This document shows positions 1-64,000 of a stretch of 64,000 nt of DNA, one piece after another. Each line of letters begins with the position of its first letter. Positions within the stretch are counted from its first letter, which is position 1. Origin of the DNA: Styela clava (lineage: Eukaryota; Chordata; Ascidiacea; Stolidobranchia; Styelidae); NCBI RefSeq assembly GCF_964204865.1, contig NC_135256.1, positions 19,187,703 to 19,251,702 of the forward strand. The letters are read 5' to 3'. Made by a program: the position numbers and the translations under genes. The notes below the pieces were generated by a model that searched no databases, had not been told where the DNA came from, and saw only the letters and a list, made by a program, of their open reading frames with translations.

Positions 1-189
1 ACGTACTACACGAATATTCACATATTTACAATTGCTGAGATCATACACCATAACAACGCCTTTGGTTGACATTCATATTTCTCCTATTCATATTTGAATG
101 ACGATCAAAATCATGATATTTCAACAATCAACGATAAAAATTATATTAAATAATTTTGTTTATGCTTATAATATTTATTAACAACCGTT
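1..189. other. No gene recognised at left edge
   Basis: AT-rich sequence with no supported reading frame or repeat. It ends at the target-site duplication of the fold-back element that follows. Confidence 0.4.
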
Positions 190-850
190 GACGTGTATGG
201 TGGCCCATCGTTGTCACGCGTAAAATTTAAAAAAAAAATGAAAAAGCGAAAATAAAAAAATAGTTGTGAAAAAACATAAAAATAATTGAAAAAATAAAAA
301 TAAAAAATAAATTCAAACTAAAAAAAAAATTAAAAATAAAAACAAGAACAAAAAAAACGAAAAAAAAAAATTAAAAAAAAAAAATTGAAAAAAAAAAAAT
401 TGGGTAAAGAAGAAAATAAAAAGGTTGACAACAATGGTCCGCCTCGTGGCCCATCGTTGTCACGCGTTTTTATTTTAAGAAAATTTGATGCTGCTTGGGA
501 CCAACGTTGTCAGCTTTAATCCTACACGCACAAATGTGTATCCTAGGTTTCTAACTCACTACTGATTTTCATGAGCAATATTCAACAAATTCAACATGAA
601 AATGTTTTATAAATTCTCCATGCTACAAGTCCAACAAGAAGTAATATATTTATAATAATGATGAGAGAATATAGAATTGAATACAAAAGTTCGGCAAATT
701 TTTTTTTTTTTTTTTCGTTTTCATTTTCAATTTTTTTTTTTTAATTTCAATTTTTTTTATCATTTTTTTTTTCAATTATTTTTATGATTTTTCACAACTA
801 TTTTTTATTTTCAATTTTACACGTGACAACGATGGGCCACCATAGACGTG
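190..850. mobile_element. Fold-back (long inverted repeat) element, copy 1
   Basis: The element itself is 196-844. It begins TATGGTGGCCCATCGTTG and ends with the inverted complement, CCATCGT-type sequence closing in CCACCATA. The 6-bp direct repeat gacgtg lies immediately outside both ends (190-195 and 845-850) and reads as a target-site duplication. The interior is almost entirely poly-A/T-rich tracts that can fold back. The GGCCCATCGTTGTCACG motif recurs inside near 441-462. No transposase is encoded, so the element is non-autonomous. A second, longer copy in the opposite orientation lies at 17191-18223. The 6-bp duplication does not fit hAT (8 bp) or Tc1/mariner (TA); I cannot name the superfamily. 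Confidence 0.85.
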
Positions 851-3800
851 GTACCTATTGATATCAAATGAAATAACGCTGAAATTTAGTTTAATTCTTG
901 TCACGAGTTTCAACCCCGAGTATATAATATTATTTCATTGCATATTTGTTAGTGAGTTAGATACAAAATACAATCTATTCATAAAATTTTGAATTGCGTC
1001 ACTGCCTGTGACAAACATTTGCAGTCACTTCGAACCGGAATAGCAGACTAAATGCAAACAGTGGATGAAGTCCGCCCTTCCTAAAATTCCAAACCTCCAC
1101 TCCTCCTATTTGCAGGTGTGGTTTACCGAGGGATAACTGATCTGAAACATCCCATCCTCAAACTTAAAAGTGTCATTGCCGCTATTTAGCGATCTCTCGA
1201 TTATTGGCTGAGTTTATCTCTCAGGCTCAAATTTGACTGGGCCGATGTTTTAGCCTCGAACTTACCGTGTTTTACGGACCATAAAGAGCACTTTGAATCA
1301 TTTTACTTCTCTATAAAATCGATCGTGCGTATTACAGCCTGATGTGCCTTTACATTCCCTTGTTAACGTAACTTAATCAGTATATGAATAAATGAAATCA
1401 GCCTCATAGTTTTTCACAATATATATATATATATAAGCATATTATTGCTGTTAACTATAGTATTTTATCAAAACAACGCATACTCACTCAGGAGAAACCG
1501 CAAAATAGAGACAATCTCCTTAAATTCGGGAACATCCTCTTTCTCCAACTTAAAATGAAAGTCAGGGAACATACTGGATCAGATAGCCAGTTATTTGTTT
1601 TCGGAAGCATGGACTTGATGGTGGAGGAAGCCGTAACTGACCAGCGGTTAGGTGAACCACCCTACATTATATTTTATTACGTTATATTGACCTTATAGTT
1701 TCTGGGGGCGAGATAACGAAGTTAGACTCAGACCCGTTTTCGATTCAAACTAGCGGAAGTGGATATCAAACAAACAAAGAATCGTACATAACTAAATTAG
1801 AAAGACGTTGAATGTCGGCTTCTTACAAGTGTTTTTATCAACGACGTGAAAGACGTCTGTCGGCTTATCGAGAATAAGCTAATGTCATGGAACTGTTTTG
1901 AAGTTCTTGCCTATTTTGTCATAATTTAAGCTTGACAAAAAGACGTCCAAAATAACCATCATAAGATACTCTATCCGCGGGTTTAACTTGGTGGTACTTT
2001 CCGTATTGTCTTGTTATGAGACAAGATTACTTCTTCTTAGTGATTTCAGGTTTCACGTTGAAAATAGATGAATATATTTACGTGATTTGTGGCTTCTGAA
2101 AATTACTGCGAGAGCGACAACGTAGGTTGCCCGCGGCCAGTGGCAGGTTCAATAGTTTGATAACTGAACATAATTGTTCGTATTATTGAAGAATTTCGCG
2201 GCGACAAGGAAATTACTGTATTATTATCTATGCCCTTACAATCGTACATCACAAAGCGGCATATCAAATGCCTTAAATCTTTCCACCCGTCAACCCAAAG
2301 GTCGGGCGACTTTCTAATAATTTATTCTGCTAATGAGATAATGAATATCAGGAGAATTGTCAGAAAATAATATTATAGGCCTTAGTATATCCGGTATTTT
2401 ACTTCCAAGACACGACTGTGAAAAAGCTTACCGTTATTGCTTTACAGTTCGCTGCCCGTTCCGCTTACATATATATATTAGCTTGGATCGCGCTAGTCAC
2501 GTAAGCAGTTACATAAAGGTGACGGCATCAAATTCATTTCCTCAAACAAAATTTCAAATTAATGAGGCTTTCTAGTATTAAACTGACATTGAACCTAAAT
2601 AGCAAATTCTGATAATCGTAAAGAAGAGCATACGCGTTTTATGTCGTCTTCATAGCAGCGGGCCTTCTATTTTCAGTTCGAGTGAGGACTGACAAAACTA
2701 CGTTTATATCTTCTCATTTTGATGTTTATATACGTTCTTACAAAGTTATCAAAACTGTCAGATTTCCAAAAAATTGACAAAAACAATTAACCCGAGATTT
2801 TTATACTAAAATATCAAAATCCAGCACGAGGTAATACACCAAAATTAGACTTCCTAAAATTAATTCTAATAGGATTTACATTAATCAAATCGATGCATAA
2901 CAGCAAATCAGTTCGGCAACATAATTTGATTCACCGTGTAAGCTAATCCAATTTGATATTTTGTCAGAGGTTATGGGTTTACCCATTTCCCGCGCCTGTT
3001 GCATAATATTTTAGCCAAAAGTTGTTTTTTGACTAATAGAGCATTTCGTTCATAGCTGACCGCGTGTGAATACGCGTATATTTAACCCAGTACCACCAAA
3101 AAATTCGTGACTGCTTTTGATTTCCCCTATACCCGCGTCTCGTGTTTCAGTCATCATCGTGGTGAAACGCATAACCTCGCGGTTAGGGGATTCCGGAAAT
3201 TTGGTGTTCATGTAATCTATTACACAGAATTATATCATTTAAATCAATATTGGAGGGGGGAAGGCGGTCGCCATTAAAGATGAAACGAATAAAATTAAGC
3301 TGTGAGGTTCAACTCGAATGTGAAAATTGCTTTCAAAATTAAAAAGTTTATTCAATTAAGAAAACTGCATGCAATTATGAAAACTGCGAATACATGCGTC
3401 TTATCGCTGGGAGGTTTCTCATTAAAATTTTCCAACAGCCCCCTCTCGACCTCATTACGGCTTTGTTTATCACCCGTAAACAACTAGTTATAATATTTAG
3501 GATAACGATATCGAGTGGGGCCCCCATATTGACCAAGAGATGAAAGACGTTTGACGTCAAAAGATCGACCCAATTGTATTGATTCCAGCTTTGACTAAAT
3601 ACCAGTACAAAATCTGGAACAATTATACTTTGATTTTCTATCATTTCTTTATTATACAATATAACAGATTTGCATTAGGGCATTAACAATATGCAACATA
3701 AACTTGAAAATATTGAAGATTGGGGATGAATGAAATAGGGAAGACACTAGAACACAAACAAAAATAAGTTTTTGAAAGTAACAATGAGCAGTGATTGAAA

Positions 3801-5448
3801 AAGTATTAGCAGGAATAAACAAAAAATAACAAACTTTATGACAAGATGATGAATAAATAGGCATTGAAAAGATAGTTTCAGCAAACAACATCAGAGAATA
3901 TCTGCTGATTTATGTCTCATTATGGGCCTTGTTTTATTATTCGTATTCATATAACAGAATTAGCATTAACTGGAAATAAAATTGATATTTTCACAAGAAT
4001 TAAACAAACATATAACTCTAACAACAACTCGATCAGTAGATATGCTCAGAATACACTCGTTGAAGGGCTATGGACGGTGAATGTTTTGAAATTAATGCCT
4101 GATTTTAGTGGTATGCAATACAAAAGTGTTTAGACAGAGGTATGAGGACAATAAAAACAACGGTGTAATCCTCAAGAATCTTGATTGAAATAACTACAAA
4201 GCTTTTTTCGATAGGTTATACGTGTTGAAACCTACAGGAACAAATTTTACGCCAATTTTAATCTTCAAAAATTTTTGGAATAAGCAAAATAAATATTAAA
4301 GTGGTACAATACAGTAAAAGTTCATGATATAAATTTTGAGTAGGTCAAATTATTAACAAATGGGGACTATGGTTGACATGTACCAATGATACTATGATGC
4401 TTTCAAGCTCATTATTGAACTCCTGCTTTTTTGAAATGAAATGAATTTAAGCACCAGCTGTGTCAATGTCAATTAACCTATTCGGACAAAAGCTTATAAA
4501 CCATAGAATCTGAGGTAATACCAATAATTCAATATTGAAACAAGAAAAGTAAATAGAAATACTTCTACAAACAGTGGGACGAAATTAGTTTTTTTGGCTT
4601 CAATATAGACTTTACATGAAAAACAAATGTTATAGCTCTATTGGTTAAACTATACAATGACATGACATTTTTTTTAATTAGGCTTCATGAGAAATTTTAT
4701 ATAAAATTGAACTGGAAAAGGCACCTAAGAAAAAAAAATTGCAATAGCAAAAAAAGTTTATATATACTTTGGTATGTTTCGTCACTAATTAGTTGGCAAT
4801 AATATTCAATATCAAAATATAGAGGCACATACAATTATGAGATAGAAGTTGCCAGTTGTTATATTATCTGAACATTTGAATGCCACATCAAGTACCAGTA
4901 ATAAAAATTTACTGAGTGCAATAATTATTTGGCCAAGCATGTTTATCTATCATACATACTTAAATAAACTTGAACAGAAGAACATAATAAATTTAGCCTG
5001 TTAATGCTTCTTCACAACTATCATTGATTTTTAATTTCGCAATATGTATCTAAAAGCTTAAATGAATCTCTTAAAAGGAAAAAAGTTGATTGCAATGGTT
5101 CTTGAGACAAGATTTCTAAAATGATTTCAACATTATTAAAATGCCATTACTAATGCATTACTGATATACATATAATACTGAAAAGGTGAAAATCATGAGT
5201 TAGATGAATGTATGACTGTATTTTCTGCATGCTTGTATTTCTAATACTTCAACCAAAAACAAAAAAAGGATTAATTTCAGTAGTTTACACGATATTTCAA
5301 TTCTTGATTCAGCGTTGAAAAAGACTTTGATTCGTCAGGAACAAAAATTACAGCATCAATCAAATTTAATTTTAGTATGGTGAGAAATTGAAAAAATAAA
5401 AATAAAAAAGAATACCATAAGGTTGTGATTGTTGACATTTATAATATT
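851..5448. other. Long stretch without a recognised gene
   Basis: Only short unconnected open frames occur (the longest is under 100 codons), none with a recognisable domain or supporting splice signals. A short AT dinucleotide run lies near 1419-1434. The part next to 5449 would hold the 3' untranslated region of the DRAM-like gene. Nothing else can be supported. Confidence 0.4.
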
Positions 5449-6633
5449 TTAAGCAGGGTGCTCTGTGGCTGATGCAATATTTGGAAGAGATTTTGATGTG
5501 TCACATAAATGTGATATAATATTTGTATCTTTAATACATTGTTTTCTGTTGTTATTTTTATAACTACCTTGACAGTCAAAAGTTATTTCATCAGAGACCC
5601 GACTGCTGGGTGTTTCACAAACATGGTGCAGAATGGTTGTGTCACTGTGTGCATGACTCAGCAAAGATGCTTCAGGCGAGGAAACAAAAACATATTTAGT
5701 TCTCTGCGATGTTTGCTGGTTCTTGCTTTGCAATAGTGAAAAATTCAGTTCCGTTCCACGGCTTTTTAAAATGATTTTAACATTATTAAAATGCTTGAAC
5801 TCATATGCATACAGTGCTAAGCTGAACAATAAACAGCCTGTTAAAAGCCATTCTGTTACAGACCCTGCCAAGTCCAAATATCGTTTATACAAAGGCACAT
5901 CATGAATGATTGGGATACATGTTCCATTAGGAAAACGATATACAGGTGGCTCCAAAGAAGGTGCAATTAATTCTTTTAAATCTTCGTTTTTGTGAACAAC
6001 ATTAAACTCAAGTCTAAGGCAACCAAGTACTGTCAAAATACAAATTGACGAAATCATAATGCCTGCCGATACAAAGCGGAAGATGCAGACAATAATGGAG
6101 CACACAGACTTCCTGGCAACAGCCCTGTGCAATTTATGGGTCAGTATACTTGATAGCACGCAGTAAACCGTTCCGACAATAAAAGCGAGACCAGCTCCAA
6201 CATAGTGAGGAACTTTATTTTTGCTAACTTGGAAGTTACCAACCATTACAACGCCAAAACAGCTAAGAATTCCTGATATCAATGCAGCACTATTGAGATG
6301 ACTTCTTTGATCCATGTGTCGCATAAATCTCCATGCCAATATAACAACAATAATGCCGATAAATCCTTCTGTGTTTAAGATTAATCCAAATATGCTTGAC
6401 TCAGGGTGTTCAGTTCCAGTGTAGCTTATGTAAGGTAGGAACCATTTTTCCACATGACAGTTATTTTTTGCAAGAGTATATGTTGTTATCATTCCAAAAA
6501 ATGCTGTTACTCCCAAAAATATTGGCAAATGATGCCATGAGGGGTTTAAACACCATTTCTCTGCCATGTGTTTCATCCTCCACAAGTTTGTTGCGTAGAA
6601 TTTTATGAGGCAATAATTGATATCAGAAATCAA
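5449..6633 (-). CDS. DRAM/Frag1-family multispanning membrane protein (DRAM1/DRAM2-like)
   Basis: Single open frame of up to 394 residues. About six hydrophobic segments are visible: around residues 34-55, 80-100, 116-133, 144-165, 183-205 and 260-280. The first loop carries the signature FLPYISYTGTEHPESSIFG, which matches the family's 'PYIS-TG-PE-IFG' block. Established knowledge: DRAM proteins are lysosomal or endosomal membrane proteins that promote autophagy, in some cases under p53. Met1 is the longest start, but Met20 or Met23 (MAEKW, coding from 6567) would put the first membrane segment nearer the N-terminus, as in relatives, and may be the real start. The hydrophilic tail of roughly 110 residues after the last membrane segment is longer than in vertebrate DRAM1 or DRAM2 and is rich in Ser, Thr and His. 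No intron is needed; an intronless form could be a retrocopy or simply lineage-specific. Confidence 0.85.
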   Translation of the reverse strand: MISDINYCLIKFYATNLWRMKHMAEKWCLNPSWHHLPIFLGVTAFFGMITTYTLAKNNCHVEKWFLPYISYTGTEHPESSIFGLILNTEGFIGIIVVILAWRFMRHMDQRSHLNSAALISGILSCFGVVMVGNFQVSKNKVPHYVGAGLAFIVGTVYCVLSSILTHKLHRAVARKSVCSIIVCIFRFVSAGIMISSICILTVLGCLRLEFNVVHKNEDLKELIAPSLEPPVYRFPNGTCIPIIHDVPLYKRYLDLAGSVTEWLLTGCLLFSLALYAYEFKHFNNVKIILKSRGTELNFSLLQSKNQQTSQRTKYVFVSSPEASLLSHAHSDTTILHHVCETPSSRVSDEITFDCQGSYKNNNRKQCIKDTNIISHLCDTSKSLPNIASATEHPA

Positions 6634-9600
6634 AAATAACTATTTCATTTCAAAAGCTGCAAACATGTATATATACCAGTGAGAAACTATACTCTACCAG
6701 CATGTATAACTATAAAATTACATCAGAATTGATTTGGTATTCTAACTTTAGCTATGTTTCAAATCTAACTTCTGAATCTACTTCAGTTAATAATAAATCT
6801 CCATTTATCTAATTTATGAATACTGCAGTACCGTAAGGCAAGAATTAAAAAAAATCACCCAACTGCCTGGGGAATACCGGTAATTTATTAAAATCTAGCC
6901 TATACCAATGGTAGAAAAACGCAAAATATCACAATTCATGATACAGCACCTTCCATAACAAACTCACAGAAAAAAAAACATCAGTAAAAAAATTTACTGG
7001 CAATTGACTTAGTACGGTATTCCAGAAGGTTGAACCTTTGCGAAAATTGCCTTCATCTTTATCGCCTACTTACAGGTTTGGTATAGTGAGTACAGGTCAA
7101 TTAATTAGGCATGAAAAAATTTCCCAGAAAAATGGTAAACAAGGTACTTCAGTAAGCGGTTCTACATACCTGCATACAGACATAAAAACAAAAAGATCTA
7201 ACGATAGCTTCATAAATTCGCTCTTTCGCAAAAAATACTCGGGTAAGTGTTTTTATCGCTGACAGTAATAAGAAAGTGATTCTATTAGCTTCATTACTTC
7301 TATTCGAGCATATAATCTCGTATAGCCTAAAAGCGAATATAACGATGACCCAATTCGATAGCAGAAAGCCTACCCAACACGCAGCTAAACCAACAGCCCG
7401 CTGTTACACGATCAATTGAATGTTTACAATATACGTTGGCACGTCGCTTCAATATTTGCCTTTCTCGAAATGGCGTAGACGCGGGTAAACGCGATAGTCG
7501 TGCTGACCGATACAACAACATGTCGAAGTTTAAAAATTTCATTGTTGTATTGCGATCGACCAGCTTATGCAATCGACAACTTCTAAATTCTTTGCGAAAA
7601 ATTTGTTGACAGAAAACATTTGTTTGGAATGCCCAAATCAAAATATTTTCGACTTTCGTATTATAACAGGACCGATAAATTCAACTTATGCGTATGTGAC
7701 GAAAATATACAATAACATTCAGTTCGAAACCACTTGACACACTAACGACGAGCTTCTTGTTCGTAAACGACTGGTTAATATACAATATACACCCCTCTTT
7801 ATATGACGAGACCATCCACCAGCATTTGAGAAAAAAGTAGAAACGAAAACGAAACTAATCATCTGTTCCACTGTGTACCCCAGGGGTACTTTTCCCGATC
7901 ACAGTTAACTAAAAAATAAACCGAAAACTGTTTTCACGAAAATGGGTTTTTTCCTTATTTTGACTATGTACATAATATTTTTGGTTACTTATGCCTCAAA
8001 AGTTTGAGCATGTTTATAACCAATAAGGATATGTACATCCTAGATATATCCTTATTATAACGGTATAAGGATGGGGTACGCTTGGCATATTGCAGTAATA
8101 CGACCGCGTAATAATAGGAGATAGGTTGGCCTCATAACCGATCAACTCGGCCGGCTCTTCATTAATACAAAAAACTGTCGTTTTCAGTAAACAACGAAAT
8201 TGGATCGTGTTCGAAAATGTAGATAGAATGAGTAATATTACCTGAATACGGAATTTAATCCGTTAGCATACCTCCATAATATAATCAAGAAAGTTCGGGG
8301 AAGACATGATTAGTATGTTTAACGCCGCAATAGTTGACGTGTCAAGCTCGCTTGCACACTCTCAAAAAGAAATCAAAATGACAAGACGGTATAAAAGTGA
8401 ATTATTATAAATTAAAAATAAATTCTATGTAAACGATAATGTAGTTTTTGTGCTTTAATTATAATTGGACCTGCATAGGCAGTGCAAAGGTGAAAATATC
8501 GAGAGTTGTTTTTCATATATTTGGGACACTCAATCTGTTTTTAAAACAAGTACGGTCACTCAAACAGAAAATACCGAGTTTCCCGAAAATAAGACTTATT
8601 GAAAATTGAAGTAAGACCCTGTTTTATTTTTGAGGAAACACAGTATTTTCAGTCCGAGTGAGCGAACTTTAATTTCAATATAGCTTGCCCCCCAAACAGT
8701 CCCTGCGTGTACTTTTACGAACGATCCATCTTAGTGTGGAAGCCAACATTTGACAAGGCGACAGTTTGGCATCTTAAAAGCGATGACTAAGTATTAAAAG
8801 TGTGTCGTTTCGCTTCTGAAATTACAGGAAATCGCCTTTTAAAACAATCGTCTAAGATTTTTTGGTATTTGCTGTAACCAAAACAGTCTAATTCTAGTGA
8901 CATCTGACCCCAAAATTAAAGGTTAGCTCGGTTCTTAATTCCGCAGTCTGACTATACGCATCTACAGATTAAAGCGGGCTGGTGGCCAAATATTCACGTT
9001 TGCTCCAGCTGTTGTGCGGGAAATATTATCTGATAAGCAAATGCAAAAAGCGACTGTCGAGAAAAAGGTGTGGGGTGTAAAAGAGTAAAGAACGAATAGG
9101 CAATTGGAATATTTTAAAAGACCTATTTATCTCCATACATACTTCATACTGCCAAGTGCGGTCAAGCCTGAAGTACTCATTTCGTTGGCTTCAATACATT
9201 TCTCATGCTTGAGACTGGCCCAGTTTGAACGCTGAAGAACCAATTATTTTTCCCACCACTATTTTGAGTGGACTAATATTAATATCAGATACGAAAACAA
9301 AACTAACAAACATATGGACATTCGAAAAAATCGTAGTTATATAAGCTTTCCAGAAACTAAATTTGTTGCGTTGTAAATAAGTTTGTTTATGCCATTATTG
9401 TACCAGTCCGACTATCCACGTACACTTACCTCAGACTCAACGTAAAAAGTAAAGCTTGATTCCTTTTCAATTATGTGAGAACATTTTAGAGTTTTATTGA
9501 TGTGTTTACTGATGATAGAAACGGATCAGTTTAGGAAATTATATGTCAGAAACGCCTATTTCAGGATGAGCAATTCGAGTTGAGCATCGTTTATTTATAT

Positions 9601-9639
9601 ATGACACCTTATTTGATGAAACCACATTTTATCAGCGCT
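6634..9639. other. Intergenic, no gene recognised
   Basis: This stretch holds the presumed promoter side of the minus-strand DRAM-like gene and otherwise unassigned AT-rich DNA. Open frames such as 7327-7641 on the minus strand show no domain, no splice context and no conserved motif. No repeat could be defined here. Confidence 0.4.
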
Positions 9640-12005
9640 CTCATCCAAAACATTGGTGGAATTTAGGTGTATATATGATAATGCATGGGATAATATTGCA
9701 TTGTCCTAATGCAGCACCAAACAAAGTTTTATTACTGCTTCATGTGTGTCACTGTGTGTGGTCTCTGGTGTATTCAGCTGAATAACAGGAATGTTGTGAT
9801 TGAATGATGGTAGGTCATTTTGCAAATAAATGAGAATTTCTTCGTTAGTTATGATTTATTCTGTTACATATGTAAAAAATTTTAAACGCTTGTCATTGTG
9901 AACCCATAATATGTCACTGTGGTACAGTTAAACAGGCGAAAGCACTTTAGTTAGCGTCTGGAAAACGAATTCGTGATTGCACGCTGTGGATGTCACGCGC
10001 GCTTCAAATTATGCCATACTATTCGGTATGCTGCAACGTTTCGTTTCATTTGGTTTGCTCGTCGAATTTCATTCTCAAGGGACCTTGTAAACTAAACGCT
10101 CGATTGCTTGTCACCCACACACTTATAAACTCGAGGGTTTAAAAATTGTATGCCCCATTTTGGGGGAAGGTGATTGATAATCCGAAGCAAATAAAATAGC
10201 TAACTATGCATGACTGGTGTCACTATCACTTTTTCCGAATTAAACAATTTTCACGATCGTGAAATATATTATGGAATGAACAAATATGCACAGTTAGTTT
10301 GCAGACATGTAAATATACTTGGGTCAAAGAACGAGCCGAACGTGAAAAAATACGTGTCTCAAGTTTCAACGAGTAAGTCCAAAGTCCGAATCATCAAAAA
10401 AACATCAAGCAAATACCCTTGTTGTAGCTTAGCACACTATATATATTACGCTCAAATTTACCATCTTTATTGGCGACTTTCCCAAAAATTATATATATTC
10501 ATTGAGCATTACGATTTCATTATTTTACCCTTCAGTAATCGCCTTCTGAGTGAAAACTTGGAATACAAGACAAAATCAGAAGCGGAAGATAAGGTTCAGG
10601 TCGTTCTGGTATTGGAATCGATCTTATATTACGAGACAACTTACATTAAATTTGTGCAATTCTGTCTTTCAACAACAACAATGATAGTTTTGTAAACAGA
10701 AAAATCAGGATCGGGTCAAAAAGATCAAGTGCGAAATAAAATATTTTGGTTGTCGACCACTTTGAATGGCGGTAGACCGTTTTCAGTAGTTGTTAATTTA
10801 CGTTTAAAAATGCACTATTAAGATAGACAAATCGACGCTGTTCTTCCTATTCTTCAGGAAAACAAAACAAAGTTGAGCGGAATTTTTATTTGCAATTTGT
10901 GCATGATAAATAATTTCTTTTGTCAGATTTGTTGTGTTCGTCCACAAACATCGAAGTGAGCTCAAGTAAATATTGGCTAACAGACGTCTTATCATGAAAA
11001 AACTAAAGGATTTACCAATAAAAACGGGTCGGGAGAATTTCGGATTAAATAATATAAAACTCGAGGACAAACTCATGGTTTTCAGTTCAAAGAGACCGAA
11101 CTGAAAATTTGTTTCTATTTTTATCACAAAAACTACGTTTTGACTCGTTTTTAGTAATTTTTAGAGTGGGCGAATTCTCATATTGTAGTTCACCTTATGA
11201 AGAAATGTTTATCGAAGAAAATAATTTGTTACTCAGAGCTTGGTATGTTTTATTACCGTAACGCGTTTCTAATGTGACATTATCTCTAACCTATGCCAGG
11301 TATATGTAAGTAGAACACGATGCCTAGCATCATACGCACGTCGAAACCCCCGAAATATCTGTTCAGATGGCTTATGATAAACAATATTACAAATCTGACA
11401 TGGTCACACAATAGCATCATTATTTTATAAATATTTCACTTCTGGAAAAACGCCATACTTTGACTGGAGAAACAATATTCTTTTCAAGTGAAGTGGAATA
11501 TCGCTCAAATTGTTATACACATACTAAGATGCAATAATACACACAACCTTACATAAATATTACCATGTGTCTGAACGTATATGAAAAAGCTCAACTTCGA
11601 ATTTGTTGACAAAGAGTATATCTCAGATACCGTAATTGATTTATCATAGTGAATGTGAACATAAATCACACGAAGTTTATTTCTGAGCGTTAAAAAATCT
11701 TTAATAAACACAGCCGAAGGCGCATGAATGAACGTGAATAATGGTTTATTGCCAACGCAAATCTAGAAATTTCTCGAATTCACTGTATCTATCACAATAA
11801 ATGCGTCTGTCAGAAGATGCGATTTTACAACAATTACAAAGCCATTTTCACTGGTTGATTTGTCAGTTGCATCAGTAATGAACACTAAATAAATCTCAAT
11901 TTTTAATGAATAATTGGGTAAAATGTGAATATCCAAGGTCTTGGGACGCTTATCAGCAGCTCTTTATCGCCCTCTGTCGGCTTTGCATTACATTAGTCGA
12001 GATTA

Positions 12006-12113
12006 TTCTCGAACATTCCAGAACCATGATATTAATGAATAATTTTGCGTCAAATATCGCAATAAGAAGCAATTTTCGAAATATCTAGAATGTGTCCTTA
12101 TGCTATATATAAA
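12006..12113 (+). promoter_or_regulatory. Heat-shock promoter: HSEs and TATA box of sHSP copy 1
   Basis: A perfect four-unit heat-shock element lies at 12006-12023: TTC-tc-GAA-ca-TTC-ca-GAA. A second, imperfect four-unit array lies at 12073-12090: TTT-tc-GAA-at-ATC-ta-GAA. A TATA box (TATATAAA, about 12106-12113) follows, 76 bases before the ATG at 12189. Heat-shock factor binds alternating nGAAn units as a trimer, so this predicts heat- or stress-inducible transcription of the gene that follows. Confidence 0.85.
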
Positions 12114-12188
12114 GCAGATGATCGAAGCAAATATTCATTAACAGATAACAAGGTTTCTGAACCCATCTACGAAGACAACAACTGAAAT

Positions 12189-13122
12189 ATGGCTTTCACA
12201 ATTACTTTCTCCAGGCCAGCTCAACGTCGCCGATTTTATCCATCTCGATGTTGCGATTTTTTGGAACCAATGTTGTGGACATCTGCTGTTGTACCAAGAG
12301 ATGATACTGATGATTTTTCAAACTTTCTCCAAGCCCTTATCGGCAGGTACATATAATATATATATATTATCCTTTTTCAGTAACTTTTGCTTCTATAAGG
12401 TTTCGATATTCGGTCCAGATAGTTATACAATGGCATGAAGAAAAAATTTGGAATAAAATGCATTTTTGGCATTCAGCAGCAAAGGTGAAATACCATTTAT
12501 AATTTGAAATAAGACTATTTTTTCTTATATTTATACAATAATGAATACATGTTAACTCGATCACAACCTTATCTAGGAACGAATCCCAAAACAATGCGAA
12601 TAAGCAAGTAGAAGTGACACATGACGAATCAGAACATAAAAAACAGTCATTTCCGGAAAAATATGCAATGAATATTGATGTTCAAGATTTTGCACCTGAA
12701 GATATCAAAGTAAAGGTACAGGGAGATAATTTAATCGTTGAAGCGAAACAAGAAGTGAAAAAGGAAGAAGAAGGAATGTTCTTCCATAGTTTCAAGTGAG
12801 AAAATCCTTATCATGTACCTGAACATACTATATTTATATTTTATCGAGTATTTTGTTACAAAGTAAAGTTTTTGTACATTCTGTCTGATTTGAGCTGTTA
12901 TTGACATATTACCTATTCCTTATATTTAATCTAACTCACATACAACATTACAGGGAACTACGAAGAACACTTGAAATCCCCAATGGAGTAGACAAGAAAA
13001 ATATTACATCAGCATACTCTAGCGGCGGAATTCTTGAAATTGAAGGTTCCTTTCTACCACCAAGCATAACCGAAGATCCAGAAGAGAAAACGGAACTTGA
13101 CATTGAACGTAGCGACGAATAA
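12189..13122 (+). CDS. Small heat-shock protein (alpha-crystallin/HSP20 family), copy 1, intact
   Basis: Three coding exons, 12189-12346, 12577-12795 and 12954-13122, with GT-AG introns. Their phases close to 546 nt, giving 181 residues. The protein opens MAFTITFSRPAQRRRFYPSR and has an Arg/Trp/Phe-rich N-terminal region (about 1-55). A charged linker follows, then the alpha-crystallin domain at about 80-160. The domain shows the beta-strand blocks YAMNIDVQDFAPEDIKVKV and NLIVEAKQE, the arginine-bearing strand SFKELRRTLEIPNGV, and the terminal SAYSSGGILEIEG (family consensus 'S-x-x-G-x-L-x-I'). The short tail is acidic. Established role: ATP-independent chaperone that forms oligomers and holds unfolding proteins. 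A heat-shock promoter lies directly upstream. A candidate poly-A signal AATAAA is at 13676-13681. A diverged copy lies at 20889-21663. Confidence 0.92.
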
Positions 13123-14289
13123 TATTTACAGTATGATCAAACAATACATGAAATTTATCACGGGCTTCAAATAGTCCATACATACATGGAAAGCACGAAA
13201 CGGAAGTGCTCAAAACTGATTTCAGCGCGCATGACTCGAAAAATATATTTGATTCATTGAGTAATATCAAGTCGAAATGGGAATCAAATCGTTGTCATGT
13301 AAAAACAATTTTTCTCTCAAACTAGTTTCAATAATTTTGTTTTTTTCTGTCTTATTTTTCGTGACTTCCTGAGTTTTCAGTGTTTTCCTGCTTTGCATTT
13401 CTCTTCCATATTATTCAAATTTTGTATTTTTACGAGGCAGATTTAGTCATGAAATGAATAATTCATAGTAAAATCACAGTTTTATTGTTCATTTTTATTA
13501 ACAAGTTAGTGAGAGAGAGAAAGTAAGAAATAGGTGTTTGAATAGCCTCGGTCGCATAGAATGCTCGGTGCTGGTAATAGTCCACCAAGAGAAACATCGT
13601 CTTTTCGACATTGCTGTTATTGAAATTATTCCCAGTAAATTCTAAAGGCTACCTTTTGTTTGTAAACAGATTTCGAATAAAATTTATTGACCTGCATCTA
13701 TACTAACGCAAAGCTCATACAATAACGCTGTACACTTTGAAATAAGGCGGCTATGACCATTCATTTTGCGGCGCCAATTTGTGACTCATGCTCTAGCTTA
13801 GACTGACCTGATTGGTTGTTAACGATCCAATTATGTAATTTATATAAATTACAATTTAGTGTGGTGTCAAAATTCTATTAAAATACTATAAATTAAAACT
13901 AACGAACATTAGGATATTCCGAAAGGTTTACATACATTATCTGACTTTCCTTTACTTTTTAAGATAAAAATTTTTTTGCTTGTTGAATAATATTGCCGCC
14001 ATGCTTGACAATTTCGCGAAGTAGATACTCATACGCGATAAGATTCATAAAACATTATGAATGTTCATAAATATAATGTTCTTATGCATTCATTGTCATC
14101 ATATTTTAATGAAAATGGTGAAATTACTGTAATAAAGTATTAATTTTTGTCAGTGACGGGTATTGATTGACATATTTGAACTAGAACTTATCAAATTTCA
14201 ATGTCGCTGTTTACCCCAAACATTGTTGGTATTTGTGTGTAATTGATGTCAAGAGACAGATTAGTCTAATATAATACCAGAATGATTTT

Positions 14290-14890
14290 TATTATTTTTT
14301 CATGTGTGCAACAATGTGTGCGGTTTCTGGTATTATTCAGCTAAAGAACAAGAATGTCGTGATCAAATGTTGGTAATTCATTTTGCGAAAAAATAAATGC
14401 TTGGTTAGTTGTGAGTTATTTCGATACCTCCGTAAATAGCTTCAAGGCCAGGTCATTGTGAACTCGTATATGCCCTCGCAGTACATTTGAACAGGCGAAA
14501 CCACTTTAGATCGCGTCTGGAAGACGGATATCTAATTGAATGCGTCAATATCACGCTATATGGATGTCACGCGCGCACTGGTATATTTTTATTATTGCTT
14601 CATGTGTGTCACAGTGTGCGGTCCGAAGGTGAGCTGACGAACACGAATGCTTTGATCGAATTGGTGGAAAGTAATTCTTTTGAAAGAAAAATGAAGAATT
14701 GCTTCTTTAGTTATGATTTATTTTAATATCTGTGTAAATGGCTTCAAATGCAAGTCATTGCGAACCCTTTATAAGTCATTGCAGTACAGTTAAACATACG
14801 ATACCACATCAGTTAGCGTCTGGCAGACGAATATCTAATTGGTTGTGTCAATATCACGCTATGGATGTCACGCGCGCTTCAAATTATGCG
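14290..14890 (+). repeat. Local tandem duplication of about 300 bp inside unit 2
   Basis: The blocks 'cttcatgtgtg ... gcggt', 'aggtcattgtgaac ... gcagtaca' and 'gcgtctgg-agacg ... atatctaattg ... tatcacgctat ... gatgtcacgcgcgc' occur twice, first near 14300-14580 and again near 14595-14880. Units 1 and 3 each have only one such block (near 9740-10010 and 18405-18670). Confidence 0.6.
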
Positions 14891-15347
14891 ATGCCATCTT
14901 TATGCTATACAGCTTTATGCTTGCTTCATTTGGTTTACTCGTTGAATTTCAGTTTCAAGGGAAGTTGAAAATTAAACAATCTCTTGCTTGTAGCCTACAC
15001 ACTTATGAATTCGAATGTTTTGAAATTTTATGCCTCATTTTGGGGGAAGTTGATTGATAAACCGAAGCAGAATTAAAAAAAAAAGGTCAACTATGCATGG
15101 CTCTTGCTACTATAAAAACCCTTTGTCGGATTGAAGCATTTTCACCATTCTGATTTAATTGTAAAAATATTATGAAATGAACAAATATGCACAGACAAAG
15201 TTCTTTCGTTTTTGTTTTTGCAAGAATATACATATTTGAGTCAAAGCACAAGCGGAACCAAAAGAATACGTGTCTCACATTTCAAAGTCCAAAGTCTGAC
15301 TTAAAAAAACATCGCGCAAATATCCTTGTTGTAGTTCAGCTTTATTA

Positions 15348-16085
15348 CAGTGGTTCCCAACCGCCGGTCCGCAGACCGGTACCGGTCCGCAAAGCTTTTT
15401 TGCCGGTCCGCGAGAAATTTCGTTGTTTTTATGCCGTCTCAATCACTTTACAAAGTTGCGTTAGCTCATCACGCAATTCTCTTCCGCCGTCATATTGCGA
15501 CGTCTTTCGCGACATGTTGGCACCGTCTTACGCGACATCTTGGCGCCGATCATTCACAGTCTTCGCTTTTTCGGCTCCGATTCATCGTGAATGCGCTCCA
15601 TCAAATCTCGCAAAATTAAGAAGCCTAAAAATCTGCACGCATGCTTTTTTCTGTTCTGCGTGCTTTTTTTGATTAATATGACCATCCATATAAAACGTGA
15701 TACATATCTCCTTATTTAAATCAGAAAACAGTCAAGAACAGTATAATATTCCAGTAAGATATGAACTTGTTGCGACCCCACAGGTGGTCACGAGACGCGC
15801 AAAAAAGCATGGGCCGCAGAGATCTCATTACGCAAATATATGTTATATTTTATGTTTCACCCTTTTTTAATTGTTGTCGCCACATTATTTACTAGTTTTT
15901 CTCCGTGTGAAATGTTTTAAAGTGTGCTTTTTTGTCTAGAAGCATATTGAGTGCCCGACATTGCAATATATTACGCAAAAATATGTTATTCTTTTCTGTT
16001 CCGGCCATTTCAATTTTTGCCGGTCCGCGAGTACATTTAATCTAATTTTACCGGTCCGCCAGGGTAGAAAGGTTGGAAACCGCTA
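15348..16085. mobile_element. Non-autonomous hAT-like element (738 bp)
   Basis: The left end CAGTGGTTCCCAACC pairs with the right end, which reads TAGCGGTTTCCAACC on the opposite strand. Both subterminal regions carry 'GCCGGTCCGCGAG' (about 15402 and 16019). Flanking 8-mers ctttatta (15340-15347) and gtttagca (16086-16093) agree at only 5 of 8 positions, so the target-site duplication is weak. Units 1 and 3 run through the corresponding place ('ccttgttgtag ... tagcacac') without an insert, which supports insertion into unit 2. CAGTGG-type ends are typical of hAT elements. No transposase frame is present. Confidence 0.75.
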
Positions 16086-16883
16086 GTTTAGCACACTAAA
16101 TACTTGACGTTATCGACATAAAAATATATTCATTGAGCATTGTTATTTCATTAATTTTCTGTATTCATTTTAGTTAGATATGAAAACAATTGCTGAAATT
16201 AGTTTAGAGTCCACTCTTCAATTATTTTACAATAACAAGGTAAATATCTGTGACATTGCGTGGGGAAAATATAGATCCAATCATTCATACCTGTTGAGAT
16301 ATGATGTTCAAATGTAACTTGAGCGCATTTTGAGTGAAAACCGGAAATCCAGGACAAAATCGAAAGAGGAAGGTAAAGTTCTGTTCATTCTGACATCGAG
16401 TTCATATTACAAGAGAGCTTAAACTAAATTTGTGCAATTTTGTCTTCAACAACAACAAGGATAGTTTTGTAAACAGAAAAATCAAGATCGGGTCAGAAAG
16501 ATCAAGTGCAAAAATAAAATATTTCGGTTGTCGCCCACTTTGAATGGTGGTAGACAGTGTTTGGTAGTCGTCGATTTACAGTGCAGAATTCATTATCGAC
16601 TTAGACAAGTAAACTTCCTTCTCTTTATTTTTCAGGAAAACAAAATAAAGTTGGGTGGAATTTTGAATTGCAATTTGTGCATGATAAACAATTTCATTTG
16701 TCAGATTTGTGGTCGTCAACAAAAATTGAAGTAAGCTTAAGGAAATATTTGCTAACAAAGTCTTATCGTGAAAAACGGGTTAGGAGAATTTTGAAAATGT
16801 TATTTAATTAACATGAATTAAAAGCTAAAAATTTGAGTTTGAGGAGAGGAAACCAGACAAGACCGCCTAATCATATGCTAAAA

Positions 16884-16965
16884 CAGGGTGGTCCAAGATT
16901 GCGAGCTCCGCGGGCCATAAAATTATTTTCGGCATTGGTCGCGGGCCACAATAGTACTAAGAATA
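16884..16965. mobile_element. Fragment of a GC-rich hAT-like element end
   Basis: CAGGGTGGTCCAAGATTGCG followed by 'cgcgggccataaa' and 'cgcgggccaca' resembles the GC-rich ends ('gcgggccgc') of the elements at 36922 and 40722. Only one end is recognisable. Confidence 0.45.
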
Positions 16966-16976
16966 GGTAAACAGTG

Positions 16977-17066
16977 GGACCTCCTGAAGTATGCGCACCA
17001 AGATGGGTTGTGTACCAGGTTAGGGTTCAGGTTGTGCGACATCTTGATGCGCATACTTCAGGAGTA
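16977..17066. mobile_element. Short inverted-repeat MITE remnant (about 90 bp)
   Basis: The left arm 'ctcctgaagtatgcgcacca' is repeated inverted at 17041-17065 ('gcgcatacttcaggag'). It shares 'ccaagatgg' and 'gtaccaggttagggtt' with the larger MITE at 25973-26207. No convincing target duplication is visible. Confidence 0.55.
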
Positions 17067-17184
17067 CAAAACAAGCACTTCTATCGTGTAGACTCAAACG
17101 CACGGTTTGAGTTTGAGTACTGAAATGAAAATTAGGTTTTAATTTTATCAAAAATAAAAATAAGTTTTTAGTAATTTAGAATCT

Positions 17185-18229
17185 CATGTTTATGGTGGCC
17201 CATCGTTGTCACGCGTAAAATTGAAAATAAAAATAAAAAATAAAATAAAAAACCGATAATAAAAATTTTTTTGTAAAAAAACATAAAAATAATAAAAAAA
17301 AAAAATGAAAAAAAAAAATTAAAATTAAAAAAAAAATAAATAAATAAAAACGAAAAAAAAAAAAAAATTAAAAATTATAGAATTGAATACGAAAATTCGG
17401 AAAATTTGTTTTTACGTGTATAAGGTAATTTAATTGGAGAATGCTGCTTAACTACTCAGTTGTCTGGACACTCGCGATGCCGGTACCGTACCGTCTTACC
17501 AAATACCGGTAGTCGGTTATAGTCGCTTTGCGTCTGACCGTACCGGTAGCCATACAATCACTCATCATCTCCCATTCTTTCACGAGTGATTGCATGGGTA
17601 CCGGTACGGTCAGACGATACCGTACCGGCATCGCACGAGTGTCTGAGCAGTTAAGCAGCATTTTCCAATTAAATTACCTTCTACACGTAAAAACAAATTT
17701 TCGTATCCAATTCTATATTCTCTTATCCTTATTATAAATATATATTGCTTGTGGTTGAACTTGTAGCATGGAGAATTTGTAAAACATTTTCATGTTGAAT
17801 TTATTGGATATTGGTCATGAAAATCAGTAGTGAGTTAGAAACCCAGGAAACACATTTGTGCGTGTAGGATTAAGTCTGACAACGTTGGTCCCAAGCAGCA
17901 TCAAATTTTCTAAAAATAAAAACGCGTGACAACGATGGGCCACGAGGCGGACCATCGTTGTCAATCTTTTTATTTTCTTTTTATTCAATTTTTTTTTTTC
18001 AAATTTTTTTATTTTTTTATTTTTTTTTTTTAATTTTAATTTTTTTTTTAATTTTTTTGTTTGTTTTATTTTTCAATTTTTTTTTTTAATTCAAATTTTT
18101 TTTTATTTTTATTTTTTCAATTATTTTCATGTTTTTTCACAACTATTTTTTTATTTTCGCTTTTTCATTTTATTTTTTCATTTTTTTTTTAAATTTTACA
18201 CGTGACAACGATGGGCCACCATACATGTT
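17185..18229. mobile_element. Fold-back element, copy 2, with nested palindrome
   Basis: The element is 17191-18223, with the same ends as copy 1 (TATGGTGGCCCATCGTTG ... CCACCATA). It is flanked by the 6-bp direct repeat catgtt (17185-17190 and 18224-18229). Its internal landmark block (around 17780-17970) is the reverse complement of 430-600 in copy 1, so the two are inserted in opposite orientation. It is longer because of an extra palindrome of about 350 bp at 17380-17730 built from 'ccggtaccg' repeats and 'gctgcttaact' arms. Unit 1 at about 11188 and unit 3 at about 19918 show the empty site. Confidence 0.85.
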
Positions 18230-20705
18230 CACCTTATGGAAAAATGCCCATTGAAGAAAATTACTCAGAGCCAAGAGGGTCCCATTGCCGTAACGCGTTT
18301 CTATGGTGACATGATCTCTGTCATATCTTATTAATTTTTGACGGTGACGGTTATTGATAACATATTCGAACCAGAACTTACCAAATTTCAACAATTTTAA
18401 TATTGCTTTATGTGTGTAACATAGTATGTGGTTTCTGGTGCATTCGGCTAAAGAACAAAAAATATAGTGATCGAATGATGGTAGTTCTTTTTTTTCTTCG
18501 TTATTTATGAGATATTTTGATACCTGCGTGAATAAATTCAAACACAGGTCATTGTGAACCCTTCATATGCCATTGTAGTACAGTTGAACAGGCGATACCA
18601 CTTCAGTTAGCGTCTGGAAGACGAATATCTAATTACGTCAATATCACGCTATGGATGTCACGTGCGCTTCAAATTATGCGATGCCATCTTAATGCTGCAA
18701 CGTTGCGCTTCACTTGGTTTGCTCTTCAAATTTATTTTCTAACGACCTTGCAACTAAACCCTCAATTGCTTGTCGCCCACATAGCTTACTTATAAATTTG
18801 AGGGTTTAAAAATGTTTTGCCACGTTTTGAGGGAAGGTGATTGATAGCCCGAAACAAAATAGAACAGCTAACTATGCATGACTGGTTACACTATCACTTT
18901 TTCTGAACAGTTTTTACCATTCTGAATTAACTATAAAATATATTATGAAATGACCAAACATGCACAGTTAGTTGGAATATATAGAAGACTAATAGTTAGT
19001 CTTATGCACCAAAGTCTGAATCTTTCAGAAAAACATTACGCGAATAACCTTGTTGTAGCTCTTCCTTAGCACACTATTTATTTTACGCTAAAATATAACA
19101 ACCCCTCTATTGGTGACATATCCAAAAATTAGGTATATTAAATGAGCATTACGATTTCATCAATTTACCCTTCAGTTATTTTGCGATTGCAAGTTATATA
19201 TATCTACTATATTACGCAGAGAAATGTATATATCCACACATCTGTTGAAATATGATGTTCAAATGTAACTTGATCGCTTTCTGGGTGAAAGCCGAGTATA
19301 CTCGACTAAATCAAAAAGGAAGAGGAAGTTCATGTCGTTCTGGTATTGGAATCGATCTTATATTACGAGACAACTGATATTAAATTTGTGCAATTTTGTC
19401 CTTTAACAACAACAATGATAGTTTTGTAAACGGCACAATCAGGCTCGGATCAGAAAGATCAAGTGTCAAATAGAGACCACTCGTCGACCACTCTGAATGG
19501 CGGTAGACCGTTTTCGGCAGTTGTTAATTTACGTTAAAGAATGCATTATCAACCTAGAAAAATTGACGCTGATCTTTCTATTTTTCAGGAAAACAAAACA
19601 AAATTGAACGGGATTTTCATTTGCAATTTGTGCATGATAAATAATTTCTTTTGTCAGATTAGTTGTGGTCGTCAACAAACATCGAGGTAAGCTCAAGTAA
19701 ATATTGGCTAACAGACGTTTTATCTCGAAAAACCTAAACTATTTACCAATAAAAACGGGAAGGAGAATTTCGGAACAAATAATTCAAAACTCCAATACAA
19801 ACTCATGGTTTTCAGTTCAGAAGGACCGAACTGAAAATTTGTTTCTAAGTTTGTCAAAAACAAAAATACGTTTTATTCGTTTCAAGTAATTTATTGAGTA
19901 GGCTAATTCTTATATTGTGGTTCACCTTATGGAGAAATGTTCTATAAAGAAAATAATTTGTTACTCAGAGCTTGGTATGTTCCATTACCGTAACGCGTTT
20001 GTAAGGTGACATTATCTCTAACTTATGCCAGGTATATTATATAAGTAGAACACAATGACTAGCATCATACGCACGACTAAACACCATAATATCTGTTTAC
20101 ATGGCTCCTGATAAATAATATTTTCATTAAAAAAAAATTAGACCTATTTCAAATCAGACACAATCACATAATAGCATAGTGGTCCTATAAATATTTACCT
20201 TCTGAAAAGAATCCTTACTTTTACTGGGGAAACAATATTTTCCTCAATTGAAGTGAAACATCGCTCAAATTGTTATACACATACTAAGATGCTAAAATAC
20301 ACACAACCCTGTGTGTGAACTGATATGAAAAGGCTCAACTTCAAATTAGTTGACGAGGACTATTTCTCAAAAAATTGATTTACCATAGACTATTTCACGA
20401 AGTTTATTCCAAGCCTAAATTTTTTGATAAACACAACCGAAGTCGCATGAACGAACGTGAATATTTGTTTATTCCCAACGTAAATCTAGAAAATTCTCGA
20501 ATTCACCGTATCTATCACGATTATTCACAACAATTACAAAGCTATTTTGATTGGTTAATCAGTCGGTTGCATCAGTAATGAACACTAAATAAATCTCAAT
20601 TTTTAATAAATAATTGGGTAAAATATAAATATCCAAGGTCTTGGGACGCTTATTAGCAGCTCTTTATCGCCCTTTGTCGGCTTCGCATTCAATTGGTCGA
20701 GATTG

Positions 20706-20810
20706 TTCTTGAACATTCCAGAACCATGATTATAATGAATAATTTTGCGTCAAATATTGTAACAAGAAGCAATTCGCGAGTTATCTAGAATGTGTTCTTA
20801 TGCTATATAT
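20706..20810 (+). promoter_or_regulatory. Heat-shock promoter: HSEs and TATA box of sHSP copy 2
   Basis: A four-unit heat-shock element at 20706-20723 (TTC-tt-GAA-ca-TTC-ca-GAA) is perfect in all core bases. The differences from copy 1 fall in a spacer. A second array at 20773-20790 (TTC-gc-GAG-tt-ATC-ta-GAA) and a TATATAT box (20804-20810) keep their positions relative to the ATG at 20889. Confidence 0.8.
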
Positions 20811-20888
20811 GAAGCAGATAATCGAAGCGAATATTCATTAACAGATAACGAGATTTCTGAACGCATCCACGAAGACAACAACTGAAAT

Positions 20889-21663
20889 ATGGCTTTCACA
20901 ATTGCTTTCTCCAGGCCAGCTCAACGTAGACGATTTTATCCATCACGATGTTGCAATTTTCTGGAACCAATGTTGTGGACATCTGCTCCTGTACCAAGAG
21001 ATGATGTGAAATGCCATTTATATCTTTAAATAAATTTTTTTTTTCACATATTTATACAATATATAATGAATACAATCTTATTCAATCACAATCTTATCCA
21101 GGAACGAATTTCAAAACAATGCAAATAAGCAAGTAGAAATGACACATGACGAATCAGAACAAGAAAAACAATCATCTCCGAAAAAATATGCAATAAACAT
21201 CGGTGTTCAAGATTTTGCACCCGAAGACATCAAAGTTGAAGTACAAGGAGATAATTTAATCGTTGAAGCAAAACAAGAAGAGAAAAAGGAGGAGGTGGGA
21301 ATGTTCTTCCATAGTTTCAAGTGAGAAAATCTTTATCATTTACCTAAACATAATATATCTATACTCAATCGAGTATTCTGTTACAAAGTAAGGGTTCTGT
21401 AATTCTCTTACGTTTCCGTATATTCTGTTCGATAAGCTGTTATTTACATTTTATATATTCCTAACATTGAATCTAACTTAATATAACATTACAGGGAATT
21501 AAGAAGAACATTCGTTATCCCCGAGGGAGTAGACAAGAAAAATATTACATCAGCATACTCTAGTGGCGGAATTCTTGAAATTGAGAGTTCCTTCCTACCG
21601 CCACGCATAACCGAAGATCCAGAAGAGAAAACAGAACTTAATGTTGAACATACGGATGAATAA
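20889..21663 (+). pseudogene. Small heat-shock protein copy 2, exon 1 truncated
   Basis: Paralogue of the gene at 12189. Exon 2 (21102-21320) and exon 3 (21495-21663) keep the exact lengths, phase and open frame of copy 1, including the alpha-crystallin domain ending SAYSSGGILEIES. Exon 1 starts at ATG 20889 but is cut after '...VPRDD'. Relative to copy 1, 179 bp are missing at 21005/21006, removing the last 41 coding bases, the splice donor and the first part of intron 1. Reading through gives VKCHLYL and a stop. A GT formed at the junction (21006) spliced to the usual acceptor would shift frame. Spliced to an AG at 21128-21129 it would restore frame, and translation from Met at 21139 would give the crystallin domain alone. 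It is therefore a pseudogene or a gene with a rebuilt N-terminus. Confidence 0.75.
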
Positions 21664-21797
21664 TATGTGTATTATGAACAATATACATAAAACAACGACC
21701 GAGCGCTCTAAAGCTGTTGATAGAACCAGTTTTATGCGAGCCGGTGTCGATGATTAAACAATTTTGTTAATTTTTCTGCTATCAGATCGTTGTATTG

Positions 21798-21803
21798 AAT
21801 AAA
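21798..21803 (+). terminator. Candidate polyadenylation signal
   Basis: AATAAA, 135 bases after the stop codon of sHSP copy 2. Confidence 0.5.
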
Positions 21804-21810
21804 AAGCAAT

Positions 21811-22628
21811 ATTACCTTATTTCATGTCTTCTATTACCTATTGCCCTATTTTTGCTTTCCGAGAATGTATAGTTATTTGTTCTCTTGTTCTTTGTCAATT
21901 TATGAATGCTGCAAAAATTTTCCCATGAAAAAACACTTACATAATGTTATCAGACATTTGAGTAGTTCAGTTTTAATCACAAAAGCGAGAAAGAGAGAGA
22001 GAGATAGAAAGTTTTCAAATAGTCTCACAAGACTCAATGCGTGAATAAAAAAAAAAACGCTTCTGTAAAGCATTAAAATGCAATAGGCAAAAGAATGCAC
22101 CCATTTGAGCAGATAGCATTGTTCTGTCTTGATTCGTACTTACGACACGCAGAAGCCTTCGTTAATAAAAGAAATAAAACCCAAAATTCACCCCAATACG
22201 ATTAAAAATCACGAAGTGTTTAATTATTAGATATATATTTTTGTTATTGTCATAAATATCAATAAATCTATCACTTAAAATTGCTTAGGTTAGAGCACTC
22301 ATAGCATAGGTATATTAACAATTCAACAACAAAACATTCAAACAAAATAAAAAGAAATTTTTTTAAATAAAATATATATTCTCTACAGAAAATATTATTT
22401 CACGCATTCATACATTGTACCAGTACGGAAAACCAATGAAAACTTGCTATATGTATTTATAACTCACGATATATCTCGACATTAGGCAAATATGTGAATC
22501 ACTCTAAAAATTGGCGCTGCTGTTTGGTTAAGTATTATATTGCGTCAAAAATTATTTCTTTTGCTTGCTTTAATTACCTTTATATACCAGAATACTTATT
22601 TCAATAGATAACCATATATTCATAATCA
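21811..22628. other. Intergenic between sHSP copy 2 and ZP gene 1
   Basis: No gene is seen. A short GA-rich run ('gagagagagagat') near 21990 resembles one near 13510 downstream of sHSP copy 1, so the unit duplication may extend into this stretch. The right part should contain the 3' untranslated region of ZP gene 1. Confidence 0.4.
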
Positions 22629-23622
22629 TTACACCAACTGATGAAATATCATAACTCCGAGCCAAACGGCGATCCAAGCCGATGTGATCGTTTTTCTTTG
22701 ACTCCCTGCAATATAAATAAATTAAATGACTATAACAATTTGTAAAATTCAAGAATTTTGAATTTTATTCATTTTTGTATCAAAGCAAAAATAGTGTAAA
22801 AGTATATATTATATTATTACTATTAGATACTTGAGTTAAAACATTTGATCGCCTTACAGATATATCCCAGTTTATAACGGGTATGCTTCCAGAAACTATC
22901 AATAGTAACGATTTCGTTATACCCAGATGGGAAATATTGAAAACTAAAGCAATGTATATAGTTTTAGTGTCGATAATGTTTTCTGCTGGACAATAAATGT
23001 TAAACGGTCAATGAATGTTACGAAAGGAGGCTATTATATTTTAATAAAATAGCATTTTATATGCTCAGTCATTTTTATAGGGTTTGGTTATCGTTTACAG
23101 ATTCGAGTTCATACTCAATTCGCAATTTTAGGATCACCGGAATGAATAAAATTTTGTTCCGAACTGGTCAAACTGATTTTCGTATTTTGCGTAGAATGAC
23201 TTTTTCCCCGGATTGTCATTAGCCGAATTTGGAAAACAGAATAGGAAATCAAACAAATCAAGGTACTTTTTTCAAGTTTGCTTTGAATTTCACGAACTGG
23301 GCGCTCACTAACCGACCACCGACGTGATCACTTCATGACAGTTAGTCGTATCATTCACATTCTGCAAGAACGAAACTAATCGGTAAGAAGAAACAGTAAA
23401 CCCAGCTAGTATATGTATAGAAATTATGATAACAACTTACCGTTTCCACCATTATGATCATCATCATCAAATATCAAAACCAGGGCGTTCGAAATTGTTT
23501 GGGGAGAAGATTCTTTGGTGGTGACGGGAATCTCATCGTCGTCGTCATCGTCGTTAGCACGATTATTCATACCGCTTTTTGCTGAGTTAGCTCGAATAAT
23601 GGGGTCGTGCTTTACAATTGAT
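22629..23622 (-). other. Gene 1 exons 15-16: acidic linker and C-terminal membrane segment
   Basis: Exon 15 encodes a linker with a run of aspartates (NDDDDDDEIP), then SSPQTISNALVLIFDDDD. The 77-nt exon 16 encodes SQRKTITSAWIAVWLGVMIF and ends HQLV-stop: a hydrophobic segment with almost nothing after it. This is the expected propeptide and membrane anchor of a ZP precursor with no cytoplasmic domain. Confidence 0.8.
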
Positions 23623-26600
23623 CTGTTAATTTACATTAGGTTCTTGAGTATATTATGTGACTGCACACAAATTATTTAGGAATATTGATTTTTAGATTGA
23701 AAGCATAAAATATTAGTTGTGATGACAATTCCTCATTAGATTTCGCGAATCTTCCCAGCCACTGGAAATGATTACTGTCATATTAGCTGGAAATACAAAA
23801 CAAAAAATCGTTTTCTTTTCAAGCGTTGTTATAACTATGATCAAAAAAATCAGATGAATACTTCTATCTTCAAAGAAGCACAAAAAATGAAATAGCACAC
23901 CGACATGTTGTTGCCGTATTACAGCAGCGTATATAGCAAGGGAACGAGTTAATGTGGAAGATGTAGTTGATTGCAAAACTATCTAAATACTAACAATAGA
24001 TTCAAAATATATAACATGACAGCCGCAACAGATTATGAATACTATCTATATAACACACCAGCGACTATAGGGCAAGCCACACAAAAAACAGTCACAACAA
24101 AACATTTCTTATTGTATCTCTTATTGTAAGCACAATGCAAGTACTGAAATGGCGTATTCATCATCAAGCCGTTCACAAGGTAAGAGTGCTTTAATAGTAT
24201 ATATTTCTGTTGATGACAGTTGATGGAACATTACTGGCTGAACTGAATGAGTACCATTTTTCAGAAGTCGTCACAGGAAAATAACAACGCCCGGCAAGGA
24301 CAAACAAAAAGAAAAGGCACAGCATTCACTGAAACGTGAAAATTAGTGCATATACCTTTTGTCTCTGAATGTTGAAGATACGCATCCTTGATAACATCTC
24401 GTAGAATTTGATAAATCACACAGAAGTACAGAACACTGAAAACGAACACGATAATATTTTTGACTGTGTTAACCTATGGAACAAAAGAAGCACACTGACA
24501 GTCTATTTATTTCTCGAATCATACAAACCTGTATATAAACTGCTGCATCTTCTTTCGAAGCAAGTAGTTTGTCTGCAAATTGAAACGCTTGTATGCTGAA
24601 TCTGTTTTCTAGAGGATTAGTTGATGTATATTCTTCCATAGTAGGATCTTCAAGGCAACTGGGTAAAAAAACATAGCAAATATGCGTAACATTATAAGAT
24701 AGAAACAACTTGATACCTGACTTTTATTCTCAATCAAATCCAACCAAATGGCTGATTTTTACACATTTTCGCAAAAATTGAATATTTGTTTTTGAGGGGA
24801 ATACATTTAAACTCTTTCTCTCAGTAAGAATACAAAATAGATTATGTTTTTTTTCTTTCACCAACAAGCGAACGGTTTGGTAGATCCATTTTTCCTTTAC
24901 TAGCTTATGTATGAGGCCCCTAATATGGAATTGTTTGAATATGTGCATTTATTAAATTAAAATTTAGGGTAATCAAAAATTTACCCAGCTGATATAAATG
25001 GATATTGTAAAGTTGTTGCAGTTATCGTCTCGGTCGACAACGCCACGCACTCTTCCGTAAACAAAGTCAAATCGGCCCGCCCAACTGCTAGAAGTGCAAA
25101 GTATATGTCATCGTTGATGGAAACTTCTACTGGATATTCAGCTGGACTATAAGGTGTCTGAAATGAGAGAATATGATAGGACATTATCTGATGGGCAGAA
25201 TCCGAAATCTCATAAATGACGTTCTTAGTTAAATCTTTAAAAACGGGCTTAATCTCAATGATATTAGAGTTACCCGTTGGTTCGGATTCTTGTCCATCAT
25301 TCGCGATTTAAGAGACAAATAAATTCACAAATCCATTTTACCTTGTTCTGGTTCTTATGACTTAAACGTCTAATCATAATCAAACAAGAAACGTTCAACA
25401 AAGAATTAATATGAAGCTTACCATGAAACTTTCTGTACGGTAAATATCAAACGAAAACACAAATGTTCCCATTCCTTCAATAGAAACCTCGTTCTGTACA
25501 TTATCACCGGTAATTGGAACTTCCGGTACAAAAGATCCGGTTAAATTTGATGTTGCTGGTAAAGTACAAACAACTGATATCTGTACCCATTCACCTCTCG
25601 TTATGACAGAGCTGGATCCAGAATAATCTCCCTTATAGACGAAAATGTCGGTTCGGTATTGGATACCCGCGGCACTCGACTGCAAAAGGAGATTTTCATT
25701 ACAAAGACAAACTCGACAAATTTTTGCTAAAGGTATTGCGACAGATTGTCAGCTTTAATTAGATAATGCTGCTCCAAATTTCATTCAATAAGCATCCAGG
25801 AATATATATGCATACGTGGATTAAGGCATGAATGAACATGACCAGTGGCAGAATTCGAAGAATTTTTTTCATTTCTGTTTTTGGAACGTCGTAATAATCA
25901 GTTAACTTGATCTTGTTTCTTAAAGCTACGAATAAGTTCGGCATAGTTTTGTAAAATGAGGAAACTTGTTATGGGACTCCTGTAGTATGCGAACCAAGAT
26001 GGCGGACACCGGAACGTAGTATGTGTACCAGTTTAGGGTTGGGTCATAATTTTATTCTAATTTTCCTTATTTTAGTTCTATTACGAGTTCGGCCAAGTGA
26101 CTCCCGTAGTATTTGTACCTGAAAGTATGGCTTAACCCTAACCTGGTACACATACTACGTTCCGGTGTACGCCATCTTGGTTCACATTCACATACTACGG
26201 TAGTATCCTTGTTATTAGTGAGTTCGATACAATAGAGAACTTAAAATGTTGAATTTTATCAATGGATATGAATGTCTTTGTCTACTTTAAAAATTGTTCT
26301 TCTATATAAAGATTGCCGGCAGCACTGGTGATTTTAAAACCAAACTTCAAGCTGAATTGAAACGCACAAGACTCGTTATTGCTGAAAAATATGACTTCAC
26401 GATATGAAGAATACACTTTGAATGAGTTTATCTAAAGGTTTTAATTGGGGTAATCGCCGAAGTGAATTAATTCTCTATCGACTGTTAGGTTTCATTCCCG
26501 CTTAGTTTAATTAACCTCAGTTGTCATCCCGCATTGATCACTGGCCAATGAGAGATGCTGTTGGGAAGTTCCTCCGGTTGACTGACATTCTGAATTTAGA

Positions 26601-29600
26601 TTATTGTGTTCTCCAGCGAATATAACTTCTTCAGATGCACAGTTTGCAATGCTAATATTCATTGTGTGGCCGTCACATGCAACCGTAGAATTGGCTGTGG
26701 AGAAAATAAAAGATATAGCGTATAACTTATCCTTATTAGTTTCCATTATTATCTCTCTCATATGCGGCTCCGAATCTCAATGTTAAGTGATCTTGCAACA
26801 CAGATTCAACGGTACTCCGGTAGTATCTGTACCAGGTTAGGATCAGGTCATAATTTTATTCCGATTTTCCTTATTTTAATCATATTACAAGTTCGGGGAC
26901 AGTCTGTGTTATCCAAGTAAATATCCCCTTGCCCATAGGTTTCAGTCCCTTTACCCAACTCGATGTAAAATAGACCAACAATATTTTTATATACAATATT
27001 TTGCCCATCAAGACTGGCGGGCCATGGAAGTATGAAGTGAAAGTTACATTTTATGGACAATATTTACAGTGTTACAAAAGCAAAAGTGGAAACCGATAAG
27101 CCTCATGCCAAAACACAATTTTATCGCAATCCTAACAAAATTCCTTGAGCCATCTTTTGCAAAAACAGAAAAATTTGGTTTTAGTTTGGTTGTGACAGCA
27201 TCAGGCGGGACATATTGAATTACTTAATGGGTCGGATTTGGCCCGCGGGCCGTAGTTTGCCCACGTCTTCTCTGGATCAATGCTCAAATATATGAAAACG
27301 ACGTGACTCCAATGAATACCCACCCATGCTCCCCTATGCGATCTACTCTGTTATCTGCAAATGCAAATGATTCGAGTTGCAAATCAAGTATAATCAGCGT
27401 AGTAGTGATACATGGGTACCATCTGTTTGTCGAGTAGATACCTAAATAGTCCGGCGCACTTCCACGTGGTGGTGCAATATGTGCAGAAATGGCATCATTT
27501 TGAGTAAACATAGAGACCTCAGGACTCTGACAATATTTGAAAATGAAAAATCACAAATCTACTCTAAGATGAATCTTGGAGTAGTGCTGAGTAATATCCG
27601 CTTTATCAAGTTTTGGGGTACCCACACGAAATAAAAATAAAATGGGTTGTCGCCTAGTTTGTTATTGATCCTTATTTTAAAAGAATAAATATACAGAGTA
27701 AACTATGACTGTAATAATTACAGCTGTAAAGTTAATTGTGTTGTAGCTTGATTTTTTCAAATATCAAACTGTCTTAAGGGTGATTTCAATCAGATCGGTT
27801 ATTGGATTCGAAGTGGACCTTTGAACCGTTTTGGGATTACCTATCGATCTTGATCAGTGAGTATGTTGATATGTATTTGTCTGTTTGTCTGTTAGATACA
27901 TGCGATATCTCACGAAAGCGAGGTTGAATCTGCTCCAATGCATTCATCATATCTCGGACCTGAAGCCTATTGATTTCGGATGACTAATGTCGTATAATTA
28001 GCGAGTTATTAATCAATTAGTGATGAAGAGATCTATGAAGAGATTTTTGCAAAGCGAGTGAACGTGTATGACCTAGATTTTTGAGGCGAGAGATCGCATG
28101 TGCTGAGCGTGTATGGCTGTATGCGATGCGCAAGTTTCCATCGGAAAGTTCCCACGCTATTGAATCAGACAGAGCGAAGGATACACGCTGCTAGATTGAT
28201 AAGTCCGCGATCTCTGATCGATATCTCGTTATGTTGTTCTTGTTAGTATTCTTCGTTTTGTTGTTGTTGTTGTTGTAAAAAAATTGATTTTTTCTTTAAC
28301 GACTGTATCAATCGCTTTGAATTTTTTTGTGGTTGAAAATTGTTGTTTTTGCTAGAAGGCTATTAATTTCATTTGTTTCTAAATTTCTTATGAATTTCAT
28401 TCACGAGAACGCCGTTTTAATCCGCTAAGCGTGACGGCCTACTACAAAACCTTCGTTTATCGATGAGATACTGTATACAAGCTACGGTGAGGTGATGTGA
28501 AGGGTAAGGTACTGCAAGTAAAAAAAAATATTACTACAATTGTGAGACGAATCATTTGGTATTTTTATTCAAACCGAGATTGGGCGTATGAATCATCATC
28601 GTCACAGGACCTGGGAATCGTAGGACGGCTCGGCTACTGGTACCGGTACTCGTTAGGTACGATGAAATATTTTCGTAAATTTTGAGCAAAATATTTCGTT
28701 TTGGCCTTTGTGCCATGTATATTTGAGCATTGCTCTCTTGTTCAGTTTATATATCCATAAGTATGAAACTATTTGAAAATGATTTAATCTACTTACGGAG
28801 ACAAGTTTTTTCGTTTTCGTGAAGCGACCAACATTCTTGCTTGCAGCTGCAGGAATGCGAGTATGTGCCAGCTATACAATCGTCACTGCATCCACCATTA
28901 TCAACATCGCATTGATCAATTGCTATTTGTCAAAATAAGAATACGGTCCGATAGAGAATGTGTATATAAATATATTTATATTAGGCTCCTTCGTAGTTCG
29001 AGAATCTAAATCTTTAGATCATCTAAGCTTACACGTGAATAATAAAATAAAAATCGAAAAAATAGTCGGTATTGGCAGCATATTGAACAAACCAAACAAA
29101 AATATTTACCTGTTACTTCAATGGTGAAGCATCTTTGTTCTGCTCGTAGCCTGTAACAGAGTATTGATTGAAATGACATTCATAGGCGATTCTTATTTTT
29201 AGTAATAAAATCCAACTTTACCCTCCAGAATCGACGGCGTAGTAACAAACTGTGTGAATTCCTGATTGCTTGGAAGTTGGATTCCAAATCATGCTAGATG
29301 CATGTAAATCGCTTCCAAGATAAACTATGCCAGTCTGATATAAACCAACTGGCCCAATGACAATAAACTGTGTTATGCTGGAAAAAATGTTTTGAATGTT
29401 AGCGCGTTAGAATAAATAATCAAGATGGAAGTACACATCGGAGAAGTTCTCTGCACATCTACTTGTTAAAATTCGACGTACTTACTTGTAGATTAGCCTG
29501 GATTATGATTTGTATATCTTGACGGAAAATTAGCACATTTTGAAGCTGTTTTATATTAAAAATGTTGAGTTTACTTGTGTACTGCTATAATTCAATAAAT

Positions 29601-32418
29601 TTAATAATATTACAAAGGCTAAAAAACAGGGTTAAAAATGCAGCTTCACCTTCCCCCTGAAACACTCGGATACGCATATAGGGTCTCGTTGAAGGTATCA
29701 GTTTCAGATATTACAAAAATTTCTCCGTCCTGAATGGCATACGATGGATAAGTTGGATTCACGTTGCATGACGATGCGGATGAAACTAAAAATAAATTAT
29801 TTTTCTAATTGATATACTGGGGTGAATATGTGTTGAAAATCTTCACATAAAAAAACATACTGTCTATGAGAAACTGCAATGGAATTGTACTCAACACATC
29901 CAAAGGTGTGCGCTCTCCACTTCCATCAACAGTTATAGTTTTTTGTGGATGGTCCTCCAACATTAAAGCAATTGCAGCTAGGTAGATTCCACCTCCCCCG
30001 TTATATTGAAGAGTGCAAGTTTCCTCGTAAAAGAAGATATATATATAGTAAGCGACGCAGTACTGTAGCTTCACTAAAGAATGGTTTCGCTCCGCACAAC
30101 TTGTAGCAGTCGCATCGCAAGGGTCAATTATATCATTCTTCTAATCTCGATATGATCAGGCTCACGCTTCCCGCCACTTAATACAATTGTCACGACTGAA
30201 TTTTGATTTTCATTTCAATTGAATTTCAGTAATTCATTTTAAACTATAAATTACTTTATGGTGTAGGGAGTACATAAGGATAGTTAATATGTATTTTAAT
30301 GTTTATTACCATGTATTGTTAATAGTGCATGTTATTCGCCTAAAACAAGATCGTTGCTCCAATTCATTTCCTTAATGATATTTTTTACTCGCACAGTGTT
30401 GCTCGTCTTTATTGTTCTTTGTTAGTTAGAAATTCAGTTTCAACACATATACTGGCGTTAAAGATTTAAGTGTATTTTGATAGCTGTATTCGGATTGGAT
30501 TGTACATCTTTACAATATACAAACATTTGGCATTCAATATATTTTGTGCTTATCGACTTCTGAGGAGTTCAGATGGGAGTTACACTCTTTTGTTACACTA
30601 TTGAACGGATGTCAAATAACATGTGAGTGCAGACACACAGATTGGGCCAATCTCCCTCATAATGGAAAGACTAAAAAATATACCTCTATCAATGAAATGT
30701 AAGGAAAAGATCCACAAACTCCGCCGCATTCATTTGCGCTGATCGCATATCTGCAGGTAACCTTATCGTTGTCATCGTCAACAGCATGGATAACAATATC
30801 ACTGGCACAACCCAATTGAAGTCTGATAAAAGAAATTGATTTTATCAATAATCGACGTAAATAGTACTAAATAAGAATAAGTTATTTTTCTTGAGATTAG
30901 TATATAAGGATATCTAGAATAAGACATTTTCAATGCAAACGACTAAAAACGTTTTTTTTATTTTTTACACCTAAAAAATACGAAAGGAGAGCAAAACTTG
31001 TTAGTGGAGATTATGGAAATATGGTCCAATATGACGGCCACACAAACAGACTGATTTCTTCAAAATAGGCAAAATCCAACCCCACATGCCAAGCATATAC
31101 GCGACAATAACCTAGGTATATAGTATTGGCAAATATACTAAGAACATGGTTGAGATCTTGCTCTGAATCTGCGTTTACATTACATACGTAAAAAAGCTAG
31201 CGCAATGCGTATATTGCTCAAACTATTTTCGAGGTTCATAAGTAATATCATTAAAATAAAATAAAATATATATCTGTTACCTCACCACTGGTGCGCTGAG
31301 AGTTCTTGGTGACGTATTCACCTTACCGGTATCGTTTCTAATTCCGACATCTATGCCTAGGAGGGGAACGGCCCATCTGCCCCCAGCTCCGCCATACAAG
31401 CCCCCGATCCAGGCATTGCCCTCAAATCTGCCACAGGAGACAAATTTTATGAGAAAAAAATTGTTTTCAAAATTCAACTTAAATAAATGTTGTTTATATT
31501 GTTAAATGAAACTTTAAAACTTTTCGAGTTCTGATAACAACACGCAACTATTAAAAATTAACAAGACTATTTATAAATATAGTATGACACGAACTCATAG
31601 TTTAGTTTACAACAATAGTTCTTGAACTTCAAAGCACCATCGTCACCGCACAGCACTCTATAAAACAACAACGCCTCCAATCAATACAAAAAAGGCTGAG
31701 TTGCAGAAAAAAATTATTTACAAAGAAAGAACGTATAGCCTACTTCAGAGCTATACAATCATCACACCAAGGCCATTGAGCAAACATTTTACTTGTATCA
31801 ATGCTTACGTAATATCGAAGGTCGATGAGGCGGTGATATTGGTAAGGAAGCTATTATAACCGTACGCCCAGTTTTCCGCAATATCATAAGTGGTGCATTT
31901 AATAGCTGTAGAATGAGGGAAATCGGAGCTCGACGCTCCATCAAGTACCCAATTTCCATTACCACCGTATCCTTCGTTCTGGTAAAAAATCGTGTTGTCA
32001 TCGCACCTTATAGAATCAGAATCTCGTCGCCAACCAAGACGAAAACTAATTTCCATCTTCAAAACAAAAGAAAATAATAGGAATAGTAAAATTTTCGAAA
32101 ATTAGTATCGACAATTAAATTAACATCTAAAGCTACGAGGTTTAGCTAGCGAACTAATATCGTCACATAATTAGACAGACACCAAATGTCCAAACTCAAA
32201 CATCTCATAATTTGAATGGCGAAAGTTAGTCTGCAGCAATTTCTAAACCAATATTTCTGTTACTAAATATAACTTGTAATAAACTCAATTTTTACCTCGT
32301 TTGTGTTCCCGGTTGACCTGATGTGTTTCCATGATACCGTTCCACCTCGAAAATGCGAAGCATTAGCTACCATGAGCGTGGAAAATAAAAAAACGCAGAA
32401 TTGAATGCAATAAAGCAT
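22629..32418 (-). CDS. ZP/EGF-domain membrane protein, gene 1 (complete, 16 exons)
   Basis: Coding exons in transcript order: 32296-32418, 31809-32056, 31281-31427, 30684-30822, 29861-30023, 29650-29785, 29222-29377, 29110-29150, 28797-28922, 26516-26694, 25422-25679, 24985-25157, 24529-24658, 24356-24435, 23441-23622, 22629-22705. All junctions are GT-AG and the phases close to 2358 nt, giving 785 residues. Order: signal peptide (about 1-20), HFRGGT module (about 21-219), middle module (220-384), EGF (385-426), ZP domain (about 430-697), furin site RDKR, acidic linker, C-terminal membrane segment. ZP proteins polymerise into egg coats and other extracellular matrices after furin cleavage; in ascidians the vitelline coat is built from such proteins. 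An egg-coat or epithelial matrix role is an inference. I know predicted animal proteins with a similar N-terminus but no characterised name. Transposons lie in introns 9 and 10. Confidence 0.88.
24356..26694 (-). other. Gene 1 exons 10-14: ZP domain
   Basis: ZP-N: exon 10 (VACDGHTMNISIANC ... NSEC ... QCGMTTE) and exon 11 (SSAAGIQY ... VITRGEWVQISVVCTLP), the pattern 'C...C...CG...I-Y...I-x-R...C'. ZP-C: exon 12 (DIYFALLAV ... LTLFTEECVA), exon 13 (GCLEDPTM ... RFSIQAFQFA ... AAVYIQ) and exon 14 (CSVLLCDLSNTTRCYQGC). The last block is the characteristic cysteine cluster at the end of ZP-C. It ends FRDKR, matching the R-x-K/R-R furin consensus found at this place in secreted ZP proteins. Confidence 0.9.
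25965..26215. mobile_element. MITE of 235 bp in intron 10 of ZP gene 1
   Basis: The element is 25973-26207. Long inverted arms carry 'gtagtatg', 'aaccaagatggcg', 'acaccggaacgtagtatgtg' and 'taccag.ttagggtt'. An 8-bp direct repeat cttgttat flanks it (25965-25972 and 26208-26215). It has no coding capacity. A half copy sits at about 26812-26900 and a shorter relative at 16977-17066. Confidence 0.8.
26812..26900. mobile_element. Half copy of the 235-bp MITE
   Basis: 'ggtactccggtagtatctgtaccaggttagg ... ataattttattc.gattttccttatttta ... acaagttcgg' matches the left half of the element at 25973. The right arm is missing. It lies in intron 9 of ZP gene 1. Confidence 0.6.
27190..27330. mobile_element. 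Transposon fragments in intron 9 of ZP gene 1
   Basis: At 27225-27270, 'ttggcccgcgggccgtagtt' followed by 'tgcccacgtctt' is the GC-rich end of a hAT-like element. At 27278-27330, 'caatgctcaaatatatg ... cgacgtgactc' matches the end of the Helentron-like family seen at 38127. Both are fragments. Confidence 0.5.
27800..28741 (+). mobile_element. Helentron-like repeat copy in intron 9 of ZP gene 1
   Basis: The right end 'GAGCATTGCTCTCTTGT' (to 28741) contains a GAGCA/TGCTC hairpin and matches the ends at 33120, 38127 and about 62533. Inside, 'tcgctttgaa', 'gtggttgaaaat', 'gctagaaggctatta' and a GTT-repeat tract (28256-28277) follow the order of the 38127-39443 copy. The left boundary is not defined; part of 27800-28200 may be another repeat. 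Confidence 0.55.
28797..28922 (-). other. Gene 1 exon 9: EGF-like domain
   Basis: The exon encodes DQCDVDNGGCSDDC followed by HSCSCKQECWSL and EKTC, the spacing of a calcium-binding-type EGF domain ('D-x-C...NGGC...C...C-x-C...C'). One additional cysteine (QEC; LNC in genes 2 and 3) makes seven, so one may pair outside the module. It lies directly before the ZP domain, the usual place for EGF modules in ZP proteins. Confidence 0.85.
29110..30023 (-). other. Gene 1 exons 5-8: middle extracellular module
   Basis: It starts with ETCTLQYNGGGGIYLAAIAL and PLQFLID (exon 5). Next come SSCNVNPTYPSYAIQDGE (exon 6), TQFIVIGPVGLYQTG ... SGIHTVCYYAVD (exon 7) and LRAEQRCFTIEVT (exon 8). The alternation of beta-strand-like segments and the ending 'VCYYAVD ... 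RCFTIEVT' resemble an immunoglobulin- or cadherin-like sandwich, but this is inference. Exon 8 is only 41 nt. Confidence 0.65.
30684..32418 (-). other. Gene 1 exons 1-4: signal peptide and HFRGGT N-terminal module
   Basis: Exon 1 encodes MLYCIQFCVFLFSTLMVANA, a clear signal peptide, followed directly by SHFRGGTVSWK. Exon 2 has FRLGWRRDSD, a pair of cysteines (RCDD and IKCTTY) and ENWAYGYNSF. Exon 3 is Gly/Trp-rich (AWIGGLYGGAGGRWAVPLLG) and exon 4 has DDDNDKVTCRYA and ECGGVCGSFPY. Gene 3 keeps all of these motifs at roughly two-thirds identity. This extracellular module matches no named domain I can assign with confidence. Confidence 0.75.
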
Positions 32419-33119
32419 TTTGTATATTTCTTGAAAACTCACAAATGCTTTCTATTGGTTGTACAATCTAAATAAAATATATTTTTATATTGTTAACAAC
32501 ACTCTTGACAGCCAATCATAATGGACGGAAAATAATTTTTTAACTGTACGGAATCGGTTTCGCAATGTAGGCTATGCCTGAAATGTTAAAGTGTTGAATT
32601 TCGTGTGAGGCGGTAAGTATGGGAGATATATATCCAGGAGTGCCTACATAGTTTGACCCAACTTTCTGACCACTGAGCCATTGCGCCAAACGTTTCAAAC
32701 CAAATGTTGAAACACATTAATCCTTGGACATATGCAGTGATCAGGTTCAAAATTTTAAGAACGACGGTTTTGCGCGAACTCGTGAGAACCTTTGAAATTC
32801 GCCATTGGGTGTATACAATCGAACAGAAAAAAGTGCATCTTGCATTCAAAGATTTGAATTTCAATTATATAAAGTCAAGCAAAAGTAAGAGGGGTGCGAT
32901 ATCTATCATCTTTTCTGTTCACGTTGATAGATATGCTGTTGTTCAATCCACATGGTGATATCTGAGCTGGTCTGTATAGGTATAAAACACTCGACCACTT
33001 GCTGATATTACAAATCCTGACTTCAGCTTTATTTAAAATATGAAAAAGTTGTCTTCTGAGTTTTCACAATGCAACGGAGACTTGCACAATGCAACGGGCT
33101 GCAAGCAAGTATAATTGTA

Positions 33120-33450
33120 ACAAGAGAACGATGCTCTAATACATGGACCCCAAATCCAAACTGAAGCAGTACGGGTATGCAATCTGTCACAGTGAGCTAC
33201 CGGTATGGCCTGACCACTAAATTGCTGACGCAAACGCGGATGACTTCGCACACACAAGAAAGCCCTTAGATCCCACAGAAATTTTCTCGTTAAATTTCGC
33301 GCAAAATACAATCTTTACCCACTGAAAATTTCAAAGCAATTGGTCCAGTAGATAATGTGGAAAGCGATTTTGTCATAACAACAAGAACCCGGAAAAGAAT
33401 TTTCACAACGAAAGTATCACAAAACTATCCATATGTGCATTTCGTGTCCA
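33120..33450 (-). mobile_element. Short Helentron-like element (331 bp)
   Basis: It begins ACAAGAGAACGATGCTCT and ends TTTCGTGTCCA, the same ends as the 1.3-kb copy at 38127-39443. The family core 'tttcaaagcaattggtccag' lies at 33329-33348, then 'aaagcgatttt' and an AAC/AAG-rich stretch. On the minus strand it sits between ...tat and tac..., a T|T junction without target duplication. Confidence 0.65.
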
Positions 33451-34434
33451 ATACTCAATGCGAACTGTCCCCCGTGGCGAACATGAATATCGTAGGAAAG
33501 GCGCACTGGTGGAAAAAGCGCATTCAAATATAGACATCGTGAGTAAATAATGAACTTCTGAAAAAAGAGTTCTCTTTTTTCTAAATTTCTCTCTTCCTTA
33601 GAGATAAGATCAATGTTGCGTTTGCGTCCTATTTTATTAAACTTATCCCACCATCGAAAACAATAACGCGTATGTAACATTGGCTATTTTATTTTTATAC
33701 CCGTATTTCAGGAAATTTTTGAATGCTGAATAAAAAAAATCAGTTGCAGGTAAGCTGTGCAATTTTTACAAGGTGTATTCAAACAAACACAAGAGCGGAT
33801 TTTACACAGAGAGGAGATGTTTTTATTGTCTTTGCAAAATGTCTTTTATGATGAAAAATGAAAAATAAATATTGTAAAAAGTTTATCGTTGAATGTGCAG
33901 ACCAATCTAATAAGGCAATCCTTCTAACACTAAACATCTTTCTTATTTACTTTAATATTGCCCAGATATTATAGGATTTTGTTTTTTATCAATTCTGAAA
34001 AAACAGCCTGATTTAAAAGAAGGCTTGTTTTAAATCAATTTCATTTTTCTGTGTCATTTGTATTTTTTTTATTGAAATAGCCCTTGCATCGCAGTGAAAC
34101 TACGCCAAAATGTTACGTTCTGGCAGCTGCATACGCTGCCGGAATAATAATATGAAAATGTAAGAAAAAATCTTTGCTTCGATTTCCATTTCCATCGCGT
34201 AACTTCATTGCGATTCAAGTTTGTACCTACACCAATATCATAAGATTTTAACAGGAATGTTTGTCCGAGATATCAGGGAGACGCCTTGAGCAAGAAGGGC
34301 AAGAAAAATAATGAGACATAGCTCACGGGCCTACTACAATCCGAAGGCAGTTCGATCAGGGGTCTGCTCCCCTATTAAATACGGCAAAACGAGTGCGTCA
34401 ATACAGTGATGTGGAATATACCTATTAGATCCTG

Positions 34435-34981
34435 GTTTAGACCGGTGGTACCCAAACTTTTTGAAAAAACTTCATGACGGAACCCTTGCAATTATTTTAA
34501 TAATTCCCGACAAAAGAATAGAAATCGCAATTCTAATGACATGTGTGACACCCAGTCTGTTTCGTTATTTGGTAAAAGAGCAAAAGGGCAGCGTCAGCTA
34601 CAGCTCTGCAGTTACTGTGTTTCCCCAAAAGTAAGACTGGGTCTTATTTCAATTTTCTTCCAAAAAATAACACTAGGGCTTATTTTCTGCATGGGGATGT
34701 CTTATATTTTCATTAATCAAAAACAAAATTACAAAGTAAAAAATTGCGAGATTTTCAAATATACAAAATATGAAACTATATATCCATTTTCTTATCAGTG
34801 TCTCCAGCGGTGATTGCGAAGCGGCAAAAGTCGACAAATGTGTAATTGCACATTTAAGCACTTAATTTTTGTATTAACAAGCTATTAGCCATATTACAGA
34901 TTTTTTTCGCGGACCCTCTGAAAGTTCTTCATGAACCCTAAAAGGTCCGCGGAGCCTAGTTTTGAAACCACTGGTTTGGAC
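34435..34981. mobile_element. hAT-like element (531 bp) with 8-bp target duplication
   Basis: The element is 34443-34973. The left end CGGTGGTACCCAAAC and the right end 'tttgaaaccactg' are inverted relatives of the CAGTGGTT-type hAT terminus. Flanks gtttagac (34435-34442) and gtttggac (34974-34981) match at 7 of 8 positions. No transposase frame is intact. Confidence 0.75.
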
Positions 34982-36913
34982 GATGAGACACCCTAGCATA
35001 GGCATCGGCTGGTCTAATTGTGAGGGTCCCTCTGTAACAATGACGTCACAACTAATATGTTATGGCGTCTTAATAGAATTTCAAGTTTATATATTAATCA
35101 CTTGCACAAAATTACAAAACGTATCTACAGCCAAGATACATACATACCACGTTTGCGAACGCATTGTGTTGCAGCTTGAGAATTTGTGTATGGGTAAGTC
35201 ATCAATATTTATAGCGTTCCGAAAGGTTTATTGTGACTAAGTAGCGATTGACAAGTTTTTACATCCATTTTCCTTGTTTAAGTTTTAATCAAATAAAACA
35301 CCCATTTCAAACAAAACAGCCAAAAAAAATTGATTTAAAACAATTTTATTTGAATCAATTCTTTTGAACAAATCCCTAGATATAGCAAGGAAGATGACTA
35401 AATAACAAGACAATAACGATTAAGAATTTTTTCTATGTTTAAGCAAAGCAAATATTTGGCGCCAAAGTTATCTAGCACTTTTCACATCCGCCTATCCTAA
35501 ATTATGATTAAATGTGCTTAGCTCTATTTTGGTAAGCTGTCACGCGACACTTTGTTTAAACAACTTATCACAGTATTCAAATGAGTAAAAACTTTTTAAG
35601 TTTTATGTGTCGAGTGTTTGAACTGAAAGATCGAAAAAGATCAATTTAAGCATCGGGTAGTAAGCATGGGCAAGCCATAGACTTGCGTAAGAGTAATCAC
35701 TCCCATGGATGGCAAATCTTTTTAATGGATGGATCAAAAAAAAAATTTTTTTGTCATAGTAAGACTGTAGATTACCTACATTTAAAGTATGTCTGCATCA
35801 TTTTGAAAATTGCTGTTGCACCTTTGCCTAAAGTCTTAATCCTTTTTTTGCGTAACTTTGTGCTTTACACATACTGCAATTATGTCAAAGCCAAAATTTG
35901 TGCTACTCAGTTATACGAAATTCGTGTTTGATAACACGAGTTCACATGCATATAGAATGCCGAAAAACTTTTACACTGCTACGGCACGATTTTTTAAAAT
36001 GGTTTAGAAAGTTTTCCACTCTGAGATATTTTCGAACGGCTTTCGTCCGCTTTATATTCATAATCATCCAATTCCAGTTTTCTGCAATTGTTCAGATTGT
36101 TGTTTTTCAGTTTTCAACAGCGTTTATTCAAGTTTGTAAAATTTCGTTTTTTAAACGGCTCTGTATATACGAGGAAAAAGAATATACTGCATCAAGTTTT
36201 CGTATATCCCTAAAACCATTCACTTTATTCACTGAAATGTTTGTGTGTTTTTTGCATTAATTCGTGACTCGGCGGGACTTACATTCAAAAATTCAAATCG
36301 ACTTTTAATACTATTTATCTATTCTATACCTACATACTCTAATATGTGTATTTTAAAATTATAAAAAGTCATTTCTGATGACGGGATAAACAAAAAGCAC
36401 TCGTGTTATCATATCATAACTGAACTTCACCTCTTTCAACAATTCGTTTAAGTCGTTAAGAACCTCAAGTTTGCCAATTGTTTGAAAAAAAAACCTTTCA
36501 GATCTTTCTTACCAGCAACAAACATTTTTATCGTGCGACCTTGATGATAAAACTTTTGTCAGATAAAAGAAAAATCCCACAGCACGCAAACTTATTTGCG
36601 GGGAGTAATGATGAATAGACATCTAATGATTCACGTTCCAAAACAACCAACCACTTGTCTATTAGAATTACGTGAGGCTCATCGATTGGTTCAAATGATT
36701 TACGGTCAGATACCATGTCTTAATAAACTTCTGCTGAAACAGCATTAAAACTTTTTTTAACATTAATCAGGTAAATATTAATGAAATATTCAAGTTTGCT
36801 TGTTTATTTGAATGATAATGACTACAGGGCAAATTTTAATCAGTAATGTGGACGTGCTGACGTGACAGCACAGCACAATTTTGCTAACGTTGTGGTAACT
36901 GAGAACGCTCTTC

Positions 36914-37551
36914 CTATAGTCCAGGGGTGTGCAACCTTTTTCGTACGCGGGCCAAATATCAATAACCGGGTGAAACCGCGGGCCGCACCTACTTTTAACA
37001 CAGGCTTTCTATTAGTTGCAGGCACAAAATGATGTCTTTTTGTTATTGATCTCATGTCATCATTGGGGGTCCTTGCAGAAATGATGAGTTGAAATGCATA
37101 AATTCCTTAAAACTGTAATTCAAATATACTGTCACACCCAATTTGAACGAATTCAGTGAGAAGTTTGTGGCTGGATTCTTTTCCCGACTACTTTTATCCA
37201 AATTTGCTTAAATGGAAGTGCTAGCAATTCTAAATGACGCTCATTTTAGAAAAAAAATATGTTACCGAAAAGTGCCATATTTGAAGCCATGGTTTTTTTT
37301 CAAATGTGGAAAGTTATTTTGATTGAGATGTTTTCTGTAAAATACGCCAAGATTCATTTCAAATAATTTGCTGTCAAATCTTATTCTAGGTTGGATTTAG
37401 ACAAAATCAACCGAATCCGATAGATTGTAACCAAAACTCAGTTAGCTTTTGTATCTTTTAATATTATTTTTTTTAAACTGCTCTCCAGTTGCGTCCGCGG
37501 GCCGCACAATTTTCACTTGCGGGCCGCCCTTTGCACACCCCTGCTATAGTC
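36914..37551. mobile_element. hAT-like element in unit A (622 bp)
   Basis: The element is 36922-37543. Ends are CAGGGGTGTGCAA and its exact inverted complement, with GC-rich 'gcgggcc' subterminal repeats. It is flanked by the perfect 8-bp duplication ctatagtc (36914-36921 and 37544-37551). Units C and D have a single ctatagtc at the same place (43215-43222 and 51414-51421). Confidence 0.92.
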
Positions 37552-38126
37552 CAAAAGAATTGTTGCGAAGTTCTTTATTATATTCAAACTCGCTGATATG
37601 ATTCTAGCCAAATATATATTCTAAAAAATGTAGTACTTTCTCAAGGCAGAGACCTATATCAGCTGTGAATTGGAAGAAATAAAACGTCAAAAATTATACA
37701 CACCCATATTATGCCTAACATACAACATTGATTAAAAATACAAGTTTGGTCCACCCCACATCAATGATACGAAAGTAATGAGCTGAAATGGACAAGTGTA
37801 TTCAGCTCAGTTGCTATTGGCAATTTACTGATATGAAATCATCTTTAACAGTGTCCACTGACCAGGATTATGGTTGTCACAGTACCCTCTTCGGGTCCAT
37901 TAGAAAAAGCCCAAATATTTGCCCCCGGAACGGAATCATACAGTGGTGGGGAGACGCAAGTCACCTGTAATCAGCCCAAAACACACCAAAGATGAATAAC
38001 TCAAAAATATATCAGCCAGTTTGTTTCAGGTATTTTATTGCGACTAAAATTACCGAATTTGATTGGTTTTAAATGCCACAATAACTACGTCAATTATGTG
38101 CTCAATACGATATAATTATAATATTA

Positions 38127-39443
38127 ACAAGAGAGCTATGCTCAAATATATGGACACGTAGAGTCACATAATTTTGATGACGTCATAGCGAAAAAAGAAG
38201 TAATAGCCTTCTGGAGAAAATTTTTATCTTTAACCACTAAAAATTACAAAGCAATTGGTCCAGTATTCGAAGAGTAAAGCGACTTTTTAAAAACGTGTCA
38301 AGCGGTACTGAGTTAGCAGCCAGGCAGCATCTTACCTGTACACTGTAGGCCATATACGGTAATTGATCACAGAACAGTTGTTCCCTTGCAAATTTTATGT
38401 TGTTTACACTTTAGGACAGATAATTGATCACAGAACAATTCTTCCCTTTCAAATTTTATGTTGTTTCCAGTAGACTCTCATCAAAATAAACAAATATAGT
38501 AGGCTACAAGTGCTACAACGCTTGCATTACTGCACTGGTAGGACCGTGAAAGAATAAGTTACGGTAATTTCATTGTGGTAAGACACCGGTACCGGCACCA
38601 GTATCGTACTTACGTACTGAGCTACCAGTACCGGTTAGCAGTCAGCCAGCATCTTACCTGTACACTGTAGGCCATATACGGTACCGGTAATTGATCACAG
38701 AACAGTTGTTCCCTTGCAAATTTTATGTTATTTACACCTTAGGACAGATAATTGATCACAGAACAATTCTTCCCTTTCAAATTTTATGTTGTTTCCAGTA
38801 GACTCTCATCAAAATAAACAAATATAGTAGGCTACAAGTGCTACAACGCTTGCATAACTGCACTGGTAGGACCGTGAAAGAATAAGTTACGGTAATTTCA
38901 TTGTGGTAAGACACCGGTACCGGCATCAGTACCAGTATCGTACTTACGTACTGAGCTACCAGTACCGGTACCGAACCTGTAGGTCTGATATTCCGTTCCG
39001 CATACGATAGGCTATAAAACTTGCATTGCAGCATTAGTAATACCGCGGAAGGAATAAGTCAATTTCACTGCGTTACGGCACCGGTATGGCAACTTACCAG
39101 TACCGACCTACAGTAGCTGTTGTACTGAGCAAGACAATCGATCGCGAAACCGCTTGAAATAAGTGTAAAACAGTGTTCCCATGAGTAAAAATAAATACCG
39201 CGAAATTTTGTATGAAATATCATATCTCATAGGATTCATATAAAATTTAAGAATAAACAAAAGTAATAGCCTTCTAGCGAAAAAATTAATCTTCAACTAC
39301 TGAAAATTTCAAAGCAATTGGTCCAGTATTCGAAGAGAAAAGCGACTTTTTAAAAACGTGTCAAAGAACAAGAACAACAACAAGAACAACAAGAACAACA
39401 ACAACATAATATTGAAACGATCGTTATGTCCACTACGTGTCCA
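38127..39443 (-). mobile_element. Helentron-like element in unit A (1317 bp)
   Basis: Units B, C and D read 'aatattaattactcc' where unit A has 1317 bp inserted, so the ends are exact. On the minus strand the element reads TGGACACGTAGTGG ... GAGCATAGCTCTCTTGT: a short hairpin just inside the 3' end, insertion between T and T, and no target duplication. It holds AAC/AAG-rich tracts and a tandem array. These are traits of Helentron/DINE-type non-autonomous elements. It lands 1 nt beyond the stop codon of the orphan exon at 39445-39521. Confidence 0.75.
38322..39110. repeat. Minisatellite-like tandem array, about 316-bp period
   Basis: 'gcagc.aggcagcatcttacctgtacactg' starts at 38322 and again at 38638. 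A third, partial and more diverged copy follows from about 38960. Each full unit also contains a pair of related ~60-bp subrepeats ('aattgatcacagaaca.tt.ttccctt.caaattttatgtt'). Runs of ggtaccggta occur at unit joints. The array lies inside the Helentron-like element. Confidence 0.8.
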
Positions 39444-39444
39444 A

Positions 39445-39521
39445 TTACTCCAATCGGTGGAAAATAATGACTCCGAGGAAAAATGCGATCCACGCCGTTG
39501 TGACTGCTTTTCTTTTACTTC
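39445..39521 (-). CDS. Orphan ZP terminal exon A
   Basis: A 77-nt exon copy with the same length, phase and acceptor (ttgcag) as exon 16 of the ZP genes. It encodes SKRKAVTTAWIAFFLGVIIF and ends HRLE-stop. No exon 15 or other ZP exon lies between it and orphan exon B upstream. It could serve as an alternative last exon for a transcript from the right, or be a non-functional by-product of duplication. Confidence 0.7.
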
Positions 39522-40713
39522 CTGCAATAACTAAATGAAATAATTAGATGTTTGTTTATTTTGAGCAACCCCATACTATAAGGTATTTTAAGTGGTCTCT
39601 ACTAGAAATATCTCAGCTAAGCAAAACTGCACAAACAAATTGTTGCGAGGGAGAATGTGCTCTGGGCCCTCGTGGGATCTTGAATCCCACTTGATTCAAA
39701 TTTTAAATCCCGGCAATTTATGAGACCAATGGTATGTATATTGCACATGCATATAGAATGCCGAAAAACTTTTACACTGCTACGGCACGATTTTTTAAAA
39801 TAGTTTAGAAAGTTTTCCACTCTGAGATATTTTCTAACGACGTTCGTCCGTTTTATGTTCATAATCATCCAATTCCAGTTTTCTGCAATTGTTCAGATTG
39901 TTCTTTTTCAGTTTTCAACAGCGTTTATTCAAGTTTGTAAAATTTCGTTTTTTAAACGGCTTTGTATATACGAGGAAAAAAATATACTGCATCAGGTTCT
40001 CGTATATCCCTAAAAACATTCACTTTGTTCACTCAAATGTTTGTGTATATTTTGCATTAATTCGTGACTCGGCGGGACTTATATTCAGAAATTCAAATCG
40101 TCTTTTAATACTATGTATCTATTCTATACCTACATATTCTAATATGTGTATTTTAAAATTATAAAAAGTCATTTCTGATGACGTGATAAACAAAAAGCAC
40201 TCGTGTTATCATATCATAACTGAACTTCACCTCTTTCAACAATTCGTTTAAGTCGTTAAGAACCTCAAGTTTGCCAATTGTTTGAAAAAAAAAACCTTTC
40301 AGATCTCTCTGACCAGCAACAAACATTTTTATCGTGCGACCTTGATGATAAAACTTTTGTCAGATAAAAGAAAAAACCCACAGCACGCAAACTTATTTGC
40401 GGGGAGTAATGATGAATAGACATCTAATGAGTCACGTTCCAAAACAACCAACCACTCGTCTATTAGAATTACGTGAGGCTCATCGATTGGTTCAAATGAT
40501 TTACGGGCAGATACCATGTCCTAATAATCTTCTGCTGAAACAGCATTAAAACTTTTTTAACATTAATCAGGTAAATATTAATGAAATATTCAACTTTGCT
40601 TGTTTATTTGAATGATAATGACTACAGGGCAAATTTTAATCAGTAATGTGGACGTGCTGAAGTGACAGCACAGCACAATTTTGCTGACGTTGTGGTAACT
40701 GAGAACGCTCTTC

Positions 40714-41362
40714 CTATAGTCCAGGGGTGTGCAACCTTTTTCGTACGCGGGCCAAATATCAATAACCGGGTGAAACCGCGGGCCGCACCTACTTTTAACA
40801 CAGGCTTTCTATTAGTTGCAGGCACAAAATGATGTCTTTTTGTTATTGATCTCATGTCATCATTGGGGGTCCTTGCAGAAATGATGAGTTGAAATGCATA
40901 AATTCCTTAAAACTGTAATTCAAAAATACTGTCACACCCAATTTGAACGAATTCAGTGAGAAGTTTGCTGCTGGATTCTTTTCCCGACTACTTTTATCCA
41001 AATTTGCTTTAATGGAAGTGCTAGCAATTCTAAATGACGCCCATTTTAGAAAACAAATATGTTACTGAAAAGTGCCATATTTGAAGCCATGGTTTTTTTC
41101 AAATGTGGAAAGTTATTTAGATTGAGATGTTTTCTGTAAAATACGCCAAGATTCATTTCAAATAATTTGCTGTCAAATCTTATTCTAGGTTGGATTTAGA
41201 CAAAATCAACCGATAGATTGTAACCAAAACTCAGTTAGCTTTTGTATCTTTTAATATTATTTTTTTTAAACTGCTCTCCAGTTGCGTCCGCGGGCCGCAC
41301 AATTTTCACTTGCGGGCCGCATTTGGCCCGCGGGCCGCCCTTTGCACACCCCTGCTATAGTC
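40714..41362. mobile_element. hAT-like element in unit B (633 bp)
   Basis: The element is 40722-41354, orthologous to the unit A insertion: same ends CAGGGGTGTGCAA, same orientation, same ctatagtc duplication (40714-40721 and 41355-41362). It differs by small indels, including an extra 'gcatttggcccgcgg' near its right end. Confidence 0.92.
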
Positions 41363-41939
41363 CAAAAGAATTTTTGCGAAGTTCTTTATTATATTCAAAC
41401 TCGCTTATATGATTCTAGCCTAATATATATTCTAAAAAATGTAGTACTTTCTCAAGGCAGAGACCTATATCAGCTGTGAATTGGAAGAAATAAAACGTCA
41501 AAAATTATACACACCCATATTATGCCTAACATACAACATTGATTAAAAATACAAGTTTGGTCCACCCCACATCAATGATACGAAAGTAATGAGCTGAATT
41601 GAACAAATGTATTCAGCTCAGTGGCTATTGGCAATTTACTGATATGAAATCATCTTTAACAGTGTCCACTGACCAGGATTATGGTTGTCACAGTACCCTC
41701 TTCGGGTCCATTAGAAAAAGCCCAAATATTTGCCCCCGGAACGGAATCATACAGTGGTGGGGAGACGCAAGTCACCTGTAATCAGCCCAAAACACACCAA
41801 AGATGAATAACTCAAAAATATATCAGACAGTTTGTTTCAGGTATTTTATTGCGACTAAAATTACCGAATTTGATTGGTTTTAAATGCCACAATAACTACG
41901 TCAATTATTTGCTGCAATACGATATAATTATAATATTAA

Positions 41940-42016
41940 TTACTCCAATCGGTGGAAAATAATACCTCCGAGGAAAAATGCGATCCATGCCGTTGTGACT
42001 GCTTTTCTTTTACTTC
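41940..42016 (-). CDS. Orphan ZP terminal exon B
   Basis: 77 nt with a usable acceptor (atgcag) and the same phase. It encodes SKRKAVTTAWIAFFLGGIIF and ends HRLE-stop. It differs from copy A by a Val-to-Gly change in the membrane segment. It has no ZP exons of its own directly upstream. Confidence 0.7.
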
Positions 42017-42240
42017 CTGCATTAAATAAGTGAAATAATTAGATGTTTGTTTATTCTGAGCAACCCCAAAATTTTAAGGTATTTTAAGTGGTCTCTACTA
42101 GGAATATATTAGCTAAGCAAAACTGCACAAACAAATTGTTGCGAGGAAGAATGTGCTCTGGGCCCTTGTGTATCCACGAATCCCACTTGATTCAAATTTT
42201 AAATCCCGGCAATTTATGAGACCAATGGTATGTATATTGC

Positions 42241-44096
42241 ACATGCATATAGAATGCCGAAAAACTTTTACACTGCTACGGCACGATTTTTTAAAATAGT
42301 TTAGAAAGTTTTCCACTCTAAGTTATTTTCGAACGACGTTCGTTCGTTTTATGTTCATAATCATCCAATTCCAGTTTTCTGCAAATGTTCAGATTGTTCT
42401 TTTTCAGTTTTCAACAGAGTTTATTCAAGTTTGTAAAATTTCGTTTTTTAAACGGCTTTGTATATACGAGGAAAAAAAATATACTGCATCAGGTTCTCGT
42501 ATATCCCTAAAAACATTCACTTTGTTCACTCAAATGTTTGTGTATATTTTGCATTAATTCGTGACTCGGCGGTACTTACATTCAGAAATTCAAATCGTCT
42601 TTTAATACTATTTATCTATTCTATACCTACATACTCTAATATGTGTATTTTAAAATTATAAAAAGTCATTTCTGATGACGTGATAAACAAAAAGCACTCG
42701 TGTTATCATATCATAACTGAACTTCACCTCTTTCAACAATTCGTTAAAGTCATTAAGAACCTCAAGTTTGCCAATTGTTTGAAAAAAAAAACTTTCAGAT
42801 CTCTCTTACCAGCACAAACATTTTTATCGTGCGACCTTGATGATAAAACTTTTGACAGATAAAAGAAAAATCCCACAGCATGCAAACTTATTTGCGGAGA
42901 GTAATGATAAATAGACATCTCATGATTCACGTTCCAAAACAACCAACCACTTGTCTATTAGGATTACGTGAGGCTCATCGTTTGGTTCAAATGATTTACG
43001 GTCTTAATAATCTTCTGCTGAAACAGCATTAAAACTTTTTCTAACAGTTTCTATCAGGTAAATATTAATGAAATATTCAAGTTTGCTTGTTTATTTAAAT
43101 GATAATGACTTCAGGGCAAATTTTAATCAGTAATGTGGACGTGCTGACGTGAATGAAATAACCATCAGTGACAGCACATTTTTGCTGACGTTGTGGTAAC
43201 TGAGAACGCTCTTCCTATAGTCCAAAAGAATTGTTGCGAAGTTCTTTATTATATTCAAACTCGCTGATATGATTCTAGCCAACTATATATTCTAGAAAAT
43301 GCAGTACTTTCTCAAGACAGAGACCTATATCAGCTGTGAATTGGGAGAAATAAAACTTCAAAAATTATACACACCCATATTATGCCTACAACATTGATTA
43401 AAAATCCAAATTTGGTCCACCCCACATCAATGATACGAAAGTAATGAGCTGAAATGGACAAGTGTATTCAGCTCAGTTGCTATTGGAAATTTACTGATAT
43501 GAAATCATCTTTAACAGTGTCCACTGACCAGGATTATGGTTGTCACAATACTCTCTTCGGGGCCATTAGAAGAAGCCCAAATATTTGCCCCCGGAACGGA
43601 ATCATACAGTGTTGGGGAGACGCAAGTCACCTTTAATCAGCCCAAAACACACCAAAGATGAATAACTTAAAGTATATATATCAGCCAGTCTGTTTCAGGT
43701 ATTTTATTGTCACTAAAATTACCGAATTTGATTGGTTTTAAATGCCACAATAACTACGTCAATTATGTGCTCAATACGATATAATTATAATATTAATTAC
43801 TCCAATCGGTGGAAAATAATAACTCCGAGCAAAAATGCGATCCACGCCGTTGTGACTGCTTTTCTTTTACTTCCTGCAATAAATAAATGAAATAATTAGA
43901 TGTTTTTTATTTTGACCAACCTCAAACTATAAGGTATTTTAAGTGATCTCTACTATGAATATCTCAGCTAAGCAAAGCTGCACAAACAAATTGTTGCGAG
44001 GGAGAATGTGCTCTGGACCCTTGTGGGTCCACGAATCCCACTTGATTCAAATGTTAAATCCCGGCAATTTATGAGACCAAATTGGTATGTATATTG
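42241..44096. repeat. Repeat unit C
   Basis: It carries the empty hAT site and the terminal exon of ZP gene 2 (43797-43873). Small differences (for example 'acagtttctatcagg' and 'gaatgaaataaccatcagtg') are shared with unit D and not with A or B, so C and D are sister copies. Confidence 0.85.
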
Positions 44097-47000
44097 CTAG
44101 CAACTATCAGCAGCAGTAATTGCATCAGTATAACTTATGAATCAATGAATACGGGATAAAAATAATTTTACTTTTGAATGGTTCCTGTTATATTCTGGAA
44201 GGATGTAAATAAATTCGCAAAAGGTTATACGGCATTAAATTTAAACAAAACAACAAATTTACAAGCTTCATTTTTTAATATATAGAAGATTGTTAGGTTA
44301 TTATTAATGAATTTTTTATATTCGATTTTGATGATAACGAGGCCGGAATGAACTTTCTTTAAGCAAAGAGAAGTTGTCAAACTGAGTAAGGGACTTTTCT
44401 TATCAATAACTGGTATCAAAATAATTTCGGAACGGGATTGCGAGTCGGGCCAAATCAAATTTCGTCCGGTAGTCAGTATGCTTGTATTTAGAAAACATGG
44501 AACAGAAAAGCCAATCAAACGCATAATCAAATTTAATACCATTTGATATTTCACAATTATGCTCATCTAAATTTCACTTACTGAATGAAACAACCTATTA
44601 AAATTAAATATTTTATGGCGTTAGTTCTATTGTTATTAGTTGATCTGTACTAAAAACGAAACTAATCTGTACTGAGTAATCGTAAGCCAAAAGCAGACAG
44701 CCAAATGCAAAACAGGTTTCTCACCGTTTCCGCCGTCGTTATCATTACCACCATCATCATCAAATATCAAAACCAGCGCGTTTGAAATGGTTTGCGGAGA
44801 AGATTTTTTGGTGGTGAGAGGAATCTCATCGTCGTCGTCATCCTCGACATCTTGGTTATCACTATCATTCTTTGCTAAGTTAGCTCTAACAATAGAATCG
44901 TACTCTAGAATTGATCTGTCAATATTATAATGGGTATATAAGTTATATATTATGTAATACAGTAATTTGTTTTGTAACTTTAAGTTCCACATATTTTTCA
45001 TGTGAATAATAATTATTGAAATATTAGGAATAGATTCAAATAGATCAAATGAAGGCAACAATAAATTATGGAATATTAAATGACTTATTAGCGATGTCTC
45101 GTGAGGAGAGCATGTCAGAACGAAAACATACACAACAACGCATTGTTGATGTATTATATGACGAAGAACATTGCAAGTACTGAAATGGCGTACCCAGTAG
45201 CAAAGCCGTTCACAAAACAAAACATTTACCTGTTGAAGACAGCTGATAGAATATTACTGGCCTAACAGATTGGAGCGCATTTTGCAACAGTCGTTAAATA
45301 AAAATGACATCGTCTGACGAACAACAGGAACAACAATGCATTTATTGAAACGTGAAAACTAGTGACATATCTTTTGTCTCTGAATGTTGAAGATACGCAT
45401 CCTTGATAACATCTCGTAGTATTTGATAAATCACACAGAAGTACAGAACACTGAAAAAAAAATTTGACTGTGTTTAATCTAGGGAACAAAAAAGGTACAA
45501 GCACAGTTCCTTTTTTAAATTTCACAAACCTGTATATAAACTGCTGCATCTTCCTTCGAAGCAAGTAGTTTGTCTGCAAATTGAAACGCTTGTATGCTGA
45601 ATCTGTTTTCAAGAGGATTATCTGATGAATATTTTTCCATCGTAGGATCCTCGAGACATCTGAGAAAATAATAGCCCACTATGTATGACGGAAACAGCTT
45701 AGTGCCTGTGTTATAAGTTTCATTCAATATAATAAATTTCAACCAAACGGCTGAATTTACAATATTTGCATAATAATTATTGACTGGTAATGAAATAAAA
45801 ACTTCTTCCATCATTACTTGAATGATGAACCGCCTCAACCTTCAAATGATATGATCTTTGCATGACATAATATAAACCTTGTTCAGATATGTGCACTAAA
45901 TGAACATTCACGAAATATATAAACAAATTACCCAGCTGATATAAAGGGATATTCTAAAGTTGTTGGAGTTATCGTCTCGGTTGAAAACGCTACGCATTCT
46001 TCTGTGAACAAAGTCAAATCGCCCCGCCCAACCGCTTGAAGTGCAAAGTATATGTCATCATCGATAGAAACTTCTACTGGGTATTCAGCTGGACTATAGG
46101 CTGTCTGAAAAATATGAAAAAAAAACGTTTGCTATGTCTTCGTGTAGAATTTGCAAGCTAAAAAATTGCGTTTGTATAATAATCTTGAGAATGGGACTCA
46201 ATCTACGCTACATCATAATCAAGTACCAGCCTTGCACTCGTGTGTTCAGGTGTCTGTTGTCATTCGCAACTAAAATGTTGAGTCTGTCTGTGGGTTCATC
46301 TGACTCTCACAATAACTGATATGAATTTCTTTAACATATTTTTACAAAACTTACCTTGAAACTTTCTGTACGGTAAATATCAAACGAAAACACAAATGTT
46401 CCCATTCCTTCAATAGAAACCTCATTTTGTACATTATCACCAGTAATCGGAACTTCAGGTACAAAAGATCCGGTTAAATTTGATGATGCTGGTAAAGTAC
46501 AAACAACTGATATCTGTACCCATTCACCTCTCGTTATGACAGAGCTGGATCCAGCAGTATCTTCTTTGTAGACATAAATGACGGCTGCATATTGGATGCC
46601 AGCGGCACTGGACTGCCAATGCAAATAGACTTTTATACTTCGAAGAAATGTTTTGAAGCCACATTAAAAATAATTGCACGGCTTCAGCATTAATTAAAAA
46701 TTTGTATATTTTTTGATTGATTTTTTACAACAACCAATTGATATAGAATATAGATAGACTAAAACAAAGATATAACTCTTAGTGTCTAAATGGGAAATGC
46801 TTCATCTATATGTGTATAATGCAGTATACTTTTTCGGTATGTACAGCCTCTAATAATAATTTTTATTTTTGAAGTTTCTTCCCCAGTACGCTTTCACGAA
46901 GGAAATACTCAGGCTTGCAATATATGAAAACTCCATGTTTATTGTCGAAAACTTCTTTTGAATTTGCGTATATTCAAACATAAAGCATAAAGAACATATA

Positions 47001-48790
47001 TATAGACGTCACATCAGTTTTACCTCAGTTGTCATTCCGCATTGCCCACTGGTCAATGAAAGATGCTGTTGGGAAGTTCCTCTGGTTGACTGACATTCTG
47101 AATTTAGATTATTGTGTTCTCCAGCAAATATAACTTCTTCTGATGCACAGTTTGCAATAGGTACTGATGTTCGTTGTAAGACCGTCACATTCCACCGTCG
47201 AGAAGGCTGTAAAAACGACAAAATGTCCTATACGATTTGACGTCACGCACTCGTTACCACATATTCCCGAACACTTGTAGCATGTGGCTTATTGCCGATA
47301 GGCGAAAATTTTGGTTGGGAGGAAGATCTAAACAGCAAACCTACCGCTGTACTTGAATTTTGTTTTCGCATGCTTGAACAAACTGGTTTAAACTAGGAAA
47401 GACCGTTACATATGGTGCGAATCTTCAGGTATGTCAGATCGCTTTAAATATCACACACCAGAGATAGAGTAGCAAGAGAACGTTATTCTGTCATTTGCTT
47501 TCTCACATTAGTTTACAATAACACAAACGATGAGTGAGTGAACAAAACTAATATAAGTAGGGTGTGGTTACATTATACAGCCTATAGATTATTCGAAGAT
47601 ATTATGAAATCACTTACGAAGACAAGTTCTGTCATTGTCGTGTATTGACCAACAATTTAAATCGCATAAGCAGCTGTGCGAGTTGGTATCAGTTATGCAA
47701 GTGTTACTGCACCCACCATAGTCGACATCGCATGGATCAATATTTACTGAATTAAAAAGAGCAATGAAATACCAAAAGATTACAATTCTAAAATTTTGTT
47801 CACCTACTGTTACTGGAGATATATTTTTACCAAAAACACTCACCAGTTACAGTTATAGTGAAACATCTTTGTTCAGAATGTAGCCTGAAAGAGTGTAAAT
47901 AGAAAACTCGTTAGAATCAAATATGTATTTTGGCGTTATATCAAAAGGATTTATTTTACCCTTTAGAATCCACTGCGTAGTAGCAAACTGTGTGATCGCA
48001 TGATTGATCGGATGTTGCATCCCAAATCATGTTCGACGAAAAAAGATCGTTTCCATGATCAGTTATCTCGGACTGGTGCAACCCCAGAGGCCCAATGACA
48101 ACAAACTGTGTTATGCTGAATAGCGATTTTCGAAGATTATAAAGAGACGATTATAATGATTTCAAATGAAATATTGGACATCGAAAGTAGTCTTATTTAT
48201 TTCAAGCATTGTGTAAATCATATTGCTCGTGTTTGCTATTAAACTATGTCATATTTGCTATGCCATATTGGAACATATCGCTTTATTTCTGAAGGACAAT
48301 ATCATCAAGATTTTTGTCAGTCTAATGAATTAGTCAGAATATATAAAAGTAGTTACATTTTTAACCAACCCATATACCAAACTTTAGAAATATTTTGTTC
48401 GAATCGAAAACATTACCTTCCTCCAGAACCGCTTGGGTACGCATAGAGGGTCTCGTTGAACGTTTCGGTATCAGATATTACGAAAGTTTCTCCGTCTTGA
48501 ATAGAATATGGTGGATACGTTGGGTTTATGTTGCAAGACGCCGCCGATGATACTGAAAATCAAATTGTATATCAAATTTAATATTATCATGATCAAGGTT
48601 GATAATATTAAAAAATAAATCTTACTATCAATGATAAATTGTAGAGGAATTTTACTGAGCACATTTGATGTTGTAATGGTGCTTCCATCAACAGTTATTG
48701 TTTGTTTTGGATGATCCTCTACCATCAAAGCAATTGCGACCAAGTAGTATCCTCCACCTCACCTCCATTATACTCAAGTTTACAGGTTTT
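43797..48790 (-). pseudogene. ZP/EGF gene 2: 5'-truncated, frameshifted tandem copy
   Basis: It contains counterparts of exons 5-16: 48626-48790, 48417-48552, 47960-48115, 47844-47884, 47618-47746, 47024-47206, 46355-46612, 45932-46104, 45530-45659, 45371-45450, 44725-44915, 43797-43873. Exons 1-4 (signal peptide and HFRGGT module) are absent because the duplication breakpoint lies at about 49815. Exon 5 has a 5-bp insertion and exon 10 a 4-bp insertion relative to gene 3, both shifting frame. The donor after exon 14 reads AT instead of GT. The other exons stay open and close to gene 3, so decay is recent. Best called a pseudogene; splicing of undamaged exons into a gene 3 transcript cannot be excluded. 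Confidence 0.85.
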
Positions 48791-49382
48791 CTCAAAAACA
48801 AAACAAATGGTCTAAATTTACTTCGGTCAAATTGGATTACTTTAATGTATGGAAAATTGGGCTGAAATTAGAAGCAATACCACAAGTTACCAATAATATC
48901 GCATATAGCTCGCCTGGTCGTAACTTAAACTTGACCAATTTGCAGATGTACTTAAAACGATAAATAAGGAAAATTTCAAAAATGCATGCTTGTTCTAGCT
49001 AAAAAAAAAAGAATGGATTTATTCCTTCATGAAGGAAATCGGAAAGGAATACAGCCTCTTAAAAATATATCTCAGAGCAATGCTCAAGAATGAAAGATGC
49101 TGGTTTTTTGAATGATAAATTGAAGCCATCTTTCCGAAAATATCGAAACCATGCCGCTTAAGTCTGCGACTTAAAGGGTACAACAAAAATCAATTGAATG
49201 ATCCAATCTTATGAACGACTGGCACAACAATAGAAAAAACTTTCAGCCAGCTCATGTCGATCATAAACTAACCACCCTTGTGTACAAGCAAGTAATACAT
49301 CCATATGTGAAACACAGTATGGGTTTTTTAAATTAACTGCAAAAATTCAGTTCAGCCCGAATCTGTACTACCAGTAGTTAGC

Positions 49383-49592
49383 ATGGTCGTGGCTTCTTCT
49401 TTGGACGATGAATCGTCTCCACAACGACGATATATAAGATGTGCGACACTGTCTTTAGAATTGCAAAAAAAGACACACGAGAAACACATTGTATACTGTA
49501 GTATAATCAGCCAATTATTTCTTATAAACAACAACTTTATATTTGACGAGAAACATTGTCTTCAAATTGAAGGAAGAGTAATGGAAGAGTAA
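49383..49592 (+). CDS. Small plus-strand ORF upstream of gene 2, unknown
   Basis: 69 codons, starting MVVASSLDDESSPQRRYIRC. The duplicated counterpart is 57334-57537 (67 codons, with an in-frame 6-bp deletion). The two differ mostly by amino-acid replacements, which argues against strong constraint. No domain is recognised. It may be a chance frame or a remnant exon. Confidence 0.25.
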   Translation: MVVASSLDDESSPQRRYIRCATLSLELQKKTHEKHIVYCSIISQLFLINNNFIFDEKHCLQIEGRVMEE

Positions 49593-50438
49593 GCCAACAT
49601 GGGCATAACCTAGAACCATTGAAAAAAGGTCTATCAAACCACAGTATAATTGCCGCTTCATTGATGATCGTTTCCTTTTTTTATTACATGGCAAAGGAAA
49701 GCATTTATAATTTGTTACCCATGCACTGGGGTGGCAAATCACTGGTCCACGGGTCACGAAAATAACCCACCGTGTGATCTGCCAAGTCACGAATTAACCC
49801 CAAAAACATACTCAACTTTGAATCTATTCTTTTGAACAAATTCCTAGATATAGCAAGGAAGATGACTAAATAACAAGACAATAACGATTAAGAATTTTTC
49901 TGTGTTTAAGCAAAGCAAATATTTGGCGCAAGTTATCTAGCACTTTTCACATCCGCCTATCCTAAATTATGATTAAATGTGCTTAGCTCTATTTTGGTAA
50001 GCTGTCACGCGACACTTTGTTTAAACAACTTATCACAGTATTCAAATGAGTAAAAAACTTTTTAAGTTTTATGTGTTGAGTGTTTGAACTGAAAGATCGA
50101 GAAAGATCAATTTAAGCAGTGGGTAGTAAGTATGGCCAAGCCATAGACTTGCGTAAGTGTATTTTTCCATCCAAGAAATAGCAATGTACAATCACTCCCA
50201 TGGATGGCAGACCTCTTGATTAATGGATCAAAAACTTTTTTTGTGTGTTAAAGTAAGACTGTAGGTAATGTATATTTGAAGTATGTCTGCATCATTTTGA
50301 AAATTGCTGTTGCATCTTTGCCTCAAGTCTTAATCCTTGATTTTGCGTAATTTTGTGCTTTACACATACTGCAATTATGTCATAGCCAAAATTCGTGCTA
50401 CTCAATTATACGAAATTCATGTTTGATAACATGAGTTC

Positions 50439-52128
50439 ACATGCATATAGAATGCCGAAAAACTTTTACACTGCTACGGCACGATTTTTTAAAATAGTTT
50501 AGAAAGTTTTCCACTCTGAGATATTTTCGAACGGCGTTCGTCCGCTTTATATTCATAATCATCCAATTCCAGTTTTCTGCAATTGTTCTTTTTCAGTTTT
50601 CAACAGCGTTTATTCAAGTTTGTAAAATTTCGTTTTTTAAACGGCTTTTTAGATACGAGGAAAAAGAATATACTGCATCAGGTTCTCGTATATCCCTAAA
50701 AACATTCCCTTTGTTCACTCAAATGTTTGTGTATATTTTGCATAAATTCGTGACTCGGCGGGACTTACATTCAGAAATTCAAATCGTCTTTTAATACTAT
50801 TCTATTCTATACCTACATACTCTAATATGTGTATTTTAAAATTATAAAAAGTCATTTCTGATGACGTGATAAACAAAAAGCACTCGTGTTATCATATCAT
50901 AACTGAACGTTACCTCTTTCAACAATTCGTTAAAGTCATTAAGAACCTCAAGTTTGCCAATTGTTTGAAAAAGAACCCTTTCAGATCTCTCTTACCAGCA
51001 ACAAACATTTTTATCGTGCGACCTTGATGATAAAACTTTTGTCAGATGAAAGAAAAATCCCACAGCATGCAAACTTATTTGCGGAGAGTAATGATAAATA
51101 GACATCTCATGATTCACGTTCCAAAACAACCAACCACTTGTCTATTCGGATTACGTGAGGCTCATCGTTTGGTTCAAATGATTTACGGTCAGATACCATG
51201 TCTTAATAATCTTCTGCTGAAAAAGCATTAAAACTTTTTCTAACAGTTTCTATCAGGTAAATATTAATAAAATATTCAAGTTTGCTTGTTTATTTAAATG
51301 ATAATGACTACAGGGCAAATTTTAATCAGTAACGTGGACGTGCTGACGTGAATGAAATAACCATCAGTGACAGCACATTTTTGCTGACGTTGTGGTAACT
51401 GAGAACGCTCTTCCTATAGTCCGAAAGAATTGTTGCGAAGTTCTTTATTTTATTCAAACTCGCTGATATGATTCTAGCCAACTATATATTCTAGAAAATG
51501 CAGTACTTTCTCAAGGCAGAGACCTATATCAGCTGTGATTTTAACAGTGTCCACTGACCAGGATTATGGTTGCCACAATACTCTCTTCGGGGCCATTAGG
51601 AGAAGCCCAAATATTTGCCCCCGGAACGGAATCATACAGTGTTGGGGAGACGCAAGTCACCTTTAATCAGCCCAAAACACACCAAAGATGAATAACTTAA
51701 AGTATATATATCAGCCAGTCTGTTTCAGGTATTTTATTGTCACTAAAATTACCTAATTTGATTGGTTTTAAATGCCACAATAACTACGTAAATTATGTGC
51801 TCAATACGATATAATTATAATATTAATTACTCCAATCGGTGGAAAATAATAACTCCGAGCAAAAATGCGATCCACGCCGTTGTGACTGCTTTTCTTTTAC
51901 TTCCTGCAATAAATAAATGAAATAATTAGATGTTTGTTTATTTTGACCAACCTCAAACTATAAGGTATTTTAAGTGGTCTCTACTATGAATATCTCAGCT
52001 AAGCAAAGCTGCACAAACAAATTGTTGCGAGGGAGAATGTGCTCTGGACCCTTGTGGGTCCACGAATCCCACTTGATTCAAATGTTAAATCCCGGCAATT
52101 TATGAGACCAAATTGGTATGTATATTGC
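50439..52128. repeat. Repeat unit D
   Basis: The single unit in large copy 2. It lacks both transposons and has a deletion near 51538 ('cagctgtga' joined to 'ttttaacagtgtcc') relative to A-C. It ends with terminal exon 51827-51903 of ZP gene 3. Confidence 0.85.
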
Positions 52129-55100
52129 TAGCAACTATCAGCAGCAGTAATTGCATCAGTATAACTTATGAATCAATGAATACGGGATAAAAATAATTTT
52201 ACTTTTGAATGGTTCCTGTTATATTCTGGAAGGATGTAAATAAATTCGCAAAAGGTTATACGGCATTAAATTTAAACAAAACAACAAATTTACAAGCTTC
52301 ATTTTTTAATATATAGAAGATTGTTAGGTTATTATTATTGAATTTTTTATATTCGATTTTGATGATAACGAGGCCGGAATGAACTTTCTTTAAGCAAAGA
52401 GAAGTTGTCAAACTGAGTAAGGGACTTTTCTTATCAGGAACTGGTATCAAAATAAAAAAAATTAATTTCGGAACGGGATTGCGAGTCGGGCCAAATCAAA
52501 TTTCGTCCGGTAGTCAGTATGCTTGTATTTAGAAAACATGGAACAGAAAAGCCAATCAAACGCATAATCAAATTTAATACCATTTGATATTTCACAATTA
52601 TGCTCATCTAAATTTCACTTACTGAATGAAACAACCTATTAAAATTAAATATTTTATGGCGTTAGTTCTATTGTTATTAGTTGATCTGTACTAAAAACGA
52701 AACTAATCTGTACTGAGTAATCGTAAGCCAAAAGCAGACAGCCAAATGCAAAACAGGTTTCTCACCGTTTCCGCCGTCGTTATCATTACCACCATCATCA
52801 TCAAATATCAAAACCAGCGCGTTTGAAATGGTTTGCGGAGAAGATTCTTTGGTGGTGAGAGGAATCTCATCGTCGTCGTCATCCTCGACATCTTGGTTAT
52901 CACTATCATTCTTTGCTAAGTTAGCTCTAACAATAGAATCGTGCTGTAGAATTGATCTGTCAATATTATAATGGGTATATAAGTTATATATTATGTAATA
53001 CAGTAATTTGTTTTGTAACTTTAAGTTCCACATATTTTTCATGTATATAATAATTATTGAAATATTAGGAATAGATTCAAATAGATCAAATGAAGGCAAC
53101 AATAAATTATGGAATATTAAATGACTTATTAGCGATGTCTCATGACGAGAGCATGTCAGAACGAAAACATACACAACAACGCATTGTTGATGTATTATAT
53201 GACGAAGAACATTGCAAGTACTGAAATGGCGTACCCAGTAGCAAAGCCGTTCACAAAATAAAACATTTACCTGTTGAAGACAGCTGATAGAATATTACTG
53301 GCCTAACAGAATGGAGCGCAACAGTCGTTAAATAAAAATGACATCGCCTGACGAACAACAGGAACAACAATGCATTTATTGAAACGTGAAAACTAGTGAC
53401 ATACCTTTTGTCTCTGAATGTTGAAGATACGCATCCTTGATAACATCTCGTAGTATTTGATAAATCACACAGAAGTACAGAACACTGAAAAAAAAAATGA
53501 CTGTGTTTAATCTAGGGAACAAAAAAGGTACAAGAACAGTTCCTTTTTTAAATTTCACAAACCTGTATATAAACTGCTGCATCTTCCTTCGAAGCAAGTA
53601 GTTTGTCTGCAAATTGAAACGCTTGTATGCTGAATCTGTTTTCAAGAGGATTATCTGATGAATATTTTTCCATCGTAGGATCCTCGAGACATCTGAGAAA
53701 ATAATAGCCCACTATGTATGACGGAAACAGCTTAGTGCCTGTGTTATAAGTTTCATTCAATATAATAAATTTCAACCAAACGGCTGAATTTACAATATTT
53801 GCATAATAATTATTGACTGGTAATGAAATAAAAACTTCTTCCATCATTACTTGAATGATGAACCGCCTCAACCTTCAAATGATATGATCTTTGCATGACA
53901 TAATATAAACCTTGTTCAGATATGTGCACTAAATGAACATTCACGAAATATATAAACAAATTACCCAGCTGATATAAAGGGATATTCTAAAGTTGTTGGA
54001 GTTATCGTCTCGGTTGAAAACGCTACGCATTCTTCTGTGAACAAAGTCAAATCGCCCCGCCCAACCGCTTGAAGTGCAAAGTATATGTCATCATCGATAG
54101 AAACTTCTACTGGGTATTCAGCTGGACTATAGGCTGTCTGAAAAATATGAAAGAAAACGTTTGCTATGTCTTCGTGTAGAATTTGCAAGCTAAAAAATTG
54201 CGTTTGTATAATAATCTTGAGAATGGGACTCAATCTACGCTACATCATAATCAAGTACCAGCCTTGCACTCGTGTGTTCGGGTGTCTGTTGTCATTCGCA
54301 ACTAAAACGTTGACCGTCTGTGGGTTCCTCTGACTCTCACAATAACTGATATGAATTTCTTTAACATATTTTTACAAAACTTACCGTGAAACTTTCTGTT
54401 CGGTAAATATCAAACGAAAACACAAATGTTCCCATTCCTTCAATAGAAACCTCATTTTGTACATTATCACCAGTAATCGGAACTTCAGGTACAAAAGATC
54501 CGGTTAAATTTGATGATGCTGGTAAAGTACAAACAACTGATATCTGTACCCATTCACCTCTCGTTATGACAGAGCTGGATCCAGCAGTATCTTCTTTGTA
54601 GACATAAATGACGGTTGCATATTGGATGCCAGCGGCACTGGACTGCCAACGCAAATAGACTTTTATACTTCAAAGAAATGTTTCGAAGCCAGATTAAAAA
54701 TTATTGCACGGCTTCAGCAGTAAATAAAAAATTGTATATTTTTCGATTGATTTTTTACAACAACCAATCGATATAGAATATAGATAGACTAAAGCAAAGA
54801 TATAACTCTTAGTGTCTAGATGGGAAATGCTTCATCTATATATGTTCCGGTCCCAGTACGCTTTCACGAAGGAAATACTCAGGCTTGCAATATATGAAAA
54901 CTCCATGTTTATTGTCAAAAAATTCTTTTGAATTTGCGTAAAGAACATATAGACGTCACATCAGTTTTACCTCAGTTGTCATTCCGCATTGTCCACTGGT
55001 CAATGAAAGATGCTGTTGGGAAGCTCCTCTGGTTGACTGACATTCTGAATTTAGATTATTGTGTTCTCCAGCAAATATAACTTCTTCCGATGCACAGTTT

Positions 55101-58100
55101 GCAATACTGATGTTCGTTGTAAGACCGTCACATTCAACCGTCGAGAAGGCTGTAAAAACGACAAAATGTCCAATACGATTTGACGCCACGCACTCGTTAC
55201 CACATATTCCCGAACACTTGTAGCATGTGACTGACTTATTGCCGATAGGCGAAAATTTTGGTTGGGAGGAAGATCTAAACAGCAAACCTACCGCTGTACT
55301 TGAATTTTGTTTTCGCATGCTTGAACAAATTGGTTTAAACTAGGAGACCGTTACATATGGGGCAAATCTTCAGGTATATTAGATCGCTTTAAATATCACA
55401 CACCAGAGATAGAGTAGCAAGAGAACGCTATTCTGTCATTTGCTTTCTCACATTAGTTAACAATAACGCAAACGATGTGTGAGTGAACAAAACTAATATA
55501 AGTAGGATGTGGTTACATTATACAGCCTATAGATTATTCGAAGATATTATAAAATCACTTACGAAGACAAGTTCTGTCATTGTCGTGTATTGACCAACAA
55601 TTTAAATCGCATAAGCAGCTGTGCGAGTTGGTATCAGTTATGCAAGTGTCACTGCACCCACCGTTGTCGACATCGCATGGATCAATATTTACTGAATTAA
55701 AAAGAGCAATGAAATATCAAAAGAGTACAATACTAAAATTTTGTTTACCTACTGTTACTGGAGATATATTTTTACCAAAAACACTCACCAGTTACAGTTA
55801 TAGTGAAACATCTTTGTTCAGAATGTAGCCTGAAAGAGTGTAAATAGAAAACTCGTTAGAATCAAATATGTATTTTGGCGTTATATCAAAAGGATCTATT
55901 TTACCCTTTAGAATCCACTGCGTAGTAGCAAACTGTGTGATCGCCTGATTGATCGGATGTTGCATCCCAAATCATGTTCGACGAAAAAAGATCGTTTCCA
56001 TTATCAGTTATCTCGGACTGGTGCAACCCCAGAGGCCCAATGACAACAAACTGTGTTATGCTGAATAGAGATTTTTGAAGATTATAAAGAGACGATTCTA
56101 ATGATTCCATTAAAATATTGGACATCGAAAGTAGTCTATTTCATTTCAAGCATTGTGTAAACGGTCATATTACTCGTGTTTGCTATTAAATTATGTCGTA
56201 TTAGCTATGCCCTATTGGAACATTATTACATTGTTTTATTTATTTCTGAAGGACAATATCATCAAGCTTTTTGTCAGTCTAATGAATTAGTCAGAATATA
56301 TAAAAGTAGTTACATTTTTAACCAACCCATATACCAAACTTTAGAATTATTTTGTTCGAATCGAAAACATTACCTTCCTCCAGAAACGCTTGGGTACGCA
56401 TAGAGGGTCTCGTTGAACGTTTCGGTATCAGATATTACGAAAGTTTCTCCGTCTTGAATAGAATATGGTGGATACGTTGGGTTTATGTTGCAAGACGACG
56501 CCGATGATACTGAAAATCAAATTGTATATCAGTTCTAATATTATCATGATCAAGGTTGATAATATTAAAAAAATAAATCTTACTATCAATGATAAATTGT
56601 AGAGGAATTTTACTGAGCACATTTGACGTTGTGATGGTGCTTCCATCAACAGTTATTGTTTGTTTTGGATGATCCTCTAACATCAAAGCAATTGCGACCA
56701 AGTAGTATCCTCCACCTCCATTATACTCAAGTGTACAGGTTTTCTCAAAAACAAAACAAATGGTCTAAATTTACTTCGGCCAAATTGGATTACTTCAATG
56801 TATGGAAAATTGAGCTGAAATAAGAAGCAATACCACAAGTTACCAATAATGTCGCATATAGCTCGCCTGGTCGTAACTCAAACTTGACCATTTTGCAGAT
56901 GTACTTAAAACGATAAATAAGGAAAATTTCAAAAATGCATGCTTGTTCTAGCTAAAAAAAAGAATGGATTTATTCCTTCATAAAGGAAATCGGAAAGGAA
57001 TACAGCATCTCAAAAAATATATCTCAGAGCAATGCTCAAGAAGGAAAGATGCTGGTTTTTTGAATGATAAATTGAAGCAATCTTTCCGAAAATATCGAAA
57101 CCATGCCGCTTAAGTCTGTGACTTAAAAGGTACAACAAAAATCAACCGAATGGTGCAATCTTATGAACGACTGGCACAACAATAGAAAAACTTTCAGCCA
57201 GCTCATGTCGATTATAAACTGACCACCCTTGTGTACAAGCAAGTAATACATCCATATGTGAAACACAGTATGGATTTTTTAATTTAACTGCAAAAATTCA
57301 GTTCAGCCCGAATCTATACTACCGGTAGTTAGCATGGACGTGGCTTCTCCTTTGGACGATGAATCGTCTCCACAACGGCGATATATAAGACGTGCGACAC
57401 TATCTTTAGAATTGCAAAAAAAGACAGACGAGAAACACATTGTGTACTGTAGTATAATCAGCCAATCATTTCTTATAAACAACAACCATATATTTGACGA
57501 GAAATATTGTCTTGAAGGAAGAGTAATGGAAGAGTAAGCCAACATGGGCATAACCTAGAACCATTGAAAAAAGGACTATCAAACCACAGTATGATTGCCG
57601 CTTCATTGATGACCGTTTCCTTTTTTTATTACATGGCAAAGGAAAGCATTTATATCTTGTTACCCATGCACTGGGGTGGCAAATCACTGGTCCACGGGTC
57701 ACGAAAATAACCCACCGTGTGATCTGCCAAGTCACGAATTAACCCCAAAAACATACTCAAATTCAGTGATAAAATTGATGATAAACTCGGCTTTAATTCA
57801 AACCAACAACATACCATAGCAGTGGTTCTCAAACTTTTTAAGCCGCGCCCCCTTTTTTAGAGTTCTTATGGTCTGGCGCCCCACCTCAAAAACAACCAGC
57901 TAACAATAAGCAACAAATAACAGATAGTAAGGCGAAGGTATGTTTTATTCAACAAACACGTTGGAAATACGTGGATGGAATGTAAAGCGCAATAGCTCTC
58001 TACAATCTCTTAACAATAAAAACGTGTATATATCCAAAAGTAACGAGCAAGATCAAATCTAACAAATATTTTTATTTAGCTTCACGCCCCGTCAAAAAAT

Positions 58101-60950
58101 TGTCTACGCCCTCTTGTGGGGCCCGCCCCTTCGTTTACAAATCAATGTACTATAGTATTTCAGTATGCAGCTACTGGCAACAATACTGTTACAACGTTTA
58201 GGACATAACAAAACAATTGATCTATTCATTCCTTGCAAAGTTCCCTTACGGAGTTAGATGAACCAGAGGGGTCCGCAGAATGTTTTGGAGGTATACATGA
58301 ATTAGATACTACTTTGGAGTTCGTTTTTCACAGCGTTCAATGTCGTCAAACAACAAAATTGACTTCAATAAACGACCACGGATATCTAAAATAACAAAAC
58401 CTATCGAATAATATAATTCTCTCAGAGTAGAAATATTTTGAAACAATGAAAGATTTGTCGTATCATTATAAGTGTTTTTGTTGATTTGTATGCATTTGTA
58501 TGCGAACCTGTGTTTTGGCACGTGAGTTTCATAAAGTCAAATACGAGTTTTGACATAAATGCTGTACGCGTATGCTCAAAACTACAAAATACCTACCAAG
58601 GATATGACTCGCAGAAATAATGCAACAGCAAGTTTCGCAGTGAAGTAAACTGACTAAATATATATGGCCCACAGTCTTTTTATCCACATTTGTAACCCGT
58701 TAATTAACAGCGGTTCACTAAGGGTGCGCCGCTTTTGAATCACGTAGAATATTTGCCTCCTCTCTTGCTACGGTATCCTTGTATTTATTATACACATACT
58801 GGTTCACTAGCGCAAAAGCATAGTAGAAGACTAAGTAGGTTTTAATGACAATTCATTTTCTATTATTCTAATATTTTTTTTATTTTTTTATATCAATATC
58901 GTTGATCGGAGAACTATATGCAACTCGACAAATTTAGGACACTCCCTATGATGAGGTAGGTGATCTGCCTGCTTTATACAATGTACACGTGGAAGTCCAA
59001 AATCTCAAACTAGCAACGTCATATTCAGGCGAAATAGTACAAAATTACAGAATAATGTTTGTTAGTTGCATATTTGAGCTGGGGACAGCTGTTGTGTTGT
59101 TACAAGGAAAATGTAAACACAGAGCAAAGTACATACCTCTACTAAAGTAATATAAGGAAAACTTCCACATACATCTCCGCATTCGTCACTACCAGTGGCA
59201 TACCTGCACGTCACATCATCATTGTCATCGTCAAGAGCTTGGATTATTATGGTACTGGGGCATCCCAGCTGTAACCTTGAGGGAGAAGAATTCAAACCTC
59301 AATGAGTAGACATTGAACAATTTATTGATGTAACTCAAGCAGAAACATTTATTACCTTACTATTGGTGCATTGAGAGTTCTTGGTGGATTGTTAACATTC
59401 CCAGTATCGCTTCTAATTCCGAGGTCTATTCCTAGCAGACCAACAGACCAGCGACCGTTACTTCCACGATATAAACCACCAATCCAAGCACCGCTAGCAA
59501 AGCTGTAAATGATACAAAAATGGAGGCTAATACCATAGAAGAGCACAATTTTTAGAAAATAATTCAACGCAGTTTTCTCAAACATCCGATATCATCCATA
59601 GCACTCATAATAATTTATGAACTTAGTAACTGCTTGTCTTAAGTTACTGACATCTGCATGACAATTGTATTTTTTGCCATAATTGCTTTGACAGCAAGGA
59701 AGACGTCTTCAAAAACCATATGTTGAAATTGAATCAGTTTTGATGTAGAGAATGTGACAAAAAATCTAAACTTAAGATGTAACAACTATAATTGTTCATA
59801 ATGAGGCATATGAAAACTGCATTGTAACTTACATGATGTCAAAGTTCGATGACGATGTGATATTAGCGCGAAAGCTATTATAACCATACGCCCAATTTTC
59901 GTCAGGCTCATAAACAGTGCATTTGATTGCAGTAGAATGGGGGAAATCGTAACTAGATGCTCCATAAAGCGACCAACTTCCTCCATCATATGCTTCGACT
60001 TGACTTAAAATCATACCGTCGTCGCACACTGGATTATTGGAGTCTCTTCTCCAACCAAGACGATAATTCATTTCAATCTATGAAAATAAGGAGGATGGAG
60101 AATGAGGACTTAATTTATTTAGGTAAAGATATAATATATTAAGGCAGGGGTCGGGAACCTTTTTGGTCAAGAGAGCCATGAAAGGTACATATTTTCAATT
60201 GCATTTCCGCGCGAGCCATACAACAATTTTCATTACCTAATAATGTCTTGACTTTTTACTCAAAAGTCAACACATACAATGTCAATATATTTATTGCGAC
60301 TTTTGATGCTGCGTGTTGTCGCTCAGGGCCTCAAACGACTTCTCACATGCAGCACAAAGTGAAATCAACGATACTCATCACCTTTTCTTTTGAGCATCTC
60401 CGTAGTGCTTAAAAAATTAGATTCGCTGGTCCAACCTGAATATTACAAATAAACAGTAGGCCTACAAACTGACGGAATACCTTCCTTTATCGTCCCGCGA
60501 CTATATCGCTTCGTAATATGTTCCAGAATCCCCTAGTTTGTCACAATGTCTGTCTGGTATTCTCTCGCATAATATAGACATGTCCAGGGCGCGAGTTCTC
60601 AAACGTATTGGCAAATTTTCTACCAAATTTGGCTATAAAAATGTTTGAAATCTGGTAACAATAGTAAGCTCAAAGTCTTAGAATATTTAATTTTTTTGGG
60701 AGCCATGGGTTCCCGTACTTCCTTCCCGTATACAATATTCTGTCTCCGCAATTTAGGTTGCGATCTATGCGTCTACCTCCAATCATGGTTTCCTGAAAAT
60801 AGAGCAAAATCTATGAAAATTAATTCTAACCTCATGATCATTTCCATTTGAGCTTATGAGCTTCCACGATGCTGTACCTCCACGAAAATGTGAACCTCCA
60901 ACGACCGGGAGCGTTGTGCAAAGAATGGCGCACAAGATACCAGAAAGCAT
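51827..60950 (-). CDS. ZP/EGF-domain membrane protein, gene 3 (complete, 16 exons)
   Basis: Coding exons in transcript order: 60831-60950, 59833-60077, 59356-59502, 59137-59275, 56584-56743, 56374-56509, 55905-56060, 55789-55829, 55563-55691, 54971-55149, 54385-54642, 53965-54137, 53563-53692, 53405-53484, 52766-52956, 51827-51903. All junctions are GT-AG; the phases close to 2361 nt, giving 786 residues. The start at 60950 gives MLSGILCAILCTTLPVVGG then SHFRGGTASWK; an in-frame ATG at 60968 would add six residues before the signal peptide. The domain order and furin motif RDKR are those of gene 1. EGF: DPCDVDNGGCSDTC ... HSCLCDLNC. Intron 4 spans about 2.4 kb because duplicated and unique sequence meet there. 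A matrix or egg-coat role is inferred from the ZP domain. Intron 1 holds a hAT-like element. Confidence 0.88.
52766..55149 (-). other. Gene 3 exons 10-15: ZP domain, furin site and acidic linker
   Basis: ZP-N: VECDGLTTNISIANC ... QCGMTTE, then SSAAGIQYATVIYVYKED ... VVCTLP. ZP-C: LTLFTEECVAFS, GCLEDPTMEKYSS and CSVLLCDLSNTTRCYQGC, ending FRDKR. The linker DVEDDDDDEIPLTTKESSPQ ends ALVLIFDDDG. Exon 11 is nearly identical to gene 1 even at silent positions, unlike exons 1-9. Confidence 0.85.
57334..57537 (+). CDS. Small plus-strand ORF in intron 4 of gene 3, unknown
   Basis: 67 codons (MDVASPLDDESSPQRRYIRR...), counterpart of 49383-49592. It runs antisense to the ZP gene. No domain is recognised, and its conservation may only reflect the recent duplication. 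Confidence 0.2.
   Translation: MDVASPLDDESSPQRRYIRRATLSLELQKKTDEKHIVYCSIISQSFLINNNHIFDEKYCLEGRVMEE
57820..58131. mobile_element. hAT-like element, right end missing or degraded
   Basis: It begins CAGTGGTTCTCAAACTTTTT followed by 'aagccgcgccccc', a common hAT terminus. C-rich blocks 'ggcgccccacc' and 'cacgccccgtc ... tggggcccgcccctt' follow. The expected inverted right terminus is not found. It lies in intron 4 of ZP gene 3, just outside the duplication boundary. Confidence 0.6.
59137..60950 (-). other. Gene 3 exons 1-4: HFRGGT N-terminal module
   Basis: Counterpart of gene 1 exons 1-4, with identical phases and the conserved cores RLGWRRDSN, DFPHSTAIKCT, ENWAYGYNSF, WIGGLY, GRW, RTLNAPIVR, DDDNDDVTCRYA and CGDVCGSFPY. 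It lies outside the large tandem duplication (which ends near 57750), so the locus has only one set of these exons for genes 2 and 3. Confidence 0.75.
60145..60725. mobile_element. hAT-like element in intron 1 of ZP gene 3
   Basis: The left end is CAGGGGTCGGGAACCTTTTT with 'gagagccatgaaagg'. The degenerate right end, 'gggagccatgggttcccgta' near 60698-60717, reads as its inverted partner. No clear 8-bp duplication was found, so the exact right end is uncertain. Confidence 0.6.
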
Positions 60951-60968
60951 TGTATATTCTTCTAACAT

Positions 60969-63779
60969 AAACAATTTAAAATAATATGTATTCTGCAAAA
61001 TAAAAATGCTCGATATTAAGCGTGAATTAAGGCTCTTATCAATCAAATATCGCATGAATTCCGTTTCAGAAATTTCTATCTCATTTATCTTGAATATGTT
61101 TGAAAAGATGGTATTGATCTGACCCGTCCGATGGCACAGTTTGTAGAGCAGGATTGTTATTATCGAAGTTTTAAGATTTGTATCTCTGCCCTATTTTCAA
61201 GTGTTGCCTCCAAGATGACACAAAAAGACTGGAAGTTGCATAAAATTATATCAGAAATATACAGCTACATTTTGATATAAGCCAAAGCTCAAATCCCTCA
61301 TTGTTCCATTCAGTTGATGGCAGCTGATGAGAGAAAAGTTGGATGCATTTTATTTTAAAATAATGCTAGATCACTTTTTAAATTTATATACAAATTCTAT
61401 GTTTTCAACGTTGCGCATTTTGGATTGCTAAGGAGTCAGGTATCTGTCTCAAAGACAACGCAAAGTGAACTAGAATAAATTTGTATCCCGGATTAATATT
61501 GCCATTGAGGTATCAACTATACGTAATCCAACTGTAAAAAGAAAAAGTACTTGCCCCTTTTCTTATTCTGTTCTCGTTTTATTTCGAAAACTCGCGCAAC
61601 TCCTGTGTAATCATTAACGTTAACTTTTGAAATTCACTCAAGATGTTTCAAGCCCATCTCGCAGTCATGCTCAGTTTACAAATAATTTTACTTTCTTTTG
61701 TTTTATACCTTAACACCTTTTTGAAATTTTTTTTATGCGAAATAAACACATGGCAAATATTTACAATTTTAAATTTTGGAACAAAAAATTAAATGAAAAT
61801 ATAGGAATAGCGGGCAATTGTTTTCAAGCTTTTTCAAATGATGAAATATTTTCATGCCACTGCAATTTTGGATAATTTTGATAGTATAATATATTTCCGG
61901 AAAGAAATTGGAATGAATGTACCAATAAATAATATTGTATTGTTGTCTTGAATACTAAGTAAGCTATGAGTTCATTTTATACATTGGCTCATAATATTAT
62001 TTTATAAATTAATCATTAGACCAATGTTACATATGAATTATATACTTCAACTTGACAGGTTTTCACCTCATAGTCGTTAGGAGGTAAAATTAGCGTACTT
62101 ATTGGTCGTGAATGAATCATTTTACTAAATTGTTGTTAATTTTTGTTACGATTCTTATTATTATTGTTGATGCTGTTCTTTCTCATTAATTCTGGATCAA
62201 TCAATTTAAAATATTTCGTCTTAAAAATGGTATACACGTGGCTAAAAGCCAATTACTTTTTCTTAATTTTTTGCTTTTTCGTTTTAATTAAAGGGAACTT
62301 ATTTTGACATTTGACTTTGGTATTCCCGAATATTAGTAGGCTAAGTCATTTTTCGACAAATCCGATGCTCAGCTACAGCATCAACAGCATAAATTGCTAC
62401 GATGTGGACTTGATTTGTAAGTTTCGTTTGAATGATAAAATACCAGGTTTACTTGTATGTTGCATAAGCTACTGATGCACTGCTATTAGTTATTCGACTT
62501 TTGAGCCCATGAAGTTGAGCATTGCTCTCTTGTCTTTACAATAATCGAAATGCAACTAAGCAGTGAAGTTTCGCCTTTTTCCGAACTGTCATTATAGAAA
62601 TAACAACAAAGATAGGTTCGAAAAGTTGTCGCTTCAATGCCATGTTTATTTTATTATCACTCTCGCATACTAGAGAAATAAAATCACACATATGATTAAT
62701 AACATCTATATTCTCCATATTTATGTAAAGTAAACATTTGGCGCCAAAAGCTGTCTGGAACTGTTTACATCTTTCTTTTCTGATATTGATAAGATAGAAT
62801 TTTTGTCCTCCTTCTGTCCTACAAAATCCTCGTCACGCGATACTACTTATATTTGCAATATTCAAATGAGAATCAAGGTTTGGAACCGGAGGTTGGCGAT
62901 TATAAAAATCGTGCAATCGGCTGTAACTGAATCATGAATGGCCAATCTAAATTTCCTTCATATCATTTATCCATAGTAGTGCGGCTCAATGCACATTCAC
63001 TTATACAGTTTAAGTTTTGAGAATATATAATATGATAATGGAAACAACATATATATTATACTGTATATGAATGGTAGAGTTGTAACACAGGGGAATATTT
63101 TGTAGAATGTTTTGTGTTTCAGCCGCACCCGCGTGGAATTGAATTCACCAGTAACCATATTTTGAACATGGTCCAAATCCTTAATTCTTCGATAGATATT
63201 GCATTGCTCTTATCTAACATGAATCAAAGGGAATTCTCATAATATAGATTTGATCAAAAAAGGTCAATAGCTCCAAGTTTACATTTAATTTTAATCGCGT
63301 TTGTCTCTACCATCTTCTATTCATGTTCCATTATATTTTGGTGTTGGCCTACTAATTTATTCGATGATGAACACAAAAAATTTGGATAATATTTATGTAA
63401 CCTTTTTTGATAATTTTCCACACAAAGTAACACACACACAAAATATCCCAACCGCTGGTGAGAGGTTCACATTCCACATTTTCCCCGGCGGAAACAACAG
63501 TGAAGATCACCCTCTTCAGGTATCAACGGTAACTGGAAATTAAGCAATATCTTGAAAACAACTTCAGGTAGCATTGTTAAGCGGAAATTGGGTTGAAACG
63601 CAACATTCAGGTCTGAATTTTTCTGGTAATTGTCTTTTTCATTTGATCTTTATCGATTTTTTCTGACCAAGCCAAGCCAAGCCGGCCTACTTCAGGGCAT
63701 TGGACCATTGCTTGAAAACTAATGGTCCATACTCTACATACCAAAAATGCTGTTTATTTGATTTTATGTTGTTTTATGA
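60969..63779. other. Upstream of ZP gene 3, no gene recognised
   Basis: Presumed promoter side of gene 3 followed by unassigned AT-rich sequence. At about 62516-62533, 'GAGCATTGCTCTCTTGT' is an isolated Helentron-like 3' end. The plus-strand frame 63301-63543 has no domain and no splice context. Confidence 0.4.
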
Positions 63780-64000
63780 CTCGGCGGTGTGGCGCATCGT
63801 CGTCATGTTCGAATCCCGTGTGGGGTTGATTATGTGCGAGAGAATTGCTAGACTCCTCGCCGTCGTAGAGTGGTTCACGTAACCGCTGGTCGATTACAGC
63901 TTTCTCCACCATCAAGTTCATGCATCTGAAAACTGGCTAACTAATCCCATACCCGACATGGACTGGTAGCCGGTCGAGAGGCCGTGGTTTGCCATATGAA
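63780..64000 (+). mobile_element. Probable tRNA-derived SINE, cut by the window edge
   Basis: It contains a box-B-like GTTCGAATCCC at 63807-63817 and a box-A-like 'ggtgtggcgca' shortly before, closer together than in a real tRNA. A long non-tRNA body follows ('gacatggactggtagccgg ... ggccgtgg'). It reads as a tRNA-derived SINE rather than a functional tRNA. The 3' end lies beyond the window. Confidence 0.45.

What the first reader, a model, noticed from the sequence alone, without database searches (positions are those of the whole stretch)
22629..60950. Minus-strand cluster of ZP/EGF genes with an unassigned 'HFRGGT' N-terminal module
Two complete 16-exon genes and a damaged third share an unusual order: signal peptide, HFRGGT/GWRRDS module, middle beta-rich module, one EGF, ZP domain, furin site, Asp-rich linker, C-terminal membrane helix. 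The ZP and EGF parts are standard. I cannot match the ~200-residue N-terminal module to a named domain. Exon phases are preserved in both genes, so the architecture is real. In an ascidian such genes could encode vitelline-coat or other self/non-self matrix proteins; that role is inference.
Basis: partly seen in the sequence, partly recalled or inferred. Interest (0 to 1): 0.75.

Follow-up and report, generated by a model that had tools for sequence, protein, structure and literature searches.

The report
Sea-squirt relatives of amphioxus egg-coat protein
Two intact genes and one broken copy in a sea squirt encode probable egg-coat proteins related to a major amphioxus egg-coat protein, and their puzzling front part looks like an ancient adhesive-type module that standard domain libraries do not yet recognise in them.

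Summary
On the minus strand are two complete 16-exon genes (A 60950-51827, 786 aa; C 32418-22629, 785 aa) with GT/AG junctions and identical phases, and a broken copy B (48790-43797) lacking exons 1-4. The source is Styela clava: its database proteins match A and C and join the N-terminal module to the ZP domain.

The N-terminal and "middle" modules are one ~360-residue unit, also found in amphioxus, a crinoid, bivalves, rotifers, a fish and one apparently bacterial protein. No Pfam model reaches its cut-off there in A or C. The apparently bacterial relative passes Pfam cut-offs for the first two domains of Sib (integrin-beta-like) adhesion receptors; three animal relatives match Sib domains weakly, at matching places. 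I read it as a divergent Sib-type ectodomain.

The best functional lead is B. belcheri ZP1: same module, ZP domain, furin-type site and hydrophobic helix, reported as a major egg-coat protein (PMC3543715). Egg-coat function is likely by homology; self/non-self recognition is unsupported. Between A and C the ZP half looks homogenised, the module half does not.

The parts
51827..60950 (-). Gene A: 16 exons, 786 aa (60950-60831, 60077-59833, 59502-59356, 59275-59137, 56743-56584, 56509-56374, 56060-55905, 55829-55789, 55691-55563, 55149-54971, 54642-54385, 54137-53965, 53692-53563, 53484-53405, 52956-52766, 51903-51827)
   Evidence: Open reading through GT/AG junctions; matches Styela clava P0002 with 11 substitutions, P0002 lacking exon 9.
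56374..60950 (-). Gene A exons 1-6: signal-peptide-like start plus about the first four-fifths of the HFRGGT/Sib-like module
   Evidence: model; profile A2 covers residues 20-381 of P0002.
55789..56060 (-). Gene A exons 7-8: rest of the module
   Evidence: model and profile limits.
55563..55691 (-). Gene A exon 9: single EGF-like domain, phase 1-1, skipped in database isoform P0002
   Evidence: (FXa_inhibition, below cut-off).
53405..55149 (-). Gene A exons 10-14: ZP region, ending in RDKR (furin-type site)
   Evidence: Pfam PF00100 (ZP-C) E 2.7e-23 on residues 554-685; ZP-N itself gave no Pfam hit.
51827..52956 (-). Gene A exons 15-16: Asp-rich linker and C-terminal hydrophobic helix AVTTAWIAFLLGVIIFHRL
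22629..32418 (-). Gene C: 16 exons, 785 aa (32418-32296, 32056-31809, 31427-31281, 30822-30684, 30023-29861, 29785-29650, 29377-29222, 29150-29110, 28922-28797, 26694-26516, 25679-25422, 25157-24985, 24658-24529, 24435-24356, 23622-23441, 22705-22629)
   Evidence: Pfam PF00100 E 3.4e-24; matches Styela clava P0001.
43797..48790 (-). Gene B: broken copy, exons 5-16 only, with +5 nt in exon 5 and +4 nt in exon 10 relative to A
   Evidence: the Styela records P0005 and P0017 also begin inside exon 5.
49818..51826 (-). 3' flank of gene A running into gene B intron-4 sequence: likely unequal-exchange junction near 49818
   Evidence: 46882-49818 matches 54852-57763 (94.6%); 49817-51422 matches 35349-36922 (90.9%).
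41940..42016 (-). Orphan copy of exon 16, preceded by ATGCAG
39445..39521 (-). Second orphan copy of exon 16, preceded by TTGCAG

Best explanation
Genes A and C encode secreted, membrane-anchored precursors of an egg-coat (vitelline-coat) filament protein in Styela clava, the ascidian counterpart of amphioxus BbZP1. The precursor is cut at RDKR, losing the Asp-rich linker and membrane helix; the ZP domain then polymerises into filaments, and the N-terminal module, probably three beta domains in a row, projects as an adhesive face that contacts sperm, follicle cells or neighbouring coat proteins, with an optional EGF spacer between. The module is a divergent animal form of the ectodomain of Sib-type adhesion receptors. 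Shown here: gene structure, sequence homologies, processing motifs, duplication. Inferred: egg-coat location in Styela (from the amphioxus homologue), cleavage and polymerisation (from ZP biology), the fold and adhesive role of the module (from its Sib-type relatives).
For: P0019 ('Zona pellucida domain-containing protein 1', B. belcheri, 927 aa, the length the paper gives for BbZP1) aligns with A at 29.5% over 413 residues (E 3e-47) across the module and 24% over 324 residues (E 3e-11) across the ZP part; it has RKRR and a C-terminal hydrophobic stretch. PMC3543715 (abstract and passages) reports BbZP1 among three major egg-coat ZP proteins by mass spectrometry of coats, ovary qPCR, in situ hybridisation and immunostaining. 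P0004, an unnamed 788-aa relative (40% to A over 779 residues) with module, EGF-like part, ZP, RQKR and a hydrophobic stretch, lies on a 2749-bp contig, as a spliced transcript would (inference). Pfam ZP-C in A and C. Sib link: P0026, apparently bacterial, matches SIBA-E_N (E 4.3e-11) and Ig_SIBA-E_2nd (E 7.6e-9) above cut-off and the animal profile over its residues 75-342.
Against: No expression or proteomic data for Styela were seen. The module also occurs in proteins with no ZP domain (rotifer, bivalve, an adhesion GPCR), so it is not specific to egg coats. Rows with a ZP domain do not form one clade (4 label changes, at least 3 forced). No Sib-family model reaches its cut-off in A, in C, or in any of the 22 non-bacterial relatives scanned; BbZP1 itself shows no Sib hit at E up to 5. 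As an isolated N-terminal piece, P0026's second-domain score falls just below cut-off (26.6 against 27.8). No record named as Ciona appeared in three searches.
Confidence: 0.58

Rival explanations
1. The proteins build a somatic extracellular matrix or mucus filament (epidermis, tunic, gut or pharynx), as uromodulin does, and not the egg coat.
For: The database names the gene B record P0005 'uromodulin-like'; ZP proteins serve many tissues (general knowledge); skin and notochord show low BbZP expression, about 1/100 of ovary (PMC3543715, passage); the module occurs in non-ZP proteins.
Against: The closest characterised protein with the same module-ZP-furin-helix order is a major egg-coat component.
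Confidence: 0.27
2. The module is a self/non-self or species-specific sperm-recognition determinant that diversifies under selection.
For: Amino-acid differences between the window copies and the database copies are denser in exons 1-4 (10 of about 419 residues) than elsewhere (7 of about 1069), Fisher p 0.011 (split chosen after seeing the positions; one junction substitution and the 9 in one differently modelled stretch dropped).
Against: dN/dS between A and C is 0.16 in exons 1-9 (95% range 0.11-0.22), not higher than 0.19 (0.11-0.33) in exons 10-14. Only two haplotypes were compared and no synonymous changes were available. The ascidian self-sterility genes in PMC8849226 (passages) are of other families.
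Confidence: 0.07
3. The animal module is an unrelated Ig/cadherin-like array, and its likeness to Sib domains is only generic.
For: Sib hits in animal relatives are all below cut-off and few (3 of 22 at E below 0.05); the third domain also matches general families (Big_9 E 0.003 in P0006; He_PIG in P0026).
Against: The three hits are to three different Sib models at the matching positions: P0021 N-terminal domain 5-117 of 119, E 0.0013; P0018 second domain, E 0.042; P0009 third domain, E 0.0022. Reversed copies of those three gave no Sib hit. P0026 matches both families.
Confidence: 0.22
4. Gene B is a functioning short ZP gene rather than a broken copy.
For: Database records P0005 and P0017 of Styela model it as coding from a methionine in exon 5.
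Against: Exons 1-4, with the signal peptide, are missing, and exons 5 and 10 carry inserts of +5 and +4 nt in this window.
Confidence: 0.1

Closest known systems
BbZP1, egg-coat ZP protein of Branchiostoma belcheri (P0019; PMC3543715)
   Same: N-terminal HFRGGT module, ZP-N and ZP-C domain, furin-type site, C-terminal hydrophobic helix; significant similarity in both halves.
   Different: Has an extra segment between module and ZP and no EGF; A and C have an EGF exon there and end directly after the helix, without a tail. The paper's abstract reports no significant similarity between BbZPs and urochordate ZP proteins; which urochordate proteins it compared I did not read in full.
Sib proteins A-E of Dictyostelium (Pfam PF24907, PF24908, PF24910; equation of the Pfam names with Sib is from their descriptions)
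   Same: Probable shared N-terminal ectodomain, by way of P0026 and weak hits in three animal relatives.
   Different: SibA has a VWA domain, a glycine-rich membrane helix and a talin-binding tail with NPXY motifs (PMC9197732, PMC12686525, passages); A and C have none of these and carry a ZP domain instead.
CiVC57 and HrVC70, ascidian vitelline-coat ZP proteins (PMC8849226 and PMC3543715, passages)
   Same: ZP-domain egg-coat proteins; CiVC57 also has EGF-like repeats and a membrane helix.
   Different: CiVC57 has a von Willebrand domain and 24 EGF-like repeats; a module of the present kind is not mentioned in the passages read.

Membership tests
ZP-domain proteins | ZP-C domain (PF00100) above Pfam cut-off | tested here: met
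   A 83.0 bits, C 85.9 bits, cut-off 24.6.
ZP-domain proteins | ZP-N domain (PF23344) above cut-off | tested here: inconclusive
   No hit in A or C at E up to 1; exons 10-11 align with the ZP-N part of relatives, of which 3 of 13 hit at E up to 0.1.
ZP-domain proteins | Signal peptide, cleavage site after ZP-C, C-terminal hydrophobic segment | tested here: met
   Hydrophobic N- and C-termini and RDKR motif; no signal-peptide predictor was run and cleavage was not tested.
ZP-domain proteins | Polymerises into extracellular filaments | not testable with these tools
   Needs biochemistry.
Egg-coat ZP proteins of the BbZP1 type | Same module plus ZP order with similarity in both halves | tested here: met
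   E 3e-47 and 3e-11 for A, 4e-46 and 1e-8 for C.
Egg-coat ZP proteins of the BbZP1 type | Single common clade with BbZP1 among module proteins | tested here: inconclusive
   Deep forks open; ZP rows need 4 label changes, at least 3 forced.
Egg-coat ZP proteins of the BbZP1 type | Present in purified egg coat, made in oocytes | not testable with these tools
   Reported for BbZP1 only (PMC3543715).
Sib (integrin-beta-like A-E) proteins | SIBA-E_N, second and third Ig-like domains above cut-off in A or C | tested here: not met
   No hit in A or C at E up to 1; none above cut-off in the 22 non-bacterial relatives scanned.
Sib (integrin-beta-like A-E) proteins | Homology of the module to the Sib N-terminal domains | tested here: inconclusive
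   Transitive through P0026 with three weak hits at matching places.
Sib (integrin-beta-like A-E) proteins | VWA domain and talin-binding NPXY tail | tested here: not met
   No VWA hit in A or C; A ends in FHRLE and C in FHQLV directly after the hydrophobic helix, so there is no NPXY tail.
EGF family | EGF-type domain above Pfam cut-off | tested here: inconclusive
   FXa_inhibition E 0.0064 (A) and 0.0024 (C), below cut-off; factor X light chains from E 0.0054 for C.

The most novel reading that the evidence does not exclude
An adhesive ectodomain of the kind that amoebae carry on their Sib adhesion receptors, also found in an apparently bacterial protein, was joined to the ZP polymerisation domain in deuterostomes and became the outward face of the chordate egg coat; in Styela the polymerising ZP half of the paralogues is kept alike by gene conversion while the adhesive half is left to differ.
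Probability: 0.3. Interest if true: 0.72.

Novelty: new variant of a known kind. Interest (0 to 1): 0.5.

Why it matters
The 2012 amphioxus egg-coat study reported no significant similarity between its ZP proteins and those of urochordates; this gene family supplies one, so chordate egg coats may share an inherited component. It also points to an identity for a widespread animal module that Pfam does not mark in these proteins, and it offers candidates for the outward-facing part of an ascidian egg coat. If the Sib link is right, a pre-animal adhesion ectodomain was recruited to gamete contact.

Tried and rejected
Tried without yield: prokaryotic genome scans with the animal profile (68 pattern matches, none confirmed) and with a 334-residue piece of P0026 (43 matches, none confirmed); viral contigs (100 matches, none confirmed); plasmids with 230 of those 334 residues (no match); PDB by module profile (best E 0.36) and with the P0026 piece (best E 0.23); NCBIfam on five proteins (nothing significant in the module); Rfam (0) and tRNAs (0) in the window; the motif string HFRGGT in papers (0 papers); papers with 'Styela clava' and 'zona pellucida' (1, seen as a listing). 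Other paper searches gave listings only.

Rejected: (1) 'two separate modules', because 21 of the 26 proteins cover the profile end to end; the other five are P0005 and P0017 (gene B records, start late), P0007 (starts late), P0018 (starts late, diverged) and P0026 (in pieces). (2) Relaxed or positive selection as the cause of the module's lower conservation between A and C: synonymous difference is also far higher there (pS 0.61 in exons 1-9 against 0.23 in exons 10-14), and introns 11, 12 and 14 align better than a shuffled control while introns 1-4, 6, 8 and 9 do not (one shuffle each), which points to exchange of the 3' half. Exons 4 and 5 are saturated at synonymous sites, so dS there has no usable value. 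Exons 15-16 are intermediate (pS 0.41). (3) Exon-only, cDNA-mediated conversion, because introns 11, 12 and 14 are also more alike.
Full report
What is there. The minus strand between 60950 and 22629 holds two complete genes and one broken one. I rebuilt both complete genes by hand from the sequence: 16 exons each, every junction GT/AG, the running phase identical in both. A encodes 786 residues and C 785; the proteins share 77% identity over 758 aligned residues (A without exon 16).

Source. A search with residues 1-384 of C gave 14 proteins, four of them from Styela clava. P0002 (LOC120328850 isoform X2) aligns with my gene A over its 743 residues with 11 substitutions and exon 9 skipped; P0001 (LOC120328647) aligns with gene C with 16 substitutions, 9 of them in the stretch 311-328 where the two models differ, and starts 15 residues later. 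These are database predictions, not transcripts that I saw, but they join exons 1-4 to the ZP exons independently of my models. An unnamed relative of 788 residues, P0004, lies on a contig of 2749 bp, which for a gene this intron-rich suggests a spliced transcript (inference).

The module. Pfam finds only the ZP-C domain in A and C above cut-off. In the module no Pfam hit appears at E up to 1 and no significant PDB relative (best E 0.35, 0.36 by profile). It is nevertheless widespread. Three protein searches (the third scored only the 7993 candidates sharing most words) gave 26 distinct proteins: Styela (5 records), unnamed lgn, ena and jgi records (6), amphioxus (3), the crinoid Antedon (1), the bivalves Saccostrea, Mytilus and Mactra (3), rotifers (7; group recalled from the genus names) and the fish Poeciliopsis (1). 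With a profile of 12 module sequences (A2), 21 of the 26 cover it end to end (P0016 in two pieces); the other five are P0005, P0017, P0007, P0018 and P0026.

Its kinship. P0026 is a metagenome protein named 'VCBS repeat-containing protein', organism not given; I take it as bacterial from its many bacterial-type repeat domains. It begins with SHFRGGTISW after its signal-like start and aligns with the animal profile over residues 75-342 (67.5 bits) plus the first 25 positions (13.0 bits). It passes Pfam's cut-offs for SIBA-E_N (43.3 bits against 28.1) and Ig_SIBA-E_2nd (36.2 against 27.8), described as domains of integrin-beta-like proteins A-E. As an isolated N-terminal piece it keeps SIBA-E_N (46.4 bits) but its Ig_SIBA-E_2nd score is 26.6, just below cut-off. 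Among 22 non-bacterial relatives scanned (P0005, P0017 and P0020 were not; E limits ranged from 0.1 to 10 by call), three give Sib hits below cut-off at E under 0.05, each to a different domain and at the matching place: P0021 SIBA-E_N 5-117 of 119 (E 0.0013), P0018 second domain (E 0.042), P0009 third domain (E 0.0022) (trimmed modules). One A2 member matched SIBA-E_N at E 0.27 (which one the answer does not say), and P0018 matched the third-domain model out of place at E 0.35. BbZP1, and the oyster P0006, showed no Sib hit. Reversed controls of the three gave none. P0006 carries the source name 'integrin beta-like protein C'. I infer a divergent Sib-type ectodomain; A and C themselves do not pass that test.

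Function. P0019, from the third search, is named 'Zona pellucida domain-containing protein 1' of Branchiostoma belcheri and has 927 residues, the length given for BbZP1 in PMC3543715 (abstract and passages). That paper finds BbZP1 in egg-coat extracts by mass spectrometry, expression highest in ovary, with in situ and antibody signals at oocytes, and notes a transmembrane domain and furin site but no LDLa or vWFA domain. Gene A matches it over the module (29.5% of 413 residues, E 3e-47) and the ZP region (24% of 324, E 3e-11), C likewise (E 4e-46 and 1e-8). The abstract states that BbZPs share no significant similarity with urochordate ZP proteins; this family is an exception. Egg-coat function in Styela is thus an inference from a homologue. 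The module tree does not place ZP-bearing rows in one clade (4 changes, at least 3 forced; P0003, with only the start of a ZP domain, was counted as without), so one or more fusions, or losses, remain open.

Mechanism. Likely steps: secretion; cleavage at RDKR; release of linker and helix; ZP polymerisation; display of the module. The motifs are seen, the steps are inferred. The EGF exon is a phase 1-1 cassette, missing in P0002 and P0005 and present in P0001 and P0017; according to the paper no BbZP has one. In amphioxus, crinoid and oyster a different segment stands in that place (read from the alignment).

Copy history. Between A and C synonymous difference is 0.61 per site in exons 1-9 (95% range 0.55-0.68), 0.23 in exons 10-14 (0.17-0.30) and 0.41 in exons 15-16 (0.27-0.56), while dN/dS is 0.16, 0.19 and 0.26 with overlapping ranges. 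Introns 11, 12 and 14 align clearly better than a shuffled control (0.58-0.66 against 0.43-0.50); introns 1-4, 6, 8 and 9 do not; introns 5, 7, 10, 13 and 15 are short or only slightly better (one shuffle each). The 3' half has therefore probably been exchanged or converted more recently than the 5' half. Gene B is nearly identical to A (94.6-98.1% DNA) but starts inside intron 4; its 5' edge (49818) adjoins 3'-flank sequence of the type that follows exon 16, as unequal exchange between intron 4 and the 3' flank would give. Two further exon-16 copies with acceptors sit in the flank repeats.

Polymorphism. Between window and database copies, amino-acid differences are denser in exons 1-4 (10 of about 419) than elsewhere (7 of about 1069; Fisher p 0.011), after dropping one junction substitution and the 9 in the differently modelled stretch. 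The split was chosen after seeing the positions; with two haplotypes and no synonymous data this is a lead only.

Limits. No record named as Ciona appeared in three searches, which is not proof of absence. Papers: PMC3543715 abstract and passages; PMC8849226, PMC9197732, PMC12686525 and PMC13361971 passages only; others only as search listings.

Noticed in passing
10538-13153 and 19273-21692 (+): A segmental duplication (about 82% identical) carries HSP20-type small heat-shock coding pieces in both copies (the 3' piece of the second copy was not scanned).
   Followed up: partly
5449-6639 (-): A long open frame of the Frag1/DRAM/Sfk1 family (PF10277, E 4.5e-34).
   Followed up: no
35349-44097: Tandem repeats of about 2 kb made of exon-16-plus-3'-flank sequence of the ZP genes, about 91-96% alike.
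   Followed up: partly
not in window (P0003, LOC120328786): A further Styela paralogue with the module and only the start of a ZP domain; its window matches are 33-63% identical, so no near-identical copy of it lies here.
   Followed up: no
not in window (P0008): The same module heads a mussel adhesion GPCR with GAIN and 7tm_2 domains, so it has been joined to several kinds of surface protein.
   Followed up: no
191-691 and 17696-18228: An inverted repeat of about 500 bases, 86% identical, with a shorter related piece at 17188-17377; possibly a mobile element.
   Followed up: no
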